Origin: a virus | IMG/VR virus record: IMGVR_UViG_3300023118_000013 | Coordinates: 1 to 45,011 of that record | DNA: 45,011 bases | Reading direction: 5' to 3' (one strand) | Shown: positions 1 through 45,011 of the stretch, piece after piece | Layout of the letters: each line of letters starts with the position of its first letter | Position numbering within the stretch: the stretch's first letter is position 1 | The notes under the pieces: generated by a model | What the model was told of the DNA's origin: nothing | What the model saw: the letters and a program-made list of their open reading frames with translations, nothing else | Database searches by the model: none | Position numbers and translations under genes: made by a program

Positions 1-14
1 TTGAGCCGGGCCAG
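1..14. repeat. Terminal 14-bp direct repeat, left copy
   Basis: The first 14 bases (TTGAGCCGGGCCAG) are identical to 44998-45011. A leftward reading frame continues in phase from position 1 to 44997 once one copy is removed, so this is best read as overlap from opening a circular sequence. A physical end is unlikely in the middle of a gene. Confidence 0.85.
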
Positions 15-128
15 GCGCTTGGCACTCACGCGGCGCGCACGAGCCCACTCGGCCGACCGGTCCCACGTCCCGCAGCGGTACGCCCACCGCTCCTCGGCGT
101 GCCGTGTGAAGCGCGGGAGGGGCGTCAT
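1..128 (-). CDS. Hypothetical protein, N-terminal part (gene crosses the window junction)
   Basis: ATG at 128 overlaps the TGA of the upstream gene (ATGA). The frame stays open to base 1 and continues in phase at 44997, ending with TAG at 44876-44874. The joined product has 83 residues, begins MTPLPRFTRHAEERWAYRC and ends VCVTVYWIGN. It is rich in Arg and Trp, with one Cys in each half. It is the last gene of a three-gene leftward unit. I do not recognise the family. The RHAEER start faintly recalls small RelE/DUF4258-like proteins, but this is a weak resemblance only. Confidence 0.7.
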   Translation of the reverse strand, partial: MTPLPRFTRHAEERWAYRCGTWDRSAEWARARRVSAKRLARL

Positions 129-424
129 GGCCGAGCCGGGGCAGCCCGGTACATCGCTTCCCAGAGATCCTGCCACGCCCCGCCGCGAACCTCGTTGGCT
201 GCTTCGACCATGGCTTCGGTGAGCTCTGCCGGGCATTCCTTCCAATCCGGGCGTTCTTGAGCTTCACGCCGCGCCACGGAGGCATCCAGGAACGCCCGGG
301 CATCTCGGGCAAGATCGTCCAGGCTGTACTCCGGCCGTCCGTACTCGTCCGGGTTTTCAAAGATCTGCACGAGGTCGAGAAGCTTGCGCTCCGTCTGGGT
401 CATGTGCTTCCACTCGATGGTCAT
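125..424 (-). CDS. Hypothetical protein, 99 aa
   Basis: ATG at 424 overlaps the stop of the gene before it (ATGA), and its own TGA overlaps the ATG of the gene after it, so it is the middle of a tightly coupled three-gene leftward unit. The product is hydrophilic and acidic in the middle, with a helical section (TQTERKLLDLVQIFENPDEY) and a Trp-rich C-terminal third. No catalytic motif, signal peptide or membrane segment is visible. Function unknown. Confidence 0.65.
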   Translation of the reverse strand: MTIEWKHMTQTERKLLDLVQIFENPDEYGRPEYSLDDLARDARAFLDASVARREAQERPDWKECPAELTEAMVEAANEVRGGAWQDLWEAMYRAAPARP

Positions 425-795
425 GGCGATTTGTCCGCTTGGAGAGTGAACGTGCCGAAGGTCCGCATGGTGGCGATCTGGGCTTCAGGACAGCCGGCCT
501 TGCGGAAGTTGGCGATCATGCGCCAGTAAGCCTTCTCGTCCTTGGCCTCGGGCGTGTTCTCGCGCGCTTCACGGTCGAGCATCAGTGCCGTCGCGTACAC
601 CTTGAGCGATTCCTCGTCGCTCGGATGCACCCACAGAATCACCTTGCTTAGACCGGCCGCAGGCGTGCGCAGGCACTGGACGCAGCCTTGAGTGCTCACA
701 TATCGCTCGCAATCGTGTCCGTGAACGCACGGCTTTCCAGTGTAGAACCTCTTCAGACCTTTATGAGCGGCGTCAAAACGGGTAATGATTTCCAA
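421..795 (-). CDS. Zinc-finger-like phage protein with GKPCVHGH motif
   Basis: The product carries GLKRFYTGKPCVHGH followed by ERYVSTQGCVQC. This Cys-His-Cys-Cys arrangement is common in small phage proteins and HNH-associated domains and is expected to bind one zinc. The rest is helical and charged with no nuclease residues. The frame can be opened at an ATG at 834, but that codon sits in the -10 box of the only good promoter and has no Shine-Dalgarno sequence. I prefer TTG at 795, with a modest GAG six bases upstream, giving about 124 residues. It is the first gene of the leftward three-gene unit. A role in DNA or RNA binding is inference. Confidence 0.65.
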   Translation of the reverse strand: MEIITRFDAAHKGLKRFYTGKPCVHGHDCERYVSTQGCVQCLRTPAAGLSKVILWVHPSDEESLKVYATALMLDREARENTPEAKDEKAYWRMIANFRKAGCPEAQIATMRTFGTFTLQADKSP

Positions 796-825
796 GGTAG
801 GCTCGTATTTAGATTGGGAGTGTCG

Positions 826-853
826 AATATACATCAGATAGCGGTCGAGTCAA
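826..853 (-). promoter_or_regulatory. Sigma70-like promoter for the leftward three-gene unit
   Basis: On the minus strand, TTGACT (853-848) is followed after 16 bp by TATATT (831-826). Transcription would begin near 819. The -10 box overlaps the possible ATG at 834, which argues for the downstream start at 795. It lacks the GTCAA arm found at the early-region promoters. Confidence 0.6.
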
Positions 854-1139
854 CCCCGAACCGAAGTGCCGCAGGCGTTGCGCCCCAACGAAGACGAACC
901 GAGTTCCCCAACCCCGAAGGTCGCCAAGTCTCTTTCCTAGCAGTTAGAGTTTATTATTACTAGGCATTAATACTACTAATCTATAACTCTTTCCCTTGAT
1001 AAGAAGAAGTACGGGGTAATCGGGACAAATGGCTGTAAGCGTTGCGCGCCAAGGCTTTCCGTCACCCCTTTCTTCAGGGCCGTAAAGGGCCGCTTCGGGA
1101 CGTGTTGCCTCGCCACCGCCCACGTGGTTGAATCGCACC
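854..1139. other. Intergenic region between divergent units, with an AT-rich patch
   Basis: No gene is supported here. Positions about 945-990 are strongly AT-rich (for example TTATTATTAC and ACTACTAATCTATAAC) in otherwise GC-rich DNA. The region separates the leftward three-gene unit from the rightward lysis genes, so it should hold the rightward promoter. TATAAC at 982-987 could be a -10 box, but no convincing -35 is present. An imperfect pairing of CCCTTT (1057-1064 area) with AAAGGG about 14 bases later is too weak to call a terminator. Confidence 0.5.
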
Positions 1140-1763
1140 ATGGACACCGCCCTCCTACTCGCCGCCATGCCCGGACTGCCACGCGCTACGGCCGCTGCGT
1201 GGACGACACCCCTGGTGGCGATGTTCGCCGAGTTCGACATCAGTGGGCCGCAGCGGCAGGCGGCATTCCTCGCCCAGGCTGGCCACGAGTCCCGCGACTT
1301 CACGGCGCTGGTCGAATCGCTCAACTACTCCCCGGCTGGCCTGACGGCCACCTTTCCGTCGCGGGTCACCGCGGCGCAGGCTGCCCAGGTGGGACGCACG
1401 GTGGATCGACCCGCCAACCAGATGGCTATCGGCGACCTGGTCTATGGCGGCAGGATGGGCAACACGCACAGCGGCGACGGCTTCCGTTACCGCGCCAGAG
1501 GCGCCATCGGCATCACCGGCAAGGACAACTACGACGCATGCGGCGCGGCGTTGGGTCTGGATCTCTTGAACGCGCCGGAATTGCTCCAAGTGCTGCCCGG
1601 CGCGATCCGCTCGGCGGGTTGGTTCTGGGCGACGCACGGCTGTAACGAATTGGCCGATCGTGACGCTTTCACCGAAATTACATACAAAATCAATGGTGGG
1701 CAGAACGGAAAGGCGGATCGTGAGGCCCGCTGGCAGGTAGCGCGCAAGGCGCTGGGCGTGTAG
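1140..1763 (+). CDS. Endolysin, chitinase-like glycoside hydrolase family 19
   Basis: Cleaves the glycan backbone of peptidoglycan at lysis. The 207-residue product has the GH19 fold signature: AQAGHESRDF near residues 45-54, with Glu50 the likely general acid, then LNYSPAGL, then YGGRMGNTHSGDG and YRARGAIGITGKDNY. The length matches single-domain phage GH19 lysozymes. No signal peptide or membrane segment is seen, so it should need the holin encoded four genes downstream. I chose ATG 1140 because a TTG at 1128 has no ribosome site, though the site at 1140 is also weak. It opens the lysis cassette, which ends with the spanins. Confidence 0.9.
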   Translation: MDTALLLAAMPGLPRATAAAWTTPLVAMFAEFDISGPQRQAAFLAQAGHESRDFTALVESLNYSPAGLTATFPSRVTAAQAAQVGRTVDRPANQMAIGDLVYGGRMGNTHSGDGFRYRARGAIGITGKDNYDACGAALGLDLLNAPELLQVLPGAIRSAGWFWATHGCNELADRDAFTEITYKINGGQNGKADREARWQVARKALGV

Positions 1764-1798
1764 CATCCGCCTCACGCAGGGTTGAAGGCAGGCAAATC

Positions 1799-2065
1799 AT
1801 GGGCGATTCGGGACTTCTCGCGGCTATCGCGCAATGGCTCGCCAGCGTCGGTATCCCCATTCTGTTCGGCGCTTGGTACCGTCAGTGGACCAAGGCGCAC
1901 GAGCTGGAACAGCGGATAGCCATTCTGGAATCCATGGAGCTGAGCAAGATCCAGCCTTTGCTGACGGACATACGCATCATCGTTGGTGAGCTGAAGGTAC
2001 GCGTCGATTACCTTGCCCAAGGCATGCAATCGCACGAGCGTAATCGTCGGACGTCCGACCAATGA
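1799..2065 (+). CDS. Small membrane protein with coiled coil, lysis cassette
   Basis: The 88-residue product has one hydrophobic segment near residues 5-25 (AIAQWLASVGIPILFGAWY) followed by a heptad-rich charged stretch (ELEQRIAILESMELSKIQPL). This plan resembles XhlA-like haemolysin/holin partners, but the similarity is architectural only. An AGG ribosome site precedes ATG 1799. Its TGA overlaps the next ATG. Position between endolysin and holin supports a role in lysis control. Confidence 0.7.
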   Translation: MGDSGLLAAIAQWLASVGIPILFGAWYRQWTKAHELEQRIAILESMELSKIQPLLTDIRIIVGELKVRVDYLAQGMQSHERNRRTSDQ

Positions 2066-2367
2066 ACGAGACTACGCAGCGGCTCATCGAAAGCCTTGAA
2101 CGACTCGAGCGCCTCCTCCCCATGGTCCCCAATTCGACCAGGTCTGACGGAAATAACAGCGCGTCGCTCCACGTGAGCGCTGGCGGCGCAGGCGCTTGGG
2201 CCGCAGCTTGGATTGCCAGCATTTGCTGCACAGCTTGCCTTGTGGCCATGGTGCTCGGTGGCATGTGGATGCTGCACCAGGCCAAGCAGATTGACGACTT
2301 GAACGCGTACCTTCAGGCTATCTACCAGCAAGCCCCGTCTCTCCAACCCAAGGAAGCGTCCAAGTGA
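2062..2367 (+). CDS. Single-span membrane protein, lysis cassette
   Basis: The 101-residue product starts with an amphipathic charged helix (residues 1-25), then a Ser/Gly-rich stretch, then one long membrane segment near residues 48-70 (AWIASICCTACLVAMVLGG). A C-terminal helix follows. It overlaps both neighbours by four bases. It could be a second holin or an antiholin, but no family is recognised. Confidence 0.65.
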   Translation: MNETTQRLIESLERLERLLPMVPNSTRSDGNNSASLHVSAGGAGAWAAAWIASICCTACLVAMVLGGMWMLHQAKQIDDLNAYLQAIYQQAPSLQPKEASK

Positions 2368-2525
2368 GCATCATTACCATTATTTCACACCCGAAGGTCG
2401 TCACCGGCGGCAACACCAACGCCCTCACTGAGACGCGCCGCGAGTTCGATTCGTGGGAAGAGGCTGCGGCCTACGTACAGGCCCAGGCCAACCCGCCGTC
2501 GCACCCCGGCTCGAGCGAAAGCTGA
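2364..2525 (+). CDS. Hypothetical protein, 53 aa
   Basis: GTG at 2364 overlaps the preceding TGA (GTGA), the coupling used throughout this genome. The product begins MSIITIISHPKVVTGGNTNA and carries an acidic helix (REFDSWEEAAAYVQAQANPP), a pattern seen in short phage proteins of unknown function. There is no membrane segment. It sits inside the lysis cassette just before the holin. Confidence 0.55.
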   Translation: MSIITIISHPKVVTGGNTNALTETRREFDSWEEAAAYVQAQANPPSHPGSSES

Positions 2526-2528
2526 CTG

Positions 2529-2807
2529 ATGACCCCGCGCATCCATGCCGTCTTGATGGGTTGGGCAATCCTGTTCATCACGGCGGGCATGGATGTGCTA
2601 GTTCTTAAGCATGGCGTACCGCAGAACGTAGACAGCACCATCACAGGTTTGATATTGGGTGTGTGGCACGCTGCTTCCGGCGGCGTCATTGCTTACTTCT
2701 ACGGCAGTAACAGCGAGAGCAGCCGCAAGACCGAGCTCCTCGCCGCAGCCACCCCTTCCACGAGCCCCAACGTGTCCAACACGGCAGAGCAGGCGACTAA
2801 ATCATGA
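2529..2807 (+). CDS. Holin, two membrane spans
   Basis: The 92-residue product has two hydrophobic segments, near residues 6-27 (AVLMGWAILFITAGMDVLVL) and 37-58 (TITGLILGVWHAASGGVIAY), and a polar Ser/Thr-rich tail. Size and topology fit a small phage holin that opens the inner membrane for the endolysin. It lies immediately before the spanin pair. The call rests on topology and position, because holins share little sequence. Confidence 0.75.
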   Translation: MTPRIHAVLMGWAILFITAGMDVLVLKHGVPQNVDSTITGLILGVWHAASGGVIAYFYGSNSESSRKTELLAAATPSTSPNVSNTAEQATKS

Positions 2808-3187
2808 TCAGCTTCCTGAGCAAAGAGTGGGTCGTCTGGGCCATCGTTGGCCTATTGAGCCTCGTCGGCATGTGGGCCTACGGCGAGCATCGGTACGGCC
2901 AGGGCGCGCATAGTCGTGATGCCGAGGTGGCCAACCTCAACACCCAGCTGGCCCAGGCCGCCGTCGCGCTCAACCAGTGCACCGCTGCTACCGAGAAGGC
3001 ACAACTCAAGGGTGAGGCGCAGAAGGCCATGGCCGACGCCGCGCTCAATGCCGCCATCTCGGACGACAAGGGCCGCACCAAAGAGCTGGCCCGCGCGGTT
3101 GACGGGTTGCGCAAGGTGAGCCAGACGGACCAATGCAAGGCTGCTGCGGAGACCGTCTTATGCGACGCCATGTCCTCCTCGTACTGA
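2804..3187 (+). CDS. Inner-membrane spanin (Rz-like)
   Basis: The 127-residue product has an N-terminal signal-anchor (VVWAIVGLLSLVGMWAYG, residues 9-26) followed by a long periplasmic coiled coil rich in Ala, Gln and Lys. This is the i-spanin plan. The C-terminal portion overlaps the start of a lipoprotein gene in another frame, the classical Rz/Rz1 arrangement. With the o-spanin it would link and fuse the two membranes of a Gram-negative host in the last step of lysis. ATGA overlap with the holin. Confidence 0.85.
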   Translation: MISFLSKEWVVWAIVGLLSLVGMWAYGEHRYGQGAHSRDAEVANLNTQLAQAAVALNQCTAATEKAQLKGEAQKAMADAALNAAISDDKGRTKELARAVDGLRKVSQTDQCKAAAETVLCDAMSSSY

Positions 3188-3435
3188 GCGCTGCCCTGCT
3201 GACTGGATGCGCCGGCGCGCGGGTCCAATGCCCGTTGCCCAAGACCGTCGAGGTGCAGGTCGTCAAGTATCAGGCGATCGACGCCTCGTTGCTCAAGCAC
3301 CAGCCTGTCGAGCAGCCTGGCAACAAGACGTGCGGTGAGGCCGTTCGCGTTGCCACGGTACGCCGTGCTGCGATCGAGACATGCAACGCCCACCTCGACG
3401 CCATCAAGCAGGCCACCACCGATGTCACCCCTTGA
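3160..3435 (+). CDS. Outer-membrane spanin lipoprotein (Rz1-like)
   Basis: Starting at ATG 3160, inside the i-spanin gene, the frame encodes a lipoprotein signal (MRRHVLLVLSAALLTGCAGA) with the lipobox LLTGC, so Cys16 would be the lipidated residue. The mature part is about 75 residues with three further Cys. The gene overlaps the i-spanin by 28 bases and then extends beyond it, so this is an overlapping rather than fully nested pair. It is expected in the inner leaflet of the outer membrane, bound to the i-spanin. Confidence 0.85.
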   Translation: MRRHVLLVLSAALLTGCAGARVQCPLPKTVEVQVVKYQAIDASLLKHQPVEQPGNKTCGEAVRVATVRRAAIETCNAHLDAIKQATTDVTP

Positions 3436-3598
3436 GCTCGCGGACAAGTGGGAAGCCGACGCCGAGCGTTTGCTGCAGACGGCGAAAGCCTACCGTTCCA
3501 ACTGCAACCGTGCATTGAAGGCCGGTTACGTGGGCCGCGCTGCCGCTCTACAGGCGTGCGCCGTGGCGTTGCGTGAGGCGCTGGCCCATGCCGAGTAG
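3422..3598 (+). CDS. Hypothetical protein, 58 aa
   Basis: ATG 3422 lies inside the end of the o-spanin gene. The product is a short Ala-rich helical protein (WEADAERLLQTAKAYRSNCN, then two further helices) without membrane segment or metal motif. Its end overlaps the HNH gene start by 11 bases. Similar short helical proteins often sit beside phage HNH genes, with unknown role. Confidence 0.6.
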   Translation: MSPLELADKWEADAERLLQTAKAYRSNCNRALKAGYVGRAAALQACAVALREALAHAE

Positions 3599-3947
3599 GC
3601 CACCCGTGCATGGTGCGGTGCGTCGGCAGCGTGAGGCTAAGGCGACGCGGTATGCCTACGACGAGGCACGAGGAACGGCCAGCCAGCGCGGCTATACGTC
3701 ACGTTGGTCCAAGGCGAGCAAGGGCTACCGCGCCAAGCACCCGTTGTGCGTACTGTGCCAAGCCAAAGGCCTGATCGTTGCAGCCAATGTGGTCGACCAT
3801 CGCATACCCCACAAAGGGGACACGGTTCGGTTCTGGGACCGAGACAACTGGCAGTCGCTTTGCAAGACGTGCCACGACCGCAAGACCGCGACCGAGGACT
3901 CAGGATTTGCACGACGATTGCCATCCGATCGGTCGGATCGAACCTGA
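3588..3947 (+). CDS. HNH endonuclease beside the terminase
   Basis: The 119-residue product has the HNH core: CVLC (54-57), VDHRIPH (69-75), Asn87 in DRDNWQSLC, and CKTCHDRKT (92-100). The two CxxC pairs would hold a structural zinc, and His71 and the last Cys/His block would carry the catalytic metal. In many HK97-like phages an HNH protein directly before the terminase genes is needed for cutting at the packaging site. The downstream repeat region and terminase fit this role. The C-terminal end overlaps the first repeat copy. Confidence 0.88.
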   Translation: MPSRPPVHGAVRRQREAKATRYAYDEARGTASQRGYTSRWSKASKGYRAKHPLCVLCQAKGLIVAANVVDHRIPHKGDTVRFWDRDNWQSLCKTCHDRKTATEDSGFARRLPSDRSDRT

Positions 3948-4054
3948 ACGCAAATGATTCTCGTCATCGACCCGAACCTGAACGCGAAACTGAACGGGTT
4001 CACAAACCTGAACGAAACCTGAACAGATTCACAAACCTGAACGCCACCTGAACG
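3941..4054. repeat. Iteron-like array: seven copies of AACCTGAACG
   Basis: Copies begin at 3941, 3975, 3987, 4005, 4016, 4034 and 4045. Four are exact and three have one mismatch. From 3975 on, spacing alternates between 11-12 and 18 bp, giving a higher-order period of 29-30 bp, about three helical turns. TTCACAAACCTGAAC is repeated exactly inside it. Position between the HNH nuclease and the small terminase gene suggests a binding array for the small terminase subunit, comparable to the R sites of lambda cosB. The binding role is inference. Confidence 0.8.
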
Positions 4055-4252
4055 GGGGGAGGCTGAAAAGTTTTTGGTCGGCCCAACGAAAACCGCGCCC
4101 CCAGCCATTTTATCGCACAGTCAGTGCCAAAGTAGGTGTAATCCGACACTGACGCCCGTTCCACCCGCCATTGTCCGATCTGAGAAACAGTGGCCGACCC
4201 GGTACGACCCCACGCTAACCCCGTGAGGTACCTTTAAGCTAGGATGCGTTTC
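3948..4252. other. Non-coding pre-terminase region, probable packaging (cos/pac) site
   Basis: About 300 bp without a supported gene. It holds most of the AACCTGAACG array, then a T-run and GC-rich block (TTTTTGGTCGGCCC at 4071, CCGCGCCCCC at 4093) of the sort in which cohesive ends are often cut. An inverted repeat follows, GTCAGTG (4120-4126) with CACTGAC (4147-4153). The neighbouring HNH and terminase genes support a packaging site. The exact nick positions cannot be read from sequence. Confidence 0.55.
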
Positions 4253-4660
4253 ATGACTGCCCGAAAGCCCGACAAGCTAAAATTGGTTGAGGGAACGTTC
4301 CGCAAGGACCGTGCGGTCGAAGGCGTGGAATTTGACGTCATCGCCGACATCCCCGACGCTCCGGACTGGTTGCCCAATGCGCACGCCGTGAAAGAGTGGG
4401 ACCGTCTGGCGCCTATTCTCCACAAGACCGGTTTGCTCACCCAGGCAGGCCTGTCTGCCCTCGGCGCGCTCTGCGCGGTGCATGGCGATATCGTGGACCA
4501 GTGGGCCCGCCGCATTTCTCCCAACGCCGCCACGCTTGCGCAGTACCGCGCCCTCGTGAACGACTTCGGCCTGACTCCCGTTGCGCAAGGCAAGGTGCGC
4601 CCCATTGGCCAAGAAAAGCCCAAGAACAAATTCTCCGACAACGGCAAGCGGTCCGCGTAA
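4253..4660 (+). CDS. terS: Terminase small subunit, P27 family
   Basis: Recognises the packaging site and recruits the large subunit. The 135-residue product begins MTARKPDKLKLVEGTFRKDR, the typical start of P27-type small terminases, then has the helical middle (PDWLPNAHAVKEWDRLAPIL) and a second helix block ending in a basic tail. I chose ATG 4253 because AGGA lies eight bases upstream, while an ATG at 4244 has no proper spacing. The repeat array lies about 200 bp upstream. The end overlaps the large-subunit gene by 56 bases. Confidence 0.88.
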   Translation: MTARKPDKLKLVEGTFRKDRAVEGVEFDVIADIPDAPDWLPNAHAVKEWDRLAPILHKTGLLTQAGLSALGALCAVHGDIVDQWARRISPNAATLAQYRALVNDFGLTPVAQGKVRPIGQEKPKNKFSDNGKRSA

Positions 4661-6347
4661 TTTCGTCCAGATCGCGGACGACTATGCCCGATCGGTTGTC
4701 GCGGATAAAAAAGGTGCGTTCACGGGCAAGCTGATCCGATCGGCGGCCAAGCGCTATCTGGCGGACCGTAAGCGCGCCGCCACCAAAGCCTGCGCCTTCG
4801 TGTTCGACGAGTGGCACGCGGCGGATCCGTGCAGCTTCATCGAGAAGCTGCCCTACGTGGAAGGCACCTGGGATACGGAGGAAATGGTCCTCCATCCTTC
4901 CCAGATTTGGTTCCTGGTCCAGTTGTTCGGCTTCCGGTCGCGCAAGAACGGCGCGCGCCGGTTCACCAGCGCCCTGCTGGCCGTGGCCCGCAAGAATGGC
5001 AAGTCGAGTCTGGCCGCGGCTATCCTGCTGTACTGCCTATGCTGCGAGGACGAACCCGGCGCGCAGATCGTGACCGCGGCGACCACGTACGACCAGGCCA
5101 GCATCATCCTGAAGATCGCGCAGAAGATCGCGCACCGCAGCCCGGAAATGGTCGACGCATTCGGGCTCGAGGTCATGGCCAAGGTCATCACGCGCTTGGA
5201 GATCGGCGCGTCGTTCAAGGCGGTACACGCCAAGGCGTCCACGCAGGATGGCCTCAATCCCAGCCATACGGGCCTGGACGAGATCCACGCCCACAAGACG
5301 GCGGACCTCCTGAACGTCCTGCAGTCCGCCGCCGGCGCGCGCCGCAGCCCCCTGTGGCTGTTCACCACGACCGAGGGATACGAGAACCCCGGCCCGTGGG
5401 CGGATATCCGGCGCTACGCCAAGCAGTTGTTGACCGGCGTTTTGGAAATGACCGACCACGACCATTTCCTGGTCGCCTTCTACGCGGTCGACGACGAGGA
5501 CAAGGAATTCGACCCGACCTGCTGGCCCAAGGCCAACCCGCTGTGGGATGTGAGCGAGCCGCTCCGGGACGCGATCGCCAAGGAAGCGGCCGAGGCCAAG
5601 CAGATGCCGGGCAAGCTCGGCGAGTTCAAGATCAAGCGGCTCAACCGCCGGGCCGCTGCGGCCCATGCGTGGGTCGACGTGATGAAATGGAAGGCGTGCA
5701 ACGGTCCGGTCGACTTGGAAAAGCTCCGAGGCCAGCCGTGCTGGGGCGGCCTGGACCTAGCCAGCACAACCGATTTGACCAGCTTTCGGCTGACGTGGTT
5801 GGTTGACGGGCAGTATTTCACTCACGCTTGGCGGTGGGTTCCGTCCGACGCCGTAGCTCAGCGGACCGAACGCGGTACCACGCCTTACGCCGCTTGGGTA
5901 ACTTCCGGCTACTTGAAACAGACCGAAGGCAACGTGACCGATTACACGGTGGTGAGAAAGGATATTCTGGCCGCGCTCGAGGAGTTCCGACCGTCCAAGG
6001 TGGGGTTTGACTCATGGAACGCCCAGACTCTGGTAAACCAGCTAGTCGAGGATGACGTGCCAGGCGTGGAGTTCGTCCAGTTCATCCAAGGCACCCGGTC
6101 CTACCACCCGGCCGTACAGGCGGCCGAGGCGGCGTACATGGGCGGCAAGCTATCCCATGGCGGCGACCCCGTGCTGGCCTGGTGCGCCGCCAACGTGGTC
6201 ATGAAGCAGGACGACAACCTCAATAATGCGCCGTCCAAAAAGCGGTCGGCAGAGAAGATCGATGACTTCTGCGCGTTCCTGATGTCGCTGGGGGTCGGTC
6301 TGGAGGCCGGCGAGGCCGAGCCGGAATATAAATTGCACATTTTCTGA
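4605..6347 (+). CDS. terL: Terminase large subunit (ATPase/nuclease)
   Basis: Motor that drives DNA into the prohead and cuts it. The product of about 580 residues shows an N-terminal ATPase with a Walker A-like VARKNGKSS (near 127-135), Walker B GLDEIHAH (near 223-230) and coupling motif WLFTTTEG (near 251-258). The C-terminal RNase H-like nuclease has GGLDLAST, KVGFDSWNA and KIDDFCAF carrying the three acidic positions. This is the Terminase_1 type that pairs with P27. Start choice: TTG 4605 has AAGGTG eight bases upstream. Confidence 0.92.
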   Translation: MAKKSPRTNSPTTASGPRNFVQIADDYARSVVADKKGAFTGKLIRSAAKRYLADRKRAATKACAFVFDEWHAADPCSFIEKLPYVEGTWDTEEMVLHPSQIWFLVQLFGFRSRKNGARRFTSALLAVARKNGKSSLAAAILLYCLCCEDEPGAQIVTAATTYDQASIILKIAQKIAHRSPEMVDAFGLEVMAKVITRLEIGASFKAVHAKASTQDGLNPSHTGLDEIHAHKTADLLNVLQSAAGARRSPLWLFTTTEGYENPGPWADIRRYAKQLLTGVLEMTDHDHFLVAFYAVDDEDKEFDPTCWPKANPLWDVSEPLRDAIAKEAAEAKQMPGKLGEFKIKRLNRRAAAAHAWVDVMKWKACNGPVDLEKLRGQPCWGGLDLASTTDLTSFRLTWLVDGQYFTHAWRWVPSDAVAQRTERGTTPYAAWVTSGYLKQTEGNVTDYTVVRKDILAALEEFRPSKVGFDSWNAQTLVNQLVEDDVPGVEFVQFIQGTRSYHPAVQAAEAAYMGGKLSHGGDPVLAWCAANVVMKQDDNLNNAPSKKRSAEKIDDFCAFLMSLGVGLEAGEAEPEYKLHIF

Positions 6348-6387
6348 CCGTCCGGTATCGTGCAGCCATAAATACTAGGGGCAGACT

Positions 6388-8331
6388 ATGCTCAAGCGCG
6401 CTTATTCGGTCCTGACGGTCAAATCGGTCGACGAGGAGCAGCGGATTATCCGCGGCACGGCCACGACCCCTACCGTCGATCGTCAGGGCGACATCGTTAT
6501 GCCGCTGGGCATCAAGTACAAAAACCCCTTGCCGCTTCTGTGGCAGCACCAGGCCGACAAGCCTGTGGGCACGGTCAAGTTCGATCCGCCGACCGATAAA
6601 GGCGTGGACTTCGAGGCGCGCATCGCGCAGACCGACGAGCCCGGCACGCTCAAGGATCGGCTCGACGAAGCGTGGCAGAGCGTGAAGCTCGGCCTTGTTC
6701 GCACCACCTCTATCGGGTTTCGCCCCATTCCGGGTGAAGGCAACACAGAATTTATGAAGGGCGGCGGGACCCGCTTCCACAAGACGGAAGTAATGGAGCT
6801 CAGCCTCGTCACGATTCCGGCCCAGCCGGATGCCACGATCCAGCAGATTAAGTCTTTCGACCGCCAGCTCCTCGCCGCGACCGGCAAACAGGACGCTCCG
6901 GTGGTCCGTCTCACCCCTCCCGGCGACTCGGGCACGCGTTCCAAGTCACTCCCTACGCCCCAGGAGGGCAACAAAATGAATTTCGCCCAGAGCATCCAGC
7001 AGTTCGAAGCCGACCGGACCACCAAGTCCGCCCGCATGGTCGCCATCATGGAAGAGGCCGATAAGGACGGTGCGACCCTCAACGCCGAGCAGGCTGAAGA
7101 GTTCACCACCCTTGACGCCGAAGTGAAGTCGATCGACGCCCATCTCGCCCGTCTCGGCTCCATGGCCGAGCTCGCTGCCAAGGCCAAGCCGGTCGACCCG
7201 ACCGCCAACGCCAAGGCCGCCGCCGAGTCGCGCAACTTCGCCACCGTGAAGTCGGCGCCGCAGCTGCCCAAGGGCACGCTGTTCACTCGCTCCGTGATCG
7301 CCAAGGCAGTCGCCAAGGGCTCGTACTCGGACGCCGTGGAAGTCGTCAAGCAGCGTTGGCCGGAGCAGGCCGACGAGATCAATATGATCCTGCGCGCCCC
7401 GGTCGCGGCCGGTACGACCACGGATGCCACCTGGGCCGCGCCGCTCGCGCACGCGCAGGTATTGCAGAACGAGTTTATCGAACTGCTCCGTCCGGAAACG
7501 ATCCTTGGCAAGCTCAACCTGCGTCGCGTCCCGTTCAACGTCCTGATCCCGGGCCAGACCCAGGGCTCGACGGTCGCGTGGGTCGGCCAGACGGGCCCGA
7601 AGCCGGTCAGCGCGCTTGCGTTTGCCGATATCACGTTGGGCGTCAACAAGATCGCAGGCATCGTGGTCATCTCGGACGAACTGGCTCGCCTTTCGACCCC
7701 GTCCGCCGAAGCGCTGATCCAGGCCGATATGATCGCGCAGATCTCGCAGTTCATGGACGTGTCGTTCATCGATCCGGCTTCGACCGCGCAGACCGGCGTT
7801 CGCCCTGCCGCCGTCACAGTGGGTGCGACTGCCCACGTGGCATCGGGTACGGATGCTGACGCCCTTCGCGCCGACGTGCGCGCCCTGTATGCGGACTGGA
7901 TCGCTACGAACCAGAACAATACGGGCGCCGCCTGGGTCACCACGCCGGGCCTGGCGATGGCTATCGGCATGATGCAGAACCCGCTCGGCCAGCCGGAGTT
8001 CCCAGGCGTCGGCGCCACCGGCGGTACGTTCATGGGCCTGCCCATGGTCGTCTCCGAGAGCGTCCCGAGCGACACCAACGGCACGTTGCTGGTCCTCATC
8101 AAGCAGAGTGAAATCCTGCTCGCTGACGACGGCGGCGTGACGATCGATGTCTCTCGCGAGGCTTCCCTGCAGATGAACAGCGCGCCGGACAACCCGGCCA
8201 CGGCTGCCACCGTGTTCACCTCGCTGTGGCAGCAGAACCTGGTCGGCATTCGCGCGGAACGCTATATCACGTGGGCGAAGCGTCGTCCGCAGGCCGTTGC
8301 GTACATCAGCGGCGCCAACTACGGCGCGTAA
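6388..8331 (+). CDS. Prohead protease fused to major capsid protein
   Basis: The 647-residue product joins two HK97 functions. Residues 1-160 are a U35/S78 prohead protease: WQHQADKPVG with His54, TTSIGFRP with Ser108, and VMELSLVTIPAQPDA near 136-149. Residues about 197-310 are an Ala/Lys-rich delta/scaffold domain. The rest is an HK97-fold capsid subunit ending in WQQNLVGIRAERYITWAKR. No stop separates the parts. The junction contains a strong ribosome site and an ATG (6976), so the capsid can also be made alone. A GGGGCAG site precedes ATG 6388. A terminator follows the gene. Confidence 0.92.
   Translation: MLKRAYSVLTVKSVDEEQRIIRGTATTPTVDRQGDIVMPLGIKYKNPLPLLWQHQADKPVGTVKFDPPTDKGVDFEARIAQTDEPGTLKDRLDEAWQSVKLGLVRTTSIGFRPIPGEGNTEFMKGGGTRFHKTEVMELSLVTIPAQPDATIQQIKSFDRQLLAATGKQDAPVVRLTPPGDSGTRSKSLPTPQEGNKMNFAQSIQQFEADRTTKSARMVAIMEEADKDGATLNAEQAEEFTTLDAEVKSIDAHLARLGSMAELAAKAKPVDPTANAKAAAESRNFATVKSAPQLPKGTLFTRSVIAKAVAKGSYSDAVEVVKQRWPEQADEINMILRAPVAAGTTTDATWAAPLAHAQVLQNEFIELLRPETILGKLNLRRVPFNVLIPGQTQGSTVAWVGQTGPKPVSALAFADITLGVNKIAGIVVISDELARLSTPSAEALIQADMIAQISQFMDVSFIDPASTAQTGVRPAAVTVGATAHVASGTDADALRADVRALYADWIATNQNNTGAAWVTTPGLAMAIGMMQNPLGQPEFPGVGATGGTFMGLPMVVSESVPSDTNGTLLVLIKQSEILLADDGGVTIDVSREASLQMNSAPDNPATAATVFTSLWQQNLVGIRAERYITWAKRRPQAVAYISGANYGA
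6976..8331 (+). CDS. Internal in-frame start giving the capsid protein alone
   Basis: Inside the fused gene, AGGAGGG (6963-6968 area) stands eight bases before an in-frame ATG at 6976, followed by MNFAQSIQQFEADR. This is one of the best ribosome sites in the window and it lies exactly where a separate capsid gene would begin. The nested product has 451 residues: about 110 residues of delta domain and then the capsid. Separate initiation would give many capsid chains for few protease-capsid chains. The site is seen in the sequence; its use is inference. Confidence 0.7.
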   Translation: MNFAQSIQQFEADRTTKSARMVAIMEEADKDGATLNAEQAEEFTTLDAEVKSIDAHLARLGSMAELAAKAKPVDPTANAKAAAESRNFATVKSAPQLPKGTLFTRSVIAKAVAKGSYSDAVEVVKQRWPEQADEINMILRAPVAAGTTTDATWAAPLAHAQVLQNEFIELLRPETILGKLNLRRVPFNVLIPGQTQGSTVAWVGQTGPKPVSALAFADITLGVNKIAGIVVISDELARLSTPSAEALIQADMIAQISQFMDVSFIDPASTAQTGVRPAAVTVGATAHVASGTDADALRADVRALYADWIATNQNNTGAAWVTTPGLAMAIGMMQNPLGQPEFPGVGATGGTFMGLPMVVSESVPSDTNGTLLVLIKQSEILLADDGGVTIDVSREASLQMNSAPDNPATAATVFTSLWQQNLVGIRAERYITWAKRRPQAVAYISGANYGA

Positions 8332-8343
8332 GCGGTAAGATAG

Positions 8344-8372
8344 GTCCGGGCCTTTCGGGGCCCGGGCTTTTT
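8344..8372 (+). terminator. Rho-independent terminator after the capsid gene
   Basis: GTCCGGGCC pairs with GGCCCGGGC around the loop TTTCGG and is followed by TTTTT. It sits 13 bp after the capsid stop and 14 bp before the next ATG. In the middle of the structural operon it probably acts as a partial stop that keeps capsid transcripts more abundant than those for portal and connectors. Confidence 0.85.
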
Positions 8373-8385
8373 ATAGGAGCGCCAC

Positions 8386-8646
8386 ATGAAGCTGATCGCG
8401 AATAAACCGATCCGATACAAAGGCCAGCGCCATGAGGCTGGTGTCGAGTTCGAAGCCGACGAAAAATGGGGCGACCTTCTCCAGCGCACGGGCCAGGCGC
8501 GCATCTCCGGCGCCGAGCAGCCCCGCCGGCGCGGTCGGCCCAAGGGCTCGACCAATAAGCCGGTCGTCACCCATGACGCCAACGTGGTCACCACCGACCT
8601 CGTGACCAAGACCGACGACACGGACAGCGACCAGGACGAACAGTAA
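8386..8646 (+). CDS. Hypothetical protein with AT-hook-like motif
   Basis: The 86-residue product begins MKLIANKPIRYKGQRHEAGV, a beta-rich start common in small phage head-region proteins of unknown role. It then has RRRGRPKGSTNK (residues 46-57), an AT-hook-like basic motif with the GRP core. The tail is very acidic (Asp/Thr-rich, ending DSDQDEQ). GGAG precedes ATG 8386. It lies between capsid and portal, where decoration or connector-related proteins are frequent. DNA binding is possible but unproven. Confidence 0.7.
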   Translation: MKLIANKPIRYKGQRHEAGVEFEADEKWGDLLQRTGQARISGAEQPRRRGRPKGSTNKPVVTHDANVVTTDLVTKTDDTDSDQDEQ

Positions 8647-8647
8647 A

Positions 8648-10015
8648 ATGCGATTTCTCGGCCTCGATATCAGCCGGACCAAAGCGGGTACGCTCTCTCC
8701 GGTCGACAATCGGGGTAACGGCGGCTGGTTTCCGTGGATCGTGCGCGAGCCGTACACGGGTGCCTGGCAGCGTAACGACGAAATCTGCGTCGATACGGCG
8801 GTGGAAAACCCGACCGTCTTCTCCTGTATCACGCTGATCGCGTCGGATATTGGCAAGCTGCGGTTCAAGCTGGTTGAGGATGACGATAGCGACGGTATCT
8901 GGGAAGAGACGACGAACCCCGCGTACAGCCCGGTGCTGCGCGAGCCCAACCCGTACCAAAACCACATCCAGTTCAAAGAGCAGTGGATCACCTCCAAGCT
9001 CACGCGCGGTAACACCTACGTGCTCAAGTCGCGCGACCAGCGCGGCGTAGTGAACGCCCTTTACATTCTCGATCCGACGCGCGTAACCCCGCTGGTGTCG
9101 CCCGACGGCTCGATTTTCTATCAGCTCGGCCTGGACAACCTCGCCGGCCTGCAGGTCGACAACGTGGCCGTCCCTGCGTCAGAGATCATCCACGACCGGA
9201 TGAACTGCCTGTTCCATCCGTTGGTAGGCATCAGCCCCCTCTTTGCCGCCGGCCTTGCCGCGCTCATGGGCATGCGGATCCAGCGCAACTCCGCCACGTT
9301 TTTTGCCAACGGCGCCAAGCCCAGCGGAATTCTGACCGCGCCCGGCACGATCCCGGAGGCGAAGGCCAAGGAACTGGCGGACTATTGGAACGCCAATTTC
9401 ACCGGAAACAACGCCGGTAAGATCGCCGTGATGGGTAACGACCTGAAGTACCAGGCCATCACCCAGAACTCCGCCGAGTCGCAGCTTATCGCCCAGCTCC
9501 AGTGGACGGCTGAGACCATCTGCGGCGTCTTCCACGTGCCGGCGTACAAGGTGGGCGTAGGCACGCCGCCCAGCTATAACAATATCGAAGCGCTCGACCA
9601 GGGCTACTACAGCCAGTGCCTGCAGACGCTGATCGAGGCGCTCGAGCTGACGCTGGACAATGGCCTCGCGCTGCCGGCGTATATTGGTGTCGAGCTTGAC
9701 CTCGACGGCCTGCTCCGTATGGACACGACCACGCTTTACAAGACGGTCGGCGACGCCATCGGCCAGACGCTCATCACGCCTAACGAGGGCCGCCGCAAGT
9801 TGGGCCTCAAGCCGCTGCCCGGCGGGGACGCGCTGTTTATCCAGCAGCAGAACTACTCCGTCGAGGCGATCGCTAAGCGGGACGCGCTGGCCGATCCGTT
9901 CGTGCAGACCACGCCGACCAATATCCCGGACCCGCCCGTCGAGCCCACCGACGACACCGCGGCAAAATGGTACGATGATTTCACGAAAGCCCTGCGACTG
10001 GAGTTGACCGCGTGA
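8648..10015 (+). CDS. Portal protein, HK97 family
   Basis: Forms the dodecameric ring at one vertex through which DNA passes. The 455-residue product has family hallmarks: NPTVFSCITLIASDIGKL near 57-74, LREPNPYQN, ITSKLTRGNTYVLK, and the C-terminal LTPNEGRRKLGLKPLPGGD block (ITPNEGRRKLGLKPLPGGD here). The tail is acidic and disordered. The length is typical. Its stop overlaps the next GTG. Placement after the capsid rather than before it follows from protease and capsid being one gene near the terminase. Confidence 0.92.
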   Translation: MRFLGLDISRTKAGTLSPVDNRGNGGWFPWIVREPYTGAWQRNDEICVDTAVENPTVFSCITLIASDIGKLRFKLVEDDDSDGIWEETTNPAYSPVLREPNPYQNHIQFKEQWITSKLTRGNTYVLKSRDQRGVVNALYILDPTRVTPLVSPDGSIFYQLGLDNLAGLQVDNVAVPASEIIHDRMNCLFHPLVGISPLFAAGLAALMGMRIQRNSATFFANGAKPSGILTAPGTIPEAKAKELADYWNANFTGNNAGKIAVMGNDLKYQAITQNSAESQLIAQLQWTAETICGVFHVPAYKVGVGTPPSYNNIEALDQGYYSQCLQTLIEALELTLDNGLALPAYIGVELDLDGLLRMDTTTLYKTVGDAIGQTLITPNEGRRKLGLKPLPGGDALFIQQQNYSVEAIAKRDALADPFVQTTPTNIPDPPVEPTDDTAAKWYDDFTKALRLELTA

Positions 10016-10854
10016 ACGATCCGACCCAGTTTGCCCAGCAAGTGGCCGAGCTTATTCGCGAGCAGGTCGCGCGCGCCACGGCGCCCCTGATCGAACGCCT
10101 TGCCACGCTGGAGGCTCGACCCGAACCGAAGGACGGTACCAGCGTCACGGTCGAGGACGTGATGCCTACGCTGCTGGCCTCCATCCCTGCGCCCATCGCC
10201 GGCGAGCCGGGCACCAGCGTCACGGTTGAGGACGTGATGCCTACGCTGCTGGCCGCCATCCCTGCGCCCATCGCCGGCGAGCCGGGCACCAGCGTCCAGT
10301 TAGACCAGGTACTCGCAGTTATCACCCCCCGCGTGGACGAGGCGATCGCCGCGCTACCGGTGCCGAAAGACGGCGTCAGTGTTTCCCTGGACGACGTAAA
10401 GGGCCTGATCGAGTCGAACATGGCCGGTTGGGCTCTTGATTTTGAACGCCGGGCTCACGACACGCTTGGCCGCGCGCTCGATCGTATGCCTGCGCCCAAG
10501 GACGGTCGCGACGCCACGAGCCTGGAGGATATCGATCTAGTGCTGGCCGAGGACGGCCGTACGCTGGTCGTGCGCTTCCTCGCCGGCGACGTGGTGCGCG
10601 AGAAGTCGATTCGTCTGGCCACGATTCTGGACCGCGGCGTATTTAAGCGCGGCGACACCTACGAGCCGGGCGACGCTGTGAGCTGGGGCGGCGCCCTGTG
10701 GATTGCGCAGACCAAGACCGGCGACAGCCCGGACGAGTCCCGCGACGGTACGCCATGGCGCCTGGCGGTCAAGAAAGGTCGCGACGGTAAGGATCTGCGG
10801 CCCGACGACATCAAGAGCGCCGAGGTGTACCGCCTGCGAGGCAACCGCACATGA
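10012..10854 (+). CDS. Repeat-containing head protein with carbohydrate-binding-like module
   Basis: The 280-residue product has a helical N-terminus, then a repeated section built on P-K-D-G/G-E-P-G-T-S-V turns (a 25-residue unit twice and partial units after it). A C-terminal module VFKRGDTYEPGDAVSWGGAL ... WIAQTKTGDSP ... WRLAVKKGRDG resembles the small chitin/cellulose-binding CBM5/12 fold with exposed Trp. Such proteins occur beside phage portal genes. A role in head decoration or surface adhesion is inference. GTG start overlaps the portal stop. Confidence 0.65.
   Translation: MNDPTQFAQQVAELIREQVARATAPLIERLATLEARPEPKDGTSVTVEDVMPTLLASIPAPIAGEPGTSVTVEDVMPTLLAAIPAPIAGEPGTSVQLDQVLAVITPRVDEAIAALPVPKDGVSVSLDDVKGLIESNMAGWALDFERRAHDTLGRALDRMPAPKDGRDATSLEDIDLVLAEDGRTLVVRFLAGDVVREKSIRLATILDRGVFKRGDTYEPGDAVSWGGALWIAQTKTGDSPDESRDGTPWRLAVKKGRDGKDLRPDDIKSAEVYRLRGNRT
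10138..10287 (+). repeat. Two tandem copies of a 75-bp coding repeat
   Basis: 10138-10212 and 10213-10287 are nearly identical, both encoding TSVTVEDVMPTLLA(S/A)IPAP followed by IAGEPG. Only a few bases differ, which points to recent duplication. A degenerate third unit (TSVQLDQVLAVITPRVDEAI) follows. Copy number could vary between isolates. Confidence 0.9.
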
Positions 10855-11192
10855 TGCTGGTCACGCTCCAGCAGGCGTCCGACCACGTCCGGGCGGACAA
10901 CACCGACCCGATGCTGCCCCTGTATATCGCCGCCGCGTCGGCCGCGGTCATCAATTACCTGGACGGTGGCGCGGATAGCTTCCTGGACACGGCTGGCTTC
11001 GTGCCGCTGGACACCGCCGGCGACCCGATCGGCGTTCCATACGAGGTGATGGCCGCCACGCTCTTGCTGCTCGGCGACTTCTATTCGAACCGCGGCGAAG
11101 ACCAGACGACCAACTGGGCCGGACAGTTCGCCTACTTGCCGCCGGCGGTTACCTCCCTGCTCTATCCGCTCAGAATGCCTACTCTCCGATGA
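10851..11192 (+). CDS. Head-tail connector, gp6-like
   Basis: The 113-residue, mostly helical product starts MMLVTLQQASDHVRADNTDP and continues YIAAASAAVINYLDG, the pattern of HK97 gp6-like adaptors (Phage_connect_1), which bind under the portal. The middle VPYEVMAATLLLLGDFYSNR and the end LLYPLRMPTL also fit. It overlaps its neighbours by four bases, within the portal-to-tail order expected for siphophages. Confidence 0.85.
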   Translation: MMLVTLQQASDHVRADNTDPMLPLYIAAASAAVINYLDGGADSFLDTAGFVPLDTAGDPIGVPYEVMAATLLLLGDFYSNRGEDQTTNWAGQFAYLPPAVTSLLYPLRMPTLR

Positions 11193-11530
11193 CCCTCGCC
11201 GCCGGTCGCCTGCGCCACCGTGTCCGGATCGAGCAGCCGGTGGATACGCGCGATCCCGACACCGGCGGCGTTATCACCACATGGCAACTCGTGGCCGAGG
11301 TGTGGGCCGCGATCGAGCCGTTGAGCACGCGCGAATTTATCCAGGCCGCAGCGGTCCAGTCGTCCATCACCGGCCGGATCGTCATCCGTTACCGCGACGG
11401 GTTGGCGTCCAATCTGCGCGTCGTCCATAACGGTCAGGTGATGAACCCCGCCGGCTGGTTGCCTGACAAGGACAGCGGCTTGGAGTACGTGACCGCCCCG
11501 TACACGCTCGGAGACAACCTCCGTGACTGA
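11189..11530 (+). CDS. Head closure protein
   Basis: The 113-residue product begins MTLAAGRLRHRVRIEQPVDT and has TGGVITTWQLVAEVWAAIEP and a GRIVIRYRDG strand, matching the SPP1 gp16/HK97 gp7-like head closure family (a small beta barrel). It closes the connector after packaging. ATGA overlap upstream. Its end overlaps the following GTG by eight bases. Confidence 0.85.
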   Translation: MTLAAGRLRHRVRIEQPVDTRDPDTGGVITTWQLVAEVWAAIEPLSTREFIQAAAVQSSITGRIVIRYRDGLASNLRVVHNGQVMNPAGWLPDKDSGLEYVTAPYTLGDNLRD

Positions 11531-12020
11531 CTGGCTCGTCATGGCCACCGGGCCAAGCATGTCGCCCGAGCTCGCCGCGCGAGCGGTAGGTCACAACGTG
11601 GTCGCCGTGAGCGACGCGTACCGCCTTTTGCCGGAAGCCAAGGCCCTGGCCGCCAGCGACGCGGCGTGGTGGCGCGCGTATCCCGAGGCGGGCGAGTTCG
11701 CCGGGCGCCGCTTCACCGTCGGGCGTGACGTGCCGGCAGCCGAGCGCCTCGCGCTGCCCACTTCGACCAATTCTGGCCTGCTTGGCTGCCATGTGGCCCA
11801 GTTGCTCGGTGCGACCCGCATTTTCCTGTTCGGCGTGGATCTGGCAGGGACGCACTATTTCGGCCCGCACCCGGCGCCCTTGCAGAACACATTGCCCGCG
11901 CGTTTCGATATGATGCGCAAAGCCTTCGCGCGCTGGACCGGCGTCCCTATTTTCAATTGCTCGCCGATCAGCACCCTTGCGTGCTTCCCGTTCGCCGACC
12001 CCGAGGACGTTCTATGCTGA
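11523..12020 (+). CDS. DUF115-like Rossmann-fold protein, possible sugar-related enzyme
   Basis: The 165-residue product begins with LVMATGPSMSPELAARA and has VVAVSDAYRLLP, ASDAAWWRAYPE, then TSTNSGLLGCHVAQLLGATR and IFLFGVDLAG. These are the GPS..., N/S-D-x-x, NSG and GxDL signatures of small phage relatives of DUF115/MAF-type glycosyltransferase-like proteins. It is not a virion component by sequence. It sits with a SAM methyltransferase and a capsule-transferase-like gene in the middle of the head-tail genes. Substrate unknown. Confidence 0.6.
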   Translation: MTDWLVMATGPSMSPELAARAVGHNVVAVSDAYRLLPEAKALAASDAAWWRAYPEAGEFAGRRFTVGRDVPAAERLALPTSTNSGLLGCHVAQLLGATRIFLFGVDLAGTHYFGPHPAPLQNTLPARFDMMRKAFARWTGVPIFNCSPISTLACFPFADPEDVLC

Positions 12021-12589
12021 CCACCTTCTCCGGCCGCCGCGCATCGCAGGACGAGGGAGAGCTGACGGCGTTCTGCGACTACCTGCGCGCGGCCGGCGTC
12101 CGCAAGTACTGCGAGCTCGGAAGTAGAGAAGGCGATACGTTTTTTCATGTGCTGTCCGCGCTCGGCGCACAGTCCAGCGGTGTCGCGGTGGACCTCCCCG
12201 GAGGATTGTGGGGCAAGTCGACCACCGGTGCCCAGTTGTCCAACGCGATCGACGCGCTCAATGCGCGAGGCCATAGCGCCCGCATGATCCTGGGCGATAC
12301 GCGATCCGACGGCACGCAGCGCATGGTGCGCAGCTACGGCCCGTACGACGCCATCCTGATCGATGGCGACCACACTTACGGGGGCGTGAAGGCCGACTGG
12401 GAAGCGTACCGCGACTTGGCGCCGATCATCGCCTTCCACGATATTGTTGGTGAAGGCCAGTTCGAGCGCGTCACGCGCCGCGGCGTCGAGGTGCCCCGCT
12501 TGTGGGCCGAGATCAAGGCTAGCGGCGCCAACGTGGTCGAGTTCGTCTCGCCCGGGTCGGCTATGGGCATCGGAGTGGTAATCGTATGA
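12014..12589 (+). CDS. Class I SAM-dependent methyltransferase
   Basis: The 191-residue product has motif I as YCELGSREGDTFF (residues 31-43), an acidic strand-2 end (VAVDLPGG) and strand 4 as YDAILIDGDHTYGGVKAD, the IDGDH..Y form of Methyltransf_24-like enzymes. These often act on sugars or small molecules attached to glycans rather than on DNA. It lacks the DPPY/NPPY motif of DNA methylases. Overlap of seven bases with the DUF115-like gene suggests a shared pathway. Confidence 0.75.
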   Translation: MLTTFSGRRASQDEGELTAFCDYLRAAGVRKYCELGSREGDTFFHVLSALGAQSSGVAVDLPGGLWGKSTTGAQLSNAIDALNARGHSARMILGDTRSDGTQRMVRSYGPYDAILIDGDHTYGGVKADWEAYRDLAPIIAFHDIVGEGQFERVTRRGVEVPRLWAEIKASGANVVEFVSPGSAMGIGVVIV

Positions 12590-12765
12590 GCGTTGCGGAT
12601 CTCAAATTCTGCGCTTGCATGGGTCCGCAAGGCTTGGACGCCTTTTGCCCTTGCGTTATGCGGCAGAATGGGTTGGCTCCGAGCACCCCAAGTTGGACCG
12701 ACCTCGATCAGGCACGGCTCAATGCGTTCGTCGAGAAGATGAAAGAGCGGAGGGCGCAAGATTGA
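12586..12765 (+). CDS. Cys-rich small protein, 59 aa
   Basis: The frame from ATG 12586 overlaps the preceding TGA and ends inside the TTG start of the next gene. The product has four Cys in its first 25 residues (FCACMGPQGLDAFCPCVMRQ), suggesting one zinc or metal site, then a charged helix (LNAFVEKMKERRAQD). No family is recognised. It is translationally coupled within the three-enzyme cassette. Confidence 0.6.
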   Translation: MSVADLKFCACMGPQGLDAFCPCVMRQNGLAPSTPSWTDLDQARLNAFVEKMKERRAQD

Positions 12766-13517
12766 TTACCCTGATCGCCAGCCCGCGCGCCCCGCACCAG
12801 ATGACCCACGCGACGGCCATGGCGGCCGGCCTGCTCCGTCACGGTTTGCGCAGCACGCTGACGCACCGCGCGGCCAACACCGGCCCCGACGATACGGTCA
12901 TCTGCTGGGGCTGGCGTGAGGGCGTGCAGCATCGCGACCGTGGCGCCCAGGTGCTCGTCATGGAACGCGGCTATCTGGGCGACCGGTTCAACTGGACCAG
13001 CCTGGCGTGGAACGGTCTGAACAATCGCGGCGAGATGCCCATTGTGGACGACCACGGCGAGCGCTTCCGCCAGCATTTTGACCACCTCTACCGCGAGTGG
13101 AATCCTGCCGGCCAATACACGCTCATCTGCGGCCAGGTGCCGGGCGATATGAGCCTGCAGGGTCGTGACCTCCATGCGTGGTACGAGCGGCAGGCTGCGC
13201 TCCACCCGGACGCGCTGTTCCGTCGCCATCCGCTGGCGCACCGCCGCGAGCAACCTCGGCCCGTTCGTGGCGCCATCGACCTGGTGGGCAACCTGGACAG
13301 CGCGCTCGCCGGCGCACGGCTGGTTGTGACATGGAATTCCAATGCTGGCGTCGACGCGCTGCTCGCCGGCAAGCCCACCCATGTGGAAGACGCGGGTGGA
13401 ATGGCGTACGGTATCGACGAAACGAACCGCGAGCCCTGGCTGCACCGCTTGGCCTGGCGCCAGTTCACGCTCGAGGAAATCACGTCAGGTCTGGCGTGGG
13501 AGGTGGCCAATGGCTGA
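12762..13517 (+). CDS. Capsular-polysaccharide-transferase-like protein
   Basis: TTG at 12762 overlaps the preceding TGA (TTGA). The 251-residue product begins MITLIASPRAPHQMTHATAM, and its last third has VVTWNSNAGVDALLAGKPTH, which matches the donor-binding TYSS.VG.EALL.GKPV motif of KpsC/KpsS-type GT-B capsule transferases. The N-terminal half resembles a shortened acceptor domain. With the DUF115-like and methyltransferase genes it could modify a glycan on the virion or the host surface. Function is inference. Confidence 0.55.
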   Translation: MITLIASPRAPHQMTHATAMAAGLLRHGLRSTLTHRAANTGPDDTVICWGWREGVQHRDRGAQVLVMERGYLGDRFNWTSLAWNGLNNRGEMPIVDDHGERFRQHFDHLYREWNPAGQYTLICGQVPGDMSLQGRDLHAWYERQAALHPDALFRRHPLAHRREQPRPVRGAIDLVGNLDSALAGARLVVTWNSNAGVDALLAGKPTHVEDAGGMAYGIDETNREPWLHRLAWRQFTLEEITSGLAWEVANG

Positions 13518-14016
13518 TTTCACCATCGAAGGCCTGGACGATGTGCTCTACGCGCTGGCCAACCTGCCCGACTCGATCACGAAGAACGCGGCCCCCTTTG
13601 CCATGCGCAAGGGCGCGGCGGTTATTGCGGCCGAGGCGAAGCGCCGCGCGCCGATCCTGCGCAACCCGACCGATGACCGCACCGTGGGGCTCATTCGCGA
13701 CCAGATTGCGGTCCGCAAGCGGAAGCGCAAGCCGGCGGGTATCGCCATCGCCTATTCCGTGGGTGTGCTGGGCGGCGCGGCGCTGACCGAGAAAAGTACG
13801 AAGAAAACGCGCAAGGCTGGCAGTGTTGGCAAGACCACCGACCTCAAGACCCGGCCCGCCTACTGGCGCTTCCTGGAGTTCGGCACGGAGAAGCAGAAGT
13901 CCCAGCCGTTCCTGCGCCCCTCGCTGGACGCCAAGGCCGGGGAGGCTATTGACGCCATCGCCGAGGGCTTCCGAGCCAGTCTGGCCCGCGCGGTCACCAA
14001 GGCGCTCAAAGCATGA
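13510..14016 (+). CDS. Tail completion protein, HK97 gp10-like
   Basis: The 168-residue product begins MADFTIEGLDDVLYALANLP and has MRKGAAVIAAEAKRRAP and AYWRFLEFGTEKQKSQPFLR then PSLDAK. The FLEFGTxxxxxxPFLRP block is diagnostic of HK97 gp10 (neck/tail completion) proteins. ATG 13510 lies eight bases inside the end of the previous gene. It resumes the connector order interrupted by the cassette at 11523-13517. Confidence 0.88.
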   Translation: MADFTIEGLDDVLYALANLPDSITKNAAPFAMRKGAAVIAAEAKRRAPILRNPTDDRTVGLIRDQIAVRKRKRKPAGIAIAYSVGVLGGAALTEKSTKKTRKAGSVGKTTDLKTRPAYWRFLEFGTEKQKSQPFLRPSLDAKAGEAIDAIAEGFRASLARAVTKALKA

Positions 14017-14402
14017 TCCCGCCCCTCTTTCCCATCCTTTCCGGTAATGCAGCGGTTACCGCGCTGCTCGGCGCGGCGCCCAACACGCGCGTCTACCCGT
14101 TCGGAGAGGCGCCGGCCAAGCCGGTCTACCCCTACGTGACTTGGCAGATTATCTCCGGCACGCCCGAGGTGTATCTGGCGGACCGCCCGGACATCGACGA
14201 CGTGCGCGTGCAGATAGATTGCTGGGGTGACGGCGGCGCCGGTAAGAATGGCGCGGCCAGCGTGAACAGCGTGGCGGACGCGATCCGCAACGTGCTTGAG
14301 GGCCATGGGTACATGGTCGATTTTGGCAATACCGAACGCGACCCCGATACGGTAAGCTACCGCTACCGTATGGATTTTGAGTTTTGGACACACCGAGGAT
14401 AA
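14013..14402 (+). CDS. Tail terminator protein, DUF3168
   Basis: The 129-residue product has the DUF3168 pattern: N-terminal helix with ALLGAAPNTRVYPFGEAP, then YPYVTWQIISGTPE, then DDVRVQIDCWGDGG and a C-terminal YRYRMDFEFWTHRG strand. It caps the tail tube and contacts the head. ATGA overlap with the gp10-like gene, as usual. Confidence 0.88.
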   Translation: MIPPLFPILSGNAAVTALLGAAPNTRVYPFGEAPAKPVYPYVTWQIISGTPEVYLADRPDIDDVRVQIDCWGDGGAGKNGAASVNSVADAIRNVLEGHGYMVDFGNTERDPDTVSYRYRMDFEFWTHRG

Positions 14403-14406
14403 CCCC

Positions 14407-14937
14407 GTGGTAATGAAGACCCAAGGCAGCGACCTTTACGTGCTCGTCCCCGCCGAGGGTACGGGCGATCCCACCATTCTGCGCGTCAACTGCGTGACGG
14501 ACATCACCGGTGTCGGCGCCGGCACGGCCGACCAGGTTGAGACGACCTGCCTCTCCGAGCTGACCGATCGTACCTACGTGGGCGGCCTCTCCAGCCCCGG
14601 CCAGGTGACCTCCAGCACCAACTACGACGTGAACGACGCCTCGCTGGACGAGCTGCAGGCGTTGCGCGACAGCCGCGCCAATACCCAGTTCTACGTCGGC
14701 TTCTCGGACGGCTCGGTTGCCGGCACGGATCCGGACGCACGCCCTCGCCCGACCGTTGGCGGTGGCGGCACGGTCACCTTCCCGGCGACGCGCTCGTTCG
14801 TCGAGTTCACCGGCTACGTGGCCGAGTTTGGCATGGACTTCGCGGCCAATAACGTGGTCAAGTCGCCGATCACGATCCAGCGGTCGGGCTCCGTGGTCAT
14901 CCACAAGGCGACCACGCCGCTCAACCCGCAGTCGTAA
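14407..14937 (+). CDS. Major tail (tube) protein
   Basis: The product of about 176 residues has TQGSDLYVLVPAEG, ITGVGAGTADQVETTCLSEL and the C-terminal Ig-like strand ATRSFVEFTGYVAEFGMDFA, matching siphophage tube proteins. It polymerises into the tail tube. AGGA precedes GTG 14407 by eight bases, and an ATG two codons later is the alternative. The next 85 bp hold a very stable hairpin rather than a gene. Confidence 0.85.
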   Translation: MVMKTQGSDLYVLVPAEGTGDPTILRVNCVTDITGVGAGTADQVETTCLSELTDRTYVGGLSSPGQVTSSTNYDVNDASLDELQALRDSRANTQFYVGFSDGSVAGTDPDARPRPTVGGGGTVTFPATRSFVEFTGYVAEFGMDFAANNVVKSPITIQRSGSVVIHKATTPLNPQS

Positions 14938-14942
14938 CCCTT

Positions 14943-15000
14943 TCGCACCGACCGGGGAGCCACGGCGCTTCCTGCCTGGACGCCGCCCCGGTCGGTGCGA
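14943..15000 (+). terminator. 15-bp perfect hairpin between tail tube and tail chaperone genes
   Basis: TCGCACCGACCGGGG (14943-14957) pairs perfectly with 14986-15000. The 28-nt loop contains a second stem, CGGCG (14963-14967) with CGCCG (14981-14985). There is no T-run directly after it, so it is not a standard rho-independent terminator. It probably stabilises or attenuates the message for the highly expressed tube gene. Confidence 0.65.
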
Positions 15001-15023
15001 TCTTCACTGACAGGCAGAAACCC

Positions 15024-15356
15024 ATGAACCCGTTTGAAGAAATTGGCGCCTATGCGCCGGACGCTCCGGTCGCTCACGATGTCGAGTACAAGGGCAAGAC
15101 GGTGCGGATGTGGTTCGTCCAGCACAGCTACGCCCGCTTCCTCGACCAGGTGGTCAAGCCGGAAGTGAAGGAAGGCCAGCGCCAGGAACTGGTCGTGCTG
15201 GGCAATATCGTCCGCTTTGATGCCGAGGGTAAGGTCGCGCCGACTTACGCCCAGCTCGAGAAGATCGACCAAGGCTTCGTCAAGGTCCTGATCAAGATTG
15301 CCTACGGCGTGAACGGGATCGACGTGGACGCCCCGGCGGACGAGGTAAAAAACTAA
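15024..15356 (+). CDS. Tail assembly chaperone, G-like
   Basis: The 110-residue product begins MNPFEEIGAYAPDAPVAHDV and is a typical short chaperone made before the tape measure protein. Its last codons run over the slippery heptamer AAAAAAC and then reach TAA. With the downstream frame it forms the conserved G/GT pair that coats the tape measure protein during tail assembly. AGG precedes ATG 15024. Confidence 0.85.
   Translation: MNPFEEIGAYAPDAPVAHDVEYKGKTVRMWFVQHSYARFLDQVVKPEVKEGQRQELVVLGNIVRFDAEGKVAPTYAQLEKIDQGFVKVLIKIAYGVNGIDVDAPADEVKN
15347..15353 (+). promoter_or_regulatory. Programmed -1 frameshift site AAAAAAC
   Basis: The heptamer lies in the zero frame as A-AAA-AAC, directly before the TAA of the G-like gene. 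A slip of one base back continues in the frame of the T-like part. This is the classical slippery sequence, at the position expected in siphophage tail chaperone genes. Confidence 0.9.
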
Positions 15357-15649
15357 CGCCCCTCGAGGAGTTGTGGCACGAGCTGGCCACGATGCTCGGG
15401 GGAACCGTTGGGGAGTTGAAGGCGCGCATGAGCGCGGTGGAGTTCAACGGGTGGTTGGCGTACCGAGACAAGTGGGGCCCGATGGACCTCACGCGGCGAT
15501 ACGATCGACCCGCCGCGCTACAAGGGCACCTGACTCGCATCATGAATGGCGACAAGGGTAGTAAGATGCAGGACATGATGCCGTGGCCGATTTACCGGTC
15601 ACTGAGCGAGGCTGAACAGTTTGCACGGGAGTTGATGGGACATGGCTAG
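15353..15649 (+). CDS. T part of the tail assembly chaperone GT fusion (made by -1 frameshift)
   Basis: After slippage the frame reads KKLTPLEELWHELATMLGGT and runs to 15649. It contains MSAVEFNGWLAYRDKWGPMD, the common T-domain pattern (EF..W.AY...GP), and ends seven bases inside the tape measure gene. The full fusion covers 15024-15649, about 208 residues. No good ribosome site precedes the first ATG in this frame, which supports production only by frameshift. Confidence 0.85.
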   Translation, partial: LTPLEELWHELATMLGGTVGELKARMSAVEFNGWLAYRDKWGPMDLTRRYDRPAALQGHLTRIMNGDKGSKMQDMMPWPIYRSLSEAEQFARELMGHG

Positions 15650-17996
15650 CCAGTCGCTAGGTACGCTGACCATTGACCTCCAGGCCAAGACGGCCAACCT
15701 GCAGAACGACCTCGGAAAGGCGCAACGCCTAACCGAGCAGACGATGGACAAGATCAGCAAGGCGGCCACGGCGGCGGGTGCTGCCATTGGCGCGGGCATC
15801 GTGGCCGGGTTTGTTGCGGTCGAGGAAGCGGTCCGTCGCTCCATTGATACGATGGACGAGTTCAGCAAGTCCGCGCAGAAGGTAGGCATTTCCACGGAGG
15901 AGTTCAGCAAGCTGGCTTACGCGGCCAAGCTGTCCGACGTGTCCACGGAAGACCTCACGACTACGCTGGCCAAGCTCTCCAAGAACCAAGTAGAGGCAGC
16001 GAAGGGCACTGCCGCGCAGGCGCAGGCATTTTCCTCGCTGGGCATCGCGGTCAAGAATGCGGATGGTTCACTGCGTTCACCTACGGCGGTCCTAGGCGAC
16101 CTGGCCGACTTGTTTCAAGCGTTGCCGGATGGCGCCGGCAAGACCGCCATTGCGATCCAGTTGCTTGGCAAGTCCGGCGCCAACGCGATCCCGCTGCTGA
16201 ACGGTGGCGCGGCGTCCCTCAAGGAACTGGGCGACGAGGCCGAGCGGTTCGGCATCGTGATCGACACGCTGACCGGCAAGGCCGCTGAGGAGTTCAACGA
16301 CAACATCACGCGGCTGCAGGCACAGGTTGCGGGATTCGCCACGCAGTTGGCGGCCAATCTGCTGCCCGACCTGCTGGTGCTCGAGCAGCGCTTCCAGGAC
16401 GTGAGCAGCCAAGCCGACTCGGTCAAAACGGTTGGCGATGCCGTGCGCTACGTGTATGACACGGTGCAGCTGGCCGTCATCGGCGTGCAGGGTCTGGTCG
16501 CTCAGTTCAAGCAGCTGGCGGCCGCGGCCAAGCTGGCGGCCGATTCGACCGGCCCGCAGGCGCTCAAGAACCTGGCGACCGGGACGTTCAGTTCAACCAT
16601 CAAGCAGGATAAGGCTGACCTCGATGCCGCGACGGCCAGCGCCAAGGAATTGAAGGCCGCAGGTAAGGACGTGCTGTCCACCTTCGGCCAGGGCTCGGGA
16701 AAGAGCGCGGCGGGTATCGCCGCAGCTTTTGAGAACAGCGTACCCAAGGCCGCCACGCCCAGCCCGGTGTCGGACAGCGACGCGCTCAAGAAGCAGCAGG
16801 CGTTCCTCGACGCTCAGAAGAATGCCGCGGCGGCCAGCAAAGCCCAATCCGAAGCGGACCGCGCCGCACGTAAAGCCCAGGCCGAGGCGGAAGCCCAGGC
16901 CAAGCGCGTCGCGTCGGCCACGCTGGACATGCAGAAGGCGATCGACGACGCCAGCCAGTCGCTGAACAAGACGAACATCCCAGCCGTCGACGCCTACAAC
17001 GAAGCACTCGTGAAGATCACGGAGCAGGCAGCCAAGTACACGAAGGACGGCATCCCAAGCGCGCAGGTCGACGCGTTCACGGACAAGATGAAAGCGCTGG
17101 CCAAGGCGACTGAGGACGCCACGTTTGCTCAAGAGCAACTCGCCACGCACGGTCAGACGTTGGACCTTGCTGCGCAGGCCAAAGACGCCCAGAGCGCCGC
17201 GGCAGGCGTGGTCGGGCTGGCATCGGCCAACCGTGATTACGAGAAGAGACTGGAGGCGCTGGACAAGCAGTTCGAGTCGCTTCAGATCACCCCGGAAGAT
17301 TACCAGTCCCAGCTGCAGTCCCTCGACACGATCCACCAGAAAACCATCTCGGACCTACAGAAGCAGGCCGATACCGCCGGCGAGTTCGCGAAAACGGCGG
17401 CCAAGGGGATCCAGGACGCCATTGCCGACGCGCTTACGGGCGAGGGTTTCAAGGGAGGCATTAAAGGCTTCCTGGGGGGCATTGCCGACATGCTCCGCAA
17501 GGCCGCGGCTCAGATCGTCGCGGCGGATCTTGCCAAGTACCTGTTCGGCAATTATGACAAGACTGGCCAGGTGGGCGGACTGTTCGGCGGGTCGGGTGGC
17601 GCAGGCGGTCTACTCAGCGGCCTGTTGAGCGCCAATGGCGGCACGGCGTCCCGCTACGAGGCAGCCAGTATCGCCAACTCCGAAGCCGCCGTGACCGGCG
17701 CGTCGGATAGTGGCGGCGGTTGGTTGAGTAGCCTGCTGGGTCTGTTCGGCGGTGCGCGCGCCAATGGCGGCCCTGTGATGGCGGGCATGGGCTACCTTGT
17801 GGGGGAGCACGGTCCCGAGTTCTTTCGGCCGTCTAGCGCGGGAAGCATCTCGACCAATGCCGCAACGCGCGGCATGAGCGGAGGCGGCCGCGCCATCAAT
17901 GTGTATGTGCAGCCCACCACGAGCCGCCGGACCGCCGATCAGGTAGCATCCGCCACAGAGCGTAAGTTGCGTGTTGCCTCCGGACGGAACGGATAA
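15642..17996 (+). CDS. Tape measure protein
   Basis: The 784-residue product sets tail length. It begins MASQSLGTLTIDLQAKTANL, has long Ala/Lys/Gln coiled-coil stretches (notably residues 380-440), two hydrophobic segments including GAAIGAGIVAGFVAVEEAV near 47-65, and a Gly-rich C-terminus with GGPVMAGMGYLVGEHGPEFF, a common tape-measure ending. From its length a tail of the order of 100 nm would follow by the usual scaling. It overlaps the chaperone frame. Confidence 0.92.
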   Translation: MASQSLGTLTIDLQAKTANLQNDLGKAQRLTEQTMDKISKAATAAGAAIGAGIVAGFVAVEEAVRRSIDTMDEFSKSAQKVGISTEEFSKLAYAAKLSDVSTEDLTTTLAKLSKNQVEAAKGTAAQAQAFSSLGIAVKNADGSLRSPTAVLGDLADLFQALPDGAGKTAIAIQLLGKSGANAIPLLNGGAASLKELGDEAERFGIVIDTLTGKAAEEFNDNITRLQAQVAGFATQLAANLLPDLLVLEQRFQDVSSQADSVKTVGDAVRYVYDTVQLAVIGVQGLVAQFKQLAAAAKLAADSTGPQALKNLATGTFSSTIKQDKADLDAATASAKELKAAGKDVLSTFGQGSGKSAAGIAAAFENSVPKAATPSPVSDSDALKKQQAFLDAQKNAAAASKAQSEADRAARKAQAEAEAQAKRVASATLDMQKAIDDASQSLNKTNIPAVDAYNEALVKITEQAAKYTKDGIPSAQVDAFTDKMKALAKATEDATFAQEQLATHGQTLDLAAQAKDAQSAAAGVVGLASANRDYEKRLEALDKQFESLQITPEDYQSQLQSLDTIHQKTISDLQKQADTAGEFAKTAAKGIQDAIADALTGEGFKGGIKGFLGGIADMLRKAAAQIVAADLAKYLFGNYDKTGQVGGLFGGSGGAGGLLSGLLSANGGTASRYEAASIANSEAAVTGASDSGGGWLSSLLGLFGGARANGGPVMAGMGYLVGEHGPEFFRPSSAGSISTNAATRGMSGGGRAINVYVQPTTSRRTADQVASATERKLRVASGRNG

Positions 17997-18610
17997 TGGC
18001 TTTCTACCCTATCAGTATCGCGCAGTGCCCGGGCTTTGGCTTCACGGGCGGCCCTGAGTTCCAGACCGACATCAAGAACGCCCAGAATGGTCGAGAATAT
18101 CGTAACGGTGACTGGGCTATTTGCCGCCACAAGTACACGGTGCCTTTCATAGCCGTGCCAGACGAGGCATACCTGTCGATAAAGGAAGTCTTTCTCATTG
18201 TGCGGGGCAGGTTGCACACCTTCCTTCACAAGGACTGGGCTGACTATCAAGCAGAGAACTCAGAGTTTGCAGTGGCTGACGGAATTAGCGTCGCATACCG
18301 GCTGAAGAAAACGAGTCAGGTGGGCGCGGCGAGCTACGAGCGCATCATCACAAAACCACAGTTGGATGGCCTATCAGTGACCATCAATGGTGTTGTACAG
18401 GCCACGAATACCTACTCGGTGGATTCGCTAACCGGACTTATCACCTTCGACAACGCGCCCCCGCTCAACACTGTGTTGCGTTGGAGCGGAACGTTCGACG
18501 TACAAGTGCGTTTTGACATTGACTACCTTCCTTTCAGCTTGGACAACGCCAACGCAGGAGGATACTTGCAGAACGGAAGTGTTGACCTTATCGAGGTCTT
18601 GGACGAATGA
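17996..18610 (+). CDS. Distal tail protein, DUF2460 family
   Basis: The 204-residue product begins MAFYPISIAQCPGFGFTGGP and has FQTDIKNAQNGREYRNGDWA and the C-terminal FDVQVRFDIDYLPFSLDN, the marks of DUF2460 (TIGR02217) tail-tip proteins found just after the tape measure gene in gene-transfer-agent-like and lambda-like tails. It forms the base to which tip proteins attach. ATGG overlap with the tape measure stop. Confidence 0.85.
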   Translation: MAFYPISIAQCPGFGFTGGPEFQTDIKNAQNGREYRNGDWAICRHKYTVPFIAVPDEAYLSIKEVFLIVRGRLHTFLHKDWADYQAENSEFAVADGISVAYRLKKTSQVGAASYERIITKPQLDGLSVTINGVVQATNTYSVDSLTGLITFDNAPPLNTVLRWSGTFDVQVRFDIDYLPFSLDNANAGGYLQNGSVDLIEVLDE

Positions 18611-19488
18611 GTCGCACCGTACCCACGCCGCTCATCTACCGCTTCACGCCCGGGGGAACCACGCAGTGCGCGCTGCTGCAGATCCGACCCTCGCGTATGC
18701 CTGCGTTCGGCATCACGTCTCTGGATACCGATGTTACGTACGATGCAGGCGATAGCCTCGGGCCGATCACCTATCGCGCGAAGAACGGTTTCACCCCTTC
18801 CGATCAGGTCTCGGCCATGGACCTGAGCGTGGACAATGCCGAGGCATCGTCACTCCTCTCGCAGTTCACCTTTGACGGCATGACACCCGAAGCGATTGAC
18901 CAGGGCGAGTACGACGGCGCGCCATTCAAACTCATGCTGGTGGACTACGAAGCTCTCACGGCGGGGCACGTCATCATTAGCGGCGGCACGGTGGGTCAGG
19001 TACGGCGCTCTGACACGGGGGCGGCCACGATTGAGCTCCGCTCCTTGCTTCAGCAGCTCAAGCAGCGCGCCATCATTGAGCTGACCTCGATCAGTTGTCG
19101 CGCGTCCTTCGGCGACGAGCGCTGCAAAATGCCGCTGGTCTGGGTCGATGCGACCGTCACCGAGGTGGGGCCCGAAGACGACCGCACGTTCAAAGTATCC
19201 GCCCTTCCCGATGGGTTCGTCGTGCCGGGAATGGTGTGGTGGCAGAGTGGTACCGCCGAAGGCCGTGAGTACGAGATCGAGGACTACGATCCTGTGACCG
19301 AATTGCTCACCCTGGTGTTCCCCACCTATTTACCGGTGCAGGTAGGCGACACCATGAAAATCCGCCGCGATTGCGACAAGTCGAAGGATATGTGCAAGAG
19401 CTATCTCAATTTGCTCAACATGCGCTCCGAGGCCGATATGCCGCGAGCCAATGCGACGGACCTGCAAGCCCCCGGCGGGGCGGCTTGA
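18607..19488 (+). CDS. Tail tip protein, DUF2163/BR0599-like
   Basis: The 293-residue product has the family pattern: VSAMDLSVDNAEASSLLSQF, GEYDGAPFKLMLVDYEAL, GTVGQVRRSDTGAATIELRS, then four Cys (ISCRASFGDERCKM, CDKSKDMCKSYLN) like the DUF2163 C-terminal metal-binding region. It always precedes an NlpC/P60 peptidase in such clusters, as here. It is part of the tail hub. Confidence 0.85.
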   Translation: MSRTVPTPLIYRFTPGGTTQCALLQIRPSRMPAFGITSLDTDVTYDAGDSLGPITYRAKNGFTPSDQVSAMDLSVDNAEASSLLSQFTFDGMTPEAIDQGEYDGAPFKLMLVDYEALTAGHVIISGGTVGQVRRSDTGAATIELRSLLQQLKQRAIIELTSISCRASFGDERCKMPLVWVDATVTEVGPEDDRTFKVSALPDGFVVPGMVWWQSGTAEGREYEIEDYDPVTELLTLVFPTYLPVQVGDTMKIRRDCDKSKDMCKSYLNLLNMRSEADMPRANATDLQAPGGAA

Positions 19489-19489
19489 T

Positions 19490-19939
19490 ATGCGTGTTCT
19501 GGGTCCCGCGCTGACTGATGAGGAGCGCACACGCTTCCTTGCCGCAGCGCGTTCCCTGCGGGACGCCCGGACGCGATTCAAGCATCAGGGCAGGAGCAGC
19601 CGTGGCGTCGACTGCGCGGGGTTGCTGGTGTACGGGATGGCCGCCGCAGGACGCACCTTGAAGGATGCCGACGGCTATGGGCGTACGCCGTACAAGGCTC
19701 GCCTCGAGGGTTTACTCGAGGAGAATTTCGGCGCCCCGCTGGACGCCGCCGAGCCGATGGCCGAAGGGGATATCGTCCTGCTCAAGATGGTCGGTGACCC
19801 GTCGCACGTTGGCATAGTTACCGACCACCCCAGCGGCGGTTACGCTATCCTCCATTCCTACGCGCAACAGCGAATGGTCGTCGAGCATCGCATGGACGAC
19901 GAGTGGATCGGATACATCTACATGAGGTTTAGACCCTAA
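19490..19939 (+). CDS. NlpC/P60 tail peptidase
   Basis: The 149-residue product has the papain-like triad: Cys42 in SRGVDCAGLLVYG, His105 in GDPSHVGIV and His121 in ILHSYAQQ. Such tail-tip peptidases cut peptidoglycan peptides during DNA entry (lambda K-like). ATG 19490 follows the previous stop by one base, and its TAA overlaps the next ATG. Confidence 0.9.
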   Translation: MRVLGPALTDEERTRFLAAARSLRDARTRFKHQGRSSRGVDCAGLLVYGMAAAGRTLKDADGYGRTPYKARLEGLLEENFGAPLDAAEPMAEGDIVLLKMVGDPSHVGIVTDHPSGGYAILHSYAQQRMVVEHRMDDEWIGYIYMRFRP

Positions 19940-22401
19940 TGTCTGGCGGCCAAATCGGTACAGTAGTCGGCGGGGCCATCGGCGCCTATTTTGGCGGCAC
20001 GGTCGGCATGCAGATCGGCATGGCCGTGGGCGGTTACATTGGGGGCGCCATCGACCCCACGAAAATTTACGGCCCCAAGATCGGCGATGGTCAATCGCAG
20101 TCAGGTACAGACGGCACGCCGATCGCGTGGATCCAAGGCACGGCGCGCATCGCAGGCACCCTTGTGGCTGTCACTGACCGCCGGCAGGTCAAAAAGAAGG
20201 ACAGCGGCAAGGGGAGCGGCACGGAGAACGTAACCTACGAAGCGCACCAAGACTTTGCCATTCAGATCTGCGAGTCGAGTGAGCTACGTGGGACGACTAT
20301 CGTCGGCGTCCTGCGCATCGAGATGGACGGCAAACTCGTGTACGATGCCACGCCGGGGAGCCCCATCCGAAAGGATAGCCTGCAGTTCATCCAGGGCGTC
20401 GACTTTATGTACGGCGCCGAGGACCAGGAACCCCACCCGACACTCGAAGCGTTCTTCGGCGTGGGTAACACGCTTGCGTATCGGGGCTACCTCACGGCGG
20501 TGTTCAAGGACTTTAACCTGACGCCGCAAGGAGACCGCATTCCGAGCTTCGTGTTCACGCTGCAGGCTGCGAACCTGGACGGTGCGACGTTTATCCGACT
20601 CACCGACGGGTTCAAGTATCTCGAAGCGGAAAATCCGGATCCTGGCATCATCCCGCCCTACGACCCGGGCTTCGACGACTCACTGTGGTTCTACGGTCGA
20701 GGCGGCTTTGGCTCCAATTTGAACAACGAGTACTTCGCCAACACCCGCAACACGCTGATCATCTCCCCCGGGTCGACGTACTGGCTACGTAAGCCTTACC
20801 TTTCGGTGGGCAAAGCGGTTGCCGCGAACGTTCGGGTATATGTCGACGATCACTGCACACTGTGGTGGAACGGTGAGAACCAGGGCAACCGTGGCCAGAC
20901 CAACGTCTTCGGCTACACGATCCCCGCGGAGAAAGTTCTCGAAAAGAACATGTGCGTCCTGTGCGTGGTCAATGAAAACGGCGGCGAGGGGGCGAACATC
21001 TTCGCCGGCATGGATATCTGGCCCGTCGGTGCACCCGCGCCCGACTACCCGCAGACGTTGACGCTCGCCGAGGTAGTGACAGCCATTTGCGTGCGTGGCG
21101 GTCTCGATCCGTCGTTCATCGACGTGTCGGAGCTCTACGGTTACATCGTCAAGGGCTATCCGATCGCCACGCAGGCATCCGCCACGGATTGCTTGTCGCC
21201 GCTGTTGTCCGCCTATTTTTGCTACGCGAGCGAGTACGACGGCTTGCTTCACTTCCGAGTGCTTGGCCAGGATGCTGACATCACCATCAATCCGCTCGAC
21301 CTCATTGAGAGCGACACGGGTACTGACGGTGCGAGCGTGATTTCCAACACCCGTAACCAGGAGACTGAGTACCCGCGAAAGCTGACGACGACGTACTACG
21401 ATCCCGATCAGAATTATGCAGCGGTCACGGTGACCTACGAGCGCAACAGCAAGGACGTCAACGCCATTGGAGAGCAGGCGTTCCAGATCCCCGTCGTCTT
21501 CTCGGCCGACGATGCGATGGCCGCCACGGTCAAGGCGCTCAAAGCAACGTGGGCCGCGCTCGAAGGCGTGGCGGAATATTCCTTGCCGCTGATCGGTCGT
21601 GGTGGGGAAAACTACCTCGGCATCGCCGCGGGCGATCCTCTATTCTTCAACGGGAAGCGTTGGGTCGCTGAGGAGGTCACGATCAGCCACAACATGCTGC
21701 ATCTGAAAACCACCTACAACCGGCAGAGCGCGTACAAGACCACCATTCAGGCGATCCCGGCCAACCCGCCGATCCCCCCGGTGAGCCAGGTGGGCGGCCC
21801 GACGACGCTGTACGCCATGAACCTGCCGTCGCTGCGTACGAAAGACCAGTACGGCGTCTACCTAGCCGTGGGTGGCGAGACGACGGCGTGGGCCGGCGCT
21901 ACGGTGCAGATTTCCTACGACGCGGGCGAAACGTGGGCTGACGCGCTGACGGCCACGGATGAATCGGTCATGGGCTTGCTGACCACGGATCTGAGCACCG
22001 ATCCGGCAGCGACGGTCGGCGTCTCCGTGAATGGTGAGCTTTCTACGGTCACCTCCGGGCAATTGGCCGCGCAGGGCAATCCGATGGCCATTCTTTCGTC
22101 CACCGACATTGCCGAGGTGGGGCAGTTCCGTGTCGCCACGGAGACCGGCGATGGGCTCTACACGCTGTCGGAGCTGGTGCGCGGCCAGAAGGGCACGGCG
22201 ATCGCCGCACACGTCACGGGTGACCGTTTCACGATGCTCGACTCGGTGTACTTTTTCCCGGTCGACCTATCGTATGGTGAGACGGAGCTTCAATTCCGCG
22301 CCATCACGCTGGGTGGCACGATAGACGAAGCCACGGTGGTCACGCTGGTGTATCGTCCGGACGACGAGGTCATCCTCGACGGCGGTGGAGACCCCCTGTA
22401 A
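19939..22401 (+). CDS. Tail tip/central fibre protein (J-like hub)
   Basis: The 820-residue product begins with a Gly-rich membrane-like stretch (GTVVGGAIGAYFGGTVGMQI) common to phage tip proteins with TIGR-type baseplate hubs. It continues with GTPIAWIQGTARIAGTLVAV and SAYFCYASEYDGLLHFRVLG (phage-tail_3-like hub), then Ig-like C-terminal domains. It completes the tail tip and probably contacts the host receptor. Overlaps its neighbours by one base each. Confidence 0.85.
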   Translation: MSGGQIGTVVGGAIGAYFGGTVGMQIGMAVGGYIGGAIDPTKIYGPKIGDGQSQSGTDGTPIAWIQGTARIAGTLVAVTDRRQVKKKDSGKGSGTENVTYEAHQDFAIQICESSELRGTTIVGVLRIEMDGKLVYDATPGSPIRKDSLQFIQGVDFMYGAEDQEPHPTLEAFFGVGNTLAYRGYLTAVFKDFNLTPQGDRIPSFVFTLQAANLDGATFIRLTDGFKYLEAENPDPGIIPPYDPGFDDSLWFYGRGGFGSNLNNEYFANTRNTLIISPGSTYWLRKPYLSVGKAVAANVRVYVDDHCTLWWNGENQGNRGQTNVFGYTIPAEKVLEKNMCVLCVVNENGGEGANIFAGMDIWPVGAPAPDYPQTLTLAEVVTAICVRGGLDPSFIDVSELYGYIVKGYPIATQASATDCLSPLLSAYFCYASEYDGLLHFRVLGQDADITINPLDLIESDTGTDGASVISNTRNQETEYPRKLTTTYYDPDQNYAAVTVTYERNSKDVNAIGEQAFQIPVVFSADDAMAATVKALKATWAALEGVAEYSLPLIGRGGENYLGIAAGDPLFFNGKRWVAEEVTISHNMLHLKTTYNRQSAYKTTIQAIPANPPIPPVSQVGGPTTLYAMNLPSLRTKDQYGVYLAVGGETTAWAGATVQISYDAGETWADALTATDESVMGLLTTDLSTDPAATVGVSVNGELSTVTSGQLAAQGNPMAILSSTDIAEVGQFRVATETGDGLYTLSELVRGQKGTAIAAHVTGDRFTMLDSVYFFPVDLSYGETELQFRAITLGGTIDEATVVTLVYRPDDEVILDGGGDPL

Positions 22402-22832
22402 TGGCTGTCACGCTTAAATACCGCTTCGCCATGCGGCGGCGCACCGCTGCCGACTGGGTATCTCTGAACGAGGTGCTCATCCAGTCGGAGTGGGGCCACG
22501 AGAGCGACACCAACCGGCTGAAGATCGGAGACGGCGTCACACCGTGGAATGGCCTGCCGTACTCCGGAGCAAGCCCCTCCGGGGTGGCGGCCGGCGACTA
22601 TGGAATGGACCCCACCACGCAAGCCCTTGTGGGCTTTACGGTCGACGAGAATGGCGTCATTACGGCGGCGCGCGCTGTGCCGCTCATCGCGGGTAATGGG
22701 CTTAGCTTCGACATCGACCCGACCACGGGGGCGGTTACGCTCTCCGTGAATAGCTTCGTGGCAAATAATCGCGTCACTCGGGATGGCAACACGCGTGTCA
22801 CCCGTAACGGCGACATCCGCGTGATTCGATAG
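22401..22832 (+). CDS. Tail fibre protein with Mtd-like N-terminal domain
   Basis: The 143-residue product has RRRTAADWVSLNEVLIQSEW and ESDTNRLKIGDGVTPWNGLP, the signature of the tropism-determinant N-terminal domain that anchors many fibres. The end carries short repeats of the form RVTRDGN/RVTRNGD. No reverse transcriptase or template repeat was found, so it is not part of a diversity-generating retroelement. Confidence 0.75.
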   Translation: MAVTLKYRFAMRRRTAADWVSLNEVLIQSEWGHESDTNRLKIGDGVTPWNGLPYSGASPSGVAAGDYGMDPTTQALVGFTVDENGVITAARAVPLIAGNGLSFDIDPTTGAVTLSVNSFVANNRVTRDGNTRVTRNGDIRVIR

Positions 22833-22840
22833 GAACCGTC

Positions 22841-23284
22841 ATGGCAAATGTAACCATCAATGATCTACCGGCTAAAACCGGAACACTCGCAGGCACCGAG
22901 AAGTTCGAGGTCGACGACGGCGCCAGCAAAAGCGTGACTTCCGCGCAGCTGGCCATCCTGGCGCAGCTCATCACTGTGCGGGCCATGACGAGCACGTCAG
23001 ACACGCTGGTGCTCGCCGACGCGGGTAACGCCGTTCATGCGGCAAACGCCGCGGCCATCACGGAGACGATCCCGACCAATTCGGCTGTCCCCTACCCTAT
23101 CGGCACGTCGATCCTCGTGCGCCAGACAGGTGCCGGCGTGGTCACGGTGACGCCCGACACGGGAGTGACGCTACGCAATGGGTTGGCCACGTCTAAGACG
23201 GCCGGACAGTACCAGGGTTCCATCTCGCTGCACAAGATAGGCACCGACGAGTGGTATCTCGACGGCACCGTGGCGGCTTCCTGA
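22841..23284 (+). CDS. Tail fibre-associated protein
   Basis: The 147-residue product begins MANVTINDLPAKTGTLAGTE and FEVDDGASKSVTSAQLAILA, a module often found in phage fibre and appendage proteins. It then has a beta-rich domain (GTSILVRQTGAGVVTVTPDT) ending in EWYLDGTVAAS, the pattern of small fibre tips. A good AGGAA site precedes ATG 22841. Its stop overlaps the next ATG (TGATG). Confidence 0.7.
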   Translation: MANVTINDLPAKTGTLAGTEKFEVDDGASKSVTSAQLAILAQLITVRAMTSTSDTLVLADAGNAVHAANAAAITETIPTNSAVPYPIGTSILVRQTGAGVVTVTPDTGVTLRNGLATSKTAGQYQGSISLHKIGTDEWYLDGTVAAS

Positions 23285-23982
23285 TGCCTCGGCCGGCATT
23301 CATCGGTGCGATCGACGCGGGCCATGCCGGACCGCCGCCGGGCGTCGCCTACGCTTCCCTGCTGCACCTCGACGGGGCGGATGGCAGCACCACGTTTACG
23401 GACTCGCAGGGGCGGACGTGGGCGCGAAATGGCACACACACCAAGATCTCGACGGCGCAGAGCAAGTTCGGCGGCGCGTCGATGAAGGTGGGCAATGGTG
23501 GCGAGACAGGTGGCAGCACGGCCAATGGCATCAAGACGAACAACACCTCCGACCTGGTGTTCGGTACGGGCGCCTGGACGATCGAGTGGCAGCAGTTCTG
23601 GTCCAGTTTCGCTGATTTCCAGACGGTGCTGGATAAGGGTGGAACAGGCAGCGGCGCGCTGTTGCTTCAGACATCTTCTGGCAGCGGGCAGATTTCGGTC
23701 TACGTCAATGGAGCGACGGTCCTTGCGGAGCCGACGGCTCCGGCCACGGGTGTGTGGCTACAGTACCAGCTGAAGTACGACGGCACCGTGTTGACCCTCA
23801 CCCGGGAGGGCGCGACGCCAGTGACGCAGACCCTATCCATCAATCTAACGAATACCGCGCAATTTAGCTGGGGTGCGTACGCAGATGGGACCTACGCCAC
23901 CGACTCCTACCTCGACGAGTGCCGGATTACCAAGGGCACCGCGCTTCCCTACGCTACGCAGACTGCGCCTTGGCCAGACTGA
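23284..23982 (+). CDS. Concanavalin/LamG-like fibre tip protein
   Basis: The 232-residue product has ASLLHLDGADGSTTFTDSQG, FGGASMKVGNGG, GTGAWTIEWQQFW and YLDECRITKGTALPYA. These are the lamin-G/concanavalin jelly-roll marks seen in phage receptor-binding proteins that recognise sugars. It is the last gene of the structural operon. Its TGA abuts, with no gap, the stop codon of the leftward polymerase gene (TGATCA at 23980-23985). Confidence 0.78.
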   Translation: MPRPAFIGAIDAGHAGPPPGVAYASLLHLDGADGSTTFTDSQGRTWARNGTHTKISTAQSKFGGASMKVGNGGETGGSTANGIKTNNTSDLVFGTGAWTIEWQQFWSSFADFQTVLDKGGTGSGALLLQTSSGSGQISVYVNGATVLAEPTAPATGVWLQYQLKYDGTVLTLTREGATPVTQTLSINLTNTAQFSWGAYADGTYATDSYLDECRITKGTALPYATQTAPWPD

Positions 23983-25035
23983 TCACTTCCGATACCGCCG
24001 GCCGCGCCACGCACCGGCCGCGCGGATCGGCCAGTCGGAGGCCCAAGGCGGCATGCGATTCATAATGGCCACGTACTCCTCGCACGAGCCATACCCGATC
24101 GGTACCTCGCTCACGTTCTCGTCGTACACGTGCTGCACGATCGGGTAGCCTGCGGCTTCGAGGTTCACCTGGCTGTGGCGGAGGATCCGGTTCGCACTGG
24201 CCTGCACGACATTCTCCAGCAGCTTGCCGGAGTAGGTATTCATCCGCTGCCAGCCCGGTGCGCCCATCTTGGGGTTGGTGTTCCACCCCTCGTACGATAG
24301 CTCCAGACCGCGCCAGGTTTGCGCCGACTGCTTGAGGCGGGGCGCGTGGTATACAAGGTACGATCGGTCCAACAGCGTGCAATACAGCACGTCTCCGTCG
24401 ACTACATAGGACAGGCCCGAGTCCGTGCCGTCCATCCGCATGACCGGAAAGGTCGTACCGGGCTGCAGCACGGCGCGCACCGCCATCCCTTCCAAGCCGT
24501 GAAGGTAGGGTTGCCAGTTGAGCTTCTGGCCGCCGCCGAGGAACACGATAGCCGGGCTGGCTTTGCGCCAAGCAAGGATGATTTCCTTGGCCTCCGCCTC
24601 GGTCCCTTCGAAGCCCATCGCCATAAGCGCGCCGATCCAGCCAAGGAAGCCCAAGGCGAGCTCGGTCACCTTGCCTTTCTTGCGCAGCGGGTGATGCGAG
24701 CCGCCATGCAGCTTCGGGTAGTCGAGGATCGTCTCGAGAGGAATGCCGAAGGTCTGCGCGGCGGACGCTTCGTAAATCTTACCGTGCCCACGGAACACTT
24801 CGATCCGCCATGACTCATTAGCCAGCATGGCAGTCACGACGGCTTCAATGGCCGAATAGTCCGCACAGATCAACTCATGCCTTGGAGCCGCCACGAACAG
24901 CCCGCGCAAGCTGCCCGACACGGCCAGCATCGCATCACCGAACATGAGCTCCACCGTGGCAAGGTCACGCGTGCCGATGGCGGTCAGCGCGTCCTCGGCG
25001 GCCTCTGCGCCCCACTCTACTTTTCGGGCGGTCAT
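23983..25035 (-). CDS. DNA polymerase, family A, catalytic (palm/fingers) half
   Basis: The 350-residue product holds all three polymerase motifs of family A: motif A CADYSAIEA (Asp59), motif B RKKGKVTELALGFLG (118-133), and motif C HVYDENVSEV (Asp305, Glu306), where Tyr replaces the usual His before the Asp. It lacks the exonuclease and thumb, which are encoded at 27052-28314. Chosen start ATG 25035 overlaps the upstream TGA (ATGA) and gives MTARKVEWGAE. The same nine codons occur a second time at 25808-25834. It should copy phage DNA, presumably in complex with the other half. Confidence 0.85.
   Translation of the reverse strand: MTARKVEWGAEAAEDALTAIGTRDLATVELMFGDAMLAVSGSLRGLFVAAPRHELICADYSAIEAVVTAMLANESWRIEVFRGHGKIYEASAAQTFGIPLETILDYPKLHGGSHHPLRKKGKVTELALGFLGWIGALMAMGFEGTEAEAKEIILAWRKASPAIVFLGGGQKLNWQPYLHGLEGMAVRAVLQPGTTFPVMRMDGTDSGLSYVVDGDVLYCTLLDRSYLVYHAPRLKQSAQTWRGLELSYEGWNTNPKMGAPGWQRMNTYSGKLLENVVQASANRILRHSQVNLEAAGYPIVQHVYDENVSEVPIGYGSCEEYVAIMNRMPPWASDWPIRAAGAWRGRRYRK
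25009..25034 (-). repeat. 26-bp repeat, copy in the functional polymerase gene start
   Basis: Encodes the codons for TARKVEWG just after the start of the catalytic half. It matches 25808-25833 at 24 of 26 bases. Both differences fall on third codon positions and leave Ala and Lys unchanged. Confidence 0.9.
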
Positions 25036-25127
25036 ATAACGTGGGTGAGGGCTAAGAAAAAAGCCCATGCGACGAGGGCGACTAGTATCACCACAATGTG
25101 AAAAAGTCTAAAGTCCTCGTTTTTCAC
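25032..25127 (-). CDS. Single-span membrane peptide, 31 aa
   Basis: GTG 25127 overlaps the preceding TGA, and the TGA overlaps the polymerase ATG, so it is coupled on both sides. The product is MKNEDFRLF followed by one long hydrophobic segment (IVVILVALVAWAFFLALT). It is too short for family recognition. It could be an inhibitor or membrane-acting peptide of the early type. Confidence 0.6.
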   Translation of the reverse strand: MKNEDFRLFHIVVILVALVAWAFFLALTHVI

Positions 25128-25396
25128 CCGACGTTCTCGCCTTGATTGGCGGGACCCCAAACACCCAGGCCGTACGGCCAGTTACCCGAGGCGGAATGAG
25201 GAAAAAACTCTTTGACGACTTCGTTCATGCTTTGTTTGACGACGTCGAGCATTCCTTCCCCTGAGTGAAAAAGATGTGCGCAAGGCGCGCTGCGACGTAT
25301 GATCTCAACCATCATCTCTTCCGCGGTTTCTTTACGCACCGCGTCAACAGGCAGAAGGTCGCCGGCATCATTTTTAACGTAGTACTGAGTGCTCAA
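25124..25396 (-). CDS. Hypothetical protein, 90 aa
   Basis: TTG 25396 overlaps the preceding stop (TTGA). The product begins MSTQYYVKNDAGDLLPVDAV, then has two acidic helices (KETAEEMMVEIIRRSAP) and a Gly/Pro/Trp-rich tail. No membrane span or metal motif. Second to last of the small-gene group between the polymerase halves. Function unknown. Confidence 0.6.
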   Translation of the reverse strand: MSTQYYVKNDAGDLLPVDAVRKETAEEMMVEIIRRSAPCAHLFHSGEGMLDVVKQSMNEVVKEFFPHSASGNWPYGLGVWGPANQGENVG

Positions 25397-25614
25397 TTGG
25401 ATTCTCCGATGAGTATTTTTGCGTATAGGGGAAGCACCACGTAGGTTTCTTTATCCCACTCGGCCATTCGTTTAGCGGCTTCCGATGCTTCTTCCCAGCT
25501 ACGGAAAAAGCACTCGACCTCTTTCCACACAAGCTCTCCGTCGCTTTTCTGAAGCATGTACGCTACGGCACGGAGAGTGTAAGGGCTGAGCGGACGGTCA
25601 TTGGTATCACGCAT
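25393..25614 (-). CDS. Hypothetical protein, 73 aa
   Basis: The product from ATG 25614 is MRDTNDRPLSPYTLRAVAYM followed by a WKEVECFFRSWEEASEAAKR section resembling small surface-mixed alpha/beta proteins. A TTG three codons upstream is an alternative start. The ATG lies within the end of the 33-residue membrane gene. No family recognised. Confidence 0.6.
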   Translation of the reverse strand: MRDTNDRPLSPYTLRAVAYMLQKSDGELVWKEVECFFRSWEEASEAAKRMAEWDKETYVVLPLYAKILIGESN

Positions 25615-25708
25615 GACAAACAACCCACAATGCTATGCCTGCCGTACAAACCACGGTTCCTAGCACTGTAGTGACGGCCAAAATATTGTCGTGAATGAAA
25701 TTAATCAT
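25607..25708 (-). CDS. Single-span membrane peptide, 33 aa
   Basis: The product is MINFIHDN then a hydrophobic stretch (ILAVTTVLGTVVCTAGIALW) ending WVVCHA. GGAGAG stands seven bases before ATG 25708, a good ribosome site. It is the first gene after the operator-promoter at 25734-25762. Function unknown. Confidence 0.6.
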   Translation of the reverse strand: MINFIHDNILAVTTVLGTVVCTAGIALWVVCHA

Positions 25709-25733
25709 GACTGACTCTCCTCAAGGTGCAACG

Positions 25734-25762
25734 AGCGTAACGCATACTGACGAAGCTGTCAA
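25734..25762 (-). promoter_or_regulatory. Early promoter with operator dyad, second small-gene group
   Basis: On the minus strand, TTGACAGCTTCGTCAG (25762-25747) carries the -35 box TTGACA. A weak -10, TACGCT, follows after 17 bp (25739-25734). It matches the shared early element at 15 of 16 bases. It stands 26 bp upstream of the first ATG of the group. Confidence 0.65.
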
Positions 25763-25774
25763 TGCCGGCGCCTT

Positions 25775-25834
25775 TCAAAAAGTACGCGACGAGGGATCGG
25801 CAGAAAAGCCCCACTCTACCTTTCGAGCGGTCAC
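25775..25834 (-). pseudogene. Remnant of the polymerase catalytic-half start (19 codons)
   Basis: GTG 25834 overlaps the stop of the preceding gene (GTGA) and opens a frame reading MTARKVEWG, the same as the catalytic half, then FSADPSSRTF and a stop. The first 26 bases match 25009-25034 with only two synonymous differences. It looks like the original start of the polymerase half, left behind when the next group of genes was inserted or exchanged. Confidence 0.75.
25808..25833 (-). repeat. 26-bp repeat, remnant copy
   Basis: Second copy of 25009-25034 in the same orientation, 799 bp away. Identity ends abruptly after the GGC codon. It brackets, with the other copy, four tiny genes and their promoter. 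Confidence 0.9.
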
Positions 25835-26058
25835 TCAACTAACTCCATATCGGTGGCGAAAGGAAGCTGCACAGAACCCATGTAACAATATTTGCCGAAC
25901 GTGTTCATAACGTCCCACAGTGGCCACTCGGACCAGCCGTCCACTTCCTTCGGCATAGCCCGGTATCGTTCCGGGAGTTCGTTTAGCTGCTTCTGAAACT
26001 CGGCACGGCCGAAGTCAGTCAAGCGAATGCGGACCTTACGATTGAGGTTGAGGATCAT
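25831..26058 (-). CDS. Hypothetical phage protein, 75 aa
   Basis: From ATG 26058 (ATGA overlap) the product begins MILNLNRKVRIRLTDFGRAE, a start seen in several small phage proteins, then LPERYRAMPKEVDGWSEWPL and a tail ending FATDMELVE. Longer frames starting upstream would run through the previous gene and have no ribosome site. The compact basic then acidic make-up suggests a soluble protein. Function unknown. Confidence 0.65.
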   Translation of the reverse strand: MILNLNRKVRIRLTDFGRAEFQKQLNELPERYRAMPKEVDGWSEWPLWDVMNTFGKYCYMGSVQLPFATDMELVE

Positions 26059-26234
26059 TCCAGCGTCTCCAAGTATTGCTCCGCCTCGGCCCGTGTCGTA
26101 AAGGCACGGTACGGCGGAAAGTCCGTCCAGGGATGCTTGCGTGACCGACGCATCTGGAGCACGTAGCGCCACCCGTCACGCGTGGGCGCGATGATCACTT
26201 TGTACTCGGTGCGGGTTGTGAGGGCGGTGGTCAC
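26055..26234 (-). CDS. Hypothetical protein, 59 aa
   Basis: GTG 26234 overlaps the preceding TGA, and the TGA overlaps the next ATG. The product begins MTTALTTRTEYKVIIAPTRD, continues GWRYVLQMRRSRKHPWTDFP and ends with an acidic helix (RAEAEQYLETLE). The pattern, beta strands then a helix, resembles small DUF-type phage proteins. No catalytic residues are obvious. Confidence 0.6.
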   Translation of the reverse strand: MTTALTTRTEYKVIIAPTRDGWRYVLQMRRSRKHPWTDFPPYRAFTTRAEAEQYLETLE

Positions 26235-26434
26235 GGGCCGATCGCTCGGTAAGTGTTTTCAGTTGCGCCGTTGTGTTCAAGCGCTGCGGCCAGGCGTTCC
26301 ACAGCGGCTACGACTTTGGCGTCGCCCAACCAATAGAACGAAGCGACTTGCATCTGAAAAAGAAGGTCTTTGGCCGCCACGTCGACTTCACGACGTTTGG
26401 CCGCTTCAAGCAGACTTTTGACAGCGCTGTGCAT
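26231..26434 (-). CDS. Hypothetical helical protein, 67 aa
   Basis: ATG 26434 overlaps the preceding TAA (TAATG). The product is almost entirely helical (SLLEAAKRREVDVAAKDLLF, then ERLAAALEHNGATENTYRAI). No membrane segment. Encoded in a coupled leftward group. Function unknown. Confidence 0.6.
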   Translation of the reverse strand: MHSAVKSLLEAAKRREVDVAAKDLLFQMQVASFYWLGDAKVVAAVERLAAALEHNGATENTYRAIGP

Positions 26435-26664
26435 TACGCGTAACTCCTCTGGAATTTGGGGCCGCGACGATACGTTTTAGCAGAACCGTCATACACGAGG
26501 TTGTCTGGAGCTGCACTCATGTAAGTTTTCAAATCGTCGCTAGCCTGAGGCATGCTGACGCCGTAATAGTCCATGACGGCGGAGCGGTTCACGTGTCCAT
26601 ACTGGTGGACGAGAAAATCAATGAAGCGCAGGCGCTGCTCAACGGCGTACGACCGGCGCGCCAT
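26434..26664 (-). CDS. Winged-helix DNA-binding protein, WYL-type N-terminal domain only
   Basis: The 76-residue product (MARRSYAVEQRLRFIDFLVH, then YGHVNRSAVMDYYGVSMPQA, then APDNLVYDGSAKTYRR) matches the winged helix that precedes WYL domains in bacterial regulators, with the GxxNRS..DYFGVS recognition-helix pattern and the closing Y-D-x-S-A-K-x-Y wing. The WYL ligand domain is absent. The ATG overlaps the upstream TAA. It follows the promoter at 26859-26887 closely, so it may control early transcription. Confidence 0.8.
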   Translation of the reverse strand: MARRSYAVEQRLRFIDFLVHQYGHVNRSAVMDYYGVSMPQASDDLKTYMSAAPDNLVYDGSAKTYRRGPKFQRSYA

Positions 26665-26834
26665 TACGGCGACACCGGCTTCGTGGAAACGCTCTGGCCG
26701 TCCTCGAATGCGTTCCGGCACTGCTCTCCCAAGACGCGACGCTCGGTCTGGTCGTCGTGGTCCATCACGTAATCGGCCACAAGGGCGGGAACAACGCCAG
26801 GACGGTTCTTAACGATAACGTGGATTTTCAGCAT
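26664..26834 (-). CDS. Hypothetical protein, 56 aa
   Basis: Frame from ATG 26834, with GGAGA eight bases upstream, to TAA at 26664, which overlaps the next ATG. The product is MLKIHVIVKNRPGVVPALVA followed by DYVMDHDDQTERRVLGEQCR and a short Ser/Pro tail. It is the first gene after the operator-promoter. No family recognised. Confidence 0.6.
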   Translation of the reverse strand: MLKIHVIVKNRPGVVPALVADYVMDHDDQTERRVLGEQCRNAFEDGQSVSTKPVSP

Positions 26835-26858
26835 CAGTATTCTCCGGTAGGTGGAATA

Positions 26859-26887
26859 ACTTTACCCATCTGTGACGAAGCTGTCAA
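26859..26887 (-). promoter_or_regulatory. Early promoter with operator dyad, first small-gene group
   Basis: On the minus strand, TTGACAGCTTCGTCAC (26887-26872) supplies the -35 box. The -10 TAAAGT (26864-26859) follows after exactly 17 bp. The element matches the shared sequence at 15 of 16 bases. It overlaps the stop codon of the 54-residue membrane gene upstream. Confidence 0.75.
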
Positions 26888-27048
26888 GACCATTTAGAGC
26901 TAATTTCCAAAAGAAATTCTTCAATCTTCTTCAGGGCCTTTTTCTCTCGATACAGAAAGTAAAATTTTAATGAAACCTGCAAAACTGCCAGAAAGACCAG
27001 CTCGACGAGATACACGCGCAGATACCAATCCGCCTCAGATGTAGCCAT
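26884..27048 (-). CDS. Single-span membrane protein, 54 aa
   Basis: ATG 27048 lies three bases after the stop of the polymerase N-terminal half. The product begins MATSEADWYLRVYLVELVFL, has a hydrophobic segment near residues 10-34, then a charged tail (REKKALKKIEEFLLEIS). Its TGA is inside the -35 box of the next promoter. Function unknown. Confidence 0.6.
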   Translation of the reverse strand: MATSEADWYLRVYLVELVFLAVLQVSLKFYFLYREKKALKKIEEFLLEISSKWS

Positions 27049-27051
27049 CTC

Positions 27052-28314
27052 TTACTCCACGCTAGAGCCGCACCACGGGCACGCCGTGAGCGACATTGAG
27101 AAATGGTGCGAGCAGTCGTCGCACCGGTAGACGTACACGCCAGAACTATTGGGCAGATTGGTGGGCTGCGGACCGGAGCCGGTCGGGCGTCCCGTTCGCG
27201 CGCCATGGAAGGTATAGAGGTCGTGCAGCCGTCCATCGGCGGCCAACTGGTTGCGAATAGCGAACACCTTCTTGACCGATGCACTGCCCACGAAAGAGCG
27301 TATTTGCAACGCGCGGCGCGGAGCAGCGGGCAACTCGCCGGAAAGCGCCGCCTGCACGTTCTCGTCGTCCATGCTGGCCATCTCAACCCCGTGGTGCTCA
27401 CGTAGCCACGCCGCGAGCCGTTGCGTCTGGCTCGCCTTCGTGACCACGCCGCCCGTGAGTGCCGCCAGCTCCGCGTTGTACTGCCGGTGCGCCTGCTCGA
27501 TGATGGCGATGCACGCGTGCAGGCCGTCCTGGTCGATGGCGATGCCGCGCTGGTTAATGGCCTGGTCGATGAACCAGTATTCCTGCTCCTCTGGCGAGAG
27601 GTCCGGCACCTTGGCGCTCACCTCCGATTCGGCCACGATGTCCCGGGCGTTGTAGGCGTACAGGCGCGGGCCGTCCACCGGGTCGTCTTCGGGCCGGATG
27701 CGCTGGCGCGGGTCGGCCTTGGTCGGGCTGCGCGGCTGCGAGAAGCGCTGCAGCAGGCGCGTGCCGTCCTTATCCTTGCCGTGCTCCACGGCCAGCACCT
27801 CGCCCACCTTGTCCAGCGCGGGCGGCAAGGCCCAGGCGCGGCCCTTGGCCTGCGCGCACCGTACCTGACGTAGCGGTAGCGGCGGGGCGCCATAGCGCTT
27901 GACCATCTGGCGCCACACCCACATCTCGAACCCCGCGTTGAACGCCTCGATCAGCCCGCCGGCGGCAATGTGGTCGTAGAGGTCTTGCGGCACGGGCATG
28001 GCCGGCGTCCAGAGCTTCGGGCCGCTGCCGTCCTTCAGGTTGTATGCCAGGCTCAGAATCTCAAAGGTGGAGTGCTGCGTGTAGGCCGCGGCGCCCACCA
28101 CCGCAATGCCGCTGCGGGCATTCTCGGCCGCCACTTTCCACCGGCCGCCATTGGCACGTCCCGTGGCACTCGTGCTGGGAAGCACCCACACGTACCCGGC
28201 CTCCGAGTAGGTCTCGAAGTCCATGTCGGGCAGCACGGTGCTATAGGAGCGCCCGGCGCGCAGGCGGTAGCCGGCGGGAAGATCGTGCAGGGTGGGCGGT
28301 GGTGGAAGGGTCAC
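27052..28314 (-). CDS. DNA polymerase, family A, exonuclease/thumb half
   Basis: The 420-residue product holds the 3'-5' exonuclease start DMDFETYSEAG (Asp32, Glu34), the region HIAAGGLIEAFNAGFEMWVW, YAYNARDIVAES (further acidic residues), then the thumb/linker RSFVGSASVKKV and TFHGARTGRPTGSGPQPTNL. It ends in a zinc-ribbon-like pair, CDDC (398-401) and CPWC (412-415), five residues before the stop. Motifs A, B and C are missing and lie in the gene at 23983-25035. GTG 28314 overlaps the previous TGA. A longer frame to ATG 28338 is possible but uncoupled. Confidence 0.85.
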   Translation of the reverse strand: MTLPPPPTLHDLPAGYRLRAGRSYSTVLPDMDFETYSEAGYVWVLPSTSATGRANGGRWKVAAENARSGIAVVGAAAYTQHSTFEILSLAYNLKDGSGPKLWTPAMPVPQDLYDHIAAGGLIEAFNAGFEMWVWRQMVKRYGAPPLPLRQVRCAQAKGRAWALPPALDKVGEVLAVEHGKDKDGTRLLQRFSQPRSPTKADPRQRIRPEDDPVDGPRLYAYNARDIVAESEVSAKVPDLSPEEQEYWFIDQAINQRGIAIDQDGLHACIAIIEQAHRQYNAELAALTGGVVTKASQTQRLAAWLREHHGVEMASMDDENVQAALSGELPAAPRRALQIRSFVGSASVKKVFAIRNQLAADGRLHDLYTFHGARTGRPTGSGPQPTNLPNSSGVYVYRCDDCSHHFSMSLTACPWCGSSVE

Positions 28315-28787
28315 GCAAACGTCTCCCACCACTGCCACAGGTTAACGATCGGAACGTCCAGTGCGGTAGCGAACTGCACGCAATTGCAGGTACCACCGAG
28401 CGAGCCGTCCCATAGCGCAATGACGCCACTGGCGCGCCGGACCATGTATTTGTTGCGTTCCATCATCGCTTTTACCGAATAGCGCGGAGACACTTCGATT
28501 ACCTTGGTTGCGCGTGACAACAGCGTACGGTACCTCTCTTGCGAGTCACGCGGCCACTTGGACTCTTGACCCGGAAACGGCACGGCGGCCTCCCATGGAA
28601 TGCCGAGGTCAACGCAAGCCTGTGCGCACGCTTGGTCCCAGCCTTGTGCCATGCCTGAGACGAACAGCGCGGGCCGGTGCTGGCGCAAGTACCACGCTGC
28701 GAAGTCTTCCACCTTGGCCTGCACGCGCGGGTCGTAGCCTCCCAGTTTGTCCGGCCTATGGCCGGTAGCGCACCAGGTGATCGTCAC
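28311..28787 (-). CDS. DprA/YspA-like Rossmann (SLOG/DUF1273-type) protein
   Basis: The 158-residue product has WCATGHRPDKLGGYDP (the GHRP..L motif), LFVSGMAQGWDQACAQACVD (the SGMA.G.D nucleotide-binding loop), MMERNKYMVRRASGVIALWD and GSLGGTCNCVQFA. These are the signatures of the YspA/DUF1273 branch of SLOG proteins, which bind nucleotide-derived ligands. GTG 28787 and both ends overlap neighbours. Role in phages unknown. Position beside the polymerase suggests nucleic-acid or signalling function. Confidence 0.75.
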   Translation of the reverse strand: MTITWCATGHRPDKLGGYDPRVQAKVEDFAAWYLRQHRPALFVSGMAQGWDQACAQACVDLGIPWEAAVPFPGQESKWPRDSQERYRTLLSRATKVIEVSPRYSVKAMMERNKYMVRRASGVIALWDGSLGGTCNCVQFATALDVPIVNLWQWWETFA

Positions 28788-29281
28788 TTTGGAGGCACTC
28801 CCAAATATTCACGCCACGGCACCTTGACGCCGTTGACCAGAAAGCCCCACGTACCGCGGTACTTCCACGTGATGAACAGCGTCCACGCGCCGCCCGGAGC
28901 TACCCAGTAAATCCGATGAAACTCACTGAAGCGCAAAGATGCGGTATCTCCACTCCAGTACTCGCGCAAAGCGCCACGTTTACGCTCCTCGTCGTAACCG
29001 CCGCGAAGAATGATTGTCCGCGCGTTCCACGGGTGGTCGTGCAGGTGCCGGTCCTGGTCCTCGACGCAGATGTGATGGACGCGCACTGACGGCAGCCACG
29101 CCCAGCGCTTGCGCTCATCACCCGCGCCTGGGTATGGGTTGAAGAGCCACCAGCGGCCCATGTAAAGCGTCTGGCCGTCCGGGCTCATGATGGGCGAGTA
29201 GGGCGTGCGCTGCGCTCGTGCGATAAGCCAGTCGGCTACGCTGGGGATGGCGCAGATGCGGGCAAGTAGGGGCCACAACAT
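28784..29281 (-). CDS. Cupin-like conserved phage protein
   Basis: The 165-residue product has VHHICVEDQDRHLHDHPWNA and RTIILRGGYDEERKRG, then FHRIYWVAPGGAWTLFITWK. The H-x-H-x-H cluster followed by an LRGGY strand is the cupin metal-binding arrangement. Short relatives are frequent in phage replication regions, with unknown substrate. ATG 29281 overlaps the preceding stop. A GTG one codon earlier is equally possible. Confidence 0.65.
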   Translation of the reverse strand: MLWPLLARICAIPSVADWLIARAQRTPYSPIMSPDGQTLYMGRWWLFNPYPGAGDERKRWAWLPSVRVHHICVEDQDRHLHDHPWNARTIILRGGYDEERKRGALREYWSGDTASLRFSEFHRIYWVAPGGAWTLFITWKYRGTWGFLVNGVKVPWREYLGVPPK

Positions 29282-29655
29282 CACTCTTCCTCGTCGGAAC
29301 GAGAACGGCGCTTGCGCTTCGGGCGTGCCTCGGCCTCCGCCCTCGAAGCAGCCAGCGCCGCAGCTTCCAACTCGGCCACGTTGTAATCGTATTCGCGAGG
29401 CAGCGCGAAGTTACCTTTGCGGCCAGTCAATTCCTCAACCAAGACAGCGTTGAAAAAGTCCTTGGCGTTCAAGAGCTCCGCGCCGTCCATTTGCTCGCGA
29501 GCGCCGGTCAAGGCCTTACCGATCGCCGCGTAAATATCTTGCTCGCTAACGGCGCGGCCTGGCGTCATGCCAACCGTCACGGTTGCAATTCGATTGCCGA
29601 TTTTCAGCGTGACCTTCGCGTCGAACTGGATCGGGCCTATGAATTTGTTTGTCAC
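29281..29655 (-). CDS. Hypothetical protein with basic-acidic tail, 124 aa
   Basis: The product begins MTNKFIGPIQFDAKVTLKIG (beta-rich), then has a helical stretch (SEQDIYAAIGKALTGAREQM) and VEELTGRKGNFALP. It ends with a strongly charged tail (EAEARPKRKRRSRSDEEE). AGGAG precedes ATG 29655. Lies directly after the SSB-like gene. Possibly nucleic-acid associated because of the basic patch. No family recognised. Confidence 0.6.
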   Translation of the reverse strand: MTNKFIGPIQFDAKVTLKIGNRIATVTVGMTPGRAVSEQDIYAAIGKALTGAREQMDGAELLNAKDFFNAVLVEELTGRKGNFALPREYDYNVAELEAAALAASRAEAEARPKRKRRSRSDEEE

Positions 29656-29703
29656 GTCTTGCTCCTGTAAGTAGCGCCCCGCTCGACCAGGGCGCCGGGT
29701 GCG

Positions 29704-30537
29704 TTACGCGGCGGTCACGTACTGATGCTGGAGCGCAATCTCCAGCGACCAGCCCGGGGAGGCGATCAGCGACTCGACGCTCGTCGCGCCCTTGCTGATG
29801 GCCAGCTCGGTCAGACGGTACGTGGGGCCCGGCACGTCCAGCGGGGCCGTGTGCGGCACGGTGGGGGTCGGAGCAGGCGGAGCGGACATGGGCGGTGTGG
29901 GGGGTGTCAGCCCACCCTGCGGCGTGAGCGTGCCACCGGGCGGCAGGGCCGCGCCGCCGAAGCCCGCCGCGGACGCATCGGCCGTAAAGGTAATTTCCGG
30001 ACCGTGCCCTGCGTGCGCCACAAAGTCGTGGTTGACGTAGATGCCCGGGCTGTCACCGGTATTGCCCTTCACGCTGCCGAGCACCTGGATGTAATGGCCC
30101 GGCTTGATCGAGTCGGCCGGGACCGGCGCGCTGCCGTCCGAGTTGACCGTCTTGACCGCGAAGCGAGAGGAGAACCAGACGATCCAGCAGCCGGCGTAGT
30201 TGGGATTGTCGGACGGCTTCTTCCCTTTCTTGTTCGGCACCTGGCTATCGCCGTCCGTCACCTTCCACGAGAAGGTCGGCGCGAGGCTCTGGCCCTGCGG
30301 AAAGTCACGCGTGGCCACGGCGACCATCTGCGCGCCCCACGGTTCGGCCTTCCAATCGACGCCCGGACGCTTGGCGATGGCCATGCCGAACGAGTAGTCC
30401 ATTACGGCGCTGCCATCCGCGTTCTTGACGGGCTGACCGTTGGAGGTAACCGGCTGCCCGGTGGTGAGCGAGCCGCCCACGAATCGGCCGGACAGCTTTG
30501 GGCCGGGGAACAGTACGGAGGTTGCTTCTTTGCTCAT
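29704..30537 (-). CDS. Single-stranded DNA-binding-like protein (putative)
   Basis: The 277-residue product has a beta-rich N-terminal domain with YAGCWIVWFSSRFAVKTVNS, DSIKPGHYIQVLGSVKGNTG and GIYVNHDFVAHAGHGPEITF, the pattern of phage OB-fold SSB-like proteins encoded next to RecB-type nucleases. A Pro/Gly-rich linker (residues 195-235) and a short helical C-terminus follow, unlike bacterial SSB with its acidic tip. Encoded immediately after the DUF2800 nuclease (ATGA overlap). The SSB role is inferred from context and pattern. Confidence 0.6.
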   Translation of the reverse strand: MSKEATSVLFPGPKLSGRFVGGSLTTGQPVTSNGQPVKNADGSAVMDYSFGMAIAKRPGVDWKAEPWGAQMVAVATRDFPQGQSLAPTFSWKVTDGDSQVPNKKGKKPSDNPNYAGCWIVWFSSRFAVKTVNSDGSAPVPADSIKPGHYIQVLGSVKGNTGDSPGIYVNHDFVAHAGHGPEITFTADASAAGFGGAALPPGGTLTPQGGLTPPTPPMSAPPAPTPTVPHTAPLDVPGPTYRLTELAISKGATSVESLIASPGWSLEIALQHQYVTAA

Positions 30538-31676
30538 TGCTTGAATGCCTTTGCGACTTGGGTGTAATTGATCGGTGCCAACTTGAGCGCACCGGGCGGA
30601 CGTTGAGAGTATTGCGATATGACAGCTTCGTCAATACCGAGTTTGATGGCCTGCGTCGGCGTGATGCATTCCGGCTTGGACACATCCTTGCCGTACATGA
30701 GTTGCATGGCCGCGATGACCTCGGCGGCAGGCTTGCTCCACTTGAGGCGCGACTGGCCGCGCTCCATGTGCCAGCCCGGTACGGACAGCCCCGTGCCGAT
30801 TTGTGCCGCTGCGACAGCCTCCAGGCCGGCGATCCGTGCAGAGACCATCTGGTCGATGCGCTTCAACATGGTCAACTCCGCACCGACAACGGCCGGCGGC
30901 GGATCAAACGGCGTATTGCCGCCCACGTAGTCCGCCAATTGCGAGACGTAACGTTGGTTGGCCTCGCATCCGACGATGGCGCTGCAATTCTTGCACTGGA
31001 CAGGCCCTGCGATGGTCGGCGCGTTGTGGTCCATGGCCCGAGCCTCCCGGTCGGACCAGTAGTTGAAGTGGGCGCGCAGGTCGGTCAGCTTGCCGCACCA
31101 GCGGCGGATCGGACCGAGGCGGCCATACTCGCGCGGCTGCACGATGGTGAACTCGAACGTCCATTCCTGGTCGTCCTCGGGCCAGCCGCCCAGATCCGTC
31201 TCGATCACGCCTGCCAGGTACTCGATGCCTTGCGGGTTCTCGTGTGCCTCGACGTAACCATGGCCGTACTTGTAGTCCCAGACACGGATGCGCTTGCGGT
31301 AGCGGTCAACGTAACGGGCGTCGGGCGTTCCGTAGCACTCAGCGTGAATGAGGTTGGGCGCGGCTACCGGTCGCTCAACGACGAGAGCCTCCCACACCTC
31401 GACCGCCATGCCGATGCGGTCCATCACGTCTTTTGCAACCATCAAGGCGCCGTCTATCATGTCCTGATCGGAAGGTATGCCGTTGGGCAGGATCGTGCCG
31501 ACCGGAGAGTAGCTGGCGTATGTGAGATACTCGGCCATCACGTGGTGCGCCGCAGTGCCCTCCGCAGCTTCCGGCGTCTCCACCTGCGGCACGCGTGCCT
31601 CGAGCGCACGGCTACCCGGGCAGCGACCGCGCCGGAACGCGCCGCTCGGTGCGAGTGGGGCGTGCGTGCCGGTCAT
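30534..31676 (-). CDS. PD-(D/E)XK nuclease, DUF2800 (RecB/Cas4-like)
   Basis: The 380-residue product begins MTGTHAPLAPSGAFRRGRCP and GTAAHHVMAEYL (the His/Cys-bearing N-terminus of DUF2800). The nuclease core is ECYGTPDARYVDRYRKRIRV with Asp, then WDYKYGHGYVEAHENPQ with the D-x-K and downstream Gln. Later Cys (CKNCSAIVGC) could hold an iron-sulfur cluster as in Cas4/AddB. Such enzymes act in phage recombination with the neighbouring SSB-like protein. ATGA overlaps on both sides. Confidence 0.8.
   Translation of the reverse strand: MTGTHAPLAPSGAFRRGRCPGSRALEARVPQVETPEAAEGTAAHHVMAEYLTYASYSPVGTILPNGIPSDQDMIDGALMVAKDVMDRIGMAVEVWEALVVERPVAAPNLIHAECYGTPDARYVDRYRKRIRVWDYKYGHGYVEAHENPQGIEYLAGVIETDLGGWPEDDQEWTFEFTIVQPREYGRLGPIRRWCGKLTDLRAHFNYWSDREARAMDHNAPTIAGPVQCKNCSAIVGCEANQRYVSQLADYVGGNTPFDPPPAVVGAELTMLKRIDQMVSARIAGLEAVAAAQIGTGLSVPGWHMERGQSRLKWSKPAAEVIAAMQLMYGKDVSKPECITPTQAIKLGIDEAVISQYSQRPPGALKLAPINYTQVAKAFKQ
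30619..30634. promoter_or_regulatory. Operator-like element inside the DUF2800 gene
   Basis: ATGACAGCTTCGTCAA matches the shared early element at 15 of 16 bases. It lies in coding sequence (codons for IDEAV on the minus strand). On the minus strand TTGACG could serve as -35 with TACTCT after 17 bp, about 80 bp upstream of the SSB-like start. Use as a promoter or a repressor site is uncertain. Confidence 0.4.
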
Positions 31677-32557
31677 GACCGGCGGATCTCATCCAGCGCG
31701 TTGAACGCCGCCGTGGCCAACTCGGGCTTGGCGATGCACGCGGCCGCAAACTCCGGCAGGCTCATGCCCAGGACCGAGACGTAAAGCTCCGGCTTGTTGA
31801 GGGTCTCCTGGTTCGCCATGATCAGGTTCACCACGTCGGAGTAGCTGCGCTGGACAAGCGAGACAGGCACCGGGGGCGGAAGCTGACCATGTGCAGCCGC
31901 TTCATTGAGTGCTTCGTTGTATGCGGCGCGGCCAGCAGTTGGGATCGGCGGGACCGGTACGGGCGGCGCGGCCAGCGGCAAGTCCGCTTCGGTCAGCTGG
32001 GGCGCCTGCACCAGCCCGCGCAACTCGGCCTCCACGGCCTGCTTGTTCTCGTCCGGCACATTCTTGCGGTAGCGCCATGTGCCGTCCGCATTGATCGCGC
32101 GGCTGGACGAGTGTATCCGTTCGTCCCAGGGCAGGCCATTCTTGTCGAGGCCCGTACCCTTCGAGAAATTGCCGTTTGAAAAGTCCGAACGCGCCATTTC
32201 GTCGGTTTCCGAAGGCTGGGGATCTGGCGACGCGGGCGGAAGGGACTCGACGGCCCGAATCTCTTCGCTCGTCAAGGCGCCTGCGAACTGCTCGGCCTCC
32301 GTGTACGGCGGCGGCGGATTGAGCGGAAGGTCGTCTTCGGTAAGCTGGGTAGCCTCGGGGTCTGAAATGCCACCAACGAAACGTGGCATGATCGGCTCGC
32401 GCTTACCAATCGTGACAGGCCCGCCGAACTCTTCGTAGGTAAATTCAGGTTCGTCGATGTTGTTTACCAGTCCGCCCAGCGCCAGCACCGCATTGGCCAC
32501 GCGGCGCGTCTGTTCGGGCGACTCGTCGCCGGTCAGGTGGAAGTTGAAGTGCATCAT
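31673..32557 (-). CDS. Conserved phage protein with IHSSS-motif domain, 294-295 aa
   Basis: From ATG 32557 (or the adjacent ATG 32554), with AAGG about eight bases upstream, the product begins MMHFNFHLTGDESPEQTRRV. It is Pro/Glu-rich in the middle and has GLPWDERIHSSSRAINADGT followed by WRYRKNVPDENKQAVEAELR, a short domain recurrent in phage replication regions whose function is unknown. A longer frame from 32629 would cross the promoter-operator and is rejected. It is the first gene of the leftward replication block. Confidence 0.7.
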   Translation of the reverse strand: MMHFNFHLTGDESPEQTRRVANAVLALGGLVNNIDEPEFTYEEFGGPVTIGKREPIMPRFVGGISDPEATQLTEDDLPLNPPPPYTEAEQFAGALTSEEIRAVESLPPASPDPQPSETDEMARSDFSNGNFSKGTGLDKNGLPWDERIHSSSRAINADGTWRYRKNVPDENKQAVEAELRGLVQAPQLTEADLPLAAPPVPVPPIPTAGRAAYNEALNEAAAHGQLPPPVPVSLVQRSYSDVVNLIMANQETLNKPELYVSVLGMSLPEFAAACIAKPELATAAFNALDEIRRS

Positions 32558-32573
32558 TGCTGCCTTTTGGTGG

Positions 32574-32616
32574 TTGACGGGAGCCGACAGTACGGTATGA
32601 TTGACCAAGCTGTCAA
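32574..32616. promoter_or_regulatory. Divergent promoters around a shared operator
   Basis: Rightward: TTGACG (32574-32579), 16 bp, TATGAT (32596-32601), with start near 32608. The dyad TTGACCAAGCTGTCAA (32601-32616), a perfect-armed variant of the shared element, covers that start. Leftward: its other strand supplies TTGACA as -35, with TACTGT after 18 bp as a weak -10. One bound protein could control both the replication block and the helicase unit. Confidence 0.7.
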
Positions 32617-32627
32617 CAGGAATTTTC

Positions 32628-34367
32628 ATGCTACGTCAAAATCAGTTACGACCGATGGCCGAGGTTGAGGCAGCGTGGTCTCAAGGGCTGCGATTCGTGG
32701 TCTTGGTCGCTCCGACCGGCTTCGGTAAGACGGTCTGTCTGGCCTACATGATCCAGCGCGAGACGGGTTACACACTGGCCAAGGCGCACCGCCGCGAGCT
32801 TATCGGGCAGATGGCCATGGCGATGGCGCGTAACGGGGTGCGCCATCGTATCATCGGGCCGCCCAACCTGATCACGAAGATAGTGCGCAAGCAGATGCGC
32901 GAGTTGGGCCGCAGCTTCTACGACCCTAACGCCAAGTGCATCGTGGCCAGCGTTGACTCGATTAACCTGTCCAAGCCAGACGTGCTGGCGCTGCTGAAGC
33001 TGGTCACGCTAGTCGTGGTGGACGAGGCGCACCATCTGCTGCGCGACAACAAATGGGGCAAGGTGGTCGCCGAGCTCCACCCGGAGTGTCGCGGGCTGCT
33101 CCCGACGGCCACGTGCTTTCGCAGCGACGGCAAGGGTCTGGGGCGGCACGCCGACGGTTACGCCGATACAATGGTCTTTGCGGACAAGCTCCGGACCGTC
33201 ATCGAGCAGGGCTTCCTGGTCGACTACAAGCTCGTCCTGTCCAAGCCGTCCGACTATGAGCGACCCGCCGAAGACGACGTGACGCCAAGCGGCGAGTTCC
33301 GGCCAGCCGCCGCCGCAAAGTCCGTCCACGCATCCAAGCAGATTGTCGGCGACGTGGTGGCCGAGTACCTCAAGCACGCCCGCGGTAAACTCGGCCTGAC
33401 TTTCGCGGTGGATATTCCGGGTGCGATGGAGCTGGCCGAGGCGTACCGTGCGGCAGGCGTGTCGGCCGAGGTCATCACCGGACAGACCGACCCGGACTGG
33501 CGGGACAAGGTGTTCGAGCGGTTTGAGCGGCGCGAGGTGCTGCAGATCGTTAACGTCGGTATCGCCGGTGAGGGAACGGACATTCCCGGTGTGGAGGTGG
33601 TCAGCATGGCCGCCCCGACCATGAGCAAGGGCTGGTTCGACCAGATGTTCGGCCGGGTGCTGCGTCTGTTCATCACAAAGGAGCAGATGGCCGCGTGGGA
33701 CACTCTTGCCGTGGCGGAGCGCCTGGCGGCCATCGCGGCCAGCCCCAAGCCGTACGGCCTCGTGATCGACCACTGTGGCAACGTCATGCAGCACCTGCCG
33801 CCAGACGGGCCGAGGTTCAACACCCTTGAGCGCCGAGACCGCCGCGCTAAGTCCAAGGACGACGGCATCATCCCCATGCGCATGTGCCTGGGTACGGAGG
33901 AGCAGCCCGGGTGCTTCAAGCCGTACGAGAAGACCCTGCCGGCCTGTCCCTTCTGCGGTTGCCCGGTGCCGCTGCCCGCCGTGGGCCAGCGCAAGAGCCC
34001 GGAACAGGTGGACGGCGACCTCTTCCTGCTCGACCCCGACGCCGTGGAATTGCTCCGTCAGGGCAAGCTCAGCGCGGAAGCCTTTGCGCCATCCGTGCCA
34101 TTCGGAGCGACGCCAGCCATGGCCCAGGCGGCCCAGAACAAGCATCGCGAGCGCGGGCAGGCACTGGTGGCGCTCAAGGCCGCAATGGCCCTATGGTGCG
34201 GCGCCGAGCGAGACGCAGGCCATGACGACCGGATGATACAGCGGCGGTTCTTTCACATGTGGGGCGTGGACGTGCTGACCGCACAGGGACTGAGCCGTGC
34301 CGATGCGGAGGCGTTGCGGGTGCGGGTCGAGGCGCAACTGGCGGTACGGCAAATAATTGCCCGGTAG
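32628..34367 (+). CDS. SF2 DEAD/DEAH-type helicase
   Basis: The 579-residue product has motif I APTGFGKT (28-35), motif II DEAH (132-135), motif III-like LLPTATCFRSDGKGLG, and the C-terminal RecA fold with GTDIPGVEVVSMAAPTMSKG and an arginine-finger region FDQMFGRVLRLF. A Cys4 knuckle follows (CFKPY...CPFCGCP). It resembles phage UvsW/RecG-like helicases that remodel forks or R-loops. I chose ATG 32628, with AGGAA upstream, over a TTG at 32601 inside the operator. Confidence 0.88.
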   Translation: MLRQNQLRPMAEVEAAWSQGLRFVVLVAPTGFGKTVCLAYMIQRETGYTLAKAHRRELIGQMAMAMARNGVRHRIIGPPNLITKIVRKQMRELGRSFYDPNAKCIVASVDSINLSKPDVLALLKLVTLVVVDEAHHLLRDNKWGKVVAELHPECRGLLPTATCFRSDGKGLGRHADGYADTMVFADKLRTVIEQGFLVDYKLVLSKPSDYERPAEDDVTPSGEFRPAAAAKSVHASKQIVGDVVAEYLKHARGKLGLTFAVDIPGAMELAEAYRAAGVSAEVITGQTDPDWRDKVFERFERREVLQIVNVGIAGEGTDIPGVEVVSMAAPTMSKGWFDQMFGRVLRLFITKEQMAAWDTLAVAERLAAIAASPKPYGLVIDHCGNVMQHLPPDGPRFNTLERRDRRAKSKDDGIIPMRMCLGTEEQPGCFKPYEKTLPACPFCGCPVPLPAVGQRKSPEQVDGDLFLLDPDAVELLRQGKLSAEAFAPSVPFGATPAMAQAAQNKHRERGQALVALKAAMALWCGAERDAGHDDRMIQRRFFHMWGVDVLTAQGLSRADAEALRVRVEAQLAVRQIIAR

Positions 34368-34370
34368 GTA

Positions 34371-34398
34371 TTGACAGCTTCGTCAAAGAGCGTATATT
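34371..34398 (+). promoter_or_regulatory. Early promoter with perfect operator dyad
   Basis: TTGACAGCTTCGTCAA (34371-34386) contains the -35 TTGACA. TATATT (34393-34398) follows after 16 bp. This is the best -10 among the early elements. It begins three bases after the helicase stop and drives the long run of small genes to the right. Confidence 0.85.
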
Positions 34399-34431
34399 CC
34401 GTTCCACACCGACCGCAACGGAGCGAGCGAA

Positions 34432-34695
34432 ATGACCAACATGCCCACCTACCCGCGCATCACCCAGCCCCTGGCGCACGCGCCCAAGCCGGACGTAACG
34501 ACCCATGAGGACATCGACTGGCGCACAGTCAGCGTGGCCGAGGCGATCGACGCGGAGCGCCAGCGCGTGATGGACCAGAGAGTCAAGTTGGCCAGCCTCG
34601 GTCGTAAATGCGGGAAGTCGGGCATGTTCGCGGTGCGCAAGCCCAGCAAGTGGAACACGCTGCTTCAGGTTCTCGGCATTCGGAGGATGTCATGA
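34432..34695 (+). CDS. Hypothetical protein, 87 aa
   Basis: The product begins MTNMPTYPRITQPLAHAPKP and has an acidic helix (VSVAEAIDAERQRVMDQRVK) and a basic C-terminus (SKWNTLLQVLGIRRMS). GGAG precedes ATG 34432. First gene of the small-gene run after the 34371 promoter. No family recognised. Confidence 0.6.
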   Translation: MTNMPTYPRITQPLAHAPKPDVTTHEDIDWRTVSVAEAIDAERQRVMDQRVKLASLGRKCGKSGMFAVRKPSKWNTLLQVLGIRRMS

Positions 34696-34931
34696 TCCGC
34701 ACTTACTATGGCACTCAAAAAGAAGACTCTGAGCGAATGGCGTCTGCGCTGGCGGCGTATAAGTGGACGATGTTCGTTGTCGTAACGGGCAACCCTTTCG
34801 ATGAGGGACTGGGGGTTTTTGGGCCATACCCTCTGTACGCCGACGCCAAAGAAGCGTTGGAAGAATCAGGGCTTTCCGGTTGGATCTCAGAACTACGCGG
34901 CCCCCATATCGAAGTTGAGGACGCGTCATGA
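34692..34931 (+). CDS. Hypothetical protein, 79 aa
   Basis: ATGA overlap with the preceding gene. The product has TMFVVVTGNPFDEGLGVFGP and a helix-rich acidic end (KEALEESGLSGWISELRGPH). Compact alpha/beta, no membrane or metal motif. Function unknown. Confidence 0.6.
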   Translation: MIRTYYGTQKEDSERMASALAAYKWTMFVVVTGNPFDEGLGVFGPYPLYADAKEALEESGLSGWISELRGPHIEVEDAS

Positions 34932-35140
34932 CCTTCAAATTTGGCCAGCGTGTCGTCCGGGTCGGCGCGGAGGGGAACGTCCCTCTCGGCACCGAAGGCA
35001 CCGTGCTTCTCCTTGATGAGCGCGGCAACTTCCTAGTGACTTGGGACGATCCAAAGGGAGGCGGTATTGCCTACAACACCAAGGAGTTTTACACCGCGGG
35101 AATGGAAGGGACGATCGTTGCAGCCAAGGCTTGCCGATGA
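34928..35140 (+). CDS. Small beta-barrel (KOW/SH3-like) protein, 70 aa
   Basis: ATGA overlap upstream and downstream. The product reads MTFKFGQRVVRVGAEGNVPL, then GTEGTVLLLDERGNFLVTWD, a pattern of short strands around G-x-V turns typical of KOW/SH3-like barrels. Function unknown; RNA or protein binding is a guess from the fold pattern. Confidence 0.6.
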   Translation: MTFKFGQRVVRVGAEGNVPLGTEGTVLLLDERGNFLVTWDDPKGGGIAYNTKEFYTAGMEGTIVAAKACR

Positions 35141-35319
35141 GCGCCCCTCGCGAGCACACCGTCACCCTGCGCGCCAACAAGACCAGCACATGCCGCAACT
35201 GTGCCAAGCGCCTCGTGCGCACGCATACTTTCTACGCGCCGACCTTTGCCGAGGCGCACCGCCAGCGGCACGCGTGGGCGTGCGTCACCAAGGAGCTCTG
35301 TCAGTCATGCGCATCGTAG
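35137..35319 (+). CDS. Zinc-ribbon small protein, 60 aa
   Basis: The product has CRNCAKRL near residues 20-27 and a second pair in CVTKELCQSC near the end, so four to five Cys likely bind one zinc. Between them lies a His/Arg-rich helix (FAEAHRQRHAWA). ATGA overlap upstream. No family recognised. Confidence 0.6.
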   Translation: MSAPREHTVTLRANKTSTCRNCAKRLVRTHTFYAPTFAEAHRQRHAWACVTKELCQSCAS

Positions 35320-35447
35320 CCGTCCTGATCCTCCTGGCGCTGCAGGTGTGGGCCACTCTGTGGGGTAACGACCCGGAGCTGTCCAACATTTGCACGGGTG
35401 CCGCCATCCTCATGCTGCTGACCGGAGCGTGCCGCCATGCAAGATAA
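35307..35447 (+). CDS. Membrane peptide, 46 aa
   Basis: ATG 35307 lies inside the end of the zinc-ribbon gene. The product is MRIVAVLILLALQVWATLWG, a membrane span or signal-like segment, then NDPELSN and a second hydrophobic stretch (TGAAILMLLTGAC). Two short spans are possible. Function unknown. Confidence 0.55.
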   Translation: MRIVAVLILLALQVWATLWGNDPELSNICTGAAILMLLTGACRHAR

Positions 35448-35535
35448 CCGGGCGTTCGTGTTGGGCTTCATCTGTGCGGCACTCCTCGGCACGATGTGGG
35501 CCGGGTGTGCGTTTCTTATCATTCACTGGGGCTAG
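35437..35535 (+). CDS. Single-span membrane peptide, 32 aa
   Basis: ATG 35437 overlaps the end of the previous gene. The product is MQDNRAFVLGFICAALLGTM followed by WAGCAFLIIHWG, one hydrophobic helix. Too short for family assignment. Paired with the previous membrane peptide. Confidence 0.55.
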   Translation: MQDNRAFVLGFICAALLGTMWAGCAFLIIHWG

Positions 35536-35539
35536 GCAA

Positions 35540-35926
35540 ATGGCAAAGTTTAAGGTTGGAGATCGGGTTCGGGTTAAAGACGGAATCGAATTGCGGGACG
35601 GCGATATCAAAGTGGGTGTCTACACGGGTGCTCTCGCATGGGTCGTCGGGTTCGGTTACAAATCTCCGATCGTCGGAGAAGATGTTGTATACGTGAAGTT
35701 CGACCACGCGGTCGGCGTCGGACTGGATACCAATGCCGACGGCTCTTACCAGATGTGGACGAAAACGTTGGACTTGGTCATCGGTGTGTCGGTGTCCGCG
35801 GCGATAGACGCCTACCAGCAAGCTTGCACGGACTTTGAGGCGGCCCAGCTTGCCCTGGAGAAGGCCAAGGCTGCCGTGCAGGACGCTCGGCTCAATCTGC
35901 GCGACGCGTTGGATGGTGAGTCGTGA
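35540..35926 (+). CDS. Small barrel plus coiled-coil protein, 128 aa
   Basis: The product starts MAKFKVGDRVRVKDGIELRD, an SH3/KOW-like barrel similar to the protein at 34928. It ends with a 45-residue helix rich in Ala, Lys and Gln (AAQLALEKAKAAVQDARLNL). No catalytic residues. Its stop overlaps the next GTG. Confidence 0.6.
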   Translation: MAKFKVGDRVRVKDGIELRDGDIKVGVYTGALAWVVGFGYKSPIVGEDVVYVKFDHAVGVGLDTNADGSYQMWTKTLDLVIGVSVSAAIDAYQQACTDFEAAQLALEKAKAAVQDARLNLRDALDGES

Positions 35927-36234
35927 GCTCGGCCTGGCGGTGGGAGCGAGACCCGAAAGCTTCGCAACTTCTCGAAGGCGACGTAGGGAGTATCGTACGG
36001 GCCGACGGTAGCGCGGTCTGTAGTTTTGGCGATGATACGCAGTACTACCCGAGTGCTGGCTGGCCACCTGAGCCGGAAGACTTGGCCACCATTTTGGCGT
36101 CTCCTGTCATGAAGGCCGCCATCGAGCAGTTCGAAGCATGGTGGATCGCTGACGGTCATAACCATTTCAACGGTGCGCCCGCGTGCGTCTTTGCGTTGCG
36201 GGAAGCTGCGGCGCTGGCAAGGGGTGAGTCATGA
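35923..36234 (+). CDS. Hypothetical protein, 103 aa
   Basis: GTG 35923 overlaps the previous TGA. The product has a beta-rich N-terminus (DPKASQLLEGDVGSIVRADG) and a helical end containing EQFEAWWIADGHNHFNGA and ALREAAALARGES. Such ending helices are common in small phage Ead/Ea22-like proteins. Function unknown. Confidence 0.6.
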   Translation: MSSAWRWERDPKASQLLEGDVGSIVRADGSAVCSFGDDTQYYPSAGWPPEPEDLATILASPVMKAAIEQFEAWWIADGHNHFNGAPACVFALREAAALARGES

Positions 36235-36407
36235 GCCACAATAGGCGCGAATTCGAAACGTGGTTCAAGTCTCTGAACACCGACTACGTGGTCTCGTGGC
36301 GGGAAGATAAATTGATTTATTCGTCCCAGTACCTGCAGCTAGCTTGGATGGCCTGGAAAGAGGCCAAAGCGCGGGGCTATCGGGTCGGCATGGAAGACGC
36401 GCGATGA
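36231..36407 (+). CDS. Hypothetical protein, 58 aa
   Basis: ATG 36231 overlaps the preceding TGA, and its TGA overlaps the next ATG. The product is MSHNRREFETWFKSLNTDYV ... LQLAWMAWKEAKARGYRVGM, ending EDAR. This F.TWF...W.AWKEA pattern recurs in small phage proteins. Function unknown. Confidence 0.6.
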   Translation: MSHNRREFETWFKSLNTDYVVSWREDKLIYSSQYLQLAWMAWKEAKARGYRVGMEDAR

Positions 36408-36883
36408 ATAGTCCATTGTACGCATGGGCCCGCCGGCACAACCTCACCTGGCAATGCGTGGAGGAGCTTCGCGCCATCTTCGGCCAAGACGTGCCGAGCG
36501 CGCCAGTCCTGCAGGATATATCCGAGGCGGCTGTCCAGTCGCGCATCCGGGTCGAAGCGCCCAAGCGCGGCTATATGCTCTGGCGTAACAACGTCGGAAT
36601 ACTCCGAGACGAGCGTGGCGTACCCGTGAGCTTTGGCCTTGCCAATGACCGGCCGGGCCTTAACAAGCGGCTCAAGTCCTCCGACCTGATCGGGTGGAAA
36701 GCCACGCTGGTCACGCCGTGCATGGTGGGCAGCTACGTGGCGGTCTTCTGCTCGTTCGAGGTGAAGGAGGCCGTCTGGACATACAAGGGCGATACGCACG
36801 AGAAGGCCCAGGAAGCGTGGCTTAAACTGGTCGCCGCTGATGGCGGGATCGCGCGGTTCATCACATCGGAGACGCAATTGTGA
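36404..36883 (+). CDS. VRR-NUC domain nuclease
   Basis: The 159-residue product has the VRR-NUC core: SEAAVQSRIRVEAPKRG with Glu42, YMLWRNNVGILRDERGV, KSSDLIGWK with Asp94, and FEVK (118-121) as the E-x-K pair. Phage stand-alone VRR-NUC enzymes resolve branched DNA. It follows small genes in a coupled run and precedes a sigma-like HTH protein. ATG 36404 gives the correct family start. Confidence 0.85.
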   Translation: MNSPLYAWARRHNLTWQCVEELRAIFGQDVPSAPVLQDISEAAVQSRIRVEAPKRGYMLWRNNVGILRDERGVPVSFGLANDRPGLNKRLKSSDLIGWKATLVTPCMVGSYVAVFCSFEVKEAVWTYKGDTHEKAQEAWLKLVAADGGIARFITSETQL

Positions 36884-37086
36884 GGTACCTTCCATCCGGA
36901 AAGCCCCTGCCGCGTTGCACGGCTCGTCAGAGTGACGTAATACGTGGTCGTGCCGAAGGCAAGCCGTACACGCAACTGTCGCGGGAAACCGGCATAGCGC
37001 CGAGACGCTTGCAACGTATGGAACAAGCCGCGCTTAAACGGCTCGTGCGGTACTTGGACCAGACGACGTTCCTGGGCGCGGTGTAG
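36880..37086 (+). CDS. Small HTH protein, sigma-region-4-like
   Basis: GTG 36880 overlaps the previous TGA. The 68-residue product has ARQSDVIRGRAEGKPYTQLS then RETGIAPRRLQRMEQAALKR, the helix-turn-helix order of sigma70 region 4 (QxxVI..RaeGkpytqlA...gi...rv......AL..L). It could act as a transcription regulator or antiterminator. No evidence for its target. Confidence 0.6.
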   Translation: MRYLPSGKPLPRCTARQSDVIRGRAEGKPYTQLSRETGIAPRRLQRMEQAALKRLVRYLDQTTFLGAV

Positions 37087-37346
37087 TGTACCGTTGCCGC
37101 TGCAACCGTAAGGCCTGCCAGCGCCGCCGGTCACTGCGCATGCACCCGGATGACTACCTGCGTCGGCCACGTTGTGCGTGCCGCAAGGGCCATCTGCGGA
37201 TCGACCCGTTCCGCAATAGCGGGCGGGAGACTGCGGGCCGTGTGTGCCGGTGCTCGGGGTATTGGTTTCCCCATCGCGCGGGCGGCGGGTGGTGTGAGCA
37301 GGGAAACTGGACGGCTGAACAACTTAGACAGAGGATTGAGGGCTAA
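37086..37346 (+). CDS. Cys-rich protein, 86 aa
   Basis: GTG 37086 overlaps the preceding TAG. Eight Cys (YRCRCNRKAC, RCACRKGH, VCRCSGYWFPH, WC) with His suggest two zinc sites. Strongly basic N-terminus (RKACQRRRSLR). Nucleic-acid binding is plausible. No family recognised. Its stop overlaps the methyltransferase ATG. Confidence 0.6.
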   Translation: MYRCRCNRKACQRRRSLRMHPDDYLRRPRCACRKGHLRIDPFRNSGRETAGRVCRCSGYWFPHRAGGGWCEQGNWTAEQLRQRIEG

Positions 37347-38065
37347 TGCAACTTTACTTGGGCGATTGCCTGGATGTCCTGCCGACGTTGCCGGACAAGT
37401 CCGTCGACATGATCATGTGTGACCTGCCGTACGGGACGACACAGAACAAATGGGACAGCGTGATCGACTTGCCCACGTTGTGGGAGCAGTACCGCCGTAT
37501 CTGTAAAGGCGCGATCGTCCTGACGGCTCAGCCTCCGTTTGATAAGCTGCTCGGCGCGTCCAATTTGGGCATGCTTAAGTACGAGTGGATTTGGCGTAAA
37601 AGCAAACCGACTGGGCACCTCAACGCTAAGAAGCAGCCGATGAAAGAGCATGAAAACGTGCTGGTTTTTTACGAGACGCAACCGACGTATAACCCGCAAG
37701 GTTTGGTTCGGAAAGAAGTTCCGACGATTCGCAAAGGCGGTGCGGGGAACGGATCGAATTATGGTGATAGCGCTAAGGACGCGTTGCAAGAATTCGAAAA
37801 ATACCCTCGATCAGTTCTTGAGTTTGCGAGTGAAGCCCGGACGGTACACCCCACCCAAAAGCCCGTTGCGCTCATGGAGTACCTGATCCGGACGTACACG
37901 AATTCCGGTGATGTGGTCCTGGACAATTGCGCGGGTAGTGGCAGCACGGGCGTTGCGGCTCTCCAGTCCGGCCGTCAATTCATCGGTATCGAGCGAGAGT
38001 TGGAGTACTGGCTGATAGCGCATGCCCGCCTCTCCGCGATTGACACCTCCGTCAGCAACGCCTAG
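37346..38065 (+). CDS. DNA N6-adenine/N4-cytosine methyltransferase
   Basis: The 239-residue product has motif IV DLPYGTTQNKWD (26-37), then HPTQKPV (168-174) and motif I NCAGSGSTG (194-202), the order IV-X-I of beta-class enzymes. Asp26-Leu-Pro-Tyr replaces DPPY. No restriction endonuclease is adjacent, so this orphan methylase probably protects phage DNA from host restriction. Recognition sequence unknown. The end of the gene carries the next promoter. Confidence 0.88.
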   Translation: MQLYLGDCLDVLPTLPDKSVDMIMCDLPYGTTQNKWDSVIDLPTLWEQYRRICKGAIVLTAQPPFDKLLGASNLGMLKYEWIWRKSKPTGHLNAKKQPMKEHENVLVFYETQPTYNPQGLVRKEVPTIRKGGAGNGSNYGDSAKDALQEFEKYPRSVLEFASEARTVHPTQKPVALMEYLIRTYTNSGDVVLDNCAGSGSTGVAALQSGRQFIGIERELEYWLIAHARLSAIDTSVSNA

Positions 38066-38068
38066 TAT
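38040..38068 (+). promoter_or_regulatory. Promoter with divergent operator variant, upstream of the TetR-like gene
   Basis: TTGACA (38040-38045), 17 bp, TAGTAT (38063-38068). The first 16 bases, TTGACACCTCCGTCAG, match the shared element at 13 of 16. It overlaps the last codons of the methylase. Transcription would start about 38075 and run into the TetR-like protein and the primase. Confidence 0.65.
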
Positions 38069-38098
38069 CTTATCGCCTATCTCCCATTTGGACCGACC

Positions 38099-38368
38099 AT
38101 GCCGCAGTTTGACCGAACCACCTTGCTCGATGCCGCCCTGACCGTGGCGCACGGCAAGCACTACACGCAGATGACCCGCGAGGACGTGGCCGCCCAAGCC
38201 GAGTGCGCGCCGGCCCTCATCAGTTACTACCTGGGCCGCATGTGCGACGTCCGTGACGCCGTGGTCGACTTGGCCCGCAAGCGCGGATGCCTGCGCCTCC
38301 TCCACGCGGCGCCTGTTGGGGACTCGCGCAACTCGGGCCGTAATGGGCCGGTACGGAGTGCATCGTGA
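38099..38368 (+). CDS. TetR-like DNA-binding protein (N-terminal domain only)
   Basis: The 89-residue product has TTLLDAALTVAHGKHYTQMT and REDVAAQAECAPALISYYLG, the three-helix TetR DNA-binding domain (DAA...A...G...(I/M)TREDVAA.A..A..LI.YYFG). The ligand domain is missing. It sits just after a promoter that carries a variant of the shared operator, so it is a candidate for the protein that binds it. GTG-coupled to the next gene. Confidence 0.75.
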   Translation: MPQFDRTTLLDAALTVAHGKHYTQMTREDVAAQAECAPALISYYLGRMCDVRDAVVDLARKRGCLRLLHAAPVGDSRNSGRNGPVRSAS

Positions 38369-38616
38369 TACGCCGCGTCTACTGGGACGGTAAGTGGTGG
38401 ACGCAGGTTAAGCCTATTCCAGGCCAGGCCGCGTGGTGGAAATTGTGGCTACGGTACTCGGCGTACCCCTTCCCTAAGTTGTTTCACCGGGTTCGGATGG
38501 CCAACGTGCAGTCGCTGCGTTTCTGGCGCTTCGAGCTGATGACGTGGGCGTCGTGGAAGCCGACCGTTGCGCGTCAGTTACACCCGGAATGCTTCGTCGA
38601 AGTCATCGACGCGTAG
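38365..38616 (+). CDS. Basic Trp-rich protein, 83 aa
   Basis: GTG 38365 overlaps the preceding TGA. The product has nine Trp and many Lys/Arg (RRVYWDGKWWTQVKPIPGQA, RFWRFELMTWASWKP). It could contact membrane or nucleic acid. No family recognised. Confidence 0.6.
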   Translation: MIRRVYWDGKWWTQVKPIPGQAAWWKLWLRYSAYPFPKLFHRVRMANVQSLRFWRFELMTWASWKPTVARQLHPECFVEVIDA

Positions 38617-38639
38617 TTTTTAGCTAGGCAGGGCACCCC

Positions 38640-41009
38640 ATGCAGTCTCTTCCTCCCGCGCTGCAACCGCTCGCAGCGTACAGGCAGTTCATCGCCTACC
38701 AGTTGGTGCCCGACACGTCACGTCCGGGCAAGACGTTCAAGTACCCGATCAATATCGCCACCGGCCGTAAGCACGACCCGACCGACGCGTCCGCTTGGCA
38801 TAGTCACGATGAAGTGAGCGCGTGGGTCGAGTCGCGGGCGGACCACGGCTGCGCGTTTGTGTTCACAGAGGAAGACCCGTTCTTCTTTCTGGACATTGAC
38901 GGCCAATGGATTGACGGCATGTGGTCGCCGCTGGCGCTCCAGCTGGCCACCCGCCTCAATGGCGTAGCCGTGGAGGTGAGCCAGTCCCATACCGGCCTGC
39001 ACCTGATCGGCCAGTACCGGGGCGCGCGGCCCGTGCATGGCTGCAAACCGCCCAAGGCCCGGCAGCTTCCGCTGGAGCTCTACACGGCGGACCGCTTTGT
39101 CGCGCTGACCGGTCTGTCCGCCGCCGGTGACGCCAGCGTGGATGCCACTGAGGCGCTGCTGTCCATCATTGGCGACTACTTCCCGCCGAGCCTGGGCGCC
39201 GAGCTGGAGGATGGTTGGTGGTCCGAGGAGCCCGTGCCGGAATGGACCGGGTACGCCGACGATGAGGAAATGCTCCGCGTGGCCATGCTGTCCACCAGTG
39301 CCGCCGCGGCCTTTGGTGGCAAGGCGACTTTCGCGGATCTGTGGCACGCCGACGAGGCCAAGCTGGCCGCCACGTACCCGGGCGATAATGGCCGGTTGTG
39401 GGACGGCAACAGCGCCGATATGGCCCTGGCGCAGCACCTGGCCTTCCACACGGGCAAGAATGCGCAGCGCATGCTCGAGCTGATGCCCCGCTCCGCGCTG
39501 GCGCGTGACAAGTGGGAGCGGCCCGACTACCTGCCCCGGACCATCCGCAAGGCCTGTGCGCAACAGGTGGACGTGTTCAAGCGGCGCGAGGTGCAGCCAT
39601 TGGACCGTGAGCTGCCCATCGTGGCCACGCCGGCTGCCGCGCGCCTCTTGGCGCGTCGCATCCAGGGCGAGACGTTCCTGGGCGCCGACCAGCAGACGAC
39701 CCTCTTTGAAGGATGCTGCTACGTGGAGGACCAGCACAAGGTACTCACGCCGGACGGCGCGTTGCTGGCGCCCGGGCAGTTCCAGGTGCGCTTCGGCGGG
39801 TTCACGTTCGCCATGGACCCGGAAGGTAAGCGCATGGTCCGCAACGCCTGGGAGTGCTTCACGGAGAGCCAGCTGCTCCAGTTCCCCAAGGCGGACACCG
39901 CGGCCTTCCGGCCCGATCGGCCACTGGGGGAGATTGTGGAGGAGGGCGGCTATCGACGGGTCAATTCTTACGTGGAGGTTAGCGTGCCGCGCCAGGCGGG
40001 CGATGCGAGCCGATTCTGGCGGCACCTTGAGCTCATCCTGCCCGACCCGCGCGACCGGCAAATCCTGGTCAGCTACATGGCCGCCTGCGTGCAGTACAAG
40101 GGCGTCAAGTTCCAGTGGGCGCCGCTGGTCATCGGGCCGCCCGGCAACGGCAAGACCCTGCTCACCCGGTGCGTAGCCAACGCTATCGGAAAGCGGTACG
40201 TGCATTGGCCCAAGGCGTCCAAGCTGGCCAAGCAGTTCAACGGCTGGATGGTGGGCAAGCTCTTCTACGGCGTGGAGGACATCTACACGGCGGACGCCAA
40301 GGTCGACGTGATCGAGGAGCTTAAGCCCATGATCACCGGTGGCGACGGTCTGGAAATCGAGTTCAAGGGGGTGGATCAGGCCAGCGCGGATATCTGCGGC
40401 AACTTCATGTTCAATTCCAACCACGATAACGGTATCCGCAAGACCAAGGACGACCGCCGGTTCGCCATGTTCTTCACGGCCCAGGAGTTGCGGGGATGGG
40501 ACGTGGAGCGTAGCGAGATGCGCGGATCCTACTTCCCCGACCTGTACGACTGGCTGCGCGCGGAGGGCTACGCCATCGTGGCCGAGATGCTGCACACTTA
40601 CGCCATCCCGGACGAATTTAATCCGGCCAAGGGCTGCCACCGCGCGCCGCGCACCTCCACCACGGACCGTGCCATCCACGCGGGGATGGGCCGCGCCGAG
40701 CAGGAGATACAGGACCGCATCGAGCAGGACGCGCCGGGCTTCCGCGGTGGCTGGGTCAGCAGTAGCGCCATGCGCCAACTCTTTGCCGACGAGCGGATCA
40801 CCATGCCTCGGTCACGCTACAAGGATGTGATGCAGGAACTGGGCTATGAGTTGCACCCGCACCTCACGGATGGCCGAGTGAACCAGCTGGTCAGCCCGGA
40901 CAACAACAAGCCGCGCCTGTACGTGCGGGCCGGTAGCGGTCTGGAGCACATCACGGACCCCAAGCTGGTGGCCGAGGCGTACCAGGCGGCGCAATTGGGG
41001 ATGGGGTGA
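38640..41009 (+). CDS. Primase-helicase (primase-polymerase N-terminus, D5/DUF5906-like helicase)
   Basis: The 789-residue product begins with an archaeo-eukaryotic primase-like domain (FFFLDIDGQWIDGMWSPLAL, acidic pair near 84-86, and VEVSQSHTGLHLIGQY). After a linker comes an SF3-like helicase with Walker A GPPGNGKT near 499-506, a GVEDIYTADAKVDVIEEL region as Walker B, and MFNSNHDNGIRKTKDDRRFA sensor/arginine region of DUF5906. It would prime and unwind DNA for the split polymerase. SD-like AGGCAGG lies upstream. Confidence 0.88.
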   Translation: MQSLPPALQPLAAYRQFIAYQLVPDTSRPGKTFKYPINIATGRKHDPTDASAWHSHDEVSAWVESRADHGCAFVFTEEDPFFFLDIDGQWIDGMWSPLALQLATRLNGVAVEVSQSHTGLHLIGQYRGARPVHGCKPPKARQLPLELYTADRFVALTGLSAAGDASVDATEALLSIIGDYFPPSLGAELEDGWWSEEPVPEWTGYADDEEMLRVAMLSTSAAAAFGGKATFADLWHADEAKLAATYPGDNGRLWDGNSADMALAQHLAFHTGKNAQRMLELMPRSALARDKWERPDYLPRTIRKACAQQVDVFKRREVQPLDRELPIVATPAAARLLARRIQGETFLGADQQTTLFEGCCYVEDQHKVLTPDGALLAPGQFQVRFGGFTFAMDPEGKRMVRNAWECFTESQLLQFPKADTAAFRPDRPLGEIVEEGGYRRVNSYVEVSVPRQAGDASRFWRHLELILPDPRDRQILVSYMAACVQYKGVKFQWAPLVIGPPGNGKTLLTRCVANAIGKRYVHWPKASKLAKQFNGWMVGKLFYGVEDIYTADAKVDVIEELKPMITGGDGLEIEFKGVDQASADICGNFMFNSNHDNGIRKTKDDRRFAMFFTAQELRGWDVERSEMRGSYFPDLYDWLRAEGYAIVAEMLHTYAIPDEFNPAKGCHRAPRTSTTDRAIHAGMGRAEQEIQDRIEQDAPGFRGGWVSSSAMRQLFADERITMPRSRYKDVMQELGYELHPHLTDGRVNQLVSPDNNKPRLYVRAGSGLEHITDPKLVAEAYQAAQLGMG

Positions 41010-41012
41010 GTG

Positions 41013-41041
41013 TTGACAGCTTCGTCAAGGACGGGTAGAGT
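41013..41041 (+). promoter_or_regulatory. Early promoter with perfect operator dyad
   Basis: TTGACAGCTTCGTCAA (41013-41028) with -10 TAGAGT (41036-41041) after 17 bp. It begins four bases after the primase stop and heads a second run of small genes. Confidence 0.8.
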
Positions 41042-41066
41042 GGTCAGCACTAACAGAGAGAAGACA

Positions 41067-41231
41067 ATGAACTCTTTCATTCACATGAGCCAGTTTCCCG
41101 ATTCAGTTAAACGCGAGCCGATGCTGGTCAACCCGTACACCGGTGAGACTCGCGATCCTCGGGACGTTGAGTCTGACCCTTTCGGCATTCTGGTCATTGA
41201 CCCCTCCAAACCTCTTTTGGCGGCCAAGTGA
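41067..41231 (+). CDS. Hypothetical protein, 54 aa
   Basis: The product is MNSFIHMSQFPDSVKREPML followed by NPYTGETRDPRDVESDPFGI and a short tail. AGAGAAG precedes ATG 41067. First gene after the 41013 promoter. Function unknown. Confidence 0.6.
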   Translation: MNSFIHMSQFPDSVKREPMLVNPYTGETRDPRDVESDPFGILVIDPSKPLLAAK

Positions 41232-41443
41232 TGTACGCAATCGAACTACAAAGTTACAACACGGGGTGCAAGGCCCGCATCGGTGCGCCGATCGCCACGT
41301 ACGAACGCGCGGCCAATCTGGCCCGGTCGGTCAGTAATGATCCGTTTTGGTGGCGTGAGCAGGCGCCGTCCGAGGCAGCCATGGGTGGTCGGCCGTTAGT
41401 GGTGGGCGTCGCTGGCGGTTGGCTCTCGGTGGTGCGGCTATGA
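41231..41443 (+). CDS. Hypothetical protein, 70 aa
   Basis: ATG 41231 overlaps the preceding stop (TGATG). A GTG one codon earlier is possible. The product is MYAIELQSYNTGCKARIGAP then a short helix (YERAANLARSVSNDPFWWRE) and a Gly/Val-rich end. Alpha/beta, soluble. Function unknown. Confidence 0.6.
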   Translation: MYAIELQSYNTGCKARIGAPIATYERAANLARSVSNDPFWWREQAPSEAAMGGRPLVVGVAGGWLSVVRL

Positions 41444-41652
41444 CCCGCAGCGACGCAGCGCGCGACCTACTCGTCCACATTGACCAGCTGCGGGGCGCCC
41501 TGGCTGCACGCGAGGCCGACATGACCCAACTGGCCATTGCGACCGGGCATACCAGCCTGGTGCGTACGGTGCGCGGGATGGCCGATGCGGTCGAGAAGGC
41601 GCGGCACAGAGTGGAACGGGTGACACGCGACGTTAAGGAGCAGAAGAAATGA
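41440..41652 (+). CDS. Helical hypothetical protein, 70 aa
   Basis: ATGA overlap upstream and downstream. The product is almost wholly coiled coil (SDAARDLLVHIDQLRGALAA ... VEKARHRVERVTRDVKEQKK). No other motif. Function unknown. Confidence 0.6.
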   Translation: MTRSDAARDLLVHIDQLRGALAAREADMTQLAIATGHTSLVRTVRGMADAVEKARHRVERVTRDVKEQKK

Positions 41653-42113
41653 TGACGCTTGCACAAGTTGCGTGGAAGCTCGGCGAGTTGGCACGAGAAG
41701 GTGCAGTGCGCTATGACGCGCACGACATGGCTGTGATGTGCTCACAGATGGCCGATGCAGTCACAGCCCACCTATCCCAACCCCAGCCCGTTGCGCAGGG
41801 GGAGGCTTTGGCTTGGCAGTATCGATGCATCACGGAGGAAGGCCCGTCGAAGGTGTGGCACATGATCGACAAGGAAACCTACGATAGGTGGAGGGAAACC
41901 TCATGGTCGCGAATGGAGTTCCGCGAGCTATTCGCCACACCCACCATCCCCACCGGATACAGGGTCGTTCCGGTTGAGCCGACACCTGAAATGTTAGAGC
42001 GGGCCAGAGAAGTACATGCGCCACTTGATGGTGAAGACGATGACTTCGACTACGAGTTCACGCGTACGTGGAAAGCCATGATCGCCGCCTCACCTTCCGC
42101 TGGGGGTGTGTGA
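41649..42113 (+). CDS. Ead/Ea22-like hypothetical protein, 154 aa
   Basis: The product has LSQPQPVAQGEALAWQYRCI then MIDKETYDRWRETSWSRMEF, RELFATPTIPTGYRVVPVEP and TPEMLERAREVHAPL. The ELFATP...P.GY.VVPVEPT linker is common to Ead/Ea22-like phage early proteins. Function unknown. ATGA overlap. Confidence 0.65.
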   Translation: MMTLAQVAWKLGELAREGAVRYDAHDMAVMCSQMADAVTAHLSQPQPVAQGEALAWQYRCITEEGPSKVWHMIDKETYDRWRETSWSRMEFRELFATPTIPTGYRVVPVEPTPEMLERAREVHAPLDGEDDDFDYEFTRTWKAMIAASPSAGGV

Positions 42114-42229
42114 TGCCTACGACAGCACCTTGGGGTCTTGCGCACCGGGTGGATATGCGAAAGCTATGGCGCTATCCCGGCACTCCAATTCCAGACCGAC
42201 TCAAGTTCCGATACAAGGAAAGGCCATGA
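42113..42229 (+). CDS. Hypothetical basic peptide, 38 aa
   Basis: ATG 42113 overlaps the previous TGA (TGATG) and the TGA overlaps the next ATG. The product is MPTTAPWGLAHRVDMRKLWR then YPGTPIPDRLKFRYKERP, basic and Pro-rich. Coupling supports translation. Function unknown. Confidence 0.5.
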   Translation: MPTTAPWGLAHRVDMRKLWRYPGTPIPDRLKFRYKERP

Positions 42230-42582
42230 CCACCAGCGTCACAGATGAAATGGTTTCCGCCGCAGATGATGCCTACGACAAGCATTGGGCGAATTGTGGC
42301 GACCACTATGCGGCTATGCGATGCGCGATAGAGGCAGCCCTCCGCAGCCAGGGCAAGGTGGAAGGCTGGCGTCCTATCGATACGGCACCGAAGGATGGTT
42401 CTACCGTTCTTGCCTATTCCCCTGTAGACGGTCCATTCACTTCGCGATGGGAGGGCCGAATTTGGCAGGGCCAGCCATGGCGTCCGTATAAGGAGGCACT
42501 AAAGGCAAACCCGACGCACTGGATGCCGCTACCTTCCGCACCAACGAACGACCTAACCGCCATCATCGGCGAGGGGGATTGA
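42226..42582 (+). CDS. DUF551-containing protein, 118 aa
   Basis: The C-terminal half has VEGWRPIDTAPKDGSTVLAY ... THWMPLPSAP, the DUF551 signature common in phage early genes. The N-terminal half is helical (MVSAADDAYDKHWANCGDHY). AAGGAAAGG precedes ATG 42226. Function unknown. Confidence 0.7.
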   Translation: MTTSVTDEMVSAADDAYDKHWANCGDHYAAMRCAIEAALRSQGKVEGWRPIDTAPKDGSTVLAYSPVDGPFTSRWEGRIWQGQPWRPYKEALKANPTHWMPLPSAPTNDLTAIIGEGD

Positions 42583-42583
42583 G

Positions 42584-42769
42584 GTGGCTAAGGGATGGGA
42601 ACGTGTAGATCATCGTCCTGCGTACACGAGCCATGGCGTGAAGGTCATTCACATGGTCACTAGTGGCGGGTACGTCATGGTTAAAGAGGCGCGGCAACGG
42701 CCGTTCGTTCTGACGTTGAAAGAATGGGCGAATCTTACCAAAGAACCGCCGAAAGGAGGTGGGCAGTGA
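42584..42769 (+). CDS. Hypothetical protein, 61 aa
   Basis: GTG 42584 follows the previous stop by one base. The product is MAKGWERVDHRPAYTSHGVK then HMVTSGGYVMVKEARQRPFV and a KEPPKGGGQ tail, mostly beta. The end of the gene doubles as a strong AAAGGAGGTG ribosome site for the next gene. Confidence 0.6.
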   Translation: MAKGWERVDHRPAYTSHGVKVIHMVTSGGYVMVKEARQRPFVLTLKEWANLTKEPPKGGGQ

Positions 42770-43122
42770 ACATGGTTGAGGGATTGAAGGACCTTCGTTA
42801 CGAGATTGAGCAGCTTTTAGAGCTGGCTGCCAAGGGCGAGAAACACTGGGAATGGGAAGGCGTGTATGAGACTGATGCATCTTCGTTCATACGCGCTCAC
42901 GGTCACTCTATTGTTTCGCTGATGGCGGATGCTGAGCGCATCGAATGGCTACAAGGCCATGCCCACACCATTTATACGGCACACGACCTTGAGACGTTTG
43001 GTATTACCCACTTCGTGGTCGTCCATGAAACGTCAGGCACGAGGAAGGGAAATGTTGCCCCGACGGTTCGGGAAGCCATCGACCTCGCCCGAACCAAGGC
43101 CGTGGCGGGAGGTGCGCCATGA
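42766..43122 (+). CDS. Hypothetical protein, 118 aa
   Basis: GTG 42766 overlaps the preceding TGA and has AGGAGG six bases upstream. An ATG two codons later is less well spaced. The product is acidic helical (EGLKDLRYEIEQLLELAAKG) and ends with FVVVHETSGTRKG and REAIDLARTKAVAGG. No family recognised. Confidence 0.6.
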   Translation: MNMVEGLKDLRYEIEQLLELAAKGEKHWEWEGVYETDASSFIRAHGHSIVSLMADAERIEWLQGHAHTIYTAHDLETFGITHFVVVHETSGTRKGNVAPTVREAIDLARTKAVAGGAP

Positions 43123-43229
43123 AGTGGCCCATGTGGCTCTGCCGTCTCGGTGTGCATCACTGGCGCTGGCTGCCCGGCAACCAGATCCGCTGCACCGTGT
43201 GCGGCAAAGTGGAGCGGGATTTGCCATGA
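43119..43229 (+). CDS. Zinc-knuckle peptide, 36 aa
   Basis: ATGA overlap on both sides. The product is MKWPMWLCRLGVHHWRWLPG then NQIRCTVCGKVERDLP. Cys8, His13/14 and the CTVC pair could hold a zinc. The same CxxCGK ending occurs in the next gene. Confidence 0.55.
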   Translation: MKWPMWLCRLGVHHWRWLPGNQIRCTVCGKVERDLP

Positions 43230-43426
43230 GCAACGGCAGCAAGACCCGCAACGCCGACGCCCGTCAGACCGCGAGCCGTGCGGCACAGATGGCGCGTGAG
43301 GCCCGTTGCCCGCACATTACCTGGCGGTACGCACCGGCCAGTATCTTGCCGGGCTGGCGTCCGCGGCGCACCTGTGCAGGGTGTGGAAAGGTGCAGTGGT
43401 TGACAGCTTCAGCAATAAGCGAGTAG
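43226..43426 (+). CDS. Zinc-knuckle protein, 66 aa
   Basis: The product is basic (SNGSKTRNADARQTASRAAQ), then CPHITWRYAPASILPGWRPR and CAGCGKVQWLTASAISE. Cys/His and CAGC could bind zinc, and HITWRYAP...PGWRPRR..CAGCGK resembles the phage C-x2-H..CxxC zinc type. The last codons contain the promoter at 43400. Confidence 0.6.
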   Translation: MSNGSKTRNADARQTASRAAQMAREARCPHITWRYAPASILPGWRPRRTCAGCGKVQWLTASAISE

Positions 43427-43429
43427 ATT
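43400..43429 (+). promoter_or_regulatory. Early promoter with degenerate operator, upstream of the candidate small RNA
   Basis: TTGACA (43400-43405), 18 bp, TAGATT (43424-43429). The 16-mer TTGACAGCTTCAGCAA keeps 14 of 16 bases but breaks the right arm. It overlaps the end of the zinc-knuckle gene. Transcription would start near 43436 in a stretch with no long gene. Confidence 0.65.
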
Positions 43430-43435
43430 AATTTA

Positions 43436-43602
43436 ACGACCGAGTGGGTGACGCACATGCGTTTTGCAATCGTCCACTTGAACGTGTAGCCCGAAAGGGC
43501 AGAGGATTAGCCGGGCCGTGCCTCTTCCTAAGAAAACTCCGGCAGTCGGTGGGCTGTAACTCTAGACCGATAGTGACCCGCCCACGTGGCGGGTTTCTTT
43601 TG
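43436..43602 (+). ncRNA. Candidate structured small RNA
   Basis: About 165 nt between a promoter and a terminator with no ordinary gene. Predicted helices by eye: CGAGTGG (43441-43447) with CCACTTG (43474-43480), enclosing ACGC/GCGT; GCCC-GAAA-GGGC (43489-43500) with a GNRA loop; AGAGG (43501-43505) with CCTCT (43521-43525); TCGGT (43546-43550) with ACCGA (43566-43570); and the terminator stem. A 10-codon frame MRFAIVHLNV (43457-43489) with a weak ribosome site lies inside. Not a tRNA. Function unknown. Confidence 0.5.
43576..43601 (+). terminator. Rho-independent terminator
   Basis: ACCCGCC (43576-43582) pairs with GGCGGGT (43588-43594) around the loop CACGT, followed by TTCTTTT. It ends the candidate small RNA unit and lies just before the next early promoter. 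Confidence 0.8.
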
Positions 43603-43610
43603 GGTAGGTG

Positions 43611-43638
43611 TTGACAGCTTCGTCAAAGAGAGTAGAGT
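43611..43638 (+). promoter_or_regulatory. Early promoter with perfect operator dyad
   Basis: TTGACAGCTTCGTCAA (43611-43626) with -10 TAGAGT (43633-43638) after 16 bp. It drives the last five small genes to 44877. Confidence 0.82.
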
Positions 43639-43666
43639 GGGCAGCACATACCGAGAGGGCGAGGCA

Positions 43667-43867
43667 ATGTCTGACAATCGTGACACCGATGGTTTATTTA
43701 TGATCCTTCCCTGCGCGTTTTATGCTTTCGGTTCATTCGCCGTGGCGTTATGGGTCGCGTCTTACATATTTTGGCTCGGAGCACTATTTGAAGTGGCGTT
43801 CTTTTCGTTTTTCATTTGTTGGCTGACCCGCATCTTTGGCGGGTATTGGCCGTGGGAGAAGTCATGA
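43667..43867 (+). CDS. Membrane protein, 66 aa
   Basis: The product has two hydrophobic segments (ILPCAFYAFGSFAVALWVAS and FWLGALFEVAFFSFFICWLT) after a polar N-terminus. GAGGGCGAGG lies upstream of ATG 43667. First gene after the 43611 promoter. Its stop overlaps the next ATG. Confidence 0.65.
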   Translation: MSDNRDTDGLFMILPCAFYAFGSFAVALWVASYIFWLGALFEVAFFSFFICWLTRIFGGYWPWEKS

Positions 43868-44139
43868 ATACTGGGTTGTCTTTCAATGGCGTTACGCTCA
43901 CGCAGGAAACCATCCTGGCCACGCGTAAAGCGTTCGATGATAATGAGCACGCTTGTATCGCCGAGGCGGAGAGTGGCAAAGTCAAGGTGACAAACTTGGC
44001 GTCGTACCGCGATTGGTGCGAGGAGAATGCACGCATGTGGATGTCGGGCCTTAGCGACCAATGCTTCACGTTCCTGCAGCGCGCTTACTGGCTGCAGACG
44101 GGCCAGAGCGTACCGTTCCTGCCGGACTACCCGCGATGA
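43864..44139 (+). CDS. Hypothetical protein, 91 aa
   Basis: ATGA overlap. The product begins MNTGLSFNGVTLTQETILAT, has an acidic helix (KAFDDNEHACIAEAESGKVK) and then LASYRDWCEENARMWMSGLS and YWLQTGQSVPFLPDY. Compact and helical. Function unknown. Confidence 0.6.
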   Translation: MNTGLSFNGVTLTQETILATRKAFDDNEHACIAEAESGKVKVTNLASYRDWCEENARMWMSGLSDQCFTFLQRAYWLQTGQSVPFLPDYPR

Positions 44140-44369
44140 ACTCCCACACCCGTGCCATCCTCACCGCCGGCCTGGCCGATGTGCTTCACGTGGTCGAGGA
44201 CGCGCCGTACCTGGCGTCCATTGTTCAGGCGGCCCAAAAGGAGCGCGAGGCTCAGTTACTGGCCGGACGGGCGTTGCTGGAGTGCGTGCGCATCACGGCT
44301 CGGCACTTTCCGGAGATGCAGGTACTGGTGGATCTGGGCGAACGGGTATTTGGGGAGGACGGGATGTGA
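44136..44369 (+). CDS. Hypothetical helical protein, 77 aa
   Basis: ATGA overlap with the previous gene. The product is helical throughout (LTAGLADVLHVVEDAPYLAS, KEREAQLLAGRALLECVRIT). No other motif. Function unknown. Confidence 0.6.
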   Translation: MNSHTRAILTAGLADVLHVVEDAPYLASIVQAAQKEREAQLLAGRALLECVRITARHFPEMQVLVDLGERVFGEDGM

Positions 44370-44566
44370 AGGCGACCGAAGTAACCCAAGAAGGGTTCTA
44401 CTGGAATACGGATCCTTGGGACGGATGGGTGGTAATCCAAGCCGTCCAAGAGTACCCGGGCCCCACGGGGCTTTTCTTCAGGATCCCCGGTAACGAAGTG
44501 GACCAGTTTGCGGGCTACATCCAGGGCGATGTGTATGGCCCACTGCCCCCACCAGAGCACGCCTGA
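44366..44566 (+). CDS. Hypothetical protein, 66 aa
   Basis: GTG 44366 overlaps the previous TGA. The product begins MKATEVTQEGFYWNTDPWDG and has WVVIQAVQEYPGPTGLFFRI and a Pro-rich end, mostly beta. Similar short domains are found in phage early genes. Function unknown. Confidence 0.6.
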   Translation: MKATEVTQEGFYWNTDPWDGWVVIQAVQEYPGPTGLFFRIPGNEVDQFAGYIQGDVYGPLPPPEHA

Positions 44567-44877
44567 TGCCCACCGTTGACCGCCAGTACTTCGCTCATAT
44601 GATGGGTACACACTATGTGATCGAAGGGCAGCAGTTCCCTTCTGTCAAGTCTATCCACTTGGCGTGTGTTGAAAGAGGCTTCATAGGGTCTGTCCAGGTG
44701 GTCCGTGACCGGCTGAAGGCCGGAGATTGCACATGGGCTGCCCTGAGCGCGCCGAAGGATACCCGCATGGACGCGGCCAACGCTGGCCGCGCAAAGCGCC
44801 AGCAGGAGTCCCGGGAAGAGATGGCCCGACTCTGCGCCGAGTTGGACGCACGAAAGACCAACCTGCGTCGGCCCTAG
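44566..44877 (+). CDS. Hypothetical protein, 103 aa
   Basis: ATG 44566 overlaps the preceding stop (TGATG). The product has a beta-strand start (YFAHMMGTHYVIEGQQFPSV) and KSIHLACVERGFIGSVQVVR, which recalls the helix-turn-helix of NUMOD1-like DNA-binding domains. A charged helix (RAKRQQESREEMARLCAELD) follows. Last gene of the rightward early run. Its TAG overlaps the stop of the opposing gene. Confidence 0.6.
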   Translation: MPTVDRQYFAHMMGTHYVIEGQQFPSVKSIHLACVERGFIGSVQVVRDRLKAGDCTWAALSAPKDTRMDAANAGRAKRQQESREEMARLCAELDARKTNLRRP

Positions 44878-44997
44878 TTGCCGATCCAGTAGACCGTCAC
44901 GCACACATGCCCCGGCGCGACCACAAAGAGGACGCCGGCCGGACTGAGCCAGTGCGTGCAGCCGCGGGAGCGCGTCTCGGGGTTGCCGGAGTGGTGG
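44874..44997 (-). CDS. Hypothetical protein, C-terminal part (gene crosses the window junction)
   Basis: Continuation of the frame at 1-128. Bases 44997 to 44874 complete the 83-residue product with HHSGNPETRSRGCTHWLSPA and GVLFVVAPGHVCVTVYWIGN, then TAG. The stop shares the sequence CTAG with the opposing TAG at 44875-44877, so the genes meet head-on with no intergenic space. Confidence 0.7.
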
Positions 44998-45011
44998 TTG
45001 AGCCGGGCCAG
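44998..45011. repeat. Terminal 14-bp direct repeat, right copy
   Basis: Identical to bases 1-14. Removing it closes the reading frame of the junction gene and the circle. Confidence 0.85.

Follow-up and report, generated by a model that had tools for sequence, protein, structure and literature searches.

Split polymerase genes in phages

Phage DNA polymerases encoded as two separate pieces, family A enzymes included, are already in print. The family A polymerase of the Methylophilales phages MEP401 (a cultured isolate) and MEP402 is reported to be spread over two ORFs that flank a small one, and an intron is mentioned by the authors as possible (PMC10580990). Two family B examples are known as well: the 43A and 43B products of phage 25, one of the T4-type Aeromonas phages, co-purify and are active (PMC2988022), and in the jumbo phage MIJ3 a split-intein polymerase is encoded by two ORFs separated by another gene (PMC6892783).

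The DNA analyzed here, hereafter the window, is a viral stretch of 45,011 nucleotides. Its polymerase is likewise divided, and what is new is that this split is not unique but recurrent in its polymerase family. In the open-licence literature, no report was found of a single family cut repeatedly, both at a common linker and at a second site, and with its cargo exchanged. A preceding sequence-only reading had recognized the split and was right to do so, but it was incomplete, having missed both the recurrence and the published split of MEP401 in the same inter-motif segment.

Two genes, probably one family A polymerase

Both polymerase frames were found at the positions first assigned to them, in the following setting:

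23983..25035, minus strand: C-half of the polymerase (open frame, phrog_17 match and alignment), with motif A DYSAIE, motif B RKKGKVTEL and motif C YDE
27052..28314, minus strand: N-half of the polymerase, the exonuclease/thumb half (open frame, phrog_17 match and alignment), with 3'-5' exonuclease, thumb, RTGR...QNLP element and zinc ribbon
28311..28787, minus strand: SLOG-family gene (YpsA/DprA-like), the upstream neighbour, whose stop overlaps the N-half start
29704..31676, minus strand: Gp2.5-like ssDNA-binding protein and exonuclease (DUF2800), replication neighbours
38640-41009: NrS-1-like primase/helicase, with an NrS-1 polymerase domain match

The frames comprise 421 codons (N-half) and 351 codons (C-half), stop included. 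The N-half starts with GTG, overlapping the stop of the SLOG gene (GTGA), and ends CPWC-GSSVE-stop, five residues past the ribbon as had been noted. The C-half opens at ATG 25035, within an ATGA shared with the stop codon of the small ORF before it, and its first residues are MTARKVEWGAEAAED; on inspection, no Shine-Dalgarno-like stretch was evident upstream of this ATG. The order of the Gp2.5-like and DUF2800 neighbours is kept in most of the single-chain relatives shown.

The two products matched the phrog_17 (DNA polymerase) profile in order, the N-half at positions 675-993 and the C-half at 995-1232, and in an alignment with 28 single-chain relatives the last column of the N-half was 575 and the first of the C-half 576. 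Aligned in this way to single-chain enzymes, as the earlier reading had proposed, the halves show neither gap nor overlap, and by this tiling one complete enzyme is made up of two separately encoded pieces. The C-half scored 29.7 bits against Pfam DNA_pol_A, under the cut-off of 34.3. Matched phage records numbered 1498 and 1461, five of which were examined individually, and the single-chain relatives listed, such as L197, Shewanella phage SppYZU01 and Acinetobacter phage Scuro, were about 49-63% identical per half. Retention of the key acidic residues in both halves, claimed from the outset, was borne out in 17 sequences: N-half D32, E34, E130, Y221 and D225, whose exonuclease roles we presume, and C-half D59, E64, R118, K122, D305 and E306, which we take to belong to motifs A, B and C, are invariant in 17/17, the window included. 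A search of the whole record found no second phrog_17 match.

Position of the cut

The junction lies within a highly variable region, past the last cysteine of the zinc ribbon and ahead of a conserved Glu-Trp. The single-chain sister L197, modelled with AlphaFold2 (mean pLDDT 94.2), has a Pol I fold, with a Z of 20.9 to both 7r0k (phage G20c Pol I) and 4ez9 (Bacillus Pol I) over 566 and 526 aligned residues, respectively. The cut corresponds to L197 residues 454-465, a coil in the model between the ribbon and a helix from 468, which is consistent with the linker position first suggested. Exonuclease, thumb and RTGR...QNLP element are therefore parted from motif A onward. From family A structures we assume that such a cut passes through the palm rather than between two domains, so that the halves would have to fold around each other.

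Modelled alone, the C-half was confident overall (mean pLDDT 86.3) and weakest beside the cut, with residues 1-8 and 37-44 below 50; block means next to the cut in the L197 model were 94-97, versus less than 50 at C-half residues 37-44. The weakness near the cut would fit a missing partner and may also reflect a thinner alignment (17 vs 69 sequences).

The insert and its history

Between the halves lies a stretch with the following features:

25036..27051, minus strand: insert of about 2 kb and GC 0.53, with ten small ORFs of 54, 56, 95, 67, 59, 75, 33, 73, 90 and 31 aa
26859..26887, minus strand: promoter-like element 1, TTGACAGCTTCGTCA, with a -10-like TAAAGT
25748..25762, minus strand: promoter-like element 2, TTGACAGCTTCGTCA
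25808..25834, minus strand: duplicate of the C-half start, GTGACCGC...GTGGGGC, which shares a GTGA with the stop of the 75 aa ORF

The small ORFs, counted as nine in the sequence-only reading, number ten; all run in the same direction and several neighbours have a four-base stop/start overlap. The GC content of the insert compares with 0.64-0.68 in the halves and 0.625 in the whole window. Pfam and PADLOC returned no match in eight of the ten small ORFs tested, and matches to PHROG were weak and to families of unknown function. In phage records, a DNA search with the insert found a single weak match of 47 bases, present in two copies of one record; the one hit of the 95 aa ORF in a viral scan lay inside a large repeat protein and was judged spurious; and none of the ten small ORFs matched the fetched relative loci by tblastn.

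With up to 3 mismatches allowed, the 15-mer TTGACAGCTTCGTCA is found 9 times in the window, against 1.07 expected; 5 of these copies are exact, 2 in the insert and 3 elsewhere. The two exact copies in the insert, here called promoter-like, correspond to the two promoters proposed there. Since it carries a promoter element that recurs across this phage, the insert is part of the genome.

A remnant of the polymerase start had also been reported within the insert, and 25808-25834 does match the C-half start in 24/27 bases, where the best of 500 shuffles reached 19. This copy opens no polymerase frame; two of its differences lie past the start codon and both are synonymous. The simplest reading of the history is that two cassettes were added successively, or that two split alleles recombined; the inferred order is promoter, small genes and C-half start, then promoter, small genes and C-half start again.

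The C-half starts of the window (MTARKVEW) and of one of the split polymerases described below, L233 (MTAREVEW), are closely alike though the two are not sisters. Within the codons for MTARKVEW in the window lies GTAGAGTGG, which recurs downstream of two promoter 15-mers and possibly served as recombination homology.

Other split polymerases and their cargo

Relatives were gathered at 356 loci, of which 352 were classified: 325 single-chain, 21 flagged and 6 with one half. These counts apply among the loci listed, many of which repeat a contig, and the frequencies are not estimates for nature. Assembled polymerases numbered 330, excluding 14 flagged loci, 3 split-locus duplicates and the 6 half-only loci, and gave 247 representatives at 95% identity, 5 of them split (among the loci listed).

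Besides the window, four contigs are truly split, and none of their records holds a polymerase piece beyond the two. Two are cut at the linker, L202 around a gene of 237 aa that belongs to the PAPS-reductase family and has SspD as its best PADLOC match (E 2e-40) and L233 around an entire insert of 230 bases with one ORF of 66 aa. In the other two, L037 and L087, the cut lies within the thumb, between helices equivalent to L197 325-343 and 368-381. Their polymerases are 89% identical, yet L037 carries an 83 aa gene and L087 a gene for a Dam-like methyltransferase (PF05869, just below cut-off), indicating one split followed by exchange of cargo. The inserted genes are unlike in all five split polymerases.

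In 5/5 cases, the start codon of the second piece and the stop codon of the gene before it overlap, as ATGA or GTGA. This overlap is common in phage operons and is thus weak evidence taken alone. The ATGA of MEP401 gp15 was left out of this count, since the annotated coordinates put its stop out of frame with gp14.

Other candidates were set aside. The flagged stops lay upstream of the gene in L059, L082, L114 and L314 and downstream of it in L339; L132, with a stop codon in frame inside the gene, was left out of the count; in L055/L284/L285 the thumb site is occupied by about 90 aa inserted in frame; and L107, L255, L291, L294, L325/L326 and L091 carry intein-like inserts, their ends judged by eye. 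Among named phages, a single long CDS is present in Shewanella phage SFCi1 and in Pseudomonas phage MR14, and VP16T is broken near the C-terminus only.

Number of origins

In a tree of the 110 nearest sequences, the window grouped with the single-chain L197, L266 and L038 and the thumb-split pair (SH-aLRT 100), while L202 and L233 were placed elsewhere, so that the linker split needs three changes. A single ancient split behind the three linker cases was rejected (AU p 5.4e-5), as was one linker split for the window and L202 alone (p 6.5e-4); L202 and L233 as one event (p 0.49) and the window and thumb-split pair as one clade (p 0.47) were not rejected, and on the C-half tree the linker split needs only two changes. 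The trees thus reject a common origin of all three linker splits. A minimum of two separate events at the linker and one in the thumb follows, and perhaps the linker was cut three times and the thumb once. The trees of each half are congruent, with the window beside the same five relatives both times, and the halves have therefore travelled together.

Two subunits or a broken gene

The two genes probably encode the pair of subunits that make up a single phage DNA polymerase of family A. Exact tiling, intact catalytic residues, a shared ancestry and counterparts in other phages cut at this position speak for it; that the halves assemble and are active is inferred. The principal competitor is that the polymerase was recently broken, with replication taken over by the NrS-1-like primase/helicase or by host polymerases. 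The window does encode such a primase/helicase, with its match to the NrS-1 polymerase domain; however, the same primase stands next to single-chain polymerases in some of the 15 fetched loci. The main sign pointing to decay is in the C-half. At positions conserved with at least 95% agreement among the other 109 representatives, the N-half departs at 0/54 and the C-half at 6/56, the latter ranking second of 110. Four of these six departures are common to single-chain sisters, L197 or L038 among others, and so look like lineage traits rather than decay; two are private. We read the C-half departures, from the comparison of sequences, as probable lineage drift and not loss of function. With 781 aa of the two frames open, the catalytic residues kept and four other split pairs likewise intact, breakage seems unlikely. 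Tiling, kept residues and shared departures favour the initial view that a two-subunit enzyme is likelier than a dead gene.

Still less probable is an unrecognised self-splicing intron that removes the insert from the mRNA so that one chain is made. Phage polymerase genes do carry introns, and the MEP401 authors raise this possibility for their phage (PMC10580990). Against it, a search of 23900-28400 with Rfam, which covers known families, gave no match at E values as high as 1; each half is a frame of its own, the N-half ending in a stop and the C-half beginning at an ATG; promoter elements and ten ORFs lie in the insert; and the entire L233 insert is 230 bases with one ORF. Nor are there intein ends, as the sequence-only reading had maintained for both kinds of element: no intein family appeared among the profile matches of the halves and insert, and a split intein or intein-interrupted polymerase was rejected because Hint-domain ends are lacking, the N-half ending past the ribbon and the C-half starting at ATG.

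A shade more doubtful again is that each half works on its own, as a nuclease or DNA-binding protein in the case of the N-half and as a stand-alone polymerase in that of the C-half; the overall confidence of the C-half-alone model would suit this, but that model is weakest beside the cut, and the C-half is without the thumb and RTGR...QNLP element present in every aligned single-chain relative. An assembly artefact, with the insert or one half from another genome, could be suspected from the metagenomic record and the low insert GC but is very improbable given the exact promoter 15-mers inside and outside the insert, the congruent trees of the halves and comparable splits in four other contigs.

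On the two-subunit interpretation, small-gene cassettes would have been inserted at a tolerant linker, cutting a single polymerase gene and leaving both halves in one same-strand gene run. The C-half would be translated by stop/start coupling (ATGA) with the preceding gene, or from the cassette promoters, and the two polypeptides would assemble without a covalent link into a proofreading polymerase, because the cut crosses the polymerase core, past the QNLP element and ahead of motif A. The split site may go on accepting or exchanging accessory cassettes. More tentatively, the break points (ribbon-palm linker and thumb tip) may be built into family A phage polymerases as recurrent cassette landing sites, splitting into coupled subunits being a repeated route for gain or swap of small genes inside a conserved replication operon. 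The polymerases cut at one place in separate lineages, with single-chain sisters to compare, form a natural series in which fission tolerance, subunit balance by coupling and the role of the cargo site become testable, and they supply natural split points for two-part polymerases.

Comparison with known systems

MEP401 and the window both have a family A polymerase in two ORFs, cut in the segment between the QN element and motif A. From its sequence, the MEP401 cut lies between its PNLQN element and motif A, directly ahead of the latter, whereas that of the window is about 50 residues ahead, and MEP401 has no ribbon at the cut, unlike the window. The MEP401 polymerase probably belongs to another lineage, without significant pairwise match to that of the window; gp13 and gp15 gave motif-level alignments only, at a probability of about 1%. 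The 43A/43B pair is likewise a replicative phage polymerase in two genes but of family B, its cut linked to a homing endonuclease gene or untranslated sequence (PMC2988022). MIJ3 likewise has two ORFs with another gene separating them, yet its polymerase is of family B and has intein blocks where it is broken (PMC6892783); the window has none. The single-chain relatives have exonuclease, thumb, palm and fingers like those of the window in an uninterrupted gene. L202, L233, L037 and L087 resemble the window in family, in having two genes, in the unrelated genes in the cut and in the four-base overlap; L202 and L233 differ from the window in their cargo and, all three taken together, in a separate origin, and L037 and L087 in both cargo and cut site.

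Repeats and other elements in the window

The 15-mer TTGACAGCTTCGTCA, counted at up to three mismatches, is found at nine places in the window against 1.07 expected, two of them (25762 and 26887) within the insert between the polymerase halves. Its inverted TGAC-N6-GTCA encloses a -35-like hexamer, a layout that would look, from the sequence, like an operator placed over a promoter. A primase/helicase gene and an RNA element are also present.

25762, 26887, 32616, minus strand: copies of the 15-mer
30619, 34371, 38040, 41013, 43400, 43611, plus strand: copies of the 15-mer
38640-41009, plus strand: primase/helicase carrying DUF5906 and a helix-bundle domain like that of the NrS-1 polymerase
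43484-43547, plus strand: Proteo-phage-1 RNA (RF03044), matched at 42.5 bits, where the gathering score is 42

Insertions and breaks in related polymerases

Judged by eye, intein-like inserts occupy motif B of the polymerase in four related loci (L107, L255, L291, and L294), the RTGR motif in L325/L326, and a conserved motif in L091; in L255 and L091, the insert DNA also holds an HNH-like reading frame in a different frame. The polymerases of L055, L284, and L285 carry an in-frame insert of ~90 aa at the thumb site where those of L037 and L087 are split. Within the polymerase cut of L202, which is split at the same linker as that of the window, lies a gene (L202:4282-4995) matching SspD (PADLOC, E 2e-40) and PAPS reductase, possibly a DNA-sulphur or counter-defence gene.

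The polymerase of Vibrio phage VP16T (L360, 214-2543) is broken near its C-terminus into two ORFs, orf38T and orf37T, which overlap by four bases, whereas in VP16C the polymerase match is in a single piece.

Follow-up and report, generated by a model that had tools for sequence, protein, structure and literature searches.

A repeated TTGAC-N6-GTCAA element over early promoters of a phage genome: probable operator for a mini-TetR repressor encoded by the phage

In cluster A mycobacteriophages, the repressor recognizes an asymmetric 13-mer, which is bound by a monomer carrying a stoperator domain besides an HTH (PMC9283540). The bacterial regulator RutR is an autorepressor with a 16-bp palindromic binding site (PMC10891134). 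TetR-like regulators have been noted in the phages phiPLPE, CP-T1 and 138, with the co-option of a bacterial gene suggested as their origin, and CP-T1 has been described as a temperate phage without genes of known lysogeny mechanisms (PMC3391216). The same paper notes the regulator gene, and we found neither an operator nor a regulon described in it. Searches of the literature on Jedunavirus and on phage TetR proteins likewise returned no report of a TTGAC-N6-GTCAA operator; the corresponding Jedunavirus gene is annotated as "TetR", with no role described in the literature searched.

The window analysed here, i.e. the whole stretch of 45,011 nucleotides of the IMG/VR record IMGVR_UViG_3300023118_000013, contains a repeated palindromic 16-mer, TTGACAGCTTCGTCAA, with its arm centres 11 bp apart. 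A search of both strands allowing up to three mismatches retrieved nine places and no further one, compared with a mean of 0.29 and a maximum of 2 in shuffled sequence; none lies in the structural half of the window. The sequence-only reading, which had listed these nine coordinates, three exact copies and the distance between the arms, and had placed the element outside the structural half, was thus accurate for this genome, and the element is indeed more frequent than in random sequence. A looser pattern comprising only the arms, with at most one mismatch, gives 12 matches compared with 0.88 expected; four of these are absent from the earlier list, and all four are weak.

Four of the sites are read on the minus strand, an orientation to be added to the earlier list. 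The sites TTGACAGCTTCGTCAG (25747-25762) and TTGACAGCTTCGTCAC (26872-26887) both lie over the -35 box of a leftward promoter with the -10 box at 17 bp (TACGCT and TAAAGT, respectively), the former promoter leading to a small gene starting near 25709 and the latter to an ORF starting at 26834. The site TTGACGAAGCTGTCAT (30619-30634) is best read as part of a leftward promoter with the -35 box TTGACG and a -10-like hexamer at 15-17 bp; it lies within the end of an exonuclease gene, 97 nt ahead of a gene for a Gp2.5-like SSB (start 30537). The fourth, TTGACAGCTTGGTCAA (32601-32616), occupies a divergent region between a minus-strand gene (31673-32557) and a plus-strand helicase gene. On the plus strand, the exact copies at 34371-34386, 41013-41028 and 43611-43626 are followed by -10 boxes TATATT at 16 bp, TAGAGT at 17 bp and TAGAGT at 16 bp and by ORFs starting at 34432, 41067 and 43667, respectively, and TTGACACCTCCGTCAG (38040-38055; TAGTAT at 17 bp) lies directly 5' of the gene discussed below. 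The ninth place, TTGACAGCTTCAGCAA (43400-43415, plus strand), has a -10 box TAGATT at 18 bp, a broken right arm (AGCAA) and no convincing gene downstream. A position matrix trained only on other, related phages puts the eight strong sites at ranks 1-8 in the window, and gives the 43400 site a score of 13.4, which is at the level of chance (the mean best score in random sequence is 13.1). This last member of the earlier list of variants may at most be a decayed copy.

The left arm matches a -35 box in all nine places, a -10-like hexamer being found at 15-18 bp, so that the proposal of a -35 role in most of them applies even more widely. The sites are mostly oriented with transcription, and a start codon follows within 100 nt in eight of the nine. 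Here and across related phages, TTGAC-N6-GTCAA spans the -35 hexamer plus the first ten spacer bases of sigma-70-type promoters. These have a good -35 box and a normal 17-bp spacer, and the centre of the palindrome falls near -28, between the -35 and -10 boxes. Among the exact sites in related loci, 83 of 112 have a -10 box (at least four of six positions) at 16-18 bp, compared with 17% of random positions, and an RBS and an open frame follow 58% of operator promoters compared with 16-20% in controls. The recognition site of a neighbouring N6/N4 DNA methylase was also considered as an identity of the element; its locking to promoters speaks against this.

The core AGCTTC is as invariant as the arms across the sites of this phage, so the window alone cannot tell a symmetric site from an asymmetric one, but its relatives can. 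No phage record matched the window in Megablast, and relatives were gathered via the primase protein, encoded at 38640-41009 (plus strand), which yielded 89 independent loci of related phages. These contain 113 exact occurrences of TTGAC-N6-GTCAA, compared with 0-5 for any other spacer and no more than seven for permuted arms. About a third of TTGAC promoters (228/674) retain at least four of the five GTCAA positions at a gap of six, whereas other gaps give 5-27, and in four control phages the arm is retained at only one of 33 TTGAC promoters. The GTCAA arm, whose free variation in relatives the sequence-only reading had named as evidence against an operator, is thus kept across the group at exactly 6 bp. 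The six core bases vary from phage to phage while the arms stay constant, and the group consensus is symmetric, with an extended form of about TRTTGACG-N4-CGTCAAYA. In IMG/VR, the exact 16-mer occurs in 64 stretches (a raw count); since most have a single match with flanks unlike the promoters of this phage, the full 16-mer looks particular to this phage, with the arms as the conserved part. Several exact copies in one contig were found among these stretches only in 3300023223_000867. The restriction to the early half holds for this genome but not for the group, as related Jedunavirus phages and CP-T1 have sites also ahead of structural genes.

The sequence-only reading had seen no recognizable repressor, which is probably incorrect. 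The gene at 38099-38368 (plus strand, 89 aa), directly downstream of the 38040 site, encodes a protein matching the profile of PHROG 8723 (E 1.1e-11; relatives 1e-28 to 1e-52), a family listed in PHROGs as of "unknown function". Its members have about 90-105 residues and a TetR-type HTH, with a short conserved tail where classical TetR proteins have the ligand-binding and dimerization domain; in some phages the protein is longer and has a second HTH-like domain. On its own, the window protein matches TetR_N weakly (E 0.035, under the Pfam cut-off) and its tail diverges from the family. A TetR_N match is found in 33 of 49 family members, and the family profile matches solved TetR regulators in PDB with an E-value of 2.7e-10, mainly over the HTH. 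The HTH is predicted with pLDDT above 90. Fold searches retrieved no proteins other than TetR regulators; owing to the small size of the models, the E-values were poor, the best being 0.016 and 0.006. In nearly all related loci, as in the window, the gene lies just upstream of the primase gene. Its product is probably the binder of all the sites of the window.

Of 84 loci, 43 have an operator ahead of the regulator gene, where 5.4 would be expected; the co-occurrence of gene and sites is in part owed to shared descent. Exceptions exist in both directions: B2 (Stenotrophomonas), AeroV_348, R9Y2 and L127 have the gene and no such sites, and in RHph_Y5A, where 12 sites each depart from the pattern at one position and no exact site occurs, no gene is detectable. 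As B2 illustrates, not every relative keeps the site. A search for gapped palindromes in site-poor relatives gave TAGCG-N6-CGCTA (PY6) and GGGCTA-N4-TAGCCC (AeroV_348), which may equally well be terminators. The start of the recognition helix differs nominally between site-rich and site-poor phages (Ala versus Ser), a difference confounded by descent.

We consider it probable that a mini-TetR repressor encoded by the phage has its operator in the repeated element, most likely acting as a timer during lytic growth. A pair of protein molecules, or a larger assembly, would sit on the two arms, one helical turn apart, and keep RNA polymerase off many early promoters. The host polymerase would turn the early genes on together; with this operator also in front of the repressor gene, the build-up of its product would damp them together, making a single-input regulon with negative feedback. 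Of the earlier suggestion, a shared operator for a dimeric blocking protein, the part supported is a shared, operator-like palindrome in a position to obstruct RNA polymerase at a large number of early promoters; dimer binding and repression are what we infer.

A less likely interpretation is that the mini-TetR and its operators form an immunity or pseudolysogeny switch that silences an incoming or resident genome as a whole, in a phage that needs no integrase. Many operators spread over the whole genome recall immunity systems, and CP-T1 has both a PHROG 8723 gene and 13 sites (six exact; 1.6 in controls), some of them before structural genes. However, a search of 84,980 species genomes gave eight MAG contigs and no convincing integrated copy, complete E. 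coli genomes contained none, nothing full-length turned up in 368 further genomes of one class, plasmids gave only partial, distant primase matches, and Jedunavirus and phage 138 are among the members reported or regarded as lytic. No integrase was found among the early genes of the window scanned. Alternatively, the bound protein may activate, or the sites may be elongation road-blocks as in L5-type phages. The TetR family includes activators, and the sites are numerous and mostly directed along transcription, but we regard this as improbable, as a palindrome centred near -28 is in the position of a repressor rather than an activator, and the fixed spacing to the -10 box points to initiation rather than elongation; it is from this position that we judge the protein to be a repressor. 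It is highly unlikely that a host TetR-type regulator such as RutR reads the palindrome, the phage borrowing host control while its own TetR_N protein has another job. TTGACCAnnTGGTCAA, the RutR consensus, shares the arms and spacing of the phage element, and RutR, as mentioned above, has a 16-bp palindrome as its site and is autorepressing, yet the hosts are diverse (Klebsiella, Acinetobacter, Vibrio, Shewanella, Pectobacterium, Pantoea and others), the core differs among phages as expected of a phage-specific partner, and the TetR_N gene co-occurs with the sites and has one in front of it. Least probable, and already disfavoured, is that the element is just a strong promoter type, the bases after TTGACA being RNA polymerase contacts or traces of recent promoter copying, which would suit the near-constancy of the whole 16-mer, core included, in the window but not the free core and the fixed GTCAA, which is no promoter element, in relatives.

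For a large group of phages, the Jedunavirus phages of Klebsiella among them, the analysis offers a candidate repressor together with a regulon that can be tested. It also provides a specific candidate to account for the temperate behaviour of CP-T1, raised as an open question in 2012 (PMC3391216). That PHROG 8723 mini-TetR proteins and TTGAC-N6-GTCAA constitute an undescribed class of genome-wide switch for integrase-free lysogeny or pseudolysogeny and superinfection immunity is a tentative idea that we think unlikely; if true, it would explain temperate phages like CP-T1 whose lysogeny genes were never found. As the operator is short and its core phage-specific, immunity groups and operator specificity might be predictable from sequence. 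The short and tandem forms of the protein represent a natural experiment on a TetR-type head working without the large dimerization domain.

Compared with known systems, the proposed one resembles lambda CI/Cro in that a small HTH protein would block early promoters including its own, but it has single isolated operators on many promoters where lambda has two tripartite ones, and no protein of the CI/Cro family was found in the scanned early genes of the window. It shares with the cluster A repressor (L5, TipsytheTRex) a scheme in which a single DNA-binding protein encoded by the phage has many sites across the genome, all in all following the direction of transcription, and the tandem mini-TetR forms also share two DNA-binding domains in one chain; it differs in the promoter-locked symmetric palindrome, the protein family and the lack of an integrase among those same early genes. 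Classical TetR-family regulators (TetR, QacR, RutR; PF00440) likewise have a TetR_N-type HTH, a palindromic operator of about 16 bp over promoters and an operator ahead of the regulator's own gene, whereas the phage protein is a form of about 90-105 residues without the ligand and dimer domain, with many operators per phage genome. CP-T1 gp14, among the TetR-like regulators noted earlier in phages, is itself a member of PHROG 8723, encoded in a genome that carries TTGAC-N6-GTCAA sites.

Searching the window with TTGACAGCTTCGTCAA at up to three mismatches recovers exactly nine sites (25747, 26872, 30619, 32601, 34371, 38040, 41013, 43400 and 43611), where 0.29 would be expected from dinucleotide-preserving shuffles, and bears out the nine-fold palindromic element proposed in the sequence-only reading; TTGAC-N6-GTCAA with one mismatch gives 12 matches against 0.88 expected. 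The sites at 25747, 26872, 32601 and 30619 lie on the minus strand, the last as judged from promoter fit. The claimed overlap with promoters also holds, as the left arm is -35-like in each of the nine, with a -10-like hexamer 15-18 bp away, and a start codon follows within 100 nt at eight of them. When the window was scored with a matrix derived from other phages only, its eight strong sites took ranks 1 to 8, and the 43400 copy, the weakest and broken in its right arm, scored no better than the top match in random sequence. The structural half of the window genome has no site, as had been noted, but this does not extend to the Jedunavirus phages and the temperate phage CP-T1, in which structural genes carry sites and the target set therefore differs.

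A plain -35 box, with the GTCAA arm free to vary in relatives or the motif at chance frequency, was the refuting outcome named in the sequence-only reading, and it is not what the related loci show. A set of 89 loci picked for low sequence sharing among themselves contains 113 exact copies of TTGAC-N6-GTCAA, against 0-5 for each of the other spacers between 0 and 12 and at most 7 (median 1) for permuted arms. At gap 6, four or all five positions of GTCAA are kept in 228 of the 674 TTGAC promoters with a -10 at 16-18 bp, compared with only 5-27 times at gaps 3-5 and 7-9; in four control phages the arm is kept in 1/33 TTGAC promoters. A -10 of at least 4/6 lies at 16-18 bp from 83 of 112 exact sites and from 17% of random positions, the orientation being set by the better -10 for both, and an RBS with an open frame starting 30-110 nt downstream follows 58% of operator promoters as against 16-20% in controls. 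Across the group the consensus reads approximately TRTTGACG-N4-CGTCAAYA, and the -10 mostly lies 17 bp behind the -35. The site is TTGACA-N4-TGTCAA in Scuro, mostly TTGACG-N4-CGTCAA in Jedunavirus and TTGACAGCTTCGTCAA in the window; in the genome of Klebsiella phage SBP no gapped palindrome of this type is commoner than the operator. The spacer, right-arm, promoter and matrix results together indicate that the arms are conserved between phages while the core changes.

Pseudomonas phage Psp6 (locus L079) has twelve TTGAC-N6-GTCAA sites with one mismatch each, against 0.64 in controls, spread genome-wide and lacking good -10 boxes, which may reflect a different use or, alternatively, coding bias. 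In phiPLPE (L181), TTGCCG-N4-CGTCAA at 6573, 11922 and 29768 precedes a small terminase subunit gene, a head gene and a tail-fiber/lysozyme gene, and is perhaps the same operator with an altered left arm.

No phage record matches the 45,011-base virus record at the DNA level. Among its early genes are those for DNA polymerase, a Gp2.5-like SSB, exonuclease, helicase, endonuclease, DNA methylase and primase. The primase (38640-41009) is about 43-54% identical to its relatives in Shewanella SppYZU01, Acinetobacter Scuro, Stenotrophomonas B2, Klebsiella Jedunavirus phages, Pectobacterium PEAT2 and many IMG/VR contigs. The identical 14 bases TTGAGCCGGGCCAG lie exactly at both record termini (1-14 and 44998-45011), a possible sign that the genome is circular or complete. 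A cysteine-dioxygenase-like protein gene (28784-29284; phrog_4786, E 1.4e-33) sits amid the replication genes. The polymerase (23983-28338) looks split in two, with minus-strand pieces at 27052-28338 (phrog_17 positions 675-993) and 23983-25068 (positions 995-1232) separated by about 2 kb of lower GC holding small genes and two operators; the JD001 polymerase is likewise annotated as two pieces. A 26-bp direct repeat (92%), at 25009-25034 near the start of the C-terminal piece and at 25808-25833 in the insert, reads TAGAGT on the minus strand, a hexamer that also serves as the -10 at two operator promoters.

The earlier view that no recognisable repressor is present probably has to be revised: directly downstream of the 38040 site lies a gene (38099-38368) for a candidate TetR_N-type protein of 89 residues. 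It has a match to PHROG 8723 (E 1.1e-11), a family with no assigned function, and a weak one to TetR_N (E 0.035). In relatives, proteins encoded at the same spot, upstream of the primase, carry TetR-family regulator annotations, and a profile of eleven of these proteins, the window's included, detects a member in almost all of 103 related loci. The family profile matches solved TetR regulators (E 2.7e-10), chiefly across the HTH; individually, 33 of 49 members match TetR_N. A typical member has about 90-105 residues, with an HTH and a short tail (about IAQGLAxGDxxAxKAPxELKxxAL) occupying the place of the ligand and dimer domain of classical TetR proteins, and AlphaFold gives the HTH region of the window protein (residues 11-60) a pLDDT >90. 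In CP-T1 and its relatives the gene had already been recorded as a TetR-like regulator with no role assigned; the papers searched do not describe an operator for it. Forms of about 165-170 residues occur in SppYZU01, Scuro and others; those of loci L144, L106, L148, L149, L126, L119, L154, L161, L164, L075 and L077 have an added N-terminal HTH-like domain that bears the conserved motif GLINLSR...GIPDGSF, and may be fused pseudo-dimers. The AlphaFold model of the L144 regulator has two helical HTH-like domains within one chain.

In 43 of 84 loci the regulator gene has a site at its start, where site density would predict 5.4. Exact sites are absent from PaMx10, KKP 3829, VCLv21 and Silvanus, which have a distant related primase and no clear regulator member (Silvanus matches the family only weakly); RHph_Y5A, without the regulator gene, has 12 one-mismatch sites and no exact one, and in the 89-locus site survey some phages have the gene but no sites. 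We regard the link between protein and site as strong but circumstantial, with a contribution from shared descent.

The palindrome spans about -36 to -21, and its arm centres lie 11 bp, or one helical turn, apart, the spacing expected in TetR-type operators for two HTH heads on one DNA face. The RutR consensus, TTGACCAnnTGGTCAA, has the same arms and spacing, which would show that a TetR-type HTH is able to read them. We infer every step from binding onward: the two HTH heads would sit on one face of the DNA, one per arm, shutting RNA polymerase out of the promoter, and the same site in the regulator gene's own promoter would let the repressor limit itself. In such a single-input regulon, the early promoters would be opened together by host polymerase and damped together as the repressor builds up.

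The regulator might serve timing in lytic growth or lysogeny. A search of 84,980 species genomes gave eight matches, all in MAG contigs; 369 genomes of one class held no full-length match apart from the MAG used as centre, complete E. coli genomes searched with the SBP early region gave nothing, and plasmids gave partial, distant primase matches only. No convincing integrated copy is apparent in the searched genomes, which favours a timing device in lytic growth. On the side of lysogeny stands CP-T1, described as temperate without any genes needed for known lysogeny mechanisms (PMC3391216). It carries PHROG 8723 and 13 sites, six of them exact, against 1.6 in controls, and this regulator with its sites turns an old lysogeny question into a testable one.

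Among known systems, E. coli RutR recognises a palindrome of 16 bp and acts as a repressor of its own gene (PMC10891134). The phage regulator resembles a TetR-family repressor in its proposed action, whereas the classical TetR C-terminal domain is missing. The many-site repressor layout is like that of Cluster A mycobacteriophages, and the site is symmetric, in contrast to the asymmetric 13-mer of L5-type phages (PMC9283540). The system would work like a TetR-family repressor, yet because of these two differences we would file it neither there nor with the Cluster A mycobacteriophage repressor.
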